DNA of 64,000 nt from Bryum argenteum (lineage: Eukaryota; Streptophyta; Bryopsida; Bryales; Bryaceae), in assembly GCA_037043015.1 (NCBI GenBank), contig CM073321.1:36668420-36732419 (forward strand), read 5' to 3'. The notes beneath the pieces were generated by a model, which had not been told where the DNA came from, ran no database searches, and saw nothing but the letters and a program-made list of their open reading frames with translations. The stretch's first letter is position 1; every line of letters starts with the position of its first letter. Below are positions 1 to 64,000 of the stretch, in pieces. The position numbers and the translations under genes are program-made.

Positions 1-38
1 TGGACTCACTTTCTAAAATGGGTGTGGTTATAAACCAG

Positions 39-662
39 GTTGTTGCCGTTGGACGTCAGCTCTCTCCACTTCTATCATGTGCTTTGCAAGAAAATCTTGT
101 AATTGGTCCCTCTACGGTGTCAGATGCTTCCATTACAAGTGACGACTCCAGAACTTTCTCAGAACGAATGCGGGGACGGTTGATTTACTGTGCTCCGGAC
201 AACGCGTCGGCTGTAGATTACACGAAGGAGGACATGAATAATGACGAGGACGGTGTAGTAAATAGTCCCCCTATTGAGACTCATCTAAGTATTGCAACCG
301 GCCATGATCGAATCGGTGTGATGACCTCGGTTGCAGCGGCACCTCAAGGTGAAGCTGTGTTTTGCAACTCCCTCGTAGATGGCCGTGCCAATTTAGCTCA
401 ATTCGATCTAAATAGTCCCTTGCCAAATATTGTGGCTCATTGCTCCTTGTCTCTTGTGGCAAACACTTGCGTTCATCTTACACGATCTTTGTGAGAGACT
501 CACCGTCTATTACGGAGACGTGCATTGAAGCGTCGTAGAAGTGGTGCGCTTATGGAGATGGATGAGCGTGCATTCTCTAAATACACACATAGTGAGGAAC
601 TTGTATTCACTAAGAAAGATTCTAGTGGTGATACCTCCTCTCCGCCACGTCGTGATTGGTAG
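39..662 (+). pseudogene. FCP1-like gene, last exon only (left copy L1)
   Basis: This is the 3' exon of an FCP1-like gene whose body lies left of the window. A 3' splice acceptor (ataaaccag) precedes base 39, and the frame runs to a TAG at 660-662 with one in-frame TGA at 492-494. It encodes an acidic motif (AVDYTKEDMNNDEDGVV then SPP) also seen as D-F-T/S...VV-D/N-SPP in the last exons of the FCP1-like genes of loci A and B, followed by a basic stretch (RRRALKRRR) that could be a nuclear localisation signal. It matches the last exon of the minus-strand copy at 5872-3895 closely, so the two form an inverted pair. The exon is probably intrinsically disordered. Its function cannot be told from this piece. 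Confidence 0.6.
384..416. repeat. In-exon palindrome of the TTTAGCTCGA family
   Basis: An imperfect palindrome built on ATTTAGCTC..TCTAAAT lies inside the L1 exon in frame and encodes NLAQFDLN. The homologous position of the right copy (4110-4141) holds a better palindrome encoding YLARFDLN. The core is the one found in the array at 7594-8273. Confidence 0.55.
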
Positions 663-939
663 ATAATATAATGCCTACCTGTTGGAGGTCTACAATTACA
701 CCAATAAATTGTATTTGTGCTTTCATACCAATAAAATTTTCTCTTGGGGGAACATTTTTCTTAGCTTGCATTATGATTTCCTTTCTCTTGTTGTCTTTTA
801 TATTGAGAAAATTCATCTTTATCAGTAATAACCTAGTGATTTGGTAAATAATCAGGTCAGAATCAATCTAAATGGAAGTCTTCCAATTACCAAAATCAGT
901 ATATATTCCCATTATAACGAATTTCGTGTTCTACCTGAC

Positions 940-2264
940 AGGGTAGCGGGCCACTGGTTCACCTTTGTCTTCCGGGTGGTCGTCTGGGGCACGTTGCTGG
1001 GCCCGGCTTGGCTCGACCCTGTTTGCTTTTCCTTCAGTCCACCAGCCGGCTCCGGTGATCCCTCCAAGTCGCTCGGCCGCACTCCTTTCTCCACTTCCGG
1101 CTCTGATGAGATATCCTCCGTAGGGTCTCCGGACAACATTGGCTACTTCTTGCTCCAGTAGATCACCTCCCGGTTGGTGAGGATGCTGAATCGAGCGTAG
1201 AAGTGGACAAGGAAGGGGGTCAGAGGACACCCCTTCCGGTTGCCAATCTTGGCGACCTCCCGCTGCACCACATCGCTGATGATGTGATGCTACCCAACCA
1301 TCTGCTTACCATCGTAGCTCCACAGGATGGACTTCATGAGCTTGATGGTGCACGTCGTCGGCTTTTTCGGGCTGAGGATGGGCACCAGGAACCGGAGTAG
1401 CCGCATCTCGCGGTCGCTCTTGCAATCCTCGATTCTAAAGCCGTTCTTTGTGTCGGGCAACCTCCGGAACCGGCTTCGTAGACCTTCATCGCCCTTACTC
1501 TTGATGTAACCCACCAGGGACTCTGGAAACCGGTAGGTCGCCTTCCAATGGCGTGGCTTCCAGTTCCGTAAGCGATGCTCTACGAACTGCTCCGGAAACC
1601 TCTTGCTGATCATCTCCTCAATTATTAGCTGGTCGCTCATGTCCCACGGGACGTCGAATAGCCCGGCGCACCCCATCCGGAGGAGGTCCTCCTTCAACTC
1701 CGCTTCATGGCGCGGCGCCTGTGGGAAGTCCGGCTTCACCATCTTGATGGAGATCGGCTTCCCCACTCGCCATAGCTTCGCGTCTCTCTTTCTCATCATC
1801 ACGCTGATGCTACTCTTGTTCCCGTGCTCGGGGTCGCTCGCCACACATTGAGCTTCCAGACTCCTTCCGGTGGAGACCCTATCTCTCGGAACCCTAACTC
1901 GACTCGCTAATTGACGTTTTTCTCCGGTGTACTGAGCGCGCGGTGATGTCTGAGAGCTAAGAATGCGCGAATCAAAACTGGAATGGCCAAGAATGGTGGC
2001 GGCAGCGCTTAAAAGCCCTAATCCGGAAACCTCCCCCCGAGACATCATTACTCCAGCCTCGAGAGGTACACCGGTCCTTCTTCCGGGCACGAGTGAGCCA
2101 CCGGTGGTACTTGCGAGCGCGTGGGAAAATTCTGCCCATTTCGTTGGATCAACAAGTCGCCCCGGTGACCATCCCGGTAGAAGAACCGGGTCACCCGGAA
2201 TTCCCAGGGAAAAATCGGATGAGACCGTGACACTCCGGTAAGCTCTAGAATCTATTAAGGCCAA
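940..2264 (-). CDS. Unrecognised ORF, possibly a relic of a retroelement gag-like gene
   Basis: A long minus-strand reading frame starts at 2264 with MALIDSRAYRSV and covers about 440 codons, not all open. It has a GC-rich composition unlike its AT-rich surroundings. The middle is rich in Lys, Arg and Trp (RLRNWKPRHWKATYRFPE) and the C-terminus is Pro/Ser/Glu-rich. I do not recognise the family. The acidic/basic layout and absence of a catalytic motif resemble gag-like first ORFs of plant LTR elements, but I see no LTRs, primer-binding site or polymerase. It sits exactly between the two inverted FCP1-like copies. If it is retroelement-derived it is a fossil and looks broken. Confidence 0.3.
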
Positions 2265-3594
2265 CCGGATAAACTACAAAACAAAAATGCTATCTACGGA
2301 CCGGTTTTAACCTTACGGCCTTTATTCCCAAACGCTAAAACTAACAATTTAATCCTAAACACGCAATAAAAATAAAAATGTTGGAGAACAAGGTTCGACA
2401 AGGTAAACAACAAAACCGGGACTATAATTCTAAGTGATGTATAAAATGACTGAAAATTGAGAATTAAATGATGAATCGCGATAGATCGTACCATGATCAT
2501 GTATCCGCCCCACTGCCAATATCGAAAGTGCCACCATGCCAACCAGTTGTCCAACGCACGGATGTCAAAGTCACTTGCTAATGTCTCGGGAGGCACATTC
2601 TCGAGTTGCGAAGTCCCGACCATTTTGCGGAGTCATATCTTCTAAATAATTGTTTTGCTCACCACGAGCCTTACCATTCCACAAAGCTCTAGTCCGTAGC
2701 TCGGTAGCTTTCCAATAATATGCAACATGCGGCCTTCCAAAAAGATAGACATCTCGAGTTCCGTAATGCAACAATCCTGAGTCTCGAAGTTCCAAAGTCT
2801 CCCGGGAATGCGCTCCAACTTTGGGGAGCCATATCTCACGACTCACAACTCCAAATCGCGCGTTCTTTGGTCCCTTGGGTGCGTGCTCAAACAAGGTTTT
2901 CAACCATGTAAGACACACTACCAAGTACGTCCCAAGCACAACGCCATAGAATGTTTCTTGCTGGGGACTCTCCTTGGTGACCTCACCTTGTCTCTTACCA
3001 AGCCCGAGATGGCACCCCGGGGTCCTCTTTGCTCACCACCGCATTCGGATATCCTTTGAAAAGGGATGTGACTGGTAGGATGGATGCTTGGCTCACAATC
3101 CTAAGCTCTTTTTGGGGCCACTACATATAGTCGCTCCGCTTACTCGTTTGTTTACTGTGCTTGTTGCCAAGCACCACTTTTTCATTGAGTTTGTGTGGAC
3201 ACTTGGCGGAGTGCTTTTTTTGCATGCAAGGAGTATTTGTTGTTATTTTGGTAATTTGAAAAAGGAGGTTGGAGGGAGCCAAAGGTTACGTAAGCAACAT
3301 GAGTATCAAGACTTAGATGCTCGTCCAAACTGTTTTGAGGAAACAGAGGAAACCATCAGAGGGACGCGGAATCAACAAATCTTTTAATACCGAGATCGAA
3401 GAAACGAAAGAAAACGAAGAAAAATAAGGGATCAAAAAAGAAGAATTTAATCAAACAGGTGTTTAAAGAGCAGGAGACTCCTCACATGCCAATCGAGTAC
3501 TATCACGTTCGCTCAGAGGGTTGGTATTCATTTCTATGCGGTACGGAATGTTTACATAATGCATACAAATTTTATGTTTGAATGAAGAAGGGTA
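2265..3594. other. Spacer between inverted copies, no gene seen
   Basis: About 1.3 kb of mixed-composition sequence with only short ORFs. Phrases recur (for example the CCCGGGAATGC/CCCGGAATTCC style segments near 2190 and 2800), suggesting old repeat material. I find no conserved protein motif or RNA gene. Confidence 0.4.
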
Positions 3595-4614
3595 AACACG
3601 TAAGTCGTTATAATGGGAATATATACTGATTTTGGTAATTCGAGAGACTTCCATTTAGATCGATTCTCACCTAATTATTTACCAAATCATCAGGTTATTA
3701 CTGATAATGATGAATTTTCTCAATATACAAGACAATAAGAGAAAAGAAATCATTATGCAAGCTAAGAAATATGTTCCCCCAAGAGAAAATCTTATTGATA
3801 TGAAAGCACAAATACACTTTATTGGTGTAATTGTAGACCTCCAACAGGTAGGCATTATATTATCTACGAATCACGACGTGGCGGAGAGGAGGTATCAGAC
3901 ACCACTAGAATCTTTCTTAGTGAATACAGGTTCCTCACCACATGTGTATTTAGAGAATGCATGCTCGTCCATCTTCACAAGCGCACCAGTTCTACGACGC
4001 TTCAATGCACGTCTCCGTAATAGACGGTGAGTCTTCGACGATAATCGTGCAGGATGAACGCGTGTGTTTGCCCCAAGAAACAAGGAGCAATGGGCTACAG
4101 TATTCGGCAAGGAACTATTTAGATCGAATCGAGCTAAATAGGCATGGCCATCTACGACCGAGTTGCGAAATACGGCTTCACCTTGGGGTGCCGCTGCAAC
4201 CGACGTCATCACACCGATTTGATCATGGTAGGTTGCAATACTTGGTTGATTCTGAATAGGGGGACTGTCTACTACACCGTCCTCGTCATTATCCATGTCC
4301 TCCTTCGTGTAATCTACAGCCGACGGGTCGTCCGGAGCATAGTAGATCAACCGTTCCGGCCTTTGTTCCGAGAAAGTTCTCGAGTCCTCACTTGCAATGG
4401 AAGGATCTGACACCGTTGAAAGACCAATTACAAGATTTGCTTGCAAAGCACATGATGGAAGTGGAGAGAGCTGACGTCGAACACTACTAGAAAATCCAGC
4501 GTTCAAATCAACATGAAAACGTTGAAGTTTTCAATTGATTCGGACGCATTGATCCGGACATTGATCAACACAAAAGTGTTGATATTATCTGTTGATTTGG
4601 TTAAGCATAATTCA

Positions 4615-4800
4615 TTTTTTTATTAGATTAAAATTAAAATTAAAATAACCAATGGCGCCCGCCTTAAACAAGATCGTCACACGAATGGGGCCCACCTTGA
4701 ACCCCTCCGAGGCCCGTAGTGCTGGGGGCCAAGACTGAACCCACGACCTCCCGGCTCCCAGCTCACGTCCTTTGCCACTACACGACCTAAGTCCATGTAT
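4615..4800 (-). mobile_element. SINE-like, tRNA-derived sequence inside the CACTA element
   Basis: On the minus strand the sequence has a tRNA-like promoter order: TAGTGGCAAAGG (A-box-like), then GGTCGTGGGTTCAGTCTTGG (B-box-like, GGTTC core) about 45 bp later, a GC-rich body, and an AT-rich simple tail (TTTTAATTTTAATTTTAATC). Length is about 185 bp. I found no clear target duplication. It is GC-rich in an otherwise very AT-rich element. Confidence 0.5.
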
Positions 4801-4859
4801 GCACATGAATGTTTTAATTGTTTTAATTTTTTACTTATAGGGAAACTGCCTCATTGGCT

Positions 4860-5440
4860 ATTAATTTGCCTTGTAAAAATGTTTTTTTCTCAAAAAAAAT
4901 TTTTGCAATATTTCATGCAGGTATTTTTCTACATATAGAACAAATTTCGAAATTTTGAATTTTTTTTTTTATTTAGGCTAAGGCGTCTTTTTACTGCCCA
5001 ACAAACTTTGCATTTTTTTCATGATGTAAAAAATGTTTTTTTTCAAAAAAAAAATTTTCACTATTTCATGCAGGTATTTTTCTACAGGTAGAAAAAATAT
5101 CAAAATTTTTTGAATTTTGTTTTTTTTGAGGTTGAGGCGTCTTTCTACTGCCCAGCAGACTTTGAATTTTTTTCACGATGTAAAATCTTTTTTTTTTCAA
5201 AATTTTTTTATGCACTATTCCATGCAGATATTTTTCAACATATAGAAAAAATTTCGAAATTTTTTGAATTTTTTTATTTTTTTTTGAGGCTGGGGCGTCT
5301 TTTTATTGCGCAGCAGACTTTGAATATTTTTCACGATGTAAAAAATTTATTTTTTTTCAAAATCGTTTTATGCTCTATTTCGTGCACGTATTTTTCTACA
5401 TGTAGGAAAAATATCAAAAAAAATTGAGTTTTATTCTTTT
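4860..5440. repeat. Tandem repeat of about 150 bp inside the CACTA element
   Basis: Four diverged units share the phrases TTTTTCACGATGTAAAAAAT, CACTATTTCATGCAG, TATTTTTCTACATATAG and GAGGCGTCTTTTTA. They are T-rich and non-coding. They fill the centre of the element. Confidence 0.75.
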
Positions 5441-5519
5441 GAGAAAGCGAGGATGCCCCAAAGCATCTTCCTTTTAAATTTTGCAATTTAATCAATGTCA
5501 GAAAAAGATTAAAAAGATT

Positions 5520-5695
5520 CCCAAAGATTTCAAAGATTTTGGAAGATTCCAAAAAGATTCCAAGATTATTCCAAAAAGATTCCAAAAAGATTCCAACAAG
5601 ATTCCAACAAGATTCCAAAAAGATTCCAAAAAGATTCCAAAAAGATTCCAAAAAGATTCCAAAAAGATTCCAAAAAGATTCCATATTCGATGAAA
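5520..5695. repeat. Minisatellite, 10-11-bp GATTCCAAAAA unit
   Basis: About fifteen near-identical tandem copies of AAAAAGATTCC. All reading frames across it stay open, giving long repetitive ORFs on both strands that are not genes. Confidence 0.9.
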
Positions 5696-7593
5696 TTTTG
5701 TTGATTCTTTCATTACATTACTCAAATCAACAAAATATATTTAGCAAACTGTTGATTTTTACAAAAAGCTCAAAAATCAGTGAAAATGGTCGATGGAGTG
5801 CCCCAAACAACAAAAATCTGTTGATTTTATGTTGATACGGTCACAGTTTTCTAGTAGTGCAACGGCAGCAACCTGGTTTATATACACACCCACTTTAGAA
5901 AGTGAGTCCATGACACTAAGTGCAATGAAAATAGTACACAATATAACAACGCATTTAATCACGTATGTCCAGGGGGATTCACCGATCGATTCACAATAAA
6001 TTTCCATCTAAACAACTGATAAACATAAGGTTCCTAGGGTGAAAATTAGAATAATACCAATGATGAAAGTATTCAAGGCAAATTCTTCCTAGTGATTTGG
6101 TCCTTATTCCACAAATATGGAAGATTAAGGCTCAGGAGCTTACACAACTCTGAGTCTTTCGACAGTTCATTATGCGTCAGTCTACGATAGGGCATAGTTT
6201 CATGAAAATTCTCAGGATCGTTCAAATGCACGGCAAGACATATCTCGCCTATTCTTTTTAATAACTCGGACTTTGGCCCCTTCGGACAGGAATTTTTCCA
6301 CGGAACAGTGAAAAGTGTGTTCTTTATAGGCACCACAATGCAAGTCACAGGCTTGGAATCGACAATGAGCAAGTTATCGACATTCAAATTGGCACCCTTC
6401 CTAGGATACAACTGTCGCCGAGGATATTTTAAAAGGATGGGATTTGTCGTGCTGGGGTACTTGGCGAATGCGTAATTCTTCAACAATAGATTATCGCATT
6501 GGTTGGAAGCCAAGACAACTCCAGGGGGAGCGTCTCACTTTGAGAACAAAAAGGAGCAGAGTCCATGGACAGCCTTAGGACCTAGGGTACTCCAGATGTG
6601 GATGTGGCAAAACAAATTTAATAAGCGAAGGAACCCGGTCAAACCGGGACGACATTAGACGACCCTGCCGGCAACTAAGGTTGGGACGGTGGAAGAAAAG
6701 ACCGAAGGATTATTGGGATCCGGAAAAGACAGGCACTCTGCTGGCGTTGGGGTAGACACAAAGGCCATCGAACATAGAACCCCGTCCAACTCCAACACTA
6801 CATTCAACCACTTAGGCTTGGACCGTAAAAGACTGCGCGAGATATGCGTAATGGGTAGCGTTCTTGCTGCAGCAAATCTTGCTTGCAACCAAGTTGACTG
6901 AATCTAACGTCAGGAGCTCCTCTTCTCTCTTGGTTCTCAAGAATCGAGAGTTCGTTGTCCCAACTCATACGGTCGCACCCCCTTTCTCTTTAGATGATTG
7001 CGGACATAAACAGCGACATTAAATTGATCAACTCGTAAATGATCAAGTAGTGACCAACCCTCATGGATAGCATGGCTAAGCTTCCAACTCCTAGTTTCAA
7101 ATATGGTATCAGCAGGTACGAAGTCGAAATTCAAGCACTTCAGGATCTGCACAAGTACTTGATCTTCACATACGGGCTCGTCATTACTTTGTAACATTCT
7201 TTCAACGTCCACAGTCTGACAAATGCGTTCACCAATAACGTCCCCCCTATCGTTGAGAAGGGTCACAAATTTTGTAACCCATTTGCTTCTTGGCAGTCCG
7301 GAGCAATATTTTAAATGGTCCGGAAGAACAAGCTTGAAAGAAACATCCAAGTCCTATGAGACCACAAACAAAGACGTATTAGTACCAATGGATAAACTCA
7401 AATCAAAAATATATTAAGCAAAATTAGTAAATCCACTACCTCAGAAAAAAGACGCTGAAAATCTCCGTCGCCATCGGATTCACGCAATTCAATGATTACC
7501 TGAATGCCAGCAATAAACAACAATCATGAGAAATCACTAATAAATTAATATACCAGCAATCCGAAATGTGTATAACCATTAAGGAAATTGTAT

Positions 7594-8273
7594 GGCCATT
7601 TAGTTCGAGTCGAGCCAAATGGTCATCAGGAAAACAGTTCATCATGCGAACCTCGAAGCAATTGTATGTCGATGACTATTTAGCTCGAGTCCAGCTAAAT
7701 GGTCATCTAGCTACAAATGCTTTGGGGATTGTTGATGAACAGTTATCTTAATGACCATTTAGCTCGACTCAAGCTAAATGGTCATCCAGATAATTGTTCA
7801 CGCTCACCTCAAAGCACTTGTATTCAGATGACCATTTAGCTCAACTCGAGCTAAATGGTCTTCCTTTTACAAATGCTTCGGGGTTTGTTGATGAGCAGTT
7901 TTCTTGAAGACCATTTAGCTCAACTCGGGCCAAATGGTCTTCAAGAAAACAGTTCGTTACGCTAACCTCAAAGCATTTGTAAAAAAGAAGACCATTTAGC
8001 TCGAGTCGAGCTAAATGATCCTTCAACAATTATCCCCCAAGACAAACTCAAATTATATATTCGTGGATGACCATTTAGCTCGGGTCGAGCTAAATAGTCT
8101 TCCTATAAATAATTCAACTAGACGAATTTGTGAACTCGAATCATTTGTATGTGGATGCTCATTTAGCTCGACTCGAGCTAAATAGTCTTCCTATAAATAT
8201 TTCAACTAGACGAATTTGTGAACTCGAATCATTTGTATGTGGATGCCCATTTAGCTCGACTCGAGCTAAATGA
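7594..8273. repeat. Palindrome array P1, nine copies at about 80-bp spacing
   Basis: Copies start at about 7594, 7673, 7753, 7829, 7909, 7988, 8069, 8158 and 8247. Each has the arm GACCATTTAGCTCGA, one central G or C, and the inverted arm ending in AAATGGTC. The spacers between them are related in alternation (for example phrases with caaatgcttcggggtttgttgatg at every second spacer), so this is a tandem repeat with a palindromic core. The array lies in the 5' part or an intron of the minus-strand FCP1-like gene R1. The outer bases of the arms are less conserved than the 21-bp core. Confidence 0.9.
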
Positions 8274-8589
8274 GCTTGTCCATATTACATGCATTCGTGA
8301 TAAGAAATTGCCTCGATATTCGTGCATAGTGATTTGAGAGAATGATTCTTGGGAACCGTGCAGAAGTAGAACAGTATCTTCGCCTCGATTTCTGTGTACA
8401 AGTAGAACAGTATCTTCGCCTCGATTTCCGTGCACACAAACTCCGACAAAATCCACTTAAACATCAGGAATGCACCTCGATGAAGGCAACATATGACCAA
8501 TCAACAACAAATTCTTGTTACACATTAGAATTGAGGTTATTGATCGAACTCACCCTTACGCCGTGCTCGATAGCTGCAATAATTTAACG

Positions 8590-9835
8590 AAGGCCCTGGG
8601 CATCCTCAAAAGCAGTATACGCATCAACATCAAAGCTACTACGAGTCCCAAACCCTAATCAGAATTTACTAAACCGGAAGCACAACATCAACATCAAAGC
8701 TACAAGTCTAAATGTATATGAATAGATAAAAAACTACGTATATATACATAGATATGAGTATAGATGTTAAATACATAATATCATAACTCTATTATAATTG
8801 ATTATGAGATAGATTAGAATACATATTGAGCATTTATTGTGCTATCTTAATGTAGAATAAGGAAAGCGCAATTATATGCCCATTCAAGTTCAAATATGTG
8901 TATATATGAATAAATAATTAAATAAATGTATGTATATATAGATATATATATGAGTACAAATGTATGTGAATAGATAAATAAGTACGTATATAAACATAGA
9001 TACTAGTATAGAAGTTAGATTCATCAAATCTTAATTCAATTATATTAATTCTAAGATAAAGTTGAAAACAAATTAAGCATTTATTGTCCTATCTTAATAT
9101 AGAATAAAATAAGTGTAATTACATGCTCATACGAGATCAAATATATATAGGAATAAATAAATTATTAATATATATATATACATATATAGATAGAGATATA
9201 GATACGAGTATGAGTAAAGAATTATATCAAGACATGTATAGATGTTAAATACATAATATCTTAACTCAATAAAAATTGTTTATGAGTTAAATTTATATAC
9301 TAATTAAGCATTTATTTTGCTACCTTATTATAGAATGAAAAAGCGCAATTAAATGCTCATACAAGTAACAAATATATACGTACTAAAAAAAATATATATA
9401 TATATATATAACTATATATCTATATATATATTTATTTATTTATATAGATTAGTTATATATATAATATTTATATAGATATATAAAAAATTGCAATTATAGA
9501 ATTAAATAAATAAATAGACAAATAGATAATATAAATATATATATAGGAGTATAGAAGTAAAATCAATAAAATCTTAATTCAATTAGAATTGTTTATAAGA
9601 TAAATTTGAATAGAAATTAGGCATTTATTGTGCTATTTTAACATAGAATGAAAAAAGCGCAATTACATGCCCATATGTTAACTTCATGAAAACTTATTTC
9701 AATTATAGATGTTTGTAAGATAAGGCCTAAATTTGACTGCTAATTAAGATTTCATTAAACCATGTTTTATTCCTTATGTTTTCAAAATTTCCACTAGTCC
9801 AATAGCAATAGATTTTACTAATATATTAGAAAAAA
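8590..9835. repeat. AT-rich tandem repeat, unit about 235-310 bp
   Basis: Four diverged units are marked by phrases such as GCTATCTTAATGTAGAATA...AGCGCAATTATATGCCC at about 8841, 9088, 9321 and 9632. Between them lie (TA)n/(GATA)n-like microsatellites. No gene is visible in this stretch. Confidence 0.75.
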
Positions 9836-9879
9836 TTACATGTAAAGTGTTACGGACATACATTAGAAACTTCTAGAAG

Positions 9880-10010
9880 ATTGAGAAGCGTCTCAAAGTG
9901 TCTCGAAAGGCATTTGAGAAGTCTCGGAAGTTGCTTAAGAAGTCTCGGAAGTCGCTTAAGAAGTCTCGGAAGTCGCTTAAGAAGTCTTGGAAGAAGTTTC
10001 CTTTCAGGTA
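9880..10010. repeat. 21-bp tandem repeat (AAGAAGTCTCGGAAGTCGCTT)
   Basis: About five units of AAGTCTCGGAAGTCGCTTAA type. Because the unit is a multiple of three, several frames stay open. No flanking domain supports a real protein. Confidence 0.75.
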
Positions 10011-11044
10011 GTATATGTAGGAGTTGAGGCAGAAGGGTTCTCCAGTCTCGATAACACATCTCTTGTAGTTCTCACATTTCATGGTGTTGTTGGTGTTCTC
10101 GTTCTGGTAATTCAAGTTCTTGTTAGTTTCTCTCGAATATTCTTGTGTCTTTCCGTGTCCTTGACATGAAGAAATAGTGGTTTTCCATTTCAAATACAAG
10201 TGATACTAGTTTTAAACATTGTATTTAGACCTTATACGCATATCATGCCCTAGCAGATTATTGCTTAAGGTTTAGGGTTGAGGGTTTAGGGTCCTTTATT
10301 TTTATTTGAAATTGAGAATGATAAAACTTTGTTATATCTTTGGAGAAATAACACTTAAATTCACGCAATCTAGGAAGCATCAAGACTCCAAATTCGATTC
10401 CTAGGCTTTAATTTCCTCTTATGCATTTCCTCGAGTGTAGACTAAGGTTTGGGACCTAACCACGTACAATGCGTCTAAGAAGTATGGAAACCTAGGATTG
10501 CGATTTAAGTATCTTTATCAAAAATTTTACTTATGGAAATTTGTCACTTGGGTACAAATAGGCTCAATAAACTAGCCAATTCTCACCAAAGTTAAACCTA
10601 AGGCTGGTACTAATATTAGTAACAAAGTTGGACAATGAAAGCGGCATTCAAAATACATGTATAAGGAATTTTAGTTGAAGAATATATTTCAAATTAAGAA
10701 TCAAGTTTAGAATAACAAACTTTGTATGCATATGTCAACAAGACTATTTATCAAAGAAAGAATAACTTTCTTAGAGTAATTTTCTTTCTAATAAACTAAG
10801 TACGTGGAATACTTAGGAGAAAAATAAAAACTTAATTTAGAAAATTAGACTTAGAATACTAAACCTTGAATACAAACATCCTAAAAGTAATTTAGAGAAC
10901 TAGAATCTAAACCAAGAATACCTAAATTAGTGTACTTGCAGATTAGTGTACGTGGAAATTAGTGTACATGTAAATTAGATAAAAGCGAACTTAGATGAAA
11001 AATGGTAGAAAGTATCCTAATATAATTTTTGAAAAACAAAACTT
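10011..11044. other. Intergenic AT-rich stretch with a telomere-like motif
   Basis: No gene seen. At 10262-10293 there is a degenerate TTTAGGG tandem (GGTTTAGGGTTGAGGGTTT), the plant telobox motif on the minus strand. It lies about 0.8 kb before the CATG-rich boundary of locus A. Confidence 0.5.
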
Positions 11045-11045
11045 G

Positions 11046-11124
11046 CCATGCCCATGATCATGTGCATAGGCATGGTTATGTACATGACCATTTCCATACA
11101 CATCATCATGGGCATGGCCATGAG
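11046..11124. repeat. CATG-rich nested palindrome, 5' boundary of locus A
   Basis: The segment opens with CCATGCCCATGATCATGTGC and continues with further CATG/CCATG blocks. Locus B has a near-identical start on the minus strand at 35483-35388. In both loci it lies about 1.9 kb upstream of the ParB-like start codon, with AT-rich DNA outside and GC-richer 5' leader inside. Confidence 0.75.
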
Positions 11125-13053
11125 TGTAATGATGGGAGAGGGTCATGATGACCCCTTTCCGCCGTCATTCTGCTCCTCACTTTTTCTTTTTGTGTTCCGT
11201 AGCTCCGCTTCCCTCCGCACTTCGTGTTCCTTCCGCACTTCGCGCTTTTGCAACGGCAGCTCTTGCATTTCTGAGTGCAGCTCGCAGCTCCGTATTGCAG
11301 CTCGCAGCTTCGCTTCGTTTTCGCAGCTCTTGAAGGTCCGAGTTCGGAGTTGCAACAACAGCTTTTGCAATTCGTAGTTGCACCCGTTTCGCAGCGCCGC
11401 GTTTTCTCGCCTTCGCATTTTCTGCTTCCCTCTGCCTATGCATTTCCAGCTTCCCTCCGCCTTCGCGTTTCTCTGTTAGCTGCGCCTTCGCGTTTCCCTG
11501 TCAGTTCTGCAGCTCGCGTTGCCTATTATGGAGTTTCTGCAGCTCGCATTTCCTTGTTTCGCTGTTTCTTCGGTTCGCGTTTCCCTGTTTTACTGGACAT
11601 CGCGTTTTCCTGTCTGCTGCACTCATCGCAAACTTCAGTGCACTTCACCATCCTTCGATTTGCAGATGCCTCAAAGCTTCTCCTTTTGCAATTCATGTTT
11701 TGCGCTTTCCTTTCCATGTCTTGATTGTTAGAGCTTTGATCACAATTAAGGGTTTTCGCTTCTGCTTTTGCATTTCAGGTTTTGCGCTTACTGCAGTTTG
11801 AACAAGAGCTTTTCTAGTTTTTTATTTCTGTACTTTGCTTGAATAGAGTGGAAGTACTGTTTATGAGGTTGCGTTTTAGCATTTTCAGCTTTGATGTTTG
11901 AAGCACATGGTATCCGAATTCGTACTAGGGTTTCAGCTAAATCAATTGTATTTTCTTTTGATGATGAAGGTATCTGCTTGGAAGGCGTCGTAAGTCCAGT
12001 ACTCAACTAAACTCATCATTGAATTGGGTTTTAGTTTGTCATAGCACATCCAGCCTTCACTTTGCATTCTTTCAGGTGAGCTCCGAATTCTATTTGCTTT
12101 GTTTCGATTGAAGAACTCATTCAAATTGATTGAGATTGCTGTTGAATTCTAAAATCTACGCCGTATGTAGATAATACTTCGTTTCACATGATTGCCAGTA
12201 TGCCAATGCACGAATTTTCATCACTGGCTACCAATATTATCCCCGGACCGGGGGTTAAATCTTGCGCATAGCCGCGTATTTGGCCTATGTAGGGAGGAAT
12301 TATCCCCGGCCGGAGGATAATATTGTAAATCGCATATGCTATAAAAAAAAGACTATAAATTATTCCTGGGTCGGGGATAACTCCTGAAAAAACCATAAAA
12401 TAAGTCATGTAACAAACAATTATCCCCGGCCGGAGAATAATTTTGCAATTTCTCATCAAGATTTTCCACCCAAAATCAAGAGATTATCCCCGAACCGGAT
12501 ATAAATCCTGAACATACCCGTAAATATCAACCTGAAAAGTAGAAATTATCCCCGGTCCAAAGATAATTCCGTCATCTCGCCCTGTTTTAACACATAAATA
12601 TAGTAGATTGTCGCCAACCCAGGGATAAATCTTGAACAAAATCGGATAAATTATCCATTGGATTAACAATTATCCCCGACCCGGGGATAATTCTGCCGTT
12701 TTGCCTCAGTTCCTTATAGAACATACAGTGATTATCCACGCGCCGGGGATTACTCTCAAACTTTGTTGTAGATAACAAAACATTGAAGTAAAAATTATCC
12801 CTGGCCTGGGGATAATTCGGCCGTTTCGGTTCAGGTCTACATAGAACGACAGGAGATTATCCCCGCTCCGAGATAAATCCATAACTTAATCGTAGATAAC
12901 CCAATGCCCTCTAACAACATCACCATAGTCAACTCAGATCTTGGTATAATTATCCCTGCCGCGGGATAATCTCATATGTCTACGCACCTACACTTTGGAT
13001 TGATTCAGAGATTTCAAATTCTAACTCTGTCATTTACAATAGCAGACAGAACA
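11125..13053 (+). promoter_or_regulatory. 5' leader region of the locus A ParB-like gene
   Basis: From 11160 to 11780 the strand is rich in GCAGCTCG, CTTCGCGTTT and CCTTCGC phrases in loose tandem. This is probably a transcribed leader; the ORFs here are low-complexity shadows. From 12237 to 12972 lies the palindrome array described separately. The first plausible coding start is ATG 13054. No TATA box stands out. Confidence 0.45.
12237..12972. repeat. Palindrome array P3, twelve copies at about 61-bp spacing
   Basis: Copies start near 12237, 12299, 12359, 12420, 12482, 12546, 12605, 12669, 12731, 12794, 12855 and 12948. The consensus is a 10-base arm TTATCCCCGG, one central free base, and the inverted arm CCGGGGATAA: a 21-bp core with the same 10+1+10 design as the P1/P2 palindromes but unrelated sequence. 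Many copies have compensating or single-arm changes. Further copies lie in the introns and one exon of the gene downstream. Confidence 0.92.
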
Positions 13054-14441
13054 ATGGCTCTCAGCGCCACAAACCCCCTTGACATGTCCTTCGACAAGGT
13101 CCAGCACCAGTTCGGGTTTGACCCCTTCCTGCGCGATAACAATGACGAAAGCCTTGATCTCTAGCTCTTCAAAAATGTGGTCGTCAGCTGGACGCTTAAG
13201 ATTGTCAAGAACCATGTCCTCGTCATGACCAAGTTGGTCTATACAGACCCTTTTTTCCATTACACCAGAATGTAAGGGTAGCAGCATTCGAAGCACACAA
13301 GCAGAAAAACATGTTGCTCAGGTGTGTCCTTCTATAGCAGGACGAGGGTAGGGAACCTTACCACTTCGGAATTATAGTAGAGGTGGGAGTAGACTGCGGA
13401 GCACAGTTAGACCCGCTCGGTTTTCTTGAGGAACTGCGCAAGACTCGGCATGGCTGGGAGAACATCAACAGCTGGGAGAACATCAACCAGGAAGATACAG
13501 TTCGGAAGCTTACGACAATGCTGTGAAGACTATCATCGACGCATGAAGGATCAAGCTGTAAAGCGGCTAAGAAGAAGAAGGCACCCGCCGCGTCTGCACT
13601 TGTCCTGCATCCTGAAGCTTCAGCTCCGCTATCAAGTGGTGCTCTGCCGGCTCCTCCGCGAGTGCCTGCGAAGAGGCTGATGAATGATGCGATTGTAGAG
13701 GGCGGAGCCGCACCTAAAAAGAAGAGACAGCGTACAGCTCCCCCTGCAACCTCAAGTCAAGGATTTGCCTTAACTTCTACAGTCAAAGTGTCTGCTCAAC
13801 AGAAGAAGGATACATCCAAACCTTCGGCTGAAGTGGCAGACCATGTGAGGTTTGCATCTGAGCAGACAGCCTTCAACGCCAGCTTCAAAGACTTGTTCCT
13901 GTTCAAGAAAGAACAGAAGTTGGTGCCCATTTCGCAGCTTGAGAGGGAAGAGCACACGTGGGTAGTGCAAAGTCTTGAAAAGGACGTCGTATCGAACACC
14001 AAGAAATACCTTTCAAGGATGAGAGATATTACCCGGAGGGAGACAATTATCATCACCTCCCTTGACGCCAATGGAAATTTGCTCCCTAGGCGGCCGACAT
14101 CATGGGAGGCAATCATTGATGGCTAGCACTCCAAGGAAGCCTTGAAGGAGCTTCAGAACGAGCCCGTGACAGAGGACATGAAGAAATAACTTCTATCGTG
14201 GTATGCCTACATTCTTTACGAGACCGACCCGAAGCGCCTTACAGCGATTTTGGCATTCTACAACACCACAAACCCTCTTAAGCACGCCCAGCCAACGTAG
14301 GGCAACCAGATATAACCTAGGAGGTCTATTTGGATCGATTGTGGGCGTCCGTCCGCAAGCGTGAACGAGAACACGACTCGGAATAACGACTCGGTCTACA
14401 ATCCCACCAATTTTAAGGTAAGACAATACACGTTTCCCATA

Positions 14442-14637
14442 GATTATCCCCGGGCCGGGGATAACCCACCGTCTGTTTCAGTATTACTCCCACTGCCTAA
14501 GATTTAGACTCTCACTCAGGATTACGTCGGTACATTTTTTGGGCACTTGTTCAGTTTCATGGTTGATGTAAGTCTCCTCTAGAACTCCATGCTATTACCA
14601 GGAAGACCGGAACAGTTATCCCCGACCCGGGGATAAC
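14442..14637. repeat. Pair of P3 palindromes in intron 1 of locus A gene
   Basis: Near-perfect copies at 14442-14465 (GATTATCCCCGG-G-CCGGGGATAAC) and 14615-14637. The homologous intron of the locus B gene holds two copies of a different palindrome (31998-32057). Confidence 0.9.
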
Positions 14638-16126
14638 TACGCTCTAGTACTCAGAAATGAGCAGCAATAAACTCCCCGTAGGCTCTTAGTACTTACACTC
14701 TTTGCATCTAACACTTTCTTTCAATGTCCTCTCAGAAATTTACGGCTCCGCTCAACATCCGGTTTCACAACATCAATCCCAACAAGGCAGGGAAGATGAT
14801 TCTGACTACATCGGACCTCAAGCACAAGATCCAGATCATCACATTTGCGGACACCATGTACGATAAGTTCGAAGAGTTCCTCGAACTCCATTCGCTTGGG
14901 AATTTGATCAACCTCGACAGAGGCATGGCTAATTCCATGAACCCATCTTACTTCACACATTATAAACATCATGTGAGTCGGGAGTTCTTCAGAAACTTTG
15001 GAAATCTTTTTGATGATGACATCGACAGGGCCATCACTTTCCTCGTCGATGTTGAAACCGCCGATGGAGTGATGAAGTATCCAAGGTTGTCCTTCCACAA
15101 AACCAAATACTTTCATCGCTTGAGCTACGCATGTGGAGATTGGATAATCCATCAGAAGTGCAAGGCAATCGTGTACCAAGAGTTGAAGGCGGTTAGACCA
15201 TCTCTTCCATTTTTCCTTTCCAACGGCGGAGCAGTATGCCCAGAGAAATGAAAGAAATGAAAGTCGAGGAAGGGCTTCTCGACGGCGTCGTGGAACATGC
15301 AGCTCAGCCACGTCTAGGCTAAATTCTACTCGACCCGGCTGCAGAATCAGAGGAAGTGCAAGACGGCCGGGGAGATGAAGCTCATGTTCCCCAACATCGA
15401 GGACTTCTTTAAGAACTTCATGTGGGAGAAGTCCAAGCATTGAGAGTCCAGCAAGGGATTCGATCTTCGAACCTTCGACTCGAAAGCCATGACTCTAACT
15501 GGCCAATGGTCAACAGAGGCATCTGCAGAATCAGTTTCTCTAGGGCTGTTCGATTTGCGAGACACTGCCTTCTCCCTGTGCAAGGACTCCAATTCTGCGA
15601 ACGAGTTCTTCAAAGCCTTGGTAGCAAAGTTTGCGGTGATATCATGTCCAACTTACACAGACCCTACTATATGGGTCTGGATCGTGAACGGCGGCATTGC
15701 GAAGAAGCTTGAAAAGCTGAAGTCGATGATTCAGCTCAGCCACCCCAACTACACAATGAGCACGTTCAAGTACGTGGTATTGAAAGCTGAGAAGATCTTC
15801 AATGCGCCAGCCTTAGAGAAATCTGCGAACGACGTGTTCATTGTCTTCTTGTTCAAGAAGACACCTGAAGGGCAAGCCTTCATCGGCACCAACCCCTCGG
15901 AGTTCAAAGCCCGACTTGTGCCATATTACACAAATAGTGAGCATTACAACGAGTCCAAGTGATGAGCTAAGTACTCGGAGCTGCGGATGGAGTTTTACAT
16001 TGGGCTCATCCACCAGTATTGCAAGAAAGGTCAATCAACACTCGGGATCTTCTCCGGCTCCAAATTCATGGTCGCCTCCCTGGTAAGCTCGACATCCACC
16101 ATCCTCTCATGGATTGAAATAGTACC

Positions 16127-16307
16127 ATTATCCCCGCCCCGGGGATAAATAGCTCCCGTGCTTTTATAACTTTCGATGTATTCTAGTGTTGATATTCGGC
16201 CATGTCATCTAAATAGATTTTCTTGTACATATGTATTCGTGTTGATGATAATCTTGCTTATCTCTCGATGTCAAGTTCTATCAGTTATTCTAGGTCTGGG
16301 GATAACT
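16127..16307. repeat. Pair of P3 palindromes in intron 2 of locus A gene
   Basis: A perfect-core copy at 16127-16150 and a degenerate copy at 16283-16307 (AGTTATTCTAGG-T-CTGGGGATAACT). The homologous intron in locus B also holds two palindromes (30422-30480). Confidence 0.85.
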
Positions 16308-17751
16308 TTACCCAGTCCACCGGGACTGATCGTTACTTCTCTTCCCATGCAGATCCTGAAACATGCCTTTTATGGCCTGGTTGACAAGCACTACTCCGGG
16401 GGTTACCTGCTCTCTGCGGGTAAAAGGGCGAGGGTTGACTATAGGGACTTCATCCTCAATGACTGTCTCTACGACATCAAGAAGAACTCATCGTCTGACA
16501 AAATGGCTGACCTCAGCCTCGTAACGAGGGCTTCATTCGAGGGAAGCCAACCATCATCTTTAGCAGCTGAGCAGGTGTCCGACGTGGGAGCTGAGAGTAC
16601 GCGGTCGCCTCAAACTCAGGCCCCAGATACTTCTTCAGACTCCTCGGAGGAGAAGAATAGCGATGATTCTTCCAGCGACTCCGATGGTGACGATTCCGAC
16701 GACTCGGACTATCGTTTGGTTAGTCAGGCGACTGGAGATTCCCTGGTCATGCAATCCCTGCATGCATCGCCCACAACACCATGAGCGTAGGCAACGCCTA
16801 CATCAACATTAGCGAAAGCATTGCCAATAGCACCATTAGCGGTTGCTATGGAGACATCTCCTCCTAGGTCCACTCCGATGAGTGAGGAGCACCATGCGCA
16901 GGGGCCTGATACGAAGACCCGATGCCCTGGTAAGGAGCCTATGCCAATGATCCCGTCGAGGCTCGTCGAGACGACGACAATGCCTATTCAATCATCTGCG
17001 GATGTTATTGTCGAATCATCGGGCAACCCCGAGGCGCTTGCTGAGTTGCGGAGGCCATTGAAACGCCGGCTCGATCTTGCAGCTGAGACGACAACTCCGA
17101 GTCAACCAGTGGATGGGGCATCTTGCGCCATGCCCTCATCTACTGTTGCACCTGCAGTGGACACAACCCCTCAGAGTAAAGTCTTCACCAGACGGGGGAA
17201 ACCACTCTATGCAATCATGGCGCCCACCCACGTTTACATCGATCTGAGTGACGATGACGGCGGAGATCCAGCGGATGAATTCTATGTTGTCCACGTCTCA
17301 GCTCCCGAAGGCGAAACCATCGAGCTCCCGTCTTCGACACCTTTTGAGCTTCCGTATTCAAAACCGGGCAGTTGACGATACCAAGCTGCCAGCTCTTGAT
17401 GCTGACACGCCGGTGAATTAAGAGAAGGTTGTTATGGTGTGCAACCCCTCTACTGACCCGATGGCAAATGCAGCAAGAGTTGCGCCTCCTCCAGGTGCCT
17501 CGAGCGTGAAGGTTGAAGAACACTATGGGGAGTACATGAAGAAGTTAGCCGAGGAGGCCAGACTGGCAGTAGAGAAGGCCAAGAAGGAAGCACAGGACGC
17601 AAGGAAGCTCGCAGAACGTGACGCCACGATCGAGTGGATGAGGACCGATTTAGGACGCGAGCCGATGCCAGCCCACATTGCTTGGATTGTTGCAGGCGAG
17701 AAGGCAACTCTTCATTCGACCTCCGACGCCCCGAGTTCTGAGCCTGCTGCA

Positions 17752-18153
17752 GATTATCTCCGGGCCGGGGATAATACTGCCACAACCACCGCCGCTCTAC
17801 CTAATAGCGAGGTGGAGCCCTTGCCGCTGCCGTTGGGCACAGCCTCCCCAGATTATTCCCGAGCCCGGGATAATCTTGCAGCTATTGGCTGCGGGAATAT
17901 CCTTGGTAGGAATGAAGGATCCGGAGACGCTCTTGCCGATCAGCTCGATACGGCTAGAGATTATCCATGGCCCGGGGATAATCCAAATTCTTCCTTTGAG
18001 GTGTCCCCTCCCGCCGACCAACTTGCCGTAGGTCCTAATTATTCAATTGTGTCAAGCGCTGCTCCAGGTGGTTGACTCTACTCATCCACCCGATTCTGGT
18101 CTAGAAGTCTCTCAGTACGATCAGTTGGTGAATTATGCCCAAGCCGGGGATAC
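17752..18153. repeat. Four P3 palindromes within exon 3 of locus A gene
   Basis: Copies at 17752-17775, 17851-17875, 17959-17983 and 18131-18153. The first three share one reading frame and give DYLRAGDN, DYSRARDN and DYPWPGDN; the fourth gives NYAQAGDT in the frame used there. They lie in a disordered Ser/Pro/Glu-rich tail, a region tolerant of short in-frame insertions. Confidence 0.85.
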
Positions 18154-18533
18154 TGCGGAGCCAGGAGTCGAAGTGGAGGACACCGTAGGAGCTCGAGGTG
18201 CTGGAGAGGGGAGTGCGGAGGTCACACCTGATCTAACTGCAGCTCCGGAGTCCGATAAGCAAGAGTTCGCAAGCACTCCGGGGTGGACTCAGGTCAATGC
18301 CCATGTACAGGAGTTGGTGGACTATTCCTCCTGCCCAACGGACGCAAATCAACCGCAAGAGCCACATGATAACGTAAGTACTTTCACCCTCCCCCCACAA
18401 CTGCATAACTCGTCGTCGTCAAAACCGTCATGATATTGTTTGTCTTGGTCTGAACGCTTTTGATTTGCTTGCCTGAACTTTGCTTATTCGTCTATTTTCT
18501 CCTGCAGGAGATCGACAACCCTTACTTGTTATG

Positions 18534-18911
18534 ATATTTCTGGAGTTGTCAACGTTTGCTGTGGCGCGTCATGTATTATAGATTTTTGGTAGTGTTAGTT
18601 CTCAGCTTAGTGTTTCGGTCAAAGTTGACAAACACATCCCTTGTACATAATTGATGTAAATAAATTTATTTTTGACATCGATATTTTTGCCTTCAAATTG
18701 GAGTGTCATTTGATGTTCCTCAATGTCTTTCTGAGTTCACCTCTGTGGGATTCATTCTGCGCCCACGCGCCGTGAGATTGCATCAGAATCCGATCGATCT
18801 GGCCCCAATGCCACGAATGCAATGCATGCCGTCATTGTGGATTTGCTCAGATCGAAGTCTCTCTGCTTTCAATCAGGTATCCTCAACATTATTGTTTTCT
18901 TTGATTGCCAG
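18534..18911. other. Intergenic spacer between the two locus A genes
   Basis: It holds the 3' flank of the ParB-like gene, with AATAAATTT near 18660 as a possible polyadenylation signal, and the 5' part of the FCP1-like gene. A short acidic exon may exist upstream, as in locus B, but I cannot define it. Confidence 0.4.
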
Positions 18912-20949
18912 GTAGAATTGATTTCCCAATTTGAGTGTATCCGGCGGCCGAGGTCTGCACTCGGGCAGACGGCGCCTCCTCGATGGTTGAATGTCGTCCT
19001 CGACATCAACGGGATCCTTTGTCAGTGTGTGCATCTGCCATCGGCGGGGAAGAATTCTCCCATGTGTTCTCCTAGGGACCGGCTCTACGTGCCGGACATC
19101 CCAGCGAAGGTGCCTCCAAAGGCGGTCTTCAGCCGCCTGGGAGTGAGGGACTTCTTCGAGACCATGTCTGCCCATGTTGCGAGGGTTGTGATATGAAGTT
19201 TGATGAAGAAGTCCACTGTTGAGGCTGTTATTGACTACCTCTTCAATGGACTTCCTAAGCCTTTCGTGATCCTCGGACAAGAGTCTTGTGGCTTGGTTGA
19301 GGTTAGCGGCAGTGTCTATTTGTTGTACCCAACCAATGCGCAGAAGAGGATATTTTTGAAAACGCTGTCCTCTGCGGTGTTTCCGCTTAGTGACGGAGCT
19401 GTTGTGTTTGGGTTAGATAATACTCTCCTCATTGACGACAGTCCTGAGAAGAGTATTTGCAACGACACCGGAAACGCCATTTTCCTTGAGCCTTGGTCAA
19501 AATCTTGTTGGGACGACAATACTTTGTCCGCTGTGCTTAGTCTGTGGCTACTTGCTCTTCTCGCCAATTGCAGGCCTGAGAATCTTCGATCCTATGTCAA
19601 CAATCATTGGATTGGTATTCCGCCTCTCAATAAGTATAGCAATTTAGGGAGGTTTATTTTAAACAATAGGGCGCAGTCGCATAGGAACTTAGGGCATACT
19701 TACAACACTCCTTCCTTTCCTAAGTCATTGTCACAAGGGCGCTCTTTATTCATTTTTCAGGACAAAGTAGATAATTATGTAAATGGGTTGCTACTGTATG
19801 AATCAGTTTGGTTTAATAAAAAGCCGATTATTGTATCATCCTTTATGACGTCATTTTTACCCGATCCGGAGATAATCTTTCAAATTATCAACTTGTATGC
19901 ATTCAGTCTTCTGTTCTCTTTATGTCGAATTTGATTTCAATTTGGTTGTTTCCTTCTTAAGTTCTTCTATGATATGTGCTTGTGAACCTGATGTCAGTTC
20001 TTCCCCGCTTGAGTTATCCTCGCTTCGTGGATAACTCTTGCATATTCCTACGTCCATCTTTTCTTGACCCACGCCTTGGCTTTCTGGTTTTGTTCTACAG
20101 GTCAAGGCGCCTTCCACCCTCGACGAGTCCGGTAATGAGGATGATGTCTCTAATCGGACCTCCATCCCCAAATGTTCCGTTTCACTCTCAGCAAGTGTTG
20201 CCGCCTCTCTCGCGTCGAGGCATTTTTATATGTTCACAGCTACGGACGCAGCATCCGCAACGATGGATTTTACAAGAGATAGTGTTGATGACAATGTTGT
20301 CGACAGCCCGCCGAGTCGTGGTCTTGCTCAGACTCATGTTTGCTCTGCGTCTCCCCTGAAGCGGCTTTGTACATTACCATGGCGGCGGCGCTCCATGTCG
20401 CCTGATGCTCTCAATTCAAAAACACCTCAGTGGCAGCTCTATTCCGGTGTGGGTACTATGGGCGTCCCTTTGCGAGATTCAATTGCATGTCCTTCCACCA
20501 TTAATGTGGGTGGGACATCCAAAACATCACAACCTGGGTTCCGAGTCAACAATTATAACACTAGCAGGACAACAAGATCCCTCGGCGGTGCCCCGCGACA
20601 ACTTCGTTGAAAGGGGGATTTCTTGCCTCTTGCAAAGCCACTAGCATTGCGCCCCCCACCATCAAGGCGAGCTTCTTGCACACCCCGTCCGTATCCTGCC
20701 AATGGGGAATTGGCAGCCCCTTCATCTTCTCGTCCTTCGCGTTCTCTTGACTCTCTTCGTAGGGGTGATGGAGAATGTTTTGACACCTGGTTTGCCCGTC
20801 GGAGTGAGACTTTGGGTACTAATTGCTTGCCAAATTCTCGTCGCAATGATCTTATTCGCGCGCTTATGAAGCAACACGAGGCCGAAGTCAAGTTGTTGGA
20901 GAATTCAACCAAGCTGAATGGCTCTAAGTCTAAAGAGACAAAGCCTTAA
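18912..20949 (+). pseudogene. FCP1-like HAD phosphatase-fold gene, locus A
   Basis: The main exon begins after gattgccag at 18912 and runs to about 19760. It carries WLNVVLDINGILC (HAD motif I), a motif II segment at VARVVI-x-SLMKK, and NTLLIDDSPEKS (motif IV, DDSP kept), followed by a typical FCP1-like FLEPWS...DD..L tail. The second Asp of motif I is Asn (D-I-N), so phosphatase activity is doubtful. An in-frame TGA at 19194-19196 replaces the Trp of the locus B protein (VWSSMM). The last exon, 20102-20949, follows ttctacag and encodes ATMDFTRDSVDDNVVDSPP and a basic C-terminus, with one TGA at 20608-20610. The intron between them holds a palindrome at 20011-20037. Family role would be Ser/Thr phosphatase on acidic substrates such as the RNA polymerase II CTD; here inference only. 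Confidence 0.65.
20011..20037. repeat. P3-like palindrome in intron of locus A FCP1-like gene
   Basis: GAGTTATCC and its exact inverse GGATAACTC flank a degenerate centre. A weaker half-copy (CCCGATCCGGAGATAATC) lies at about 19860 in the same intron. Confidence 0.7.
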
Positions 20950-21640
20950 TGTTCCTCCTTTGTGGTCTTCCTACTCCTTTCTGATATCCTTCATCACCAG
21001 GATATATTCAACATATAGTGTTTCACATTTTGGTGGAACCTAGTAAATCTAAGATATCACCGCTTAGCTAGTTGTGCTTAGTTGGAGATTATCCCCTTTC
21101 TTGACTATGCATTTATAGCTCTTGTGTTATTAGTATATTCCTCGTATATTCCTCGTATATTCTACAAACATTCTTCTAATTACTCTATCTTTAGTATTAG
21201 TAAAGGCACAACATTTAATGGCTCTACATTCATTCTCTTATTTCATTCTTTCACGATATACCAATGTCAAAATATAGTGTACACTTGTACAATTGTACGT
21301 ATTCTTCATATTCCAATACAGCCTTTACCATGTCTTCCAACTATGATCTGACTTGAACCAATTGTGACTTCTCATGGAGATTAATGTGAACATGGTTCAT
21401 ATGTGATTCTTTACTATGTTTTGTTCCATGTCTATTTTTAGAAATATTAAATTGCCAAATCGATCTCTACTTCCTTCTATTTACACTAAGATCTCATTTT
21501 CTAACCTACTGCTTTGTGATTGGACCCTTCAACTCTTTCTTTTTGCTTAGCATGTGAAGTTTAAATTTCATATCCTTGAAATACTTCAACAACTTTTTCC
21601 TTATCCCCCTTGCATGTGTGTTTTTCAACATTCCATTTTG
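20950..21640. other. Intergenic, no gene seen
   Basis: AT-rich sequence between locus A and hAT-1. Only short unsupported ORFs. I looked for a CAGGG-type hAT end here and did not find one. Confidence 0.5.
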
Positions 21641-24230
21641 TCTCAAAATAACGAATATCCCCTTCTAGGGAAATTAGGCAGTTATTTTTAAGATATGGCG
21701 GGGAGTTCCCTCTATATAGCGGAGATTAAGACGGATTTCTTGGTGAATGTTCTCTCACTCCATCCGCGGACGTTCCGGGTGCCTCAAAACATGACATTCC
21801 AGAAACCCCTAGGAGTGAGTCTTGTGTAGGGTCCTCTTTAGGCACCCCCATAAATTCAGCAAATCCTATCGTTGGAGCAAACTCTGCTTCTTCCATCCTA
21901 ATTAGAAGAATTAAGGATACTTGCCCAATGATTGGATCTATGAAGCAAACCAAACAACCTTCAATTGAAGCTACTTTTGCAGAAGCGGATAGGTGAGAGT
22001 TGGATAAACTTTGGCCAAAAAGTTTCTACGAAGCAAATATACCATTTTAATAGCCCGGAATGATGCATTCAAAGCAGCTGTGATGAAGACTGCTGGATTT
22101 CGAAAATCCTATGCTCCACCATCTTACCATGACATCCGGAAAAGGTTGTTGGGAGAAATAAAGACCGAGTGACAAAAGAAACTAGATAGTAGACTCTCTG
22201 AGAGCCTTCGGAAGTTTGGAGGAACTTGAACCATGGATGGATGGTCATGCGTGACTAGTCGCCCTTTGGTGAATGCGATGCTCGTGACTCAAGCTGGAGA
22301 GCTTTTTCTTGGAGCAGTGCATACTACTAGCGTAGAAAAAACAGCGGTGTACATGTCAACTCTCATGTTGAAGTACATAGAACAAGTTGGACCAGAGAAC
22401 ATTGTTCAAGTATGCACAGACAACGCTTCTGTAATGCTGAATGCCTCAAGAATAGTCCTTGAGAATTATCCGCACATTTACATGCAAGGGTGTGCGACAC
22501 ATGCAATGGACTTGTTGTTGGAGGATTGGGGAAAGGCTGGATGGATGGCGAATACTTTGGTCATGGCGAAGAGAATGGTCAAGTTTATCAAGAGGCGACA
22601 AATGCCCCTGGCTGTGTTTCGTAAACACGAGGCAAAATTCAGCCTACTGATGCCTGGGAAAACAAGATTTGCTAGTCAATTCATAATGATAGATCGCTTG
22701 TTGGAGGTCAAGGAATCATTGGAGCAAGTTGTTGTCGACCCTATGTTCACAGCCTATGCCTCGAAGAAGATGGTATCAGCTAGAGATAAGCTTATATTCT
22801 CCCGTAAGATCAAAAAGGTGGTGTTGAGCGATGATTTTTAGGAGCAATGCAAAAGATTATGAGATATGGTGGCCGCCGTAGTCTATGCTCCGAGAGAATT
22901 TGAAGGTAAGGCTCCTAGTACGGGCAAGGCTTAGCATATCATGCGTGAGATCTTGAGATCCATGTCTATACTTTGCATGCACCGCCATTATCTTTGGAAC
23001 CACTTGAGGTGGCCACTGCAAAGGATGAGTTTTACCATCGGAAACGGCTCATAACAATTGATTTACATGACGCGGCTGCACTTTTAAATCCTTATTTACT
23101 ACATGACCAAGAGTTAGCTGACGATCCCGATCTTACAATAGCTTGCAAGCGTGTTTTACAAAAACTATGTTCCGCGGAGGATTATGGAGACGTGGTGAGT
23201 AAATTTCTTTTGTTTCAAGTAAAAAGTCCACCATTCCATGACATGCTGGAGCCTGAGACCCAAAAAGTAGCTCCACATGCATCGTGGGAATTTGACGGTG
23301 CTTGTGCTAAACTCCTCTCTCCAATTGCAAAGCAAATACTAGCACAGACTGTGTCCTCGTCGGCTTGCAAACACAATTGGAGTAAGTACTCTTATGCTTA
23401 CGACAAAAAACGGAATCGATTACTACCGGGGAGAGCTGATGACTTGGGCTACATATATTCCAACTCGAAATTGCTTGCAAATGATAAGTTGAGTGACGAT
23501 GAGCGGTGGTATAGAGAGAACTTGGATATAGAGGAAGACCAGGTACATGAAAACGATGAGGAAGCTATCGAGCATGATTTAGAGTTTGATGACAATGATA
23601 TTTTTGAATTTGGTGATGAAGACGGTGATATGACTTTCTTCCCCGCTTCAAATGATTAAGATGCTCTTAATGTTCACGATGCTAAGGGTGATTTTATCGT
23701 TGATGGTGTTTCGGCGGATGATCTAGAGGATGAGCACCCGTTAGCACGATTAATGACACAAGGCGGCATGGACATATCCAATAACATCCCACCTGTTATT
23801 GCTAGTGTTTAAGAGTTGGAAAAGGAGACGATAGACGTGAAAACCACCGCGTGCAATACAAGTGCTGGCACTATGAGCTCTGATCCAGTCACAGAGAATA
23901 TCGCATCTTGTAGTAAGGATTATTTATCTTTACATTGTGCTACTCCCCGCGCTTTATTTCAACTCTCTACCTGTAAGGGTTACGAGAACCTTGGAAAATC
24001 CTCTATGAGTTTGGTATCACTTTCAAGAGCCAAATATGGGAGCATCTCTAGTGACTGTGATGTACCTTTGGGCAGGTATTTAAAAAATGCCAATGTTCCT
24101 CATACTGCCACGGGGTTACAGCACGTGCTTGGCACTTCCAAGTTGCATAAACAAAAATCTGCAACGGTTCCAATTGTTCCGCCAAAAAAACCAAAGATCC
24201 TTGTGAATCTCCCAGAATTTGATACTTGAC
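21640..24230 (+). mobile_element. Decayed hAT transposase gene (hAT-1)
   Basis: The N-terminal part (PSREIRQLFLRYGGEFPLY, 21660-21720) matches the start of hAT-3 at the window end. A DUF659 domain follows at 22233-22840 (MDGWSCVTSRPLVNAMLVT, IVQVCTDNASVM, GCATHAMDLLLEDWGKAGW), then the hAT C-terminal dimerisation region at 22973-23659 (SSACKHNWSKYSYAYDKKRN, DLGYIYSNSKLL) and an acidic tail. Several in-frame stops and at least one frameshift near 22970 inactivate it. Terminal repeats were not found. It is older than hAT-2. Confidence 0.85.
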
Positions 24231-24841
24231 ATAAATATGGGAATATACAATGTCCAGAGAATAAACCCAAGATCAAAGAAGAGGTTCCAAGCGATTATGA
24301 ATATGATCCTATGGTGTCTAATGGAGCTGAAGTGAAGGGAGATAGCGATTATGAGCAATCCTCTGGTCCTGCTGAGTAGTTGAATTTTGCATCTTTATGT
24401 AGTATAGGTTCATAGAATTTATCCTTATTATAGATATTGTAACTATAGTTTTTTGTAGTACTATATTGTTATACTCCCAATGCATTTGGAGATACTATTG
24501 TTTACATGACTATTTTTAATGTGTTGAAAAAAATTACATATATCTTTACATACTTGTCGCACGATGGTCTTGCCTCTCAAGCATAGAGAAGAAATGCACA
24601 TTAAACCAAAAAGATTGCACCCCTTAACTTCAAAAATAATGCCCCATTAGTCAATGGTGGCATTTTCATCATTTTTAAAACAACATCCATACAACTTAGA
24701 AAATGCATATATATTTATACGTGCAAACTTAAGGTCCAACATCTGTTCAAACTTCAAACTGAAGATCCATCCGATTGATCGATCTGAGCTATACTACGAG
24801 TACGCGGACTTTGACAACCTAGGAAAAGCCTATCTTTATAC
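24231..24841. other. 3' flank of hAT-1 and left flank of the large hAT interval
   Basis: AT-rich up to about 24650. From 24731 to 24815 it resembles 57768-57845 (phrases GGTCCAACATCTGTTCAAAC, CATCCGATTGATCGATCTGA, GCTATACTACGAGTACGC). On the minus strand this corresponds to the 3' end of the RING-type gene right of the interval. No intact gene. Confidence 0.6.
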
Positions 24842-25110
24842 GTTCAAACCAGGGTTGTCTTATTAGACACTGTCGGACGTCAGACAGACATTGAGCCTCA
24901 GAATGTCTAATAGAATCTACAGAATCTTTTTTTTACCCTTGATTTACCCTGTCCACGTTGCATCCTACGTGGCTGCCACGTGGTGTGTACAACTCAGCAA
25001 TACGGTTCGCGACGTCATTGTGAATTACATGGCTAAATGAGCACTCAATGACGTGAGATGGTCATCCATAGGAGTCTATGAATTGCAAGAAGAAATACTG
25101 ATATTATAAA

Positions 25111-26470
25111 CTAATAACTGTCCTCTCTAAATACACACTCCGGTGGAAGCATATGATATGGTTTCCCCATCAAGCGGTTCACCACCTCCCCACAGGTCAT
25201 TCTCTTCTCCGATTCATGCCTGGTCAGTGATAACACTTTTGATAGGAATGATTCTCGCACCGTCGAATTCGGAAATAATTCTTCGTCGAATTCGTTTTGC
25301 ACACCAATCAGCTGGATGAGCTTGCCAACCGCATACGAATCTGATGCTACTGTGGTTTGATGTCAAAGTTCCTGGACGTTCAAATTTGTATCAGAACTTT
25401 CAGGTCCATAAGTATAGAACATCTCGGGCGCCACCCACCATCGACGTGCCATATCTTCTTCTTTTTTCTTCTCCGTCTGGTATCCGTAACGTGAAGGCTG
25501 TTGTTCTACTATACGAGATGCCATCCCCCAGTCACACACTCCAATACAAATCTTGCCTTCTCCGAGAGTTGGGAAATGCAATAGTATGTTCGAGGGGGAT
25601 AGGTCGTTGTGAAGTGCTCCTGTCTTATGCACGAGATTCATGATGTACACTAAACCCCAAGCTAACTTCATCCTATGCTGACGGAAAAGGCTAATTCTGA
25701 AAGCCTCCTCTTGAGTGAGACTTGGAACTTCCTTTACTTTCGACCAGTGAAGATGTTTGTTGCCGACCTTCTCATCCAACTTCAACATTTTGTGTAGTGA
25801 TCCTCCATTCCACCAATGTGAGTAAGCTTCGAATGTCCTTGTATGCAACGCCCAAAACTTGATAATTCCTGGATGATTCAAAGGACTTACAAGAGCTTCT
25901 GCTGCAGTCTCTATCCTCCTCTTCTGAAGATTCATATTCTTGGAAAGCTTTGCTGCAAACTCAATATAATCTGGAACGTGGTCTACTCCAACAATCCGCA
26001 CCTTCCGCACCAGTCCATGGTTTCCCTCCATGTCGCGGGCTGATAGAGCTTCTATCGTAGCGTCTTGAGGAATCCACACCACCCCCGACCTTGTCTCTTG
26101 TTCAAATGTGGCGTGCAAAGCGGTTTTTTCCCATGACATCCCTCGGGTTTTATTTTTGCTAAGCTTTTGGACATAGAGTTGCCACCAATCCATCTTGCGT
26201 TTACACTGGTCCTCCTCTTGTGTTAGACGCCTCTGTCCAAATCGCTTCTTCTACAACTCCTTTACATTGAAGATGCACTGTTCAATTGTATTCTCCATCC
26301 ACAACTGGTACTGCAAATGATAATCCACATCTTGGAATTCTTCCGATTCCGCCATGGCCTTCATAATTACCGCCTCTAATTTTTCCTTCAGTCTCCCTTT
26401 ACCGGTGCTAACATTCTTCAAGTAGTTGTGCTCTAGGAATTGAGCCTCCGTTTCCTCATACCAATCCAAA
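25111..26470 (-). pseudogene. Protein-kinase-like gene with HND and DWG motifs
   Basis: Minus strand. An N-terminal helical region (EETEAQFLEHNYLKN...) is separated by an in-frame TAG at 26251-26253 from the kinase domain. Visible motifs: AAKLSKN (possible ATP-binding Lys), LVSPLNHPGIIKFWALH, WWNGGSLHKML, catalytic loop ALHNDLSPSNILL (HRD replaced by HND; Asp and Asn kept), CIGVCDWGMAS (DFG replaced by DWG), and ARRWWVAPEMFY (APE). The C-lobe resumes in another frame after about 25370 (EFDEELFPNSTVRESF, HESEKRMTCGEVV). The kinase is therefore broken by one stop and one frameshift. It faces away from WCHI-1, and the palindrome array between them could act as a shared promoter region. It is the first gene inside the left hAT end. 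Confidence 0.65.
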
Positions 26471-26613
26471 CACGCTAAACCTCAAAAACTCCTCAGACGA
26501 CTCGGCAATGCGCATCATTAAGACGAGCAAGGACACAGGGCGAAGGAGAGTTCGGTAGCGGTTTGGGGAAAAGTAATATCAAACCCGCGCGTTGGGGTTT
26601 ATATATCCCTGGA

Positions 26614-26872
26614 GACCGGCGGTCGCCCTACAGTCGCCCATCGCCGGTCGCCCAAGGTCCCGCTCTCGCGACAGCTGCACCGGCGGTCGCCCTACGTCCC
26701 GCTGTCGCGAACATCTGCACCGGCGGTCGCCCCACCTCCTGCGTCGCGACAGCTATACCGCGGTCGCGCCCTCACTGAACTGCCGGTCGCCACGCAACGT
26801 CGTACCTCTGTCTGGACCGCCGGTCGCCTTGATTCTGTGGTCGCCCCGGCGCGAGGTTGCCCTATATATTCC
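26614..26872. repeat. P4 palindrome array between kinase and WCHI-1
   Basis: Several copies of a GC-rich motif, ACCGGCGGTCGCCC, with an 11-bp odd palindromic core GACCG-S-CGGTC, separated by related phrases such as TCCCGCTCTCGCGACAGCTG. The region is strongly GC-rich against AT-rich flanks. Confidence 0.85.
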
Positions 26873-26995
26873 CCCATCGTGCAAGAACTTCTTATTTGGG
26901 TTTACTGGCCTCGCGCGCTGTCTTACATCCATTAAATTGGCTGCATGCTCGTTCCTGGTAGATAATAACTATTCGCCATTTTGGCTATTTCATCC

Positions 26996-27640
26996 ATGGC
27001 TACTCTCGGGCAACTTAGGAAGGAAGAGAACAACAAGAAGAGGAAGAAGAAGGGCGCTCCACAACGGAAAAGATTACACATGCTTCAAAATCCCAATAAG
27101 CTTGCCTCAGAGGTTGGGAAGATGAACCAGATATGTGGACGATGGCCACTTGCGGATTGTTCATTGAATGGTGTCACATTGACAAGAACTTCCCTCTGTC
27201 TCGTCACCATTTTCATCGGCGCACCAACAAGGCAAATCTTAAGTTTTGCGATTGCCCAAACTTCAAACAACAATGCATTGAGGTTTACAAAGTTCTGTAT
27301 GGCATGCCATGTGTGGAGCGCAACGAGGTTCCATTGTTTCTTGCTCGTGGAGTATACGCCGAGGTTGCTCTTGGTAAACAAGTGGATTGGACAATTGTCA
27401 AAGAGGGGAAGCATGTAACACGACCTTCAACGAGTGACATTCCGACAGGCATTCTAAGATTCCCTGATGCTCCTAATGGTGGCATGGCAGTGAGGAGGTC
27501 TATTACCAAGGCTATGGAAGAGGCTTCCTATCATAGTGCTACATCGGAAGAGGACGATGACTCGGATGGTTCGCGGCCTCGTAAGGCGGTGCGTCAAGTA
27601 CAACAACCTCTTCCTCCCGCCAGCGTTGTGATAGTTTATT
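26996..27640 (+). pseudogene. WCHI-family protein 1 (unnamed family)
   Basis: The protein starts MATLGQLRKEENNKKRKKK, a Lys-rich N-terminus as in its paralogues. One base shift precedes the core domain, which runs GWEDEPDMWTMATC, FIEWCHIDKNFPLSRHHFH, NKANLKFC, QQCIEVYKVLYG, RNEVPLFLARGVYAEVAL, VDW, about 105 residues. The shared pattern in five copies of the window (GW-x(n)-WCHI-x-KLFP-x2-RH-x2-H ... C ... EVW ... EV-x-Y ... YAE-x-IL) suggests a small helical domain, perhaps metal-binding through Cys/His. A short acidic tail (SEEDDDSDGSRPRK) follows. The gene is tail-to-tail with the locus B FCP1-like gene. I do not recognise the family. Confidence 0.55.
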
Positions 27641-27655
27641 CGTTCTTGGAAATAC

Positions 27656-29327
27656 TTAACTCAAAAGCACTAAATGCACAGTGGAACAAACCTTTACAAA
27701 AGCTTCATCAAAAATATCCGCGTCAATGTTGTATAACATACGCTTCGTAGGCGTACATGTAATTTGAAGAGGAGAACCATTCTGATTTATTTTTGGAGCC
27801 GATTGCAACACCTTTGGAGGTGATGACTTAGTGACAGGGCTATTAACTACTCCATCTTCTACTGCCATTGTCGAAAAATCCATGGTAGATTGAGCCGTTT
27901 CAGCAGACTGCAATAATCGTCCTCTACTCTGAAGTGAAGGCCCGAAATCCACAGCATTCATCAGAGAATCCACAGAAGCACGACAATCACCTTGCGTAAT
28001 CTATTTCAACAATTTTTCAAACTGAAAATTCAGAAACCAATGAAAAGTCCTACAAAGCTACTACGGGAGGTTCACATCCTAAGATACAAATTCAAATTAA
28101 GATCAAAGGGTCGAAAATTACTTGACAATAGAATATTAAATAATCTTTCCTTCTATTAATGCCTTTTGTATATCATTATAAAGATCTAATGATGCACGAT
28201 CATCATATATCATGGCACGTCCAAATGGTAACGATGACCGAAACTTGCTAAGGGAACCGTCAAACTCATGGAGCTCTAACTGATACGGCAAAACCTCATC
28301 TAACAAAATAGAATCCTCGTGTGCCCTATTGTCCTTGTGAGACCAGGATGGTAGTAAAATTACATTATCCCGCTGATTAAGCACGTGCTTAACTGGACTA
28401 TCATCTATGATGAGCGTATTAGCCTCTCTATAAAAACCATCAAAGCTATTGAAGAGATGAGCTAACAAGGTCTTAAGGAAGATAGACTTCTGAGTTCCCG
28501 GTTCCTTCATGAACAATGGTCTGCTCCCACCAGATTTCAAGGGAATCATGTCACAATCTTCTTGACCAAGAATTCGTAGTGGCCTTATAGGGTTTATAGG
28601 ACTGAAGAGAAAATCACAAATGGCTTCTGTGGTTGTTCTCATCATCGAACTCCAAACCGTGATGGTAGCCAACGATGCCACCTGAGAGAGGAAGTCCTTA
28701 CTGTTGGGCCTCACCCATACAAGCTTCTTCCCCACCTCGGTTGGCAACGTGGCTGAGCGAATACGGAAGTCACGATTTCTGTATCCTTTAGCTTCCCAAA
28801 ATGGGGAACAACTGCAAAGGATACCATTGAGGTCGAGAACAACATTTAACCAAGTACCGGAGGATTTGCTTGGAACCCGACCTATGTCTTCTCTAGAAAT
28901 TAAATTATTGACCGATGCTTCGTTGACCTGAAATGAAAACGGCGCACCACGACAAAATTACTGGGGAGCTTTCGTCACTGGTGCGATGAATTCAAGGTCA
29001 GAAACATAAAATACATCGCAACGATGGCATGGGTGAGAGCAGTGTTTGTGGAACAGAAAATACCTGATTATCATAATTGCTCTCCTCTAAGTCAACTTGG
29101 ACACCCATTGACCCGAGTGACTGCTCAGTGCAATCTATCTCATCACGGACAGCAACAACATTCTGTGTATGTGAGACATCATGCAATTTGAGTGTGTCCT
29201 CCACCGATGGAACCCGCTCATGGTGATAACATTCAAGCGTGACATCATCCATGACTGGAACATCGATTGCTTCGTCATCCAAATTAACATCTGGCAAGCA
29301 ATACAAATTCATGGAATCAGGAAACAA
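27656..29327 (-). CDS. FCP1-like HAD phosphatase-fold gene, locus B
   Basis: This is the least damaged member. An acidic upstream exon (about 29327-29064, ending DNQ then gtattt) precedes the main exon, which opens after catttcag at 28927 and stays open to 28136: TWLNVVLDLNGILCSC (motif I), ITVWSSMMRTTTEA (motif II), NTLIIDDSPVKH (motif IV) and VILLPSW. The last exon, near 27973-27656, has STMDFSTMAVEDGVVNSPV, the family's C-terminal signature. Exon joins at the 3' side are not certain. The second catalytic Asp of motif I is Asn, as in locus A, which argues for a pseudophosphatase or binding role. It lies downstream of, and on the same strand as, the ParB-like gene, as in locus A. Family: FCP1/SCP-type, normally nuclear. 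Confidence 0.65.
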
Positions 29328-29384
29328 TAAGATGGAGGAAATAGAATATGGGAGCCATCAAGAAGCAGATAGGAAAAAGGGCAA

Positions 29385-29411
29385 CAGTTTAGCTCGAGTC
29401 GAGCTAAACTG
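29385..29411. repeat. P2 palindrome upstream of locus B FCP1-like gene
   Basis: A perfect 27-bp copy: CAGTTTAGCTCGA, central G, and the exact inverse arm. It lies between the 3' end of the ParB-like gene and the FCP1-like gene. Confidence 0.92.
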
Positions 29412-30421
29412 CAAAACAGTAAAGGCCTGTATTAATTACAAAAAAATGTCTGAGTTTGATACAAAATTTCACATGTATATGTGTTTTCCGGCATTTACAG
29501 CATAAATACTATACACTCGATCCAAAATCTAAGTTGAAGGAGGACCTGGAGATTCTTCTTCTTCGTCACCCACAAGTCGTATCTCAGGCATAGGAGAGGA
29601 AGGCGCAGGCGGGGGAGGCTCGGTAGTTGGAGGCGGCAGGGACATGAGTGGTTGCAGAGACGTGGGTATAGCCTGTGTAGCAGTCGTGGTTGCCATTGTC
29701 CGCACCGAAGTTAATGTGTGGCCGGCAGTTAAACCCTCCATCATCTCCATCATCTTGTCGTGGCGTTCCTGTTCCCTCTTTTCGCGTTCCCGCTGCTCAA
29801 TTTTCTGCTGTGCAAGGAGCTCTTCCAACTTTTTCCGGTGTGCCATCTCCTCCTCAACCTTGCGCTGTAGTGCTGCCAATTCAGCACTCTCCTCGGCCTT
29901 GAACCTACTTGAGGGTGAGTCCCTCGACAGGGGATTACGTTTCCGCTTTGCACTCCCTCTGCCTCCTCCTCGCCTGGGAGCGGTACGCGACTCCTGCGGT
30001 GTCCGAGGGGTCGTGTCGATTTCCATGTATTGCTCTTCGTCATCCCCTCCGGAACCAAGGCTGTAAGTGCTTCCTTCACCGTGAAGTTGCCTTCCACTTG
30101 ACCCAGAGTCCTCCTGGTCGGGGACGTCCGCCTCATCGTCGAGGGCCTCTTCATCCAAAGACGCAACAGCTTTGCGCTTGCCTTTCAAGAGCATGGCGCC
30201 AACCTCCGGGAACTCGACTTTGTCGACGAAATACCCGTTCACGGAGAAGTCAGTAGGATCAAGAGTAAGCCCTTCATCGTACGCGTCGTCGATGTCCTCT
30301 CTATCTTCGGCGTCGAATATAGCGTAGGCGTCGAGAGACAACATCTACAAAGAAAACAGTGCAGCTTAAAGAACTGAAATCATCTGTAACTAAAGCGGAA
30401 ATGATTTGAAAACAAGCTTGA

Positions 30422-30480
30422 CAGTTTAGCTCGAGTCGAGCTAAACTGTATGACAGTTTAGCTCGATTCGAGCTAAACTG
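30422..30480. repeat. Pair of P2 palindromes in intron 2 of locus B gene
   Basis: Copies at 30422-30448 (centre G) and 30454-30480 (centre T), 32 bp apart start to start. Both arms are otherwise perfect. They lie between donor 30533 and acceptor 30345. Confidence 0.93.
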
Positions 30481-31997
30481 TAGGGGTTCCTATGCGAGCG
30501 AGGATAATCGAGTTTTACTACAGCGAAGCTTACCATGCTTGCGCAGACTGCTTTCCCGCCGGCGTAGACAAGAAAAATGTTCTCTTGCTCTTGACAGAAA
30601 AGCTGGATGACCTGCAAATAAAAATCCATCCTTAACTCGATCGGGGACATGTGGTACCGTGACTCGTTGTACTTCCGCGGCTTCTCGTAAAGCGCGTGCT
30701 TTGGAGCGCGATACTCGGCCTGAGGCATACGCGCGAGGTTCACGTTTCCCCTGATCATGAAGAGAAGACGCACAGGCTCTGAGGCTTGCTTCGCTTTCGC
30801 GTTGTATCCAGCGAGCCGTTCGTGCGGGGATGGATAGTACATCGACGGGATCAGCTTATAATTCCCTGGGAAGAATGCAGGATTTGTCGCGAACGCCTCA
30901 ACTTGCGCGTATTCACTCTCACCCCCGCAAATAAATAATCAGCAGGGAACATCTTTCAGAGCTGGCTTGTTCTGGGAAGATAAGATCGCCATGAACATTT
31001 CGAAGAATGGGTGGTCAGGCAAGGAATCAGTTGAGGAACTACAACTACCCGAAACCAATCTGAAGTCGATGATTCCGACGTTCATCTCGGGTGCAGGTTC
31101 TGGCCATTTGTTCTCAGGCCAATCTTTCAGCCTCTGTGGTGTTTTGGGCTTGAAGGAACGGAATATGAGAGTACCAACAGGGCCAGTAAACTTTTCGCGC
31201 TTTTCCAGAAATACCTCGAAGAATCACTTTGCGTAGGGAGAGAGATCTTCGCAGCTGGTATTCCTGTGCTGGGTTTGCCTCTGATCTGCGTAGTACTTAT
31301 CACGAATTTTCCATTCCAAAAGTGCGCGCTTTGAGGCCTTCGTGACGTGGTAGTCTTTCTTGAACTTCATCCACGCATCCACGTCGAACTCGTTGTTCTT
31401 GAAGATTCCCAGTTGAGGTCTGATCTTGTGGATCTGAAGCTGGGCGGTCGCCTTACGCTTCAACCGTTCAACGTACTCCTTCACGGAGTAGCAATCTTCA
31501 AGAAGGGTTACCAGTTGTTTGAGAGTAACCTTCGGGTACTCCAGTTTCCTTGACGGACCTGACCTATTCAACATATGTGAACAGAGTTTTCTATGGTCTG
31601 ACTCCGAAAGGTTACCGAGGTTCTTAAAAAATTCCCTCGACAAGGTTTGATCGCTGTCTGGTTTGAACACTGGCTTGTCACACAGCTGCCTCAAGGAGTA
31701 GGGGTCGATAAGGGTCCCCTGGGCGACACTTCCAATCAACTCTGCCCACAGGTTCCAGAGATCTTCAGGGAAGGTGATAATCTTCAGCTCATTCGTTAGG
31801 GACAAGACCTTGTGCTTCACCTCTCCTTGGGCCTTGGCAACATCAATCATGGCGAACCTATGTCGAATGGAGTCCACGAATTTCTGCAATGCCACAAGTA
31901 ATGTAAGATGTCAGTGAAAGATAGCGGTAACTTTAACTTTATTGTGCATCCGGAATTCAACAGCTGTATATATCTTTGGTTTATTAAGCAGCAACGA

Positions 31998-32057
31998 CAG
32001 TTTAGCTCGAGTCGAGCTAAACTGCAATTTCAGTTTAACTCGACTCGAGCTAAACTG
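31998..32057. repeat. Pair of P2 palindromes in intron 1 of locus B gene
   Basis: Copies at 31998-32024 and 32031-32057, 33 bp apart. The second has one changed base in an arm (TTTAACTCGA). Confidence 0.93.
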
Positions 32058-33624
32058 TTACGGGGAACAATTTGGTATGATAGAAGGTAGATATGTGATG
32101 CGACATGAGGTAATACTTACGTCAAAATTTGCGAATTGTGACACAACTCGCTTTGTTTACACACGCTTATCCGCCACCCCAGCTCCTGCATGTCTATTCG
32201 CTGGGCGCCCGTAGTTCTCCCACACAGTGCGGGCGGCAAGGATGTTCGATGCCCATGTCGGCTTAAATGGAGTGAAGTGGTTCACTCTGTTATAAAATGC
32301 CGATATCTTGCGGAGCTTGGCTTCATCCTTTGTCCAAACTACGAAAGCTGACCATACTCGGAAGTCATTGCGAATTGTTTCTGGGACTTTGGACTCAAGC
32401 ATCTGCTTCGAGGCGGCAACACTGTGTTGGCCGTTGATGATCCAAAACTCGCAGTCCTGCATATCTTCCAGGTCGTTCGGCTTCACATCCAGTTTCGGCA
32501 TGACGCAGAGCGTTTGCTTCTGCGACCTGTCGGGCATATCGATGAGATAATTCATCAAGTCTGTCTTGCCCTTCTTCTCGAAAGCCCGAATGGTCTATTC
32601 GGGAGGAGACTCGATTATCCTCATCGTGTCGACATCTATCTTTGTGTCAGGTTTCGGAAAGACGAAACAGTCCTGACAGTCCGTGAAGAACTTCTGATAG
32701 ATTAGGTTGACGTTCTCGAAGTCGATCTCCTCCACGGTATTAACGTTCTTTGGAATGCATTGAATAGCATCGTTCAAAGCCGTTAAAGCATCCTCTTCGG
32801 GGATGAGCATGTTCTTTTTCTTCTTCGCCTCGGTCGATTTCTTCACGGGAGCTTCTCTCCTCATTACAGGCGAGTCTGTAGTCGTGGTAGTTGTTGGGGT
32901 AGGCCTAGTTGCACGTTGCGGGCGCGTTGGGGTCCTGCTCTGTACGCCGCTCCCGGTTGCAGTCAGCCCAGATCCCTCCAGTGGAGCTTTCCCTTTCAGG
33001 TGTATAGTCTTCGCCATAATGTCAGCGTGCGTCAGTGCAGAGACTACAGATCGCAGTTTGATCGCGAGCTGCTTGGCCTTGAGAGCTCCCCCCTGTTTTG
33101 TTTGCCATGCTTTAGTAAGCATATCCTGTTTCAGTGTTGATTTGATACCATCGAAACTGGACTCCTCTAAGCTCTCCACCAACTGCCCCAAGTCGAAACG
33201 AGTCTGCTTGATATCGATCAATATGGCGTAGTTGTAGGCACACTCCTTGTCATCCTCCTTGAAGGTTGTGCACGTCACTATGACTTCCTTCTCTGTTTCG
33301 TGGTCGAAGTCAATCAGCTTGGAGTCGATGTCAACGCACATGGGGTCTTCTACATCCCCTTCGTATGTGACGACAAGGGTGAGGAATGCAGTATATGGGA
33401 TCCACCTTGCAGACCACGAAACCACTTTTGATGGGTCTTTGAATTCCCAGCAGTCTAATTGCTTCGTGTCGTCTCCATCGTCTTCGTCAGCGTCTACCGG
33501 CCTGAGTTTGAAGAAGTGCTGGAGCGCCTCTTGAACTCGTGCCTTCTCTTGACTGTTCATGTAAAGGTTGTATTAGTGTCGGTTTCGATTCACATGATGC
33601 GTAATTCTTACATCCTAGTACTTG

Positions 33625-33697
33625 CAGTCTAGCTCGAGTCGAGCTAAACTGTAGTGGATACAAGCCACTACAGTTTAGCTCGACTCGAGCTAAACTG
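33625..33697. repeat. Pair of P2 palindromes just upstream of locus B start codon
   Basis: Copies at 33625-33651 and 33671-33697, 46 bp apart, 65-137 bp before the ATG at 33560. Confidence 0.92.
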
Positions 33698-33699
33698 TG

Positions 33700-35387
33700 G
33701 GGTGGACCTATCTAAATACTGCCTAAATTAACATTAGTATGGCGGTAAGATTATCACCTGTCTGCCATTTTTCTTCTGTTAGTCGATATCTCGATTGTTT
33801 GATGCGCTTGGGCTTTGCTTGACCTGCACAAGAATGGGATTGATCGTTACTTTTGAATGATGTGATAAACTTCGTTGGCTTGTTAGAATTCGTGGTGAGT
33901 TAGTCATATTGTAGGAAATGAATGGCTTGTGTAGTTGAATTGGGAGTTTAATGATAGTGCAGAACAAAGACAATGTCTAATTTTTCCATGCATAAGCCGA
34001 CCCAATCCAACAGAGAATGCTGCATCTATTCTTCGTTTGAATGCTTCAACAGGAATGCAGTTAGGAAAGAAGTGCTATTGTGGAGAACAGAAATCAATTA
34101 CTGCAGAGCACATTTGAAGTCAAAATGAGAAAAAGAACTGATACTATAGTGCTGGACACATTCAAAGATAAAATGAAGAAAGAAACTTGTACTGTATGTT
34201 ACAAAATGAGCATGACAAACAATGCACAACAATGGAAGCAAGAATCAGCCCAAGAATACAAACACTCACTGAAAGTGCGCAAATATCTCACTGTCGAGCT
34301 AAATCTCAATCTAACAAATGCAAAATTTCGTAAGAGGGAGAAAATTTGAGTACAAACCCGTTCCTACTTGCAATGAATAAGAAATTCCATAGATGTATGC
34401 TTTTCAAATTGGAATGCAATCAAAGTAGATTCAAGTTGAGACCAGATACTTACAAGAAAGAAAATTCCGTCGCCGCAAATCAGGTGTCGCCACAAATCAT
34501 TCCGCCGTACTCCGCAAGCAGCACTCTCCAGCAACCGTCGGTGCAAACCAAAACGACCCGGAACACCAAATTTCTCTAAGGAATATGAACACCAAATTTC
34601 ACTAACTCAGAAACTCAAAATTTGTGAAACGAGCAAACTACAATATTTCTCTAACGCAGCAGAAGAGTTCGAGTAAACCCTTGTGCAAGCGCAAAGCAGA
34701 AAACCCTAGTGCAGAGGTAGAAAATGAAAACCTAGAGGTACCTGCGTCCTGCGATAACGCGCAGCAGCACAGCAACTCCGCGAACGATCGAGCGGCACCG
34801 AGCGAGCGCACACCTCCTCCGCGAACGAGGGAGCGCACAGCACCGAGCAAGCCCACAGCACCTCCGCGAACGACGGAGCGGCACCTCCGAGCAGCACCTC
34901 CGAGCAGCAACTCCAGGCCCGAAACCCTAAACGGCCGCACTCCGCAGGAGCGAACCCCCCTCCGCTCGGCGCAAACCAAAAAAACAAAAAAACCTCCTGC
35001 ACTCCACGTCGGCCTCCTCCTCGGCGCAAACCAAAAAAACAAAAAAACCTCCTGAACTCCTCGTCGGCCTCCTCCTCGACGCAAACCAAGAAAACAAAAA
35101 AACCTCAGCTAAACTACAGCGCGTCGAGAGAAATGGCGGCAAAACAACGAGGCGCAATACGACAAACACTCTATCCTCACAAGCCAGGAAAACGACAAGA
35201 TACAATGGCGCGAACTCCAAGCGAAAATTGCAGCAGTCTGCGTGTGCGAGCGTGGAGGAGTTAGGAAAAAGAACGCAGGAAATGCGCGTGCACTGGCCTG
35301 TAAGTGGGGGGATGGGGGGATGGACACTGCCTGGAAATTGCGGCGGTGGTAGGACGTGGGGGTCCCATCACAAAAACTTTTTGCATG
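33700..35387 (-). promoter_or_regulatory. 5' leader region of locus B ParB-like gene
   Basis: AT-rich to about 34600, then GC-rich. At about 34960-35105 a 60-odd-bp unit repeats three times (GCAAACCAAAAAAACAAAAA and GGCCTCCTCCTCGGC phrases). At 34770-34915 a looser repeat holds CACCTCCGCGAACGA. The arrangement mirrors locus A, with a repeat-rich leader between the CATG boundary and the ParB-like start. The ORFs here are low-complexity. Confidence 0.45.
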
Positions 35388-35483
35388 CCCATGATCATGT
35401 GCATGGGCATGGTCATGCACATGGTCATACTCACATACATGGCCATGTACATGACCATGCCCATGCGCATGATCATGGGCATG
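35388..35483. repeat. CATG-rich nested palindrome, 5' boundary of locus B
   Basis: A roughly 96-bp inverted repeat with arms of about 45 bp (CATGCCCATGATCATGTGCA... and its inverse), built from CATG, CCATGG-like and ATGATCAT blocks. It corresponds to 11046-11124 of locus A. One frame reads it as alternating His with Asp, Gly, Ala or Val, which I take as a by-product. Confidence 0.85.
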
Positions 35484-37523
35484 GAAAAAAAATTTACTTT
35501 AGTGAAAAACTTTTTTACTTATTAGTCAAAAGTTTGTTAGTAAGTATGTTTACTATTTTTTCACTAATTCTTTGCAACATTTTGACTACGATTTGACTAT
35601 GTTTATGTCCAAATTTTGTCTAAATTCTTACTTAAGAGTAAATTTTTAGGTTTACAATGAAAGTTTGTGACTAAATTTAGTACTCTAAAGTACTCTAAAT
35701 TCTTAGTTTTAACTCTTAATTTAGAGAGTAAGTTGTTCCCTATCTACTGTAATAAAGTGTTGGCATGTTTTGTTTTTATCTCCTATAGTATACATACTAA
35801 AAACCATTTTAAAATAAAAATAATTCTATATAAGGCTCTTCACCTTGTAATTGATTTGTAATTTTTCCAAGTAAAACAGATATATTGTATTTGTTACAAA
35901 AATTGTCTTATACATATTAACTTCTTCTACTTCTAAAGTATGTACCATTTTCAAATGCTGGGTATTTACAAGTACAAATAATATTTTTTAGTATAAATAA
36001 ATATAACCATAAGTTCTTAAAAACGTGAATTTTTGTTTTGTACTCTACTCACATTGAGGTTAACTTAAGTATGAAAAGATATATGCGATTACATCGGAAT
36101 GTAAAAGTTTTAAAAAAAAATGATGTCATTTTTTACAAAATTAGGTATCAAAATGATCACTCTTTATCATAATATCTCTATTATATATCAGAAAATAAAA
36201 TAAGTAAATAAATAAATAAGTAAGAATCTAACTCTTTGAAAAATAAGTTATTTTTCGTATTACTCGTTAATAAATAATATCATTAATGAATTATTTTTTG
36301 GATAATATAAGTCTTAATGAAGAGAATTTTTAATACACATTTAATTTGTCAATCAGTAGATACTTTATAGACTTTACAGAAATATGTTAATGTACAAAAA
36401 TAAATAAATATACAATCATATCATAAATTGATTAGTAAAAGATAAAATATCTTATAAATATAGTACTTTGAAAAATAACTGTCAATAAACAAATTATTGA
36501 ATACACATCGAAATAAGAGATTATTTATTAAACTATTTATTAAACAAAATAAAATAACTTAATATATATATAATTTAAGGAACTTATACATAATACATGA
36601 TAAATACATGATCTTAAGAATTTGGTATTTGAAAATAGTAGGTCAATAAATATATTCTTTAGAAAGTTCAAATTAATAGTTTTATTGACTTTAAAAGACT
36701 AATAAATTGGTTATCCAATAAATATAGTATTTTATAGATATGTTATTTAGGTATAAGAAATTAATAAATACACTCTTTCATAGTAGATTATTTGAGAGAA
36801 GGTTAGGAATAGATTATTATTACATATGAAATACACTTGTTTTTGGGGAAATGGGCATTGTTAATCATTACTCTGCATAAAGTTATTGTTGAATATATTA
36901 GTTTATATATAGATAATTACAAAATATAATACGATATTTTTTAAATTATTGGTACTTCTATAAGTAGTGTCTTTGAGAACATTAGTTAATAACTGAATAA
37001 TTAATTCGAACATTATTTCAAAATTCAAAATTTTATGGTAAGAGATTCATAAATATAATTATTTAAGTAGGACAGTGAATGTGTGCACAAATGCAAATTT
37101 GGATTTTTTTGATGTCCAATGTAGGTTAATGATATAAAGTGTTGTGAAACTATAAAAACATGCTATTGCCTAGAAGGTTTCAATAAAATTCATAAATTAG
37201 AAGCTATAAATATTGCATATTATGTAGAATTTTACCAGCTATATAAATTAAAAAATACATATTTTAGATAGTATAATGACTATGATTATATTCTAAAAAT
37301 ATGAAAACATGTATTAGTGTACATTGTTGGCCACATTGTTATTTACATTGTACAACAATCATTTGTTTACATTTATTCTTATTGACTGTTCATTTAAAAC
37401 CATTTTTGTTCTTTGGTATGCGTTTAAATATATTTATAAAGTAGTAAAATAAATTATTAATGAAAAGTCACGTTCAAAACATAAATACTTCGATGAAGTT
37501 CATTACTCTCTAAGGTTGTTCAA

Positions 37524-37640
37524 ACGACCATTTGTTCCCAGGCCAATCTTTTAGCCTCTGTGGTGTTTTGCGCTCGAAAAAACGTAATATAAGACTACCA
37601 ACAAGGCTAATACACTTCTTGCGTTTCCAAGAAACTCAAT
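37524..37640 (-). pseudogene. Fragment of a ParB-like gene exon 2
   Basis: The plus strand (CCAGGCCAATCTTTTAGCC, TCTGTGGTGTTTTG, GACTACCAACAAGGCTAAT) matches 31100-31210 of the locus B gene at roughly three-quarters identity. The similarity stops near 37640. It is a separate, older copy. Confidence 0.75.
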
Positions 37641-38210
37641 ACCATTGTTACAGAATTTTAAGGAAATTAGCACCCACGCTACATCAAGCCAATTCGGCGC
37701 TGTAGGCAGCTCTGCGTCTAAAGCGCTGAACATTCTACGTTCTGAAGGCATTGTTAACGATGCAAGGCTCACAATGAGTCTGAGTCTTTTCTACTTTGCA
37801 AGCGACATTCAAAATCAGGTGGATTAGACAATAGAGTGTTGAGTACATGAGTGTTGAGTACATGGGCAATAATGAGTTATCAGTCAGGATATATTATCGA
37901 GTACTCTAAGATAGTCTTATAGCGAAGCTTATTCATTTAAAAGTATAGTTACTACAAATAATTTCAAAAATATAATTTCAATAAACGTAAATTATTTTTA
38001 CAATCTTTAATTTGAAGTATGAACATCTTTTTAAAAAAAGAAATGTCCAAGATTTACTACAATATACTTTAAATAAATATAAATTATACTATATTGCGTG
38101 GAATACATCATAATAGGGCGTAAAGAGTTGCATATGTTTATGACTCATTTATTTATAATAATTACAACGAAAGCAATATAATTATGATGAAATAAACTCG
38201 ATTCGGTTAA

Positions 38211-38376
38211 AACACGTAATTCATTATAATCGTATTATTCACTGATTTTGATAAAATTATTGTGGGTTTAGTTTGGGTCCAGCTAAATGTACCCACACAG
38301 TACATTTGGCTCAACTCAAGCTCAATTTTCATCAATTTGATAATCTGAATATTCCCATTATAACGAATTACGTGTT
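38211..38376. mobile_element. 166-bp MITE with TTAA target duplication
   Basis: Inverted ends AACACGTAATTC ... GAATTACGTGTT are flanked on both sides by TTAA (38207-38210 and 38377-38380), as in piggyBac-like insertions. The next bases (GTTATAATGGGAATAT) equal the inner ends of the inverted FCP1-like copies at 938 and 3595. The centre holds two worn copies of the ATTTAGCTCGA palindrome. It looks like an internally deleted relative of the L1/R1 unit. Confidence 0.7.
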
Positions 38377-40240
38377 TTAAGCTTACGTTTAAGCTCAAAA
38401 AGGTTCTGTATTAAAATTTTTCATTTCTTTAATTGGTTTTCCTAAATCTTATTCTTATGATTTCACAAGGTCAAATAATTTAAGACATAAGCATAGAATA
38501 GGTTCAATTTCTCATACATAGACTTTCTTAAATACTCAGATGTTTATTTAGTTATTTAATCCTCAAGAATGAAAGTATAAATTTAATATAACGTCACAAA
38601 ATAAGTAATACTAACGATAAGAATAAAATGGCTGCCCTGCTTTCTCCAACATGGATGCAGTGAAATTGAACTCTCTGTAAAGATGCATAGTACCAACTTC
38701 TAAACGGTAAGACCCCGTGCACCTTTACTATAGCTTTGCAGTGACAATTTTGATTGAATGTGTAAGATAGGTGGGAGTTGGTGACGTGCAACGTCACCTC
38801 CAATCTTGGAATATCACTGTTTTGTCTAAGGATGTCTAACTGCCGAAACAGAGGCGGAACACTGCATGTTGGTTAGTTTATCTGGGGCGGATGCCTTTAA
38901 GGAAGGTGCGCTTGGATGGAAACATCTCAGGCTAATCAGGCTATATGCTGAAATCTCCATTTCTTGGACGATCAGCAGGGATTTAATTAAAAATAGTTAC
39001 TGAAATTTTTAAGTAGAATTTCAACTTTAAAGATCAATGGATGTATAGATTGTATTTGATAAATGCATATTTCATAAAAAAAGATGTGCATATTTGCAAC
39101 TGATTTTGAACATTTCAATACAACATCCAATTGTAAGGTTAAGCATCTACAAATGAAATTAAAACGTCAAATGTAATCTTATTTTGGTAAGCTTTATGTT
39201 AAAAAATATTAAATGATATATATACCATTGAGCATCTATACAATGAAATTAAGTTTAAATATAAAATTTTATGTATAGTAAAACTTATTTTATTAAATAT
39301 TCCAAAGTGTATTTAACAAGATTTACAAACTTACTTATGAAATAGTATAAATTTTTCATTGTTGATAACCTTGAAGATTTCATTTAAAATTTAAAGTTAA
39401 AATATTTGATTCCATCAATACAGTTTATAGCTTAATCAATTTGATACTCTACATAATATACTAAGATTATATTTACATTTTATGAATTTACAATTTGAAA
39501 GATATGCATTTTATTTATAGATAAATAGTATATAATATAATATGTAATAAATATCATTTACTATATTAAATTATATATAATTATCAAATCTATGACGTAT
39601 GTACGAAGAAGTAAACAAAATTTAATAAAAATTATGTTCACTCGTACATTTTTAACGAGATATTGCATATGATAAAATTAATTTGAAATTTATAATAATC
39701 AACATTCAATTACAAATTGTTAGCAAGTGCATGCACACAAAAACGTTAGTGGTATTAAACTTATAGATAAGATAATAGCTTAATACTTAATGAGACTTAT
39801 GCTTCATTTAATTAAATATGGAGTTTGGGCTTATTATGGACGTTAAAACATGGGGAAATCCCTCCATCCATAACCTTAAAATATACGTATTTGAAGAGTA
39901 TCTGCATGGAATCTATATTATAGAAATCATTTTGCAACTATTGTTCTTAATTGTAGATGGAGGACTGTCCTTATTTAATTAAAAATGTCATACTTCACCT
40001 CAAGGTAAATATAGCATCGAATTTATTGTATACGAACTTTATTAATAAAGAAAGGTTTGAGCTTAAGAATACTCGATTCACAAAGATATGAAATTGAAAG
40101 TTATATCCATTCTATTGCTTCCAAGTAATTATACTAAAATTTTATTGTGTCATTGAGTATTTGCTAACATAGTATTCCTCACAGGTGTATAATGATTAAC
40201 ATTTTTTTGACCAATTAAATTTATCACACACCTATAATAG

Positions 40241-41523
40241 AAACCCTAAACCCTAAACCCTATAACCCCAATCCCGCCAATTTCCAAATGGCGGCCCGTT
40301 TCTTCCCGCCCATTATTAATTGTTGTCACTTCATCTGTCGAGACTTCAGTTCCCGCCAATTTTCAATTTTCTAAAAGTCGATTCCCTCCCATTTCCTATT
40401 TCTGGGTTAGCGCGAAAACGGCATTGCGCTACGCAATGACCTTCGAAATCCAGGAAGGAATGATTCTTTTTTCAATCTCTCAGTTTGCTGAACTCCCTCA
40501 ACGTATTTGAGTTCTCCGCGCTTCCTTCAACTCGCCCTCTACCTTCGCGTACGTGTTTTCCGATTGCATTTATGCATGATTGTTTGTAGTTCAATTCGCT
40601 TTGCACAGCTTCTTGCATTGTTAGATTCATTATTCTTCATAGTTTTCTCCTTATCTTCTGTAGTAGTAGTTGATAATTTCAATCCAATGGTTGTATTCTA
40701 ATGGCTTGTATTTCAACATGGTGCATTCGGAGTCGTTGTTGTTGACATATTATTTTGATTTGACGATTACGTTCGTACAGGAGTATTTTGATTCCTTCGT
40801 GTGACGATAGAATGGGAGAGCACTGGTTGTAACGGAATTTTGAATTGTATTCACGTCCCGTGAAATCCGCCAGAATTTTCGGGACTAGTATGGTACTTTG
40901 CCATGCAGTTTAGCTCGACTGAAGCTAAACTGTATAGATATATACATCAGCAGTTTAGCTCGAGTCGAGCTAAACTGTATGCGTGCATATATCTGCAGTT
41001 TAGTTCCAGTCGAGCTAAACTGTCTTGCATGCATGTTCCTGCAGTTTAGCTCGACTCGAGCTAAACTGCAGATATACGCACTATTGCAGTTTAGCTTGAG
41101 TCGAGCTAAACTGCAGAAAGGATGAGTATTGCAGTTTAGCTCGAGTCGAGCTAAACTGCAGAACGAATGAGTTATGAGTATTGCAGTTTAGCTCGAGTCG
41201 AGCTAAACTGTAGCATATATCTCGTGAAATTGTTTACCTGGTGTTGAGCTAATTAATAGCGCGGGTCAGTATTCCCCCTTCTGCTCGTGTCAGACTTTAC
41301 AACTAGGGGTTTAGGTTAATCGGTTTAAATCGCGTCGAGTTAAACTGATTCATCGAATACATAATGCAGTTAAGCTCGACTCGAGCTAAACTGTAGAATG
41401 TATTCTCTTAGTAAGTTTAGCTCGAGTCGAGCTAAACTGCACTTGTTCGTTTCTTCACAGTCTTGGAGTTGTGACCATGTTTTTTTCTAATTTATTTCTA
41501 ACCTTGTGATGCCATACTGCAGG
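40241..41523 (+). promoter_or_regulatory. 5' region of the DUF7869-type gene with telobox and E2F-like sites
   Basis: At 40243-40262 there is a telobox run (AAACCCTAAACCCTAAACCC), followed by two TCCCGCCAA-type E2F-like sites (about 40273 and 40352). Telobox with E2F sites is typical of plant S-phase or meristem promoters. The palindrome array follows at 40906-41439. A probable 3' splice site (catactgcag) lies directly before the coding start at 41524, so this region is likely a transcribed leader with an intron. Confidence 0.5.
40906..41439. repeat. Palindrome array P2, about ten copies at 45-bp spacing
   Basis: Copies start at 40906, 40951, 40996, 41042, 41087, 41132 and 41184, then less regularly at about 41322 (worn), 41367 and 41413. 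The arm is CAGTTTAGCTCGA with a central G or C and is near-perfect in most copies. The first six intervals are 45, 45, 46, 45, 45 and 52 bp. The sequence is identical to the copies in and around the locus B genes 7-11 kb away. Confidence 0.95.
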
Positions 41524-44406
41524 ATGGATTTCTCTTCAGACGATGACACTTTCGGCGATGCACATATGAATCATGGTTTACTTGCTGCTCAAGTTGTTCC
41601 TCCACGGCTCTGGACAGGGAGGACTCTGTCAATGCTTGATTCCGATGGACTCAGAATCGCTGAGGGTTTACTAAGAAATCTACGATCTGGCGCTGTATCG
41701 GATTGTAACGGCCTACTCGGTAATTTCCAAGTTGTGGTGCAAGTTTCAACTTTGTTTGTTGAGGTCGAGGATCGAGACGACTGGATATACTCCTTCAAGT
41801 TCTGGCCCATCCAACAAGTCCTCCTAGACGGTGTTACTCTTTTTGACCATAGTCAGCAAGATGTTTACAACAGATGGGTACGGGAACGTAGTCGGCGGCA
41901 GGGGTCATCTCGAACTCAATCGTATGATAATTCTTCAAGGAATGAGTCTACTCCAGTTTCGCGCAAAGCACAGTTTCTGATGACAGCGGAGTCAATCAAT
42001 GCGGTCGCCTGTAATACCTGCTGTAAGTACAACTGTGTTCAACTATACCCAAAGGAGAAGATTAAGGTTCTCAGGTGTTGCATGTACAACAAGACAACTG
42101 TGCAGTTTAAGAATCACGTCAAACTCGATGTCCATAGGCAGTTTCACAGAAACGCTGAAAGGCGAAATGTAGTCACTTTAGAGGGTATTGATGTTTGTCC
42201 GATTGCGTGGATGAAGATCATGAGCGTGAGCAACGGTACGTTTTATCGCAACGCCCAGAGTGCAGCTGATGGGCATGAGGCCCAGTTACACGAGAACACG
42301 GGCTTGCGAAAGCCTAGGAGGCATACGATTGTTGCTTCTGCCGTCTTAGGGGCAATACTTGATAGACATGCCGATCAAATGCCTCACAAGTCCCGGAGCC
42401 TTCCATCTAGGGAGAAGGTCGTTGCCAAGGTACTTCCTTCAAGTTTTAAGTGGAAGGACCAAATTCCTCTTCTTGATCATCACCTTCAAGAGTGTAGGCT
42501 CCCTCCGGTGTCAACTTCAAACCTTAGTAAGATTTGCCGCCTCAGCTATCCAGAATACTATGCCAAAAGATCGGGGGACAATTTCGCGCGTTGTTCCAAG
42601 TGTGATGAGTTACAATCACTGATGAAGCTCACTCTTCCCGGGACACAATCATCGCTTATATGGTCGAGGAAGTTGAATGTGCACTTAGATTCCGCATATG
42701 CGCACCGAAACTTGTACTACCTTAACCGCTTTAGGTCTAAGGAGTCGCCTCAAGATGTTTTGACCATTATGCATGACAAGATGGACCACTCTAAAACAGC
42801 ATCAGCTGCCTTGTCTCATAAGGTGAAGAAGTTAGACGGACTCATGAAGTTACCTCTTGCAGTTACGGGAATTCTTGCTCATGGTCATGTAGACCAGCGA
42901 TACGCTCATTACGGACTAGATGTTTACTCACATGATGCCAATTATACGGTTGGCTTGTTTGCAAAACTTCTGCGGGATCTGGAAGCTGCACCCAAATCCT
43001 CATCTAGACAGCTCTTTACAGAGCCACCATCGAATCCACTGTATACTGCTCTTTTACGAGGTTTAGAGGTGTGTATGGATCCATTAGGCCCGATTCCTGA
43101 CATTCTAGTTCCAGCAAAGTCTCTGCCTCCGATTTTGAATGTCCAAATGGATAATGCTGTAAGTGATAACAAGAATAGATTCGTCTTCAGTTTCTGGTCT
43201 CTTTTGGTAGCGAAGCGTGTATTCGGAGAGATATATGTAAATTTTATGCTCGTCGGTCACACTCATGATGACATAGATGCGTTATTTGGGCGTTGGAGCA
43301 TGGCGTTGCGAAAGGAGGATTATCCTACCATCCCTCTTCTCATGAAATATTTTATGAGGATAGAGAAACTTCCAGTTATTCTACACCTCGTTCAAGAGGT
43401 TCCGGACTTCAAGAAATTCATTGAAAAGTGGATGTTAGTTGGCGATGAAGCATTGGTGGGGCATACGAAGGCGCATCAATTCAAGTTTTACATGGATCTA
43501 AGTGGATGCCCCGTAATGAAGTACAAGATTTTCTGTCACGACGAGGAATGGCTTCCTAGAGGTGATCATGCTGGTATGAAATTGTGGAAGGAGGATTCTC
43601 AAGGCAGATCATTATGGCCACGTGGTGAACCAGATGCAATGCGTCCAAACGAGATGCGCCATTTGCCTGAGGTGGTGAAACGGATTTCAGGCTTTGTTGA
43701 TCATTGTAAACGATTATCACGTGAGTCAATTGAATCGCGGAGATTGTACGAGCCTCTCTCATATCACCGGAGCGGCGTTAAAAATGCTCTTTGTATACCC
43801 ATGGATGTACTTGCGTCGTCGCAAAATGGAATTCCGTCAAGTTTGGAGGAACCATTACTGTTACAACATGGATTTTGGCCATCAACTCGACTTGCACATG
43901 CTATGGAAGATGAGTTTAATTTAGAAGGGAATGTACGGGAAGAGTACGACGACAATGATCATTTTGTTGGCCAGAGACGTGATCGTCCTGCTCCTTCATT
44001 TCGAGTTGGACGTGACCTTTAAAAGGGTTATTTTGTTGCGCTACGTCCATGCGGCACCGATGGTCGACCTTTCTGGCTAGGGCGAGCAATGTCTGATCCA
44101 AATTCAAACCCAGACCTACCCAATACGGTTGACATCCAGTTCTTCCGTCCAATGTCACGCTCCAAAGAAATTCTGAAGTATTACACAGAATGGGATACAA
44201 ATAGAAAGCTTTGATGGACTGTTGAGAAAGGTGTAGATGTATGTTCGTAGCCTACAGATGCTATTTTCACTGCTTGGAAATCAAGAATTACGCATTTTGA
44301 CGAGGAAAGCAGTGAAGGTATAGACACAATTATTACAATACCCAAGAAGCACGTCGAAATCATCAAGGCTTCTTTACGGGAGCTTGCTTCATCTTCTCAA
44401 GAGTAG
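41524..44406 (+). pseudogene. DUF7869-type protein gene with C-terminal BAH-like region
   Basis: One frame of 960 codons from MDFSSDDD to ASSSQE, open to 44022 and interrupted at 44020-44022 (TAA), 44212-44214 (TGA) and 44248-44250 (TAG). Start chosen after the catactgcag acceptor. N-terminal Cys cluster (CNTCCKYNC), a second Cys pair (FARCSKCDEL), then acidic motifs in order: TIMHDKMDHSK, LNVQMDNAVSDNKNRF, MLVGHTHDDIDALFGRW. This order is that of DUF7869-type proteins, which look like RNase-H-fold transposase relatives (inference). The C-terminus (GYFVALRPCGTDGRPFWLG, DPNS, NTVDIQFFRP) looks BAH-like, a chromatin-binding fold. A P2 palindrome array lies upstream. The gene is tail-to-tail with WCHI-2. 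Its 3' part is duplicated at 62200-63086. Confidence 0.65.
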
Positions 44407-44794
44407 TCTTCTAGTATATAGTATTTATTATGGAAGTAGGTGTGATAGTACTTAAACTTGGTATTGACATACATATTACATTGATATTTAGTATATAGAG
44501 TATTATATATTTGTACTATTCACTATCCATATTCAATATATTAATTTTGTATAAGAAGATTGTTTAAGTTGGCTGCATCATTATTATCAATTGAAAGAAA
44601 ATTATGTTAATCTTGACATGTACCGTATCAAATATATGTATGGTTGGAAACGTATTTTAAGATAAACATATTTTCTAAGATGCAAGAGGTCTCATATCAT
44701 CTCCAAATATAATAAAAATTAGTAAATTCCGAGTACATATGCATACGGTGAAACCCCTCTAAATGTTGGTTTTTGCTTCATCCGTTGTCTTGTT
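44407..44794. other. Convergent 3' spacer between DUF7869-type gene and WCHI-2
   Basis: An AT-rich spacer shared in inverted orientation with 62260-62650. It marks a conserved tail-to-tail arrangement of the two genes. Confidence 0.6.
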
Positions 44795-45226
44795 TTAATT
44801 TGGGAGATAAAAATGTTCCAAATATAACAAATATGGGGTTTTCCCGAGAATCATTTCCGCATAGGCCATTTTTGCCAAAAAGTAGGGAACCTCATATTTA
44901 AAAATATGGTTGTTACCGTATATCATATGCCAAGCATATATGCATCTTGCTTTAAATAGGTAATGATGGCACTCTCGGAAGTTTGCTTCATTCTTGTGCC
45001 GATGAATATTGTGCCGATGTAGAGGAAAGAGCTTGTTGATGTGGCACCACTCCACATATTTCTCACATATGGCAAAAGACCACGGCCCCATCTCTTCCTC
45101 CCATCCTCTAAACGCTAATATCTTTGGATTCTTCAAGATGTCTTTGCGCTTCTTCTCAATCGGACCTCGGTCATGGCGCACTATGGATGTACCCGCTACA
45201 ACGGGTAGTGCCTCCATAAAAAACAT
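44795..45226 (-). CDS. WCHI-family protein 2
   Basis: An open minus-strand frame with the family domain: GWEEEMGPWSF, YVEWCHINKLFPLHRHNIH, NEANFREC, RCIYAWHMIYG, KYEVPYFLAKMAYAEMIL. A basic run (IEKKRKDILKNPK) precedes it, as in paralogues. The last residues diverge and the protein stops soon after the domain, so it lacks the acidic or coiled-coil tails of WCHI-3 and WCHI-5. A P4 palindrome array lies directly upstream (45362-45670). Function unknown; a DNA-binding partner of the neighbouring DUF7869-type gene is only a guess from pairing. Confidence 0.6.
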   Translation of the reverse strand: MFFMEALPVVAGTSIVRHDRGPIEKKRKDILKNPKILAFRGWEEEMGPWSFAICEKYVEWCHINKLFPLHRHNIHRHKNEANFRECHHYLFKARCIYAWHMIYGNNHIFKYEVPYFLAKMAYAEMILGKTPYLLYLEHFYLPN

Positions 45227-45361
45227 TCGTAGAAACGCAAAGTCCCTCTACGAGCAAGCAAGCAGCAACACTGAAGTTGATACTAGTCAATGCGCGAAAA
45301 GGAGGGACTCGCAAAGTGTGAAAATGGACTGCCCGTCGCGTTCTTAAGCACAGTAATAAGG

Positions 45362-45670
45362 CGACCGGCGGTCTACAAAATCTGCACCGCCGGTCGCCCG
45401 CCGGTCCAGCTATAGCCCTATCTGTACCGCCGATCGCCCCAGCGACCAACGTTCGCCCATAAGCTATACCGGCGGTCGCCCTGTGATCAACGTTCGCCCA
45501 TGAGCTGGACCGCCGATCGCCCTAGCAACCGACGTTCGCCCATGAGTTGGACCGCCGATCGCCCTAGCGACCGACGTTCGCCCCAGCGTCCGACGTTCGC
45601 CCATGAGCTGGACCGCCGATCGCCCTAGCGACCGACGTTCGCCCATCCGCTGAATCGGCGGTCGCCCTAT
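45362..45670. repeat. P4 palindrome array upstream of WCHI-2, 42-bp unit
   Basis: The best-ordered P4 array. A 42-bp unit repeats, made of two halves 21 bp apart: TGGACCGCCGATCGCCCTAG and CGACCGACGTTCGCCCATGA. It ends near the 5' side of WCHI-2. Confidence 0.9.
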
Positions 45671-47050
45671 TTGCAATCGGGAATTCACCTCTTTATGTTG
45701 AATGCGAGGGCATGAGGTTTCATAGCAGCTCCTACGAGGATGAGAATCATGAGATGAGGATGAATATTGGATGGGGGAGGGATAAAAGAGCCCTATAGTT
45801 TATAATGTATTAGTTCAAAAATTAAGAAGGTACGCATAGGGTAGGAATTTCGGATCATGGGTCCCATAATTCCCATTTTATGATCATTCAATTCATAAGA
45901 AATAGACAAGAGATGTCTAAATGGATAATAATGAATGGGAGGAAGGATGGGGTGAGAGTTCCTCGTCCTCTTCGTAGGCATGAATGGTATATATATTTTT
46001 GTACGATGTATATTTTAAGAAGTCATATTGTGCCTAACCATTTATAATAAGTGATAAAATGTGAATTCATTTATAGAGCATCACCCTCTTCAATGCATGA
46101 AAACACTTTAATGCATCTAACGATTCAATACCTACAATCTAAGAATGTAATCCAAGGTAGTCAATTTCTAGCATCTAGATAAGATACCATTTTTGCACCA
46201 AAACTGCACCTCATATTCTAACATCACATTCAAGAACAATTTCTAGTTTCTTTTTATATCAGTGGAGCCTTTAATAAATTATAAGATCTCCGTATACAAT
46301 ATCCGACTGATAGATTATCCTTGCAATGAGTTTATGGGCTCATAACATTATGAAATTGGTTAAATTGAGAGGGGGGAGGATTTTGAAAATTTTGGCAAGT
46401 CAAATAATAAGGACTTGAAATACAATTAAGTGAATGGGATTAGTGCATATAGCCTAGTAAGCACTGAGAGAAATAGTTGCTTACCAAATTAAAAGGTGAT
46501 ACATCATGACATATTATATGTTTGGAGAAAAAATGAGTGAGCACCATATGAAGGTAAATATTTGAAGTCAAGAAGACTAATGATTTGCGGACATTCTAAT
46601 CAACCCATTACTGAGGGTACTTTTGGAACCAATATTTGATGAGTATTTTATGTTGAGAATTTTGAGAATGTTGAAAATTATAATTTTGTAAATTGTGATT
46701 AAACTTGTATCGATCTAAATCCATATTACACCACAAGAATATCCAGTGAGCATAAAATACATTTTTCATGTATCATGGTCACCGCTCTTGGCAAAATGCC
46801 CATGACCATGGGAATCATTTTCAATTGGGAATGAGATATAGGAAGAACGGAGTGGGAATGAGAGGGAATGAGGGGGGATGAGGGGGGATGAGGGGGATTG
46901 AAGGGGGGAATGGGGGAGATGCTTGAAGCGGTTAATTCAAAATATGAATATTGCATAAAGAGGATCCAAGAACAAGAGCGGGAGCTCTCGCGATGTCGCC
47001 CCTGCAGAGTGCCTGTCGCCCCGAAGCGCTCCGCTGAGGCTGGATCGAAA
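45671..47050. other. Intergenic stretch with a G-rich minisatellite
   Basis: No gene seen. At 46849-46917 there is a tandem of GGGGGGATGA-type units (G-quadruplex potential). The rest is AT-rich and unremarkable. Confidence 0.6.
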
Positions 47051-47066
47051 CTCTTCTGAAGCTGCA

Positions 47067-47146
47067 CCGCCGGTCGCCCTCTTGCAAGAAACACTAGACC
47101 GGCGGTCGCCCTAACGATGTCGCCGAGACACCGCCGGTCGCCCTGC
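47067..47146. repeat. Short P4 palindrome array upstream of WCHI-3
   Basis: Three copies: CACCGCCGGTCGCCC at about 47066, ACCGGCGGTCGCCC near 47098 and CACCGCCGGTCGCCC near 47130, about 32 bp apart. Confidence 0.85.
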
Positions 47147-47344
47147 CACAGGAGGTTAAATACAATCGTTATTGGCCGTAGTCGTCACTTTTCAGTCCAC
47201 GTGCCGTGGTGTTGCGCATTGTCTGGTGTCGACTCAAAGTTGCCACTTGCTTGCTCGATTGGTCGGCCAACGTGGACTGCACTATTTTTGGTGTTTTGTA
47301 TCTAACATCACATCATAGCCGCATTTCCGTGATCGGAGGTAACA

Positions 47345-48979
47345 ATGACTACAATTGCAGAACGTAAAATAGTACTCGGTGAGCGACACAAGAAGAGAGG
47401 AAAAACACAGAAGAGGAATCACCGTATTCTCCAAGATGCCACTCAACGCGCTTTTCCGGGGTGGGAGACCGAAGAGGGTGTGTGGAGTCAGACAACAGTG
47501 AAGAATTACATCGCCTGGTGCCACATCAGCAAGTTGTTTCCACACTTTCGACATGAGACGCACTTGAAATTAAATGCTGCAAATCTGCACTATTGTAAGC
47601 ATGACGAATTTGTACAACGATGTATTGAAGTGTGGAGGTTCCTTTATAAAGGCAAGAATGTCACCAAGAACGAGGTTTCGTATCATATTGCTCAAATGGT
47701 GTATGCAGAGGTAATATTGGAGAAAGTGGTGGATTGGAGCTCAATGAAAAAATCGCCTCAATTCTTCCTTCCAACCAAGCAAGATATTCCAAGAGCTCCA
47801 TTGACAGAAAACCCACGAGAAGGACTTACGGCAGCAAGGCATCGAAAAGATGGGGATGCTGATGATGTGTATGTTTGGGAAAATCCTAATTCTGATGAAG
47901 AAGAGGTTAACGAGAGGGAGCATCATACTCCTCTTGTGGAAGGTTCTATTGGTGGCGTAGGAGACTTTCATGAGGGTGAAACAAGCGTGCAAGATTTGGA
48001 TGTGATTGATGCACCTGTGAAGCACGTCGAGGACCTATGAACAGAAGGAGAAGCGGATGTCATTGAATACATGGAGGATGAAGGAATGTTTGGTGCTTGT
48101 ACTTTGGGTCCACCCGAAGTTATAGTTCGGCCCGCTATGAGCGCCTCTCCTCAAACCAATGTTAGCATAGAGGATGGGACTCTAGAATATCCAATGGAAA
48201 CGACTGAACAGCCAGAAAGAGAAGGAAATGAAGAAGTAGAGCTGGAGAAGGAAGTTCAAGTAGTCTTCAGAGCGAAACGCCTGAATGAAATCGATAATTC
48301 GTGGATGAAGGAGATGAAGAGGGCTTATGAGGATTATGAATATTTCATTCATGCTTTGTCATACGAACGGGCAAAGTGTGTTGAACTCCAACATGACATA
48401 CAGGTAATCAAGAATGCAAAAAAGAAGATCCAAGACGTGGCGACGAATGTTTTTCCAGCTCTGGATGCATCGGATCAGGTCGATTATGAGAAAGAGCTCA
48501 TAAAGCAGATGAAACATTTCGAGGATGTGCGAAGGAGATACAATCACGTCGACGAATGGTTTGTGGTCAATGATTGGGGTCGCGAGAAGGATATTATGGT
48601 TGAAGGAGCCAAGGACCAAGGTCATTCGGAGAAGGACCTAAAAGAACTCATTTTGGCATGCGATGCCTTGAGAGCTGAGATCGAAAGGGTGAACCTAGCA
48701 TCAAGAAGATTGAAGGGGAACAAGGAAAAGTTAGTATTCAATAGAATAGATGGAACCGTGGATATTGCAGAAGAGGGTCAAAGTTCAGAGCGCAATGAAA
48801 CAACTGAGGAGTTGGTCAAAAAGCTACTTGTGTTCGCAGAAGAGGAGAGGTTCTTAAAAGCAAGGATCGAAGATCTATGTATTGCAGATAAGACAAAGGA
48901 GAATGTCGGAGCTGGTACCATTGATAAAAAATCGAAAGTACAATGGAAAAAGATTAGAGTAAGCGGAATCAAATATTAG
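47345..48979 (+). pseudogene. WCHI-family protein 3 with coiled-coil C-terminus
   Basis: One frame of 544 codons with a single in-frame TGA at 48038-48040 that fits CGA-to-TGA. N-terminus basic (GERHKKRGKTQKRNHR). WCHI domain: GWETEEGVWSQ, YIAWCHISKLFPHFRHETH, NAANLHYC, RCIEVWRFLYKG, KNEVSYHIAQMVYAEVIL, VDW. Then an acidic linker (NSDEEEVNERE) and a long helical C-terminus with coiled-coil character (ALSYERAKCVELQHDIQV, LKELILACDALRAEIERV, LLVFAEEERFLKARIEDL). The architecture implies oligomerisation. Nearly intact, so among the youngest copies. Flanked by P4 arrays at 47067-47146 and 49630-49846. Confidence 0.65.
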
Positions 48980-49629
48980 AAAGACGTTCGTGTGCTGGTT
49001 ATATCCATTTATTTTATTTTATTTGTGAAGTGAATGTTGGGAGATAAGTGCTAGGCTAGATGTTATTCAATGTATTTTTTTGATTATATGATATGTTTTT
49101 ACTAGTAAGATACCCGTTGAACGATGTTATGTTTATTATTTGTATATATGCCCACGGTGTTAGTTTAATCATCTTGTTTATTCTATTTATTTTTAAATGC
49201 ATGATTTGGAAATATGTAAAGAAAGGTTCTTAGAATGGTATGTAGGTTGGTAATTATTTAAGTTGGTAGGTTTGTATGTTGGTAGGTTGGTGGATACTTT
49301 GGACAGTGGTATTTTAGAAAAGTATGTCCTCTATACCATTCCATATGTATATATAATGATATTGAATTTTGGAAAGCTTTGATTAGCATTAATCCACGAT
49401 GAAGTAATGATAAATAATTTGTAAAAATTTGGAATCGTAACTAAGTTGTTGAAGTTACGTATCAATATATGGTGGGATTTAGTTGCAAGTATCTAGAGTC
49501 GATGAATATTTTGACAAAAACCCCAAAACATCTAAACGTAATGATTCAGTATAATCGTACATGATTTCTAATATGCAGAAAAAGATTTGTAGCAAAAGGG
49601 GGGGAAGCAGATATTCGCGCCCATCACGT
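48980..49629. other. 3' flank of WCHI-3
   Basis: AT-rich, no gene. Contains a short TAGGTTGGTA-type tandem near 49240-49290. Confidence 0.5.
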
Positions 49630-49846
49630 AGACCGCCGGTCGCCCTCTCAGCGTTGTTCGCCCATCCGCTGTATCGGCAGTCGCCTCATCAGGAGGAATG
49701 CGCGGAGGCTCGCGGACACTTTCTCCTTGGGTGCTTGCCCATCACGTAGACCGCCGGTCGCCCTGTCAGCGTCGTTAGCCCATCAACTGGATCGGCGGTC
49801 GCCCTAGCGACCGACGTTCGTCCATCCGCTGTATTGGCGGTCGCGC
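49630..49846. repeat. P4 palindrome array after WCHI-3
   Basis: Copies of TAGACCGCCGGTCGCCCT and GGATCGGCGGTCGCCCT, with CGTTCGCCCATCCGCTG half-units. It is about 650 bp downstream of WCHI-3 and not next to an obvious gene start, so it may be a sub-terminal array of the same mobile unit. Confidence 0.8.
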
Positions 49847-51480
49847 GATCTTGAGGTTTTGAATGAAGTTAACACCAAGTATCCTATATCATGCCAGGGT
49901 TGAATCAAATTAACACCAAGTATTTCCTTCCATGTAAGTCCAAGTTCCATGTGGCTTGTTTCATGATTCAATATATTTAATACGGTTAGAGAAAATAATA
50001 AAAACACCTCCTCCCCCCTTTAGTATAACTTCCTCTATTACTCAGCATCCTACAAAGTCAAAGTAAATCATGACATGTAGATACGTTTCTCTTACGGGAA
50101 ATTTTATTCTTCCATAATTTTTATAAGGTCTTTTTTAGTCAACAAAAGTTTTAAAATCGTTATCCCTTTCCACAAATCTATTTTCCGTATATCATTCAAT
50201 ATTCTACTCATTCAAATGACTTACAAGTAAATGATGACCTATAGATGATATATCCCCACGATTTTCTAAATAACACCATCATTTCCATAGGGTCATCATT
50301 AGGTAGTCTAAGGGTTTAAATTGTCCCCTTACCCCCTTTATCTATTTTTTCTTATTTTTTGAAGTTTTGGTGTTTCTAAATGCTTGCAACCAAAATCCAC
50401 CCTATAGATCCTTTACTCCAACAATAATTTTTTTATAGCTCCATCATGTTCATGAGGTAGTTATTAAATAGTCCAAATCTTTTTAAAATATTTTTTCTCT
50501 CCATTTAACTATTTTTTATCTATTATTTAAAGCTCTACTTACTTCGAAACTTCTAGATTAATTTGGGAAAAATAGTACAGGTTGTTCTATAATATTTTTG
50601 ATGGTTCCATCATTTTTATATGATCCATATTACCTACACTCAATAGGTAGATTAGTGTTAGATACACTAATTTACATAAATAGGCTATAAGTTGTTACTA
50701 TTAGTCAATATTTGTACTCTCTACAATGGTCAAGATGGGGATCCTTACATAGTATTGGAATCAATACTCTTGGTAAATTTTATTTACCAAAAGTAAAAAC
50801 TTGTAGCATTTTCAGATCTTATAAAAATCTAACACTAATGTACCTATTTAGTGTAGTCCAAATGTTCAAAATTACATTCCCCACTTTGTTTTCGTATGCA
50901 TGTGCGCACACCGCCTACTTTCACATGACTATTTAATTTTTGGAAATTCGGGAAAAATACTTTCGTTCCTCCCGTGGCCCTAAGATTTATACCATATTTT
51001 TTACACTATATGAATCAACTAGGAAAGTTATCAACACCCCTTCCACTCCCTTTTTGCTTATATATTTACATATGCCCCCGTGCTTCAAACCCCGCAATTC
51101 AAATATCTCCATATAAATTCAACCACATAGTTCGCATTCTCCTATGGTTTTATGAATACTTCCATTACATTCATGAGGCCCTTATTACCTAATTCAAGTG
51201 TTCGTATCACCTCCTCTACCCTTTTATTCTCTTTTCCCTTATCATTCGAAGTTGTGGTGGGTGCACCTAAATTATGACATATGAATGCGATTTCCCTATG
51301 GTTTATTTTATGATTCAAACATTTTCATAGGGTCATTATTAGGAAGTCCAAGTATTAAAATCACATTATTGCCCCATTTATCTATTTTATCTCTTTTTTT
51401 TATAGTTTTGATGGTTCCAAATACTTGCCACCAAAAGCCATTATATAAATTCGTTACTGCTTTGATAATTTTGACAAATA
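49847..51480. repeat. Diverged tandem repeat, unit about 170 bp
   Basis: Markers such as CATCATTTCCATAGGGTCAT recur at about 50271, 50441, 50612, 51155 and 51310, followed each time by an ATTTATCTATTTTTT-like phrase and a TTCTAAATGCTTGCAACC-like phrase. Satellite-like, old, no gene. Confidence 0.6.
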
Positions 51481-51514
51481 CACTGGGAAGAAGGTTAGTC
51501 CTTGCCCATGAGCT

Positions 51515-51830
51515 GGACCGGCGGTCGCCCACTGACCTACGTTCGCCCATCCGCTGCATCGACGGTCCCCCCAGCGACCGACGTTCGCCCGTCCGCTGCA
51601 TCGACGGTCGCGCGATCCAGAGGTTGCGCCCCCAGACATACGTCGCGCCCTCCCATTTGGAGGTCGCACCCTCTGACCAAAGGTCGCCCACGAGGTGGAT
51701 CGGTGGTCGCCCATCCGCTGGATCAGCGGTCGCCCCAGCGACCGACGTTCGCCCATCGGGTGGATCGGCGGTCGCCCTAGCGATCGACGCTCGCCTATCG
51801 GCTGGATCGGCGGTCGCCCTAACACCAGGG
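51515..51830. repeat. P4 palindrome array upstream of WCHI-4
   Basis: Copies of TGGACCGGCGGTCGCCC, GGATCGGCGGTCGCCCTAG and CGACCGACGTTCGCCC halves. It ends about 270 bp before the WCHI-4 start. Confidence 0.88.
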
Positions 51831-52104
51831 TTACAAATAGGAGCGCGGACACCGGCAGTCGCCATTTTTCACCTCCACGTGTCGGGCCTTGGGCATTGTC
51901 TGGTGTTGACCTCTGGTTGCCGCTTGCTTGTTGGAGCTCTAGAGAGTGCGGTGATTGGCACACACGTGCCACACGTGTACATTTTACACATACGTGCTGC
52001 CCGATTTTCGAGTTTTTCAAATTCTATGTTAGTCCACGGAATAGATATAACTTTGTTTTGAGTTATTTTAAAAATTTTCTTCCTTGGTTAGCATTTGGGT
52101 GACG

Positions 52105-52808
52105 ATGACGCCTAGCCAGGAGCGGAAGATAGCGAGAGACAAGGACCGCAAGAGGAAAGGAAAGAAGCAAAGGAGATTTCACAAGATTCTCATAGATCCC
52201 ACGCAACATGCTTTTCCGGGGTGGGCGCAAGTAGAGGGACCGTTGACCCTTAAGACTTGCACGTGGTACATTGCTTGGTGCCACATCGGCCATCTGTTTC
52301 CAAACTATCGTCACGAGTTTCATTGCCGCCTGAATTGCGCAAATTCGCACTATTGCAATCACGATGAATTTGTGCAACGATGCATTGAAGTGTGGAAGTT
52401 CCTCTACGCCGGTGTGCATGTGGTGAGCAACGAGGTTTCGTACAACATAGCACAAATGGTGTACGCGGAGATAATTTTGCAGAGGGAGGTGGATTGGAGG
52501 ACGTTAAAAAAATCCCCTGAAACAATTAAGCCAACAGAACCCATATTCCGCAAGCTCCTTATCCAGCGGCCAACCCACGAGAAGGTCTTACAACGCCTAG
52601 GGGTTACAAAGGAGGAATCCCTGATGAGGACATAGTTTGGTCAGATTCGGAAGAAGAAGGGACCGAAAGGCGAGAAGTGGATGAAGGGGAGCCGAACCAA
52701 ACGATGGAGGAAGATGAAGCACATTTGGATGAAGGGGGGCCAAGCCAAGTTTGTACAGAAGGGGGGCCAAGCCAACTTTACAATGAAGGGGGCCCAAGCG
52801 AAGAATGA
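52105..52808 (+). pseudogene. WCHI-family protein 4 with repeated acidic tail
   Basis: Start at ATG 52105 (MTPSQERKIARDKDRKRK), chosen because the basic N-terminus aligns with WCHI-3. Domain: GWAQVEGPLTLKTC, YIAWCHIGHLFPNYRHEFH, NCANSHYC, RCIEVWKFLYAG, SNEVSYNIAQMVYAEIIL, VDW. One frameshift near 52615 separates it from an acidic tail (DIVWSDSEEEGTER) ending in three EGGPSQ-type repeats and a TGA at 52806-52808. It lacks the long coiled coil of WCHI-3. Confidence 0.55.
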
Positions 52809-53189
52809 CTGGTAGTTAGTTAATCACGTTTTTTTAGCAATTGTAGAAAAGTAGTGTACTCAATATCAAACACTAAGTGCAATTGCCATTTTGTATGCAA
52901 AAACGTTGAATGTGAATATGAAGTTTTTGATTTTCTTCAATTTAAATATTCTTGGTGAATGAAATCTCAGTATTGCATTTGGTATAAGCATAAGGGAAAA
53001 ACCTTCAATGTCCAAGGTACCTTCATTGATATATGGCAATTTTTACCATTCTTAATTATTTAGGAAATGTGGATTGAGCAATATTCATCCATTTATTTTT
53101 TGGATTTGGAGCAAGAGAAGTTAAAACTCTAGTTTCTAATATGAGTCCTTATTGTTCTCTCTCTTGCCTTCCCATGTTCCCTTTATTTG

Positions 53190-53222
<33 letters not shown>

Positions 53223-53388
53223 AAGAAAAGCATAATTGCCAATCAAGCATTTTTGAGCCGCATGGTCTCCGGGATTCTAGTTAATAATAGCTGTACTGCG
53301 TGGACCATGGATATTGACTATGGCCCCCTACAAATTTGTGGTTGGGGAGTAAAGTGCTCTTCGTCGAAAAAAAATCATTATCGCTAGG
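52809..53388. other. Spacer before hAT-2
   Basis: No gene. A poly-T run (about 33) followed by poly-A lies at 53191-53225. I searched this stretch for a left hAT-2 end beginning CAGGG and did not find one. Confidence 0.5.
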
Positions 53389-53552
53389 GCGACCGGCGGT
53401 CCAACGGGGTCAGGGCTAGGGCGACCGGCGGTCCACCTAGCGCGATGAAGTCAAGGCCAGGGCGACCGGCGGTTCATATGGCGCGACAGCGTTGTTGTTA
53501 GGGCGACCGCCGATCTGGCTGTGGCGACCTGGCCGAACCGCCGGTCGCCTTC
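53389..53552. repeat. P4 palindrome array upstream of hAT-2 transposase
   Basis: Copies of TAGGGCGACCGGCGGTCCA in the orientation opposite to the arrays upstream of WCHI genes. Spacing is about 40 bp. Confidence 0.85.
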
Positions 53553-53766
53553 TATGAGTATTCGCCCCCGACTTACAGAAGTATGGAGTATATAAAGAGT
53601 CGTTCACGGGCTCGAAGCCACTTTCCTTTGCGCTTTGCCCGTTGTCTTGGGTCTCCCCATGAGAAGCCCCTTGCTCGGTCTATATGTGCAAAGAGTAACT
53701 TGAGCCCTTGTAGTGCGCGTTGTCGTCACCAGTTTCATTGCACCGGCGGAGGTGCAATTCCGGAAC

Positions 53767-56700
53767 ATGGAGCATTCTTCCCAATCCAACGGGGTAGCAG
53801 ATAATAGAAGAGAAATTCGCAAATGGGACAATTGGCTACAATTATCCAAGGAACGGAACAAGCCAAATACTCGGGTGTGCGTATTCTGTGGGAAAAGCAC
53901 AATCTTTGTAAGGCAACGAGCATTTGCTCATTTCGGATAGCCTCACAATTCCCCATTACCCCGGTGTACGAGGTTACCCCGTGGAGTTCTCGAGCTATTC
54001 CGTGACTGCGGAGGGATGGTTCCAAAGAACAACATTCCTTATGCGGATGTTGTTCCTGACTCACGAGTGGATGCCGGCATACCATATGTGGCAAGGGAAA
54101 CTATAGAGAACATATTTTCCCCTCGCATCAAGTCTGTACAAGTGCCATCCCCTAACCTAAGGTCTAATCAGGTGCCATCCTCTAACAAGGGGAGTCATGG
54201 CAGCAATGGACAAAGGATCTCTACACTCTCTAGTGGACGGCGACATGGGCAAAAGAGTATGGAGGATAGTTTTGATCTTGCCACTAGGCAAAATTTGGAT
54301 GCAAAGTGGGCTTCATTTTTCTACGAGGCAAACATTGCATTCAATGTCGGACGACATCCAGCATTCATAAGTGCCGTTCAAGAGACAGCAAAGGCCGGTA
54401 TTGGTGGATATCAACCACCCTCGTATCATGCTATTAGGACTACGATGCTTGATGCAAAGATGGCAACTGTGCAAAGGTCGGTAGAGGATCGAACAAAACT
54501 TTCTATCGAGACGTACGGAGGAACAATATGCTCAGATGGGTGGTCTGTCGTCACAATTAGACCACTCATTAACATGATGCTCGTTTGCCCAGTGGAAGAG
54601 GTGTTTCTGGGATCAGTGGATACTACAGGGAAGAAAAAGGACATCGCTTATGTGGCAAATGAAATGGCGAAGTACATAGAGGAGGTTGGACCACAAAACA
54701 TCGTTCAGATATGCACAAACAATGCAAGCTCCATGTTAGGTGCTGTGAAGAAGTTGCAGATAGACTATCCTCACTTGTATGGACAAGGTTGTGCGGCACA
54801 TATTCTAGACCTCCTTCTAGAAGATTGGGGGAAAGAGGCATGGGTTAAGCATTTGGTGGAGCAAGCCAAGAGAGTGTGCACATTTATTAAAGGGTCGCAC
54901 GTCCCACTTGCTCTATTCAGGAAGTACTCGCCGAAGCTGCAGCTCAAGGTACCACCTCAGACTTGATTTGCAACAAACTACTTGATGATAGAGCGGTTGT
55001 TAAAGCTACAACAAGCTCTGAACAACATGGTGATCGATGCGGAGTGGCATGTGTTTGACCAAACATTGTTCAACAGGCAAAACAGTCACCAGTTACTGAC
55101 AAAGGCAAGGAATGTGCGGAATAGCATTAGGAGCGATAAGTTCTGGGAGAATTGTACGAAGTTTGTGAAAGTAGTTGAACCAGTACTCATAGCTCTTCGG
55201 GAGTTTGACGGGGAAGTACCAGCCATGCCTAGGGCGTATGTGATCATGTCGGACCTTAAAGAACACGTGTTCTCTTTGCGTGAACCTCCATTCGAACTAT
55301 CCCCCGACATTGCTACAAAATACAAGGATGCATTTCAAAAACGATGGGAAATGATGCTCACAGACCTCCACTATGCAGCAGCTTTGTTCAACCCTTATTT
55401 GACAAATATGGGAGCAATTCAAAACAATGGAGAAGCAAAAAGAGCTTTAAACCGGGTCATAAGGAAGCTTAGCGCCCTAATGGGAGTAGTCTATAAGGAA
55501 GTGGTGCGGGAACTCATACAATATGAGGAGAGGACGAGTCCATTTAACACCAATTCAGAGGCCCCTGATCCAGCTCAGTGTGACTTGTTACCACATCAAT
55601 GGTGGCATCAAGTCGGGGGGAATGCCTTGCCAAAAATTGCGAAGAGGATTTTGGTATTGACATGTTCAGCTTCATCATGTGAGAGGAATTGGAGCATGTA
55701 CTCTTTTGTGCACAACAAAGTGAGGAATCGGTTGTCAACTTCCAAAGCAGAGGACCTTGTGTACATCTATGCGAACGCCAAACTCGAGCGCCAGAAACGT
55801 ACCAAATCGCCGAGAACGTGGTACGAAAATTATTTAGAAGAAGAGGACTCTGACGAAGAAGACTATGTACCGGATAGTGAATGGGATGATGGTGTATTCA
55901 TGGATAATCCGGAGGCGGGTGACGACAATTATCTCAATGACGGTAGCGAACACGACGACCTAGAGAATTGGAACGACAACAAAGGAAACCTGACTATTCA
56001 TGTCAAGGACCCGTTTGAGTTCGATGACGACCAGGATGATCCACAACTACCTCGCCAGTTTGCGGTATTCGCCAATGACACAGAAGGAGAAGGAGTGGCG
56101 AATTTACAACTCCAAGAGAGTACCTGCCTAGCGAAACAAGACTTGGTAAACCGGATGGATGAAGAGAACATTGGTCCACTTAAAGGCAGCCCACACTCTA
56201 ACAACGACAATAAACTTGAGAGTGTGAAGTGCACGGTTACCACGGCAGGAGTTCAAATGGACCAAATTAAAGTGGAACCTGACAATGTATCCAATTCAGG
56301 TTGCATGGAAGTGGGGTCACCTAGAGTTTCAACAATTCGATCAAGGAATTCAGTCCTTAACAGAGATGACTCCGATGTACCTCTACAACAATTGTTCCCA
56401 AGGGTTACCCAACCTAAAGGGGCCCATACAACTCGTATGGTATTGCCGAAGATTGAGGTCAAGATAGAACCAACAAGTCCGACATGCACCCGGGCATTGG
56501 CAGTGGCACGAGACGTCGGGCCATCTATACAACCTCGCAATCGTATTACACGAGGCCAGAAGCGTTTGTGGAAGGCACACGACCGACGATGCCGGAAAGG
56601 AGCACGCGTACATGAAGAAGTCCATGCTGGGATTGCTTCATCCAATAATCCGAATACACGTACAATGCGCCATCTACCACTGAACGCAAACGGGATCACT

Positions 56701-56922
56701 AATGCTTCACGGCCCTTGAAGCGCCTCGTTTGAGTGAACAAGAAAACAACTACGGACACGGAATTGCGCAATTTGGCGAGTGAGGTTGAGTGTGAAGTAC
56801 GCAATAAGACAGAGGATGAAGACGAGGATGGCGACCAAAGCACCGATGACTCTCTAGGTGAAACCGATTCAAACGCAAATGAAGTATCAAGCGACGATAC
56901 GTATACATTGAAGGATACCTAA
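53767..56922 (+). mobile_element. hAT transposase gene, nearly intact (hAT-2)
   Basis: A single frame of about 1,051 codons interrupted by only three stops: TAG 53938-53940, TGA 54964-54966 and TGA 56731-56733; the TGAs fit CGA-to-TGA. BED-type finger at the N-terminus (RVCVFCGKS...AFAHF). DUF659: TICSDGWSVVTIRPLINMML, IVQICTNNASSML, HLYGQGCAAHILDLLLEDWG. hAT dimerisation domain: VGGNALPKIAKRILVLTC, SASSCERNWSMYSFVHNKVR, EDLVYIYANAKL. A long acidic then basic tail follows. It is flanked by P4 arrays on both sides and lies 0.8 kb from the right terminal repeat at 57757. This protein would be the natural mobiliser of the large interval when functional. Confidence 0.88.
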
Positions 56923-57275
56923 AGACGGGTTATTAGAATTTTGTTATTTTGGATTGGAAGCACGAAGTTCATTGTTAGTACTCAGTACAATACTACAATG
57001 TACTGCAAGTAGGGCAACTATTAGCTTACAATATTTTGGTATCCTAGTATGTTTCGGAGTATAATATATATATAATTTGGTATATGTAATAGTTACATCA
57101 TATATATGAATACTATGATTATAGACATGGACAAATTTGTACTATGGAATGCACCATTGATCTTGTTTGCGATAAAAAGGTATTCATAAACATGCATTGA
57201 AGCTCATTTTGTACCAATATGAATTTATCTTTCTTGTTTCGTATTCAACCATAGTGCTGGTCACCACACACGCGG

Positions 57276-57546
57276 TGGCCCAAGGCGACCAGCGATCGCC
57301 ACATGGGCGCTACCCCCAGGGCGACCGTCGATCGCTATAAGCGACCGACGATCGCCTTGGGCTCGTCGCTCACTACTGGACCGGCGGTCGCCTAGTAGCG
57401 GTTGCCAGGGCGACCGCCGGTCTCCATACTGGACCGCCGGTCGCCTACGCGCGGCAGCCAGGGCGATCGGCGATTGCAGCAGGCGACCGACGTTCGCCCC
57501 TGTGCGACCGTCGGTCGCCTAGCGAGGTCGCCCACCCGCGGTCGCC
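57276..57546. repeat. P4 palindrome array downstream of hAT-2
   Basis: Copies of GGGCGACCGTCGATCGC, GCGACCGACGATCGCC, TGGACCGGCGGTCGCC and GGGCGACCGCCGGTC. It ends about 210 bp before the right terminal repeat, the place where hAT sub-terminal transposase sites are usual. Confidence 0.85.
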
Positions 57547-57783
57547 CACTGTGACGTGTATATTGATTTTCCACGTCATTATCAACCCTACTCCACATAG
57601 GAAAATAGCTTTTTACCTCAATGTCAATCTCAACAAGTTTTTTACTATGTAATTTTTGGTACGGTCGACATTTTCGTCGATCGGACGTCTAATATACATG
57701 TCCAATACGACAAGTTAGACAGACATTCCGAAAATTGTGTCTAATAAGACAACCCTGGTTCAAACTAAAGGTCCAACATCCGT

Positions 57784-60700
57784 TCAAACTGAGGGTACAT
57801 CCGATTGATCGATTTGAGCTATACTACGAGTACACAGTCTTTGACTTGGACGAGCAATTCTACCGCCCTCTTCATTCTCACGATACACGGCTGTAATTTC
57901 GCGGCTCATCTCGGCCTGCCAAGTATCCTCCCCATCTTCGCCATCCTGCCTCTTCCGCTTTCTACTAGAGTCCACTTGTTTGTTACGTAAGATTTTCATG
58001 GCCTTCTCGATTTGTGCAACGACATCGTGTACAATAGCTTCGAAATCATCCATTAATATGAATGATCCTTCTTTTGGATATAAAATACATGTCCTCCAAT
58101 ACGAAATGGCGTCATCCACACGCTTATCAAACTTCTGCACCGCATACCAATAAGAGACCTCCACATCTTGAAAAGAATTTTCCGGTATCGAAGTCCGCTA
58201 TATTGCGGCTTCCTCCAATTTTGCAAGGACCATAGCTCTTCCAATTGGAGTATGATCGTACTTCTTGTACTCCTCTCTGAAGCTGGTTGAATCTCTTATT
58301 TTGTGGCACGAACCATCTTCTCCCTTTTCCACTCTCCTTGGAGGAAATCGAAAGAAGCGGTTGTGTTTGATGCTCCAATGCCCTCCAAAACTACCACAAA
58401 ATAACTATCGTTGCTCTTCATCTGTAATATTCCTCGCCCTTTTCGCAATTTCCTAATCTTTTGTCATCCAAAATAAGAGATCTCTTTCACCACCATATTG
58501 AATGCTTAGTTGGTACTTTGATTTGGACGTACTCCAGTCAAGTGCATTTGCCCAATCAAAGTAGTGTAGAAATTTCTTTGGAAGTTGATTCAATGGAAGA
58601 TTCCATCGGTTGAACTCGTGCCCTGGTGGCATAAGATCTTGTATGCCTATCATCTTGTAGAATCTCCTGCTAAATGGGGAGCGACATACCAGACATACCG
58701 AATTTGTCATGGCATATCGGCATATGCAAGTAACATGAAAGTTATGGCTAAATTGGCCCAATGTGTATGCTCCCTCTGGATCAAAATGATGTAGGCACAC
58801 CGCACATTTGTCCTTAAGTATTGCTGGAGGAGGGTTGCATGTGTTGATTACAATGCGAGCTGACTCTTGTAGGTGCGATGGAAATCTATTGTACGGCCCT
58901 CATCCTTCTTCTATCTCCAAAGTCCAATCAACATCATTGTTTCTTCCCATCTTAGAGTAATTTGTACGCTCCATCATATCTTTTGCATCATCCAAAAAAG
59001 TGACCTCTATAGGGTTATATTGCCGTTTTGTACCCATCTTATGAAACTTCTCCAATGAAGCATCTACAACTTCACGTGAATCTTTTGATGTGGTTGCAAT
59101 CGATTTGAGATCTTCTTTTGCCCTCGAAACCAGGCTTCACCTATCTTGAAGTCGATGAACCCATCCCAACCACGGTAGTATGCGTAGTCGGATTGCTTCT
59201 ATAGAATCTACCATTTTCAAGGTGTTCCATAATGCGTCCAATTCAGCAACTGCCTCATCTCTCTCTTTACTTGTAGTCTCCAACTTCATTGACTATGCTC
59301 TTGCATCATCCTCCAATTTCGCAATTGCAACATCCCTCCCCTTATTTGCAGCCTCTAACTTCATCGCCCATGCTCGTGCATTATCTATCTCTTTATTTGC
59401 TATCTCCAACTTCACTGCCGACGCACTTTCATCATCGTCTCTTTTCACAATTCTCTTTCTCTTATCTTCTTTACCATCCTCTTTACCACCCGCATCATAT
59501 TGTGAAAGAAAAAGACTAAACGAAGTCCTTTGAGTGTCCTTTTGTGATGCAACAAACTTGACCAATTCTTTTGAGTCTTCTAACGGATCCTCAGATACAC
59601 GGCAAACTGCTTCTTCATACTTTGCATCAATGTCGGTAGCAGAACGTTTGCCAAACATCTGAATTTGTTGCAATTCAATGTAATACTCTGTAATAAGATT
59701 CCTCAGAGTTTCGTTTTTTACCTCCAGTTTCTCAATGATCTTCTGATCTTTTAGAACATCGTTCGGTAGAAGGTGATATTGATCTATGATTGCCTCATAA
59801 TTTATGGGAGCCTGTAAAACGTTAGGCATGATATTTGCAAAAGTGTGACTCATATTCACTAAACAAGGAGCCATTAGAGCAAGTATTTTTGACCCCATTT
59901 TCATGTCAATCCCTACAACACATATGTCACTAGGCTTGGTACCTCCGAAATCTTTCTCCTGCACACCATTCTCTTTATCCATCACATTGCACCAATGTGC
60001 TATTCCGCGTGCGGTAGTTATAAACTCCTCCAGTTTCTTATTGCTTGGTACCGTACGCAAATACTGCTCCAAATTGTCCACCATACCCAAAACGGGATTC
60101 ATGACATCCATGGCATCTGCTGGTGATTTGGTTTCCACCGGTCACTTGGCCCTGCGTATTCTGATGCTCGTACCGGGGTTACGTGAGGTTCTCCAACTAC
60201 TTTTGTATCCTTGCGTCTATCAATTATTGTTGGTTCTATGAGTGGAGCATCCATGGCAACCATGTTTCTTTCATCCTACTTTTGTTTCGCGGTTGTTGGA
60301 GGAGAATCCCTCACTGCCGTCTCATGATTTTTCCTCCTCAAGTGCTGCAATAAAGCCTTTGTAGAGTTTGATTCTGGATCAAACATATCGGGGATATGCT
60401 TATGATTTTTTCCAATTCGAAGAAGAAATGTACTACTCGCTGTGAATGTGCTCCAGTGCACCTTCCGCTTCAGTATTAGCTCAGCATACACCATGCACAA
60501 ACGCGTATAGGAAAAGTAACCTTTGCTCTTGGGACGATCTCTAAACAATGCCACCCAAACTTCTTCAGCACGATGAAGTAAGTGATCATCCTTGCATGTT
60601 TGCGGGTTGCAAGTAAAATTATTGGTATTAACTTTGTGACATGCTCTAGGCCAAAGTTTACCAATGTGGTACATCTTCACATATTTCTTGCAGGTTGCTA

Positions 60701-61058
60701 ATCTCCAGTGTTCCTCCTTTTCTAGCTCCCAACCGCTCTCACCTTTGATGGCCTCATTATCCAATATCTCGTAATGCAACTCATGTCTCGCTCCTTTTGG
60801 TTTTACTCTCTTTGACGGTGTCTCATGTAAAACCAACTCCCTATCCACCAATTCTGCTTTTGTGTTTTCTCTTGCAGGTGACCTTAAGGTCTCGTCAAAA
60901 TCAACCTCCATCTTTATGTTATTGGTCACCATCGCCATGAAGAACGGGGAGTATTTAAAATACTCCATAGATATCCCAAGTATGCAAAAACTCGATGAAG
61001 CAGCCGCAAGTATCGTGTAGAACACTGACTTCTCCCCGCCATCACAAATGCAGCACAT
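57784..61058 (-). pseudogene. WCHI-family protein 5: WCHI domain, coiled coil and RING finger
   Basis: Minus strand, read from about 60948 (MAMVTNN). The WCHI domain is the most diverged copy: GWELEKEEHWRLATC, YVKMYHIGKLWP, EEVWVALF, MVYAELILKRKVHW. A long helical part follows (VDNLEQYLRTVPSNKK to AAEANKGRD-type repeats with KRKRIVKRDDD), then a RING finger near 58820-58680: CAVCLHHFDPEGAYTLGQFSH with HVTC, C-x2-C (CLVC) and RSPF. A C-terminal helical region (FDKRVDDAISYWRTC) ends with a basic patch (SSRKRKRQD). Several in-frame stops and at least one frameshift (near 60150) break it. RING plus coiled coil suggests an E3 ubiquitin-ligase-like scaffold. It lies just outside the right hAT end. 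Confidence 0.55.
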
Positions 61059-61142
61059 GAGAAGCTAATGCCCACGGTTGCAGCCCATTTGAGGTGGATG
61101 GATTCACAAAGCAATTGATCCTCTAAATTTACCAACCCTAAC

Positions 61143-61325
61143 GACCGGCCGCACGAATCGGTCGCTCGGCCAATCACAACCGCGCCCGATGATGGCCGGC
61201 CTGTCCGGCCGACGCATTTTAGCCGGTCGATCCGAACGATCGATCCGGGCGATTGATCCGGGGTGGCCGATCCTGGTCAGTCGATCTGGCCGACCGATGA
61301 CAGCCGACCAATCTGGGCGGCCGTT
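61143..61325. repeat. Diverged P4-like array upstream of WCHI-5
   Basis: A GC-rich run of GGTCGATC, CGGCCGACC and GATCGATCCGGGCGA phrases about 200 bp before the WCHI-5 start. The cores (GATCG-S-CGATC style) vary more than in other P4 arrays, matching the older look of WCHI-5. Confidence 0.65.
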
Positions 61326-62199
61326 TTGGCTGGCCCAACTAGGTTTTTTTTTTAATTTTTTTTTTCTAAATGTATTAATGAAATCTGACAAAATTTACTT
61401 GGATTCTTTTTGATCCCTCAAGGATTTAGAGAAATCTATTCAAAATCCCCAAAACCCTAAACTCTAAACCCTAAATCCTAGAGGCCTTAACCCTAATTCA
61501 TAAAACCTAAACCATAAACCACAAATCCTATCCGGAAGTGATTTTATCTAAGAGATACTCCAAATGAAGAAGTGATGGCTCTTCAAAATATTATATTCCC
61601 AAATCAATCAATTGAAGTCTCTAATATGAGAATAATTAATTTTCTTTAACATGAAATCTCACTACTATACGTGTACAAGCTCAAATATGATCATAACTTT
61701 ATAAGTTGATGCCGTATGTCAAAAACTTAGTGAGTGGGATATTTTCCTAAATTTATTTGTCTCCCTTTTTACTTCTCCTCATTTATGATCACGAAATAGA
61801 AAACTATAGAAATGTATTTCTATTACCTTTGTAAGAAGTAAATAAATAATTATTCAAATCAATACAATAAGAAAAATGCTACAATTAATTATTTAAAAAT
61901 AATATGTGCAAATTGAGTACAATTATTTATACTACGATATAAATATATTCCTAGCTTAGTTCAAGGGTGTCAAACAAAAATAGCCAATGATAGAATGAGT
62001 TATTTAAGCACAGTGTTTTTTAATACTAAGTACTACTAAAATAGATACGCAACAATGGAGTAATTTCCAAATGCACATCAAATAATATAGACCATAAAAT
62101 GCAGAAAAGTTAAGGCCTAAATAGGAAGTTTAAATATTGACTAATACGGTAATACCAAAGTTATGAAAACTAAATGCTCACACATGCTCACCTACATTT
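61326..62199. other. Spacer with worn telomere-like motif
   Basis: At 61451-61530 there is degenerate AAACCCTAAA repeat (AAAACCCTAAACTCTAAACC). The rest is AT-rich without a gene. Confidence 0.5.
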
Positions 62200-63086
62200 G
62201 ATATAAGCCATGTATTCATTATATTTGGAACATTTTTATCTCCGAAATTAAAACAAGACAACGGATGAAGCAAAAAGCAACATTTAGAGGGGTTTCACCG
62301 TGACATATGTACTATGAATTTACTAATTTCCATTATCTTTGGAGATGATATGAGACCTCTTGAATCTTAGACAGTATGTTTATCTTAAACAAAGTTTCAA
62401 CCATACACATATTTGATACACTAAATGTCAAGATTAACATACCAACAAAGGATAATTTTCTTTTAATTGATAATAATGATGGAGTCAACTTAAACAATCT
62501 TCTTATACAAAATAAATATATTGAATATGGATAGTAAATCTTACAAAAATATAATACACTATATACTAAATATCAAAGTAATATATATGTCAATACCAAG
62601 TTTAAGTACTCACACACCTACTTCCATAATAAATACTATATACTAGAAGACTACTTTTGAGAAGATGAAGCAAGCTCCCGCAAAGAAGCCTTGATGATTT
62701 CGACCTGCTTCTTGGGTATTGTAATAATTGCGTCTATACCTTCACTGCTTTCCTCGTCAGAATTTGTAATTCTTGATTTCCAAGCAGTGAAAATAGCATC
62801 TGTAGGTTGCGAACATACATCTACACCTTTCTCAACAGTCCATCGAAGCTTTCTATTTGTATTCCAATCTGTGTAATACTTCAGAATTTCTTTGGAGCGT
62901 GACATTGGACGGAAGAACAGGATGTTGACCGTATTGGGTAGGTCTTGGTTTGAATTTGGATCAGACATTGCTCACCCGAGCCAGAAAGGTCAGCCATCGG
63001 TGCCGCATGGACGTAGTGCAACAAAATAACCCTTTTAAAGGTCACGTCCAACTCGAAATGAAGGAGCAGGACGATCACGTCTCTGG
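62200..63086 (-). pseudogene. 3' part of a second DUF7869-type gene plus WCHI end
   Basis: The segment matches 43970-44835 in inverted orientation. On the minus strand it gives the BAH-like C-terminus (DPNSNQDLPNTVNILFFRP, KYYTDWNTNRKLRWTVEKG, AIITIPKKQVEIIKASL) without the TGA and TAG found in the first copy. The far end (about 62205-62260) holds the last codons of a WCHI-2-like gene (SLYLEHFYL), so the tail-to-tail pair was duplicated together. The left end of hAT-3 cuts it at 63086/63087. Confidence 0.8.
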
Positions 63087-64000
63087 CAGGGATGTCATAG
63101 CGTCCGGACGTCCGGCACGGGTCCGGGGACCGTCCCTGACTTAGAAAATCTCGTCGTTTTACTAAGGGTAAATGACCAACGGGGTGCGTTCATTGGTCGA
63201 ACCACCCCGTCGACCGGTCCCCGACCTCTCCGTCGGCCCGACCGAGCCGGTCCGGTGGGCGGGCGGCCGGCCGTCGGCCATGCGGGTGTGCCGGCCGTCG
63301 GCCGTGGGTGGCCGACCTTAGGTCCGGCCGTCGGCCAGACGCCGGCCGTCGGTCAGCCGTCGGCCCCGGCCGGCCGGCCGTCGATCCGGCCGTCGATCCC
63401 GGCGGCCGGCCGTCGGTCCGGCTTATCGGCCCGGCGGCGGCCGGCCGTCGGCCGGGCGTCCGGCCGTCGGTCGGCGGCGGCCGGCCGTCGGCGGCGGCGA
63501 CCGGCCGTCGGCGGCGACCGGCCGTCGGCCACTGCGACCGGCCCTCGCATCCGGCCACCGCCAATGGCCTGATGGCCCTTTTGAGCATCCAACGGTTTAG
63601 GAGCATTTCAACTTCAAATTGCAACGGTCATATTCGGAGTTGGATGGTATATAAGAGAAGAGACATTGAGTCTCATTTCACTTCCGAATTATGAATACTT
63701 TCCAAGAGCTTTGAGCCACATAATTCATTTTATGCTCCACATGAGCCTTGGTTTAGAGACATCGAGAAGGAAGACAAAGCGTCTGGGTCGTTCCTACAGT
63801 GCTCACTATCTCATGTAATTGTTTCGAAGAAGAAGAGTCGGAATTTGAGTCATTATGGGTACGAGAAGATTCCTGGACATAGGGATTCGAGTTCTGCCCT
63901 TTGCCCAAAGCTGCCTAGGGAAATTAGGCAGTTATTTTTAAGATGTGGTGGGGAGTTCCCTCCATATAACGGAGAATTGGAACTATTTCTCGGTGAATGT
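63087..64000 (+). mobile_element. Left end and N-terminus of a third hAT element (hAT-3)
   Basis: Begins CAGGGATGTCATAGCGTCC, close to the start of the large hAT interval (CAGGGTTGTCTTA), and shares the CCGGACGTC sub-terminal phrase. It interrupts DUF7869 copy 2 after GTCTCTGG (63079-63086), the predicted target duplication; the other end is beyond the window. A GC-rich array follows (63193-63550), then transposase N-terminal coding up to the window edge (ALCPKLPREIRQLFLRCGGE), matching hAT-1. Confidence 0.8.
63193..63550. repeat. P5 array, CCGGCCGTCGGCC motif, in hAT-3
   Basis: More than fifteen copies of GGCCG-W-CGGCC (odd 11-bp palindrome) in a very GC-rich run. The array sits between the terminal repeat and the transposase start. 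All frames stay open, giving Pro/Gly/Arg-rich ORFs that are not genes. Confidence 0.88.

Follow-up and report, generated by a model that had tools for sequence, protein, structure and literature searches.

Comparison with described systems

How mobile elements recognise themselves by arrays of private motifs is understood for the VANDAL elements of Arabidopsis (PMC5735166), which have VANC anti-silencing proteins and short, family-specific motifs (PMC5735166, PMC10398659). The elements described here resemble VANDAL in that family-specific motif arrays are found in introns, intergenic regions and upstream regions of a mobile element, that the arrays gain and lose copies, and that related families differ in their motif; nevertheless, the VANDAL motif is 9 bases long, whereas we deal with palindromes of 21-27 bp (PMC5735166, PMC10398659). 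Unlike VANDAL, they carry a ParB-fold protein and a phosphatase, no Pfam match to the VANC family was found in the ParB-like proteins, and anti-silencing is putative here. VirB of Shigella, a ParB-family anti-silencer, is a precedent for a ParB-type fold that offsets silencing instead of serving segregation, a role that we infer for the present protein; VirB, however, is bacterial and counters H-NS, whereas the present system is eukaryotic (PMC10653881).

The predicted ParB CTPase-type fold and the palindromic sites near the gene also recall the bacterial ParABS system. Nevertheless, the ParB-like proteins gave no Pfam ParB domain, with E limits set at 1 or 0.1, and PDB sequence searches returned no ParB chain, so we do not file the protein as ParABS. 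These PDB searches returned no methyltransferase chain either. No ParA ATPase was found among the 20 frames scanned of the 96 listed in the window. In contrast to that system, there are thousands of sites, and each element family has different ones. Finally, phages carry fusions of ParB with N6/N4-methyltransferases, which likewise combine a ParB fold with a methyltransferase region behind it in mobile DNA (PMC12704722). In the present protein the methyltransferase-like region is weak and its catalytic motifs appear lost, and the system differs further in being eukaryotic and in having introns, a PH-like N-terminus and a phosphatase neighbour. The terms plants, moss and transpos- each occur zero times in that paper, and among open-licence PMC papers we found no description of the present system.

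Two related elements in the window

The 64,000-nucleotide stretch of DNA analysed here (the window) carries two ParB-like genes, A and B, with palindromes termed P3 and P2, respectively. The features are as follows.

6181-6843, minus strand: phosphatase remnant by the P2a array
7599..8270, no strand: P2a array, nine copies, spacing ~80 bp, adjoining the phosphatase remnant
12237..12815, plus strand: P3 array, nine listed copies, spacing ~62 bp, 5' of ParB-like gene A
13965..14354, plus strand: predicted ParB-fold core of gene A, 29% identity to gene B; this copy is decayed and interrupted by in-frame stops
14418..14735, plus strand: intron 1 of gene A, P3 at 14444-14464 and 14616-14636
16083..16352, plus strand: intron 2 of gene A, P3 at 16128-16148 and a decayed P3 at 16284-16304
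17749..18153, plus strand: four P3 within or close to the final coding exon of gene A
18918..19499, plus strand: NIF/FCP1-like phosphatase gene of element A, decayed, 38% identity to that of element B
28139..28957, minus strand: NIF/FCP1-like phosphatase gene of element B (PF03031, E 6e-13, 49.2 bits against a cut-off of 21.8)
29388..29408, minus strand: P2 in the interval that separates ParB-like gene B from the phosphatase gene
30345..30533, minus strand: intron 2 of gene B, P2 at 30425-30445 and 30457-30477
31884..32120, minus strand: intron 1 of gene B, P2 at 32001-32021 and 32034-32054
32121..33572, minus strand: exon 1 of gene B, PH-like domain and predicted ParB/Srx-fold domain
33628..33694, minus strand: two P2 immediately 5' of gene B, at 33628 and 33674
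40909..41436, plus strand: second P2 array, 10 sites (two mispairs or fewer), spacing mostly 45-46 bp, 5' of the DUF7869 frame
41491..44022, plus strand: DUF7869 open reading frame (PF25273, E 1.2e-42)

The preliminary description had placed eight palindromes in these introns, which we assigned from GT..AG borders by reading of the sequence. All eight are present, offset by 1-3 bases. In gene B the sites at 30425, 30457 and 32001 are perfect and that at 32034 has one mispair. The gene A site at 14444 is perfect, those at 14616 and 16128 have one mispair each, and that at 16284, intact in the relative L051, is decayed, with four mismatches to the consensus. The preliminary description had overlooked the P3 array 5' of gene A, the P2 at 29388, 33628 and 33674, the P2 array at 40909-41416 and four additional P3 of gene A. 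Three of these last (17754, 17853 and 17961) lie within the open frame 17422-18075, where they are translated as DYxRxxDN-type peptides, and a fourth (18133) lies just past its stop. The P2a sites have an outer flank of the CAT..ATG type, as opposed to CAG..CTG, and no ParB-like gene was recognised beside their array in the window.

Perfect 10+1+10 palindromes number 14 in the window against 0-1 in each of ten first-order Markov shuffles, and perfect sites in the genome number 5,878 for P2 and 693 for P3 against 0 for a reversed control; thus, the palindromes are not due to chance. Another candidate, a GGCGACCG motif array near other genes of the window, was rejected as merely half palindromic.

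Exon 1 of gene B has two in-frame stops in the window and is open in copies elsewhere. The phosphatase of element A, taken alone, scores 17.4 bits, under the Pfam cut-off of 21.8 for PF03031, and L065 reaches 53.8 bits against the same cut-off. A Mis12 match in the coiled-coil exon of gene B (E 0.0056, under the cut-off) was set aside. The 20 of 96 window frames scanned also gave one MULE-type match, which lies in a hAT-type frame at 22230 and scores 22.2 bits against a cut-off of 27.6.

We infer that the DUF7869 frame belongs to element B and has a role in transposition. In one alternative, the palindromes would serve in cis in transposition or replication, as binding sites of the DUF7869 protein or of some other transposase, and the job of the ParB-fold protein would lie elsewhere. 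The P2 array directly 5' of the DUF7869 frame and second arrays lying ~7.6-12 kb upstream in other copies suit this alternative, which has a parallel in the subterminal repeats of other DNA transposons. Nevertheless, we regard it as unlikely, as both introns and the 3' region retain sites too, which are therefore not confined to the neighbourhood of the putative ends.

Copies of the two elements in the genome

Genes A and B both belong to dispersed repeats, with 150 and 151 matches in the genome when fragments are counted. The two loci are best read as members of two families within a single large superfamily of mobile elements. We compared 60 copies, which are the best matches to the two queries and are close kin, not independent. 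With sites of up to four mismatches counted, P2 occurs in intron 1 of 30/30 B-type copies (1-9 sites), where P3 never occurs, and 30/30 A-type copies have P3 in intron 1, intron 2 or both. The earlier proposal of two palindromes per homologous intron therefore holds for their position but not for a fixed number, which ranges from 1 to 9 after exon 1 in B-type copies and from 0 to 2 per intron in A-type copies. None of the 60 copies is free of palindromes, and 59 are pure in palindrome family, the single mixed case being an A-type copy with one P2 near the locus edge. Palindrome family follows protein family throughout these relatives; the code is, however, a property of whole clades with many sites and not, as had been suggested, of each locus.

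Conservation is 0.91 for the palindrome, 0.89 for the coding exon and 0.71 for the preceding intron; the palindrome site is thus selectively kept. This comparison is unbiased, whereas the contrast in a per-position profile is biased, because its sites were chosen by similarity (three mismatches or fewer); with sites so chosen, the profile depicts a dyad of 21-27 bp with a 1-base centre. Sites also occur 5' and 3' of the gene, beyond the introns, and the exon-1 core of 30 copies is free of them.

These data bear on two further explanations. The palindromes could be functionless, self-spreading small repeats or array duplications that lie in the elements by accident, and array copy number indeed differs in regular units of 33, 46, ~62 and ~80 bp. 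The conserved palindrome beside a diverging intron, the positions common to different code families and sources, and the empty exon-1 core make this very unlikely. We give still less credence to the idea that the palindromes act as hairpins in RNA, controlling splicing or giving rise to small RNAs. They do lie inside introns of the ParB-like genes, and some predicted proteins continue into intron 1, which hints at possible retention; nevertheless, sizeable groups of sites form arrays 5' of the gene, and a dyad of this length and centre is typical of a DNA dimer site.

Distant relatives and change of the code

The idea that the same introns carry a replaced sequence gained a further instance, as a third code, TTCAGCTCGA, occurs in both introns in two copies from another source. 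P2 is shared with a copy of only 67% protein identity in the same genome, and it occurs in 12 homologues from other sources, all of one clade, being retained at 36-61% protein identity. Thus, divergence of the protein is not by itself enough to alter the code. These clade assignments come from a 70-row tree, of which only the supported clades of 22 and 6 rows were used, and in which the A-type L054 is on a long branch. A homologue of the Physcomitrium-type clade, P0161, has a P4-like peptide.

Perfect P3 was absent within 12 kb in 4/4 distant relatives (33-46% identity to A), and C1:233159, the sole one inside the P2 site list, had no perfect P2 either. This comparison leaves aside two matches in or near the stretch covered: the B-type C1:1315077, with which the P2 list ends, and the A-type C1:4690620, with which the P3 list ends and whose one listed site, 4692165, is in the range of intron 2. 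The introns of a partial copy, C1:378682, are without perfect P2.

A palindrome search in reverse-translated homologue tails was uninformative (38/42 tails against 640/840 shuffles pass), and the tails were then scored by a strict test for known codes. A viral home was not supported, since 22 candidate stretches of viral contigs were without relatives.

Fold of the ParB-like protein

A ParB/Srx-like fold had been proposed for the encoded protein, and structure modelling likewise predicts a ParB-type (ParB/Srx nucleotide-binding) fold, with a pTM of only 0.49. The region behind it gave a weak match to N6_N4_Mtase in L065, which improved from E 0.033 to 0.0067 after splicing (16.8 bits against a cut-off of 26.7). 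An in-register hhalign comparison gave P 0.00078 against 0.18-0.79 for three controls. Since ParB-methyltransferase fusions are reported to be frequent in phages (PMC12704722), the protein might descend from such a fusion and modify its own palindromes, marking its own element. We hold this to be quite unlikely: the match is under the Pfam cut-off, the hhalign probability is only 24.9%, L066 reaches only E 0.049 and the A-type L054 gives no match.

DPPY and FxGxG are catalytic motifs of N6/N4 DNA methyltransferases. By eye, DPPY is absent from three spliced sequences, with VYAGSK or IFSGSK instead, and residues of the motif-I and DPPY type seem to be gone. Two other weak matches, HTH_Tnp_Mu_2 in L066 (E 0.093) and PBP1_TM in the tail of L065 (E 0.00075, under the cut-off), were set aside.

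A proposed model of self-recognition

The explanation that we prefer, to which we assign a probability of roughly 0.5 as a whole, is that of two families with private palindromes. Each family comprises a gene for a protein with a predicted ParB-type nucleotide-binding fold and its own palindrome in the non-coding parts, placed in an upstream array, intron 1, intron 2 and the 3' region; several copies have a further array upstream. The ParB-fold protein would dimerise on the palindrome of its own family, perhaps in the form of an NTP-switched clamp, and the arrays would supply specificity through density. The neighbouring FCP1-like phosphatase may act on the transcription machinery, and the bound protein would activate or de-silence its own family only. 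Families would stay private because code and reader change together. Several observations speak against this explanation: the kinship of the 60 copies, the retention of P2 in diverged proteins, the P4-like peptide of P0161, the four distant relatives with no perfect P3, the P2a array with no ParB-like gene recognised beside it, the low pTM and the missing Pfam ParB match. That the element recognises itself by its own ParB-fold protein is likely in our judgement; that anti-silencing or activation is the purpose of this self-recognition is tentative and falls somewhat short of an even chance.

A more specific version is attractive but doubtful, namely a eukaryotic ParB-parS-like transposon system with a nucleotide-switched clamp of phage-type ParB-methyltransferase descent. 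The clamp would load at the family-specific palindromes scattered over the element that encodes it and open the chromatin of that family only, and joint change of reader and sites would give rise to new codes that are blind to one another.

Since the palindromes are abundant, short and in many cases perfect, the evolution of a protein-DNA code is directly testable here by swapping proteins and sites, and ParB-fold readers could serve as sequence-specific epigenome tools. If a second system used a reader of unrelated, ParB-fold type, private codes would prove to be a repeated solution and, if the model is true, a bacterial-type nucleotide switch would be working on plant-type chromatin.

Palindromes at the two loci

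The window comprises 64,000 bases with a G+C content of 42%. The preliminary description placed two palindromes of a 10+1+10 design in each of introns 1 and 2 of two ParB-like genes, gene A (locus A, family P3) and gene B (locus B, family P2); A is read here on the forward strand and B on the reverse. All eight palindromes were present, 1–3 bases away from the places assigned to them at most, and their intronic position was borne out by GT..AG borders, read from the sequence, around each. Four of the sites are perfect and three carry a single mispair; the palindrome at 16284 has decayed and departs from the consensus at 4 positions. Perfect 10+1+10 palindromes number 14 in the whole window, compared with 0–1 in ten first-order Markov shuffles. 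The intron sites therefore stand, albeit as part of a picture that was incomplete, as the window holds further sites of P3, P2 and the P2 variant P2a:

7599–8250, P2a array
12237–12815, P3 array of 9 copies, upstream of gene A
17754, 17853 and 17961, P3 sites in or near the last coding exon of gene A
18133, P3 site just past the open frame of that exon
29388, 33628 and 33674, further P2 sites
40909–41416, P2 array

The full P2 site at locus B is 27 bp long, CAG-TTTAGCTCGA-N-TCGAGCTAAA-CTG, whereas P2a has CAT..ATG-type flanks. Inverted repeats of ~890 bp (48–935 and 3591–4482, 90% identical) each enclose a P2a-type palindrome (392 and 4118), and a 54-bp pair additionally lies at 1 and 5857.

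Dispersed copies in the genome

When the genome containing the window (258.8 Mb, 25 contigs) was searched with the ParB-like exon of gene B, 857 candidates emerged, and all of the 150 that were scored matched; exon 2 of gene A gave 637 candidates and 151 matches, some being fragments of one copy. The 150 and 151 matches, fragments included, rule out a single-copy host gene for either locus. Judged by these matches, loci A and B are dispersed repeats, and therefore apparently mobile elements or remains of them. The window copies of both genes contain in-frame stops, and many relatives among the matches listed are open. Most copies among those matches lie on C1, the window's contig (44 Mb), reflecting either true enrichment or an effect of the search list. 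Perfect palindromes occur genome-wide 5,878 times for P2 and 693 times for P3; a reversed control palindrome was found nowhere in the genome. A NIF/FCP1-like phosphatase gene (PF03031) follows gene B, and a decayed copy, 38% identical to that of B and alone below the Pfam cut-off, follows gene A.

Allowing up to 4 mismatches per site, we tabulated the palindromes in 3.4–3.5 kb around the best 30 of 150 B-type and the best 30 of 151 A-type matches, window copies included; these 60 copies are close kin, not 60 independent tests, and closely related copies dominate the counts. The B-type loci, covered for intron 1 and not intron 2, all have P2 between exons 1 and 2 (30/30), in numbers of 1 (6 copies), 2 (8), 3 (8), 4 (5), 6 (2) and 9 (1). 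P2 also lies upstream of the gene in 28 of the 30, was found in the exon-1 core of none, and P3 was absent from all 30. Among the best 30 A-type copies, P3 numbers in intron 1/intron 2 were 2/2 in 14, 2/1 in 6, 1/2 in 5 and 2/0 in 2, with 0/1, 1/0 and 0/2 in one copy each; the lone P2 lies near the edge of one relative locus (L043). Two palindromes per intron is accordingly common in these 60 close copies, not a fixed number, whereas position and family are kept within each type, the single edge P2 aside.

Conservation of the palindrome itself was assessed in an alignment of 29 B-type copies, built outward from the exon with no use of the palindrome as a selection criterion. Pairwise identity averaged 0.892 over the exon; for the intron ahead of the palindrome the mean was 0.707, and for the 27 bp of the palindrome it was 0.914. 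Descent alone would not be expected to preserve the palindrome while the intron beside it drifts.

Element architecture on C1

Gene matches were crossed with perfect sites among the first places listed on C1, excluding C1:1315077 (B-type) and C1:4690620 (A-type), which fall where the palindrome lists end. All four B-type copies have listed perfect P2 sites upstream, between about -1.0 and -2.9 kb (4/4). Such sites were also listed in intron 1 (3/4), intron 2 (3/4), the 3' region (2/4) and, between about -7.6 and -9.3 kb, a second array (3/4). The copy without intron P2 is a partial match, and one of the four still uses P2 at only 67% identity to gene B. Among the seven A-type matches, the listed perfect P3 sites of two (81–82% identity) occupy the upstream region, intron 1, a further array far upstream, and either intron 2 or the 3' part; those of a third (81%) are confined to the upstream region. 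The four distant A-type matches (33–46%) have no perfect P3 within 12 kb in the C1 list, nor was perfect P2 found at C1:233159, the one of them within the P2 list. Within the window, a DUF7869 frame (41491–44022) is preceded by the second P2 array, an arrangement which suggests, without proving, that this gene is part of element B.

A ~19-kb stretch is bounded by a pair of long inverted repeats (43970–44833 and 62213–63087) of 877 bp and 92% identity; at its left end it overlaps the last part of the DUF7869 frame.

Other features of the window

22230–23659, hAT-type transposase frame (PF04937 and PF05699)
25363–26250, reverse strand, protein-kinase-like frame between elements A and B (PF00069, E 3.3e-10)
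54967–56733, hAT-type transposase frame (PF05699)
26609–26830, 45358–45668, 47060–47144, 49626–49824, 51511–51865, 53386–53551 and 57282–57548, arrays of a motif with core GACCGNCGGTCGCCCT

The GACCGNCGGTCGCCCT motif, often spaced ~41 bp apart and only half palindromic, has 55 matches with up to 6 mismatches in the window against 0–2 in five shuffles. Its arrays adjoin a different gene family (frames 27100, 44795, 47333, 52072 and 60276, alike by eye), and it may be another private code.

Relatives elsewhere and a third code

Relatives with an organism name in the protein database came from the moss Physcomitrium patens only, besides a single partial protein assigned to a cyanobacterium. The host of the window is probably a moss as well. 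Scanning 84,980 prokaryote genomes yielded 21 candidate stretches, of which two are relatives, L065 (CADCWO010000243.1) and L066 (CADCWO010000269.1). Each lies on a small contig, and the two contigs belong to the same cyanobacterial MAG. Because introns can be read in both, they are most likely plant (moss) contamination of the MAG. In these two and in a further relative locus, L054, both introns are bordered by GTAAG..CAG and interrupt the protein at corresponding positions, and a NIF/FCP1-like phosphatase gene again follows the ParB-like gene in L065. The two contigs carry a third code, P4 (TTCAGCTCGA-N-TCGAGCTGAA). With up to one mispair, L065 has two sites in intron 1, three in intron 2, two between the genes and one after the phosphatase frame; L066 has two upstream, one in each intron and three after the gene. 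Relative to P2, P4 has a single base changed in each of its two arms; P3 is unrelated in sequence to either.

Many database homologue proteins read into the start of intron 1, and a peptide spelling one of these DNA codes occurs in 14 of 42 such tails (12 P2, 1 P3 and 1 P4 variant), compared with 2 of 21,000 shuffled tails; none was found upstream in the same proteins. The 12 P2 tails all fall in one supported clade of 22 rows, which supplied 14 of the tails tested and includes L006, a relative of gene B. By eye, the two contigs with P4 agree with the tails of the homologues P0126 and P0136, which belong to another supported clade (6 rows), and the P4-variant tail is that of P0161, from a third clade, to which the Physcomitrium proteins belong.

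Possible function

The ParB-like elements resemble two known systems in layout or fold, although we do not file them as members of the VANC, VirB or ParABS families. The VANC proteins encoded by Arabidopsis transposons are reported to bind short motifs of their own family in introns, intergenic and upstream regions, and the motif differs between related families (PMC5735166). VirB of Shigella is described as a ParB-family anti-silencer that needs CTP (PMC10653881). The protein of each element here probably dimerises on its own palindrome, arrays of which would give strong, family-specific occupancy. The transcription machinery is a possible target of the associated phosphatase, and the bound protein, perhaps as an NTP-dependent clamp, would activate or de-silence its own element.
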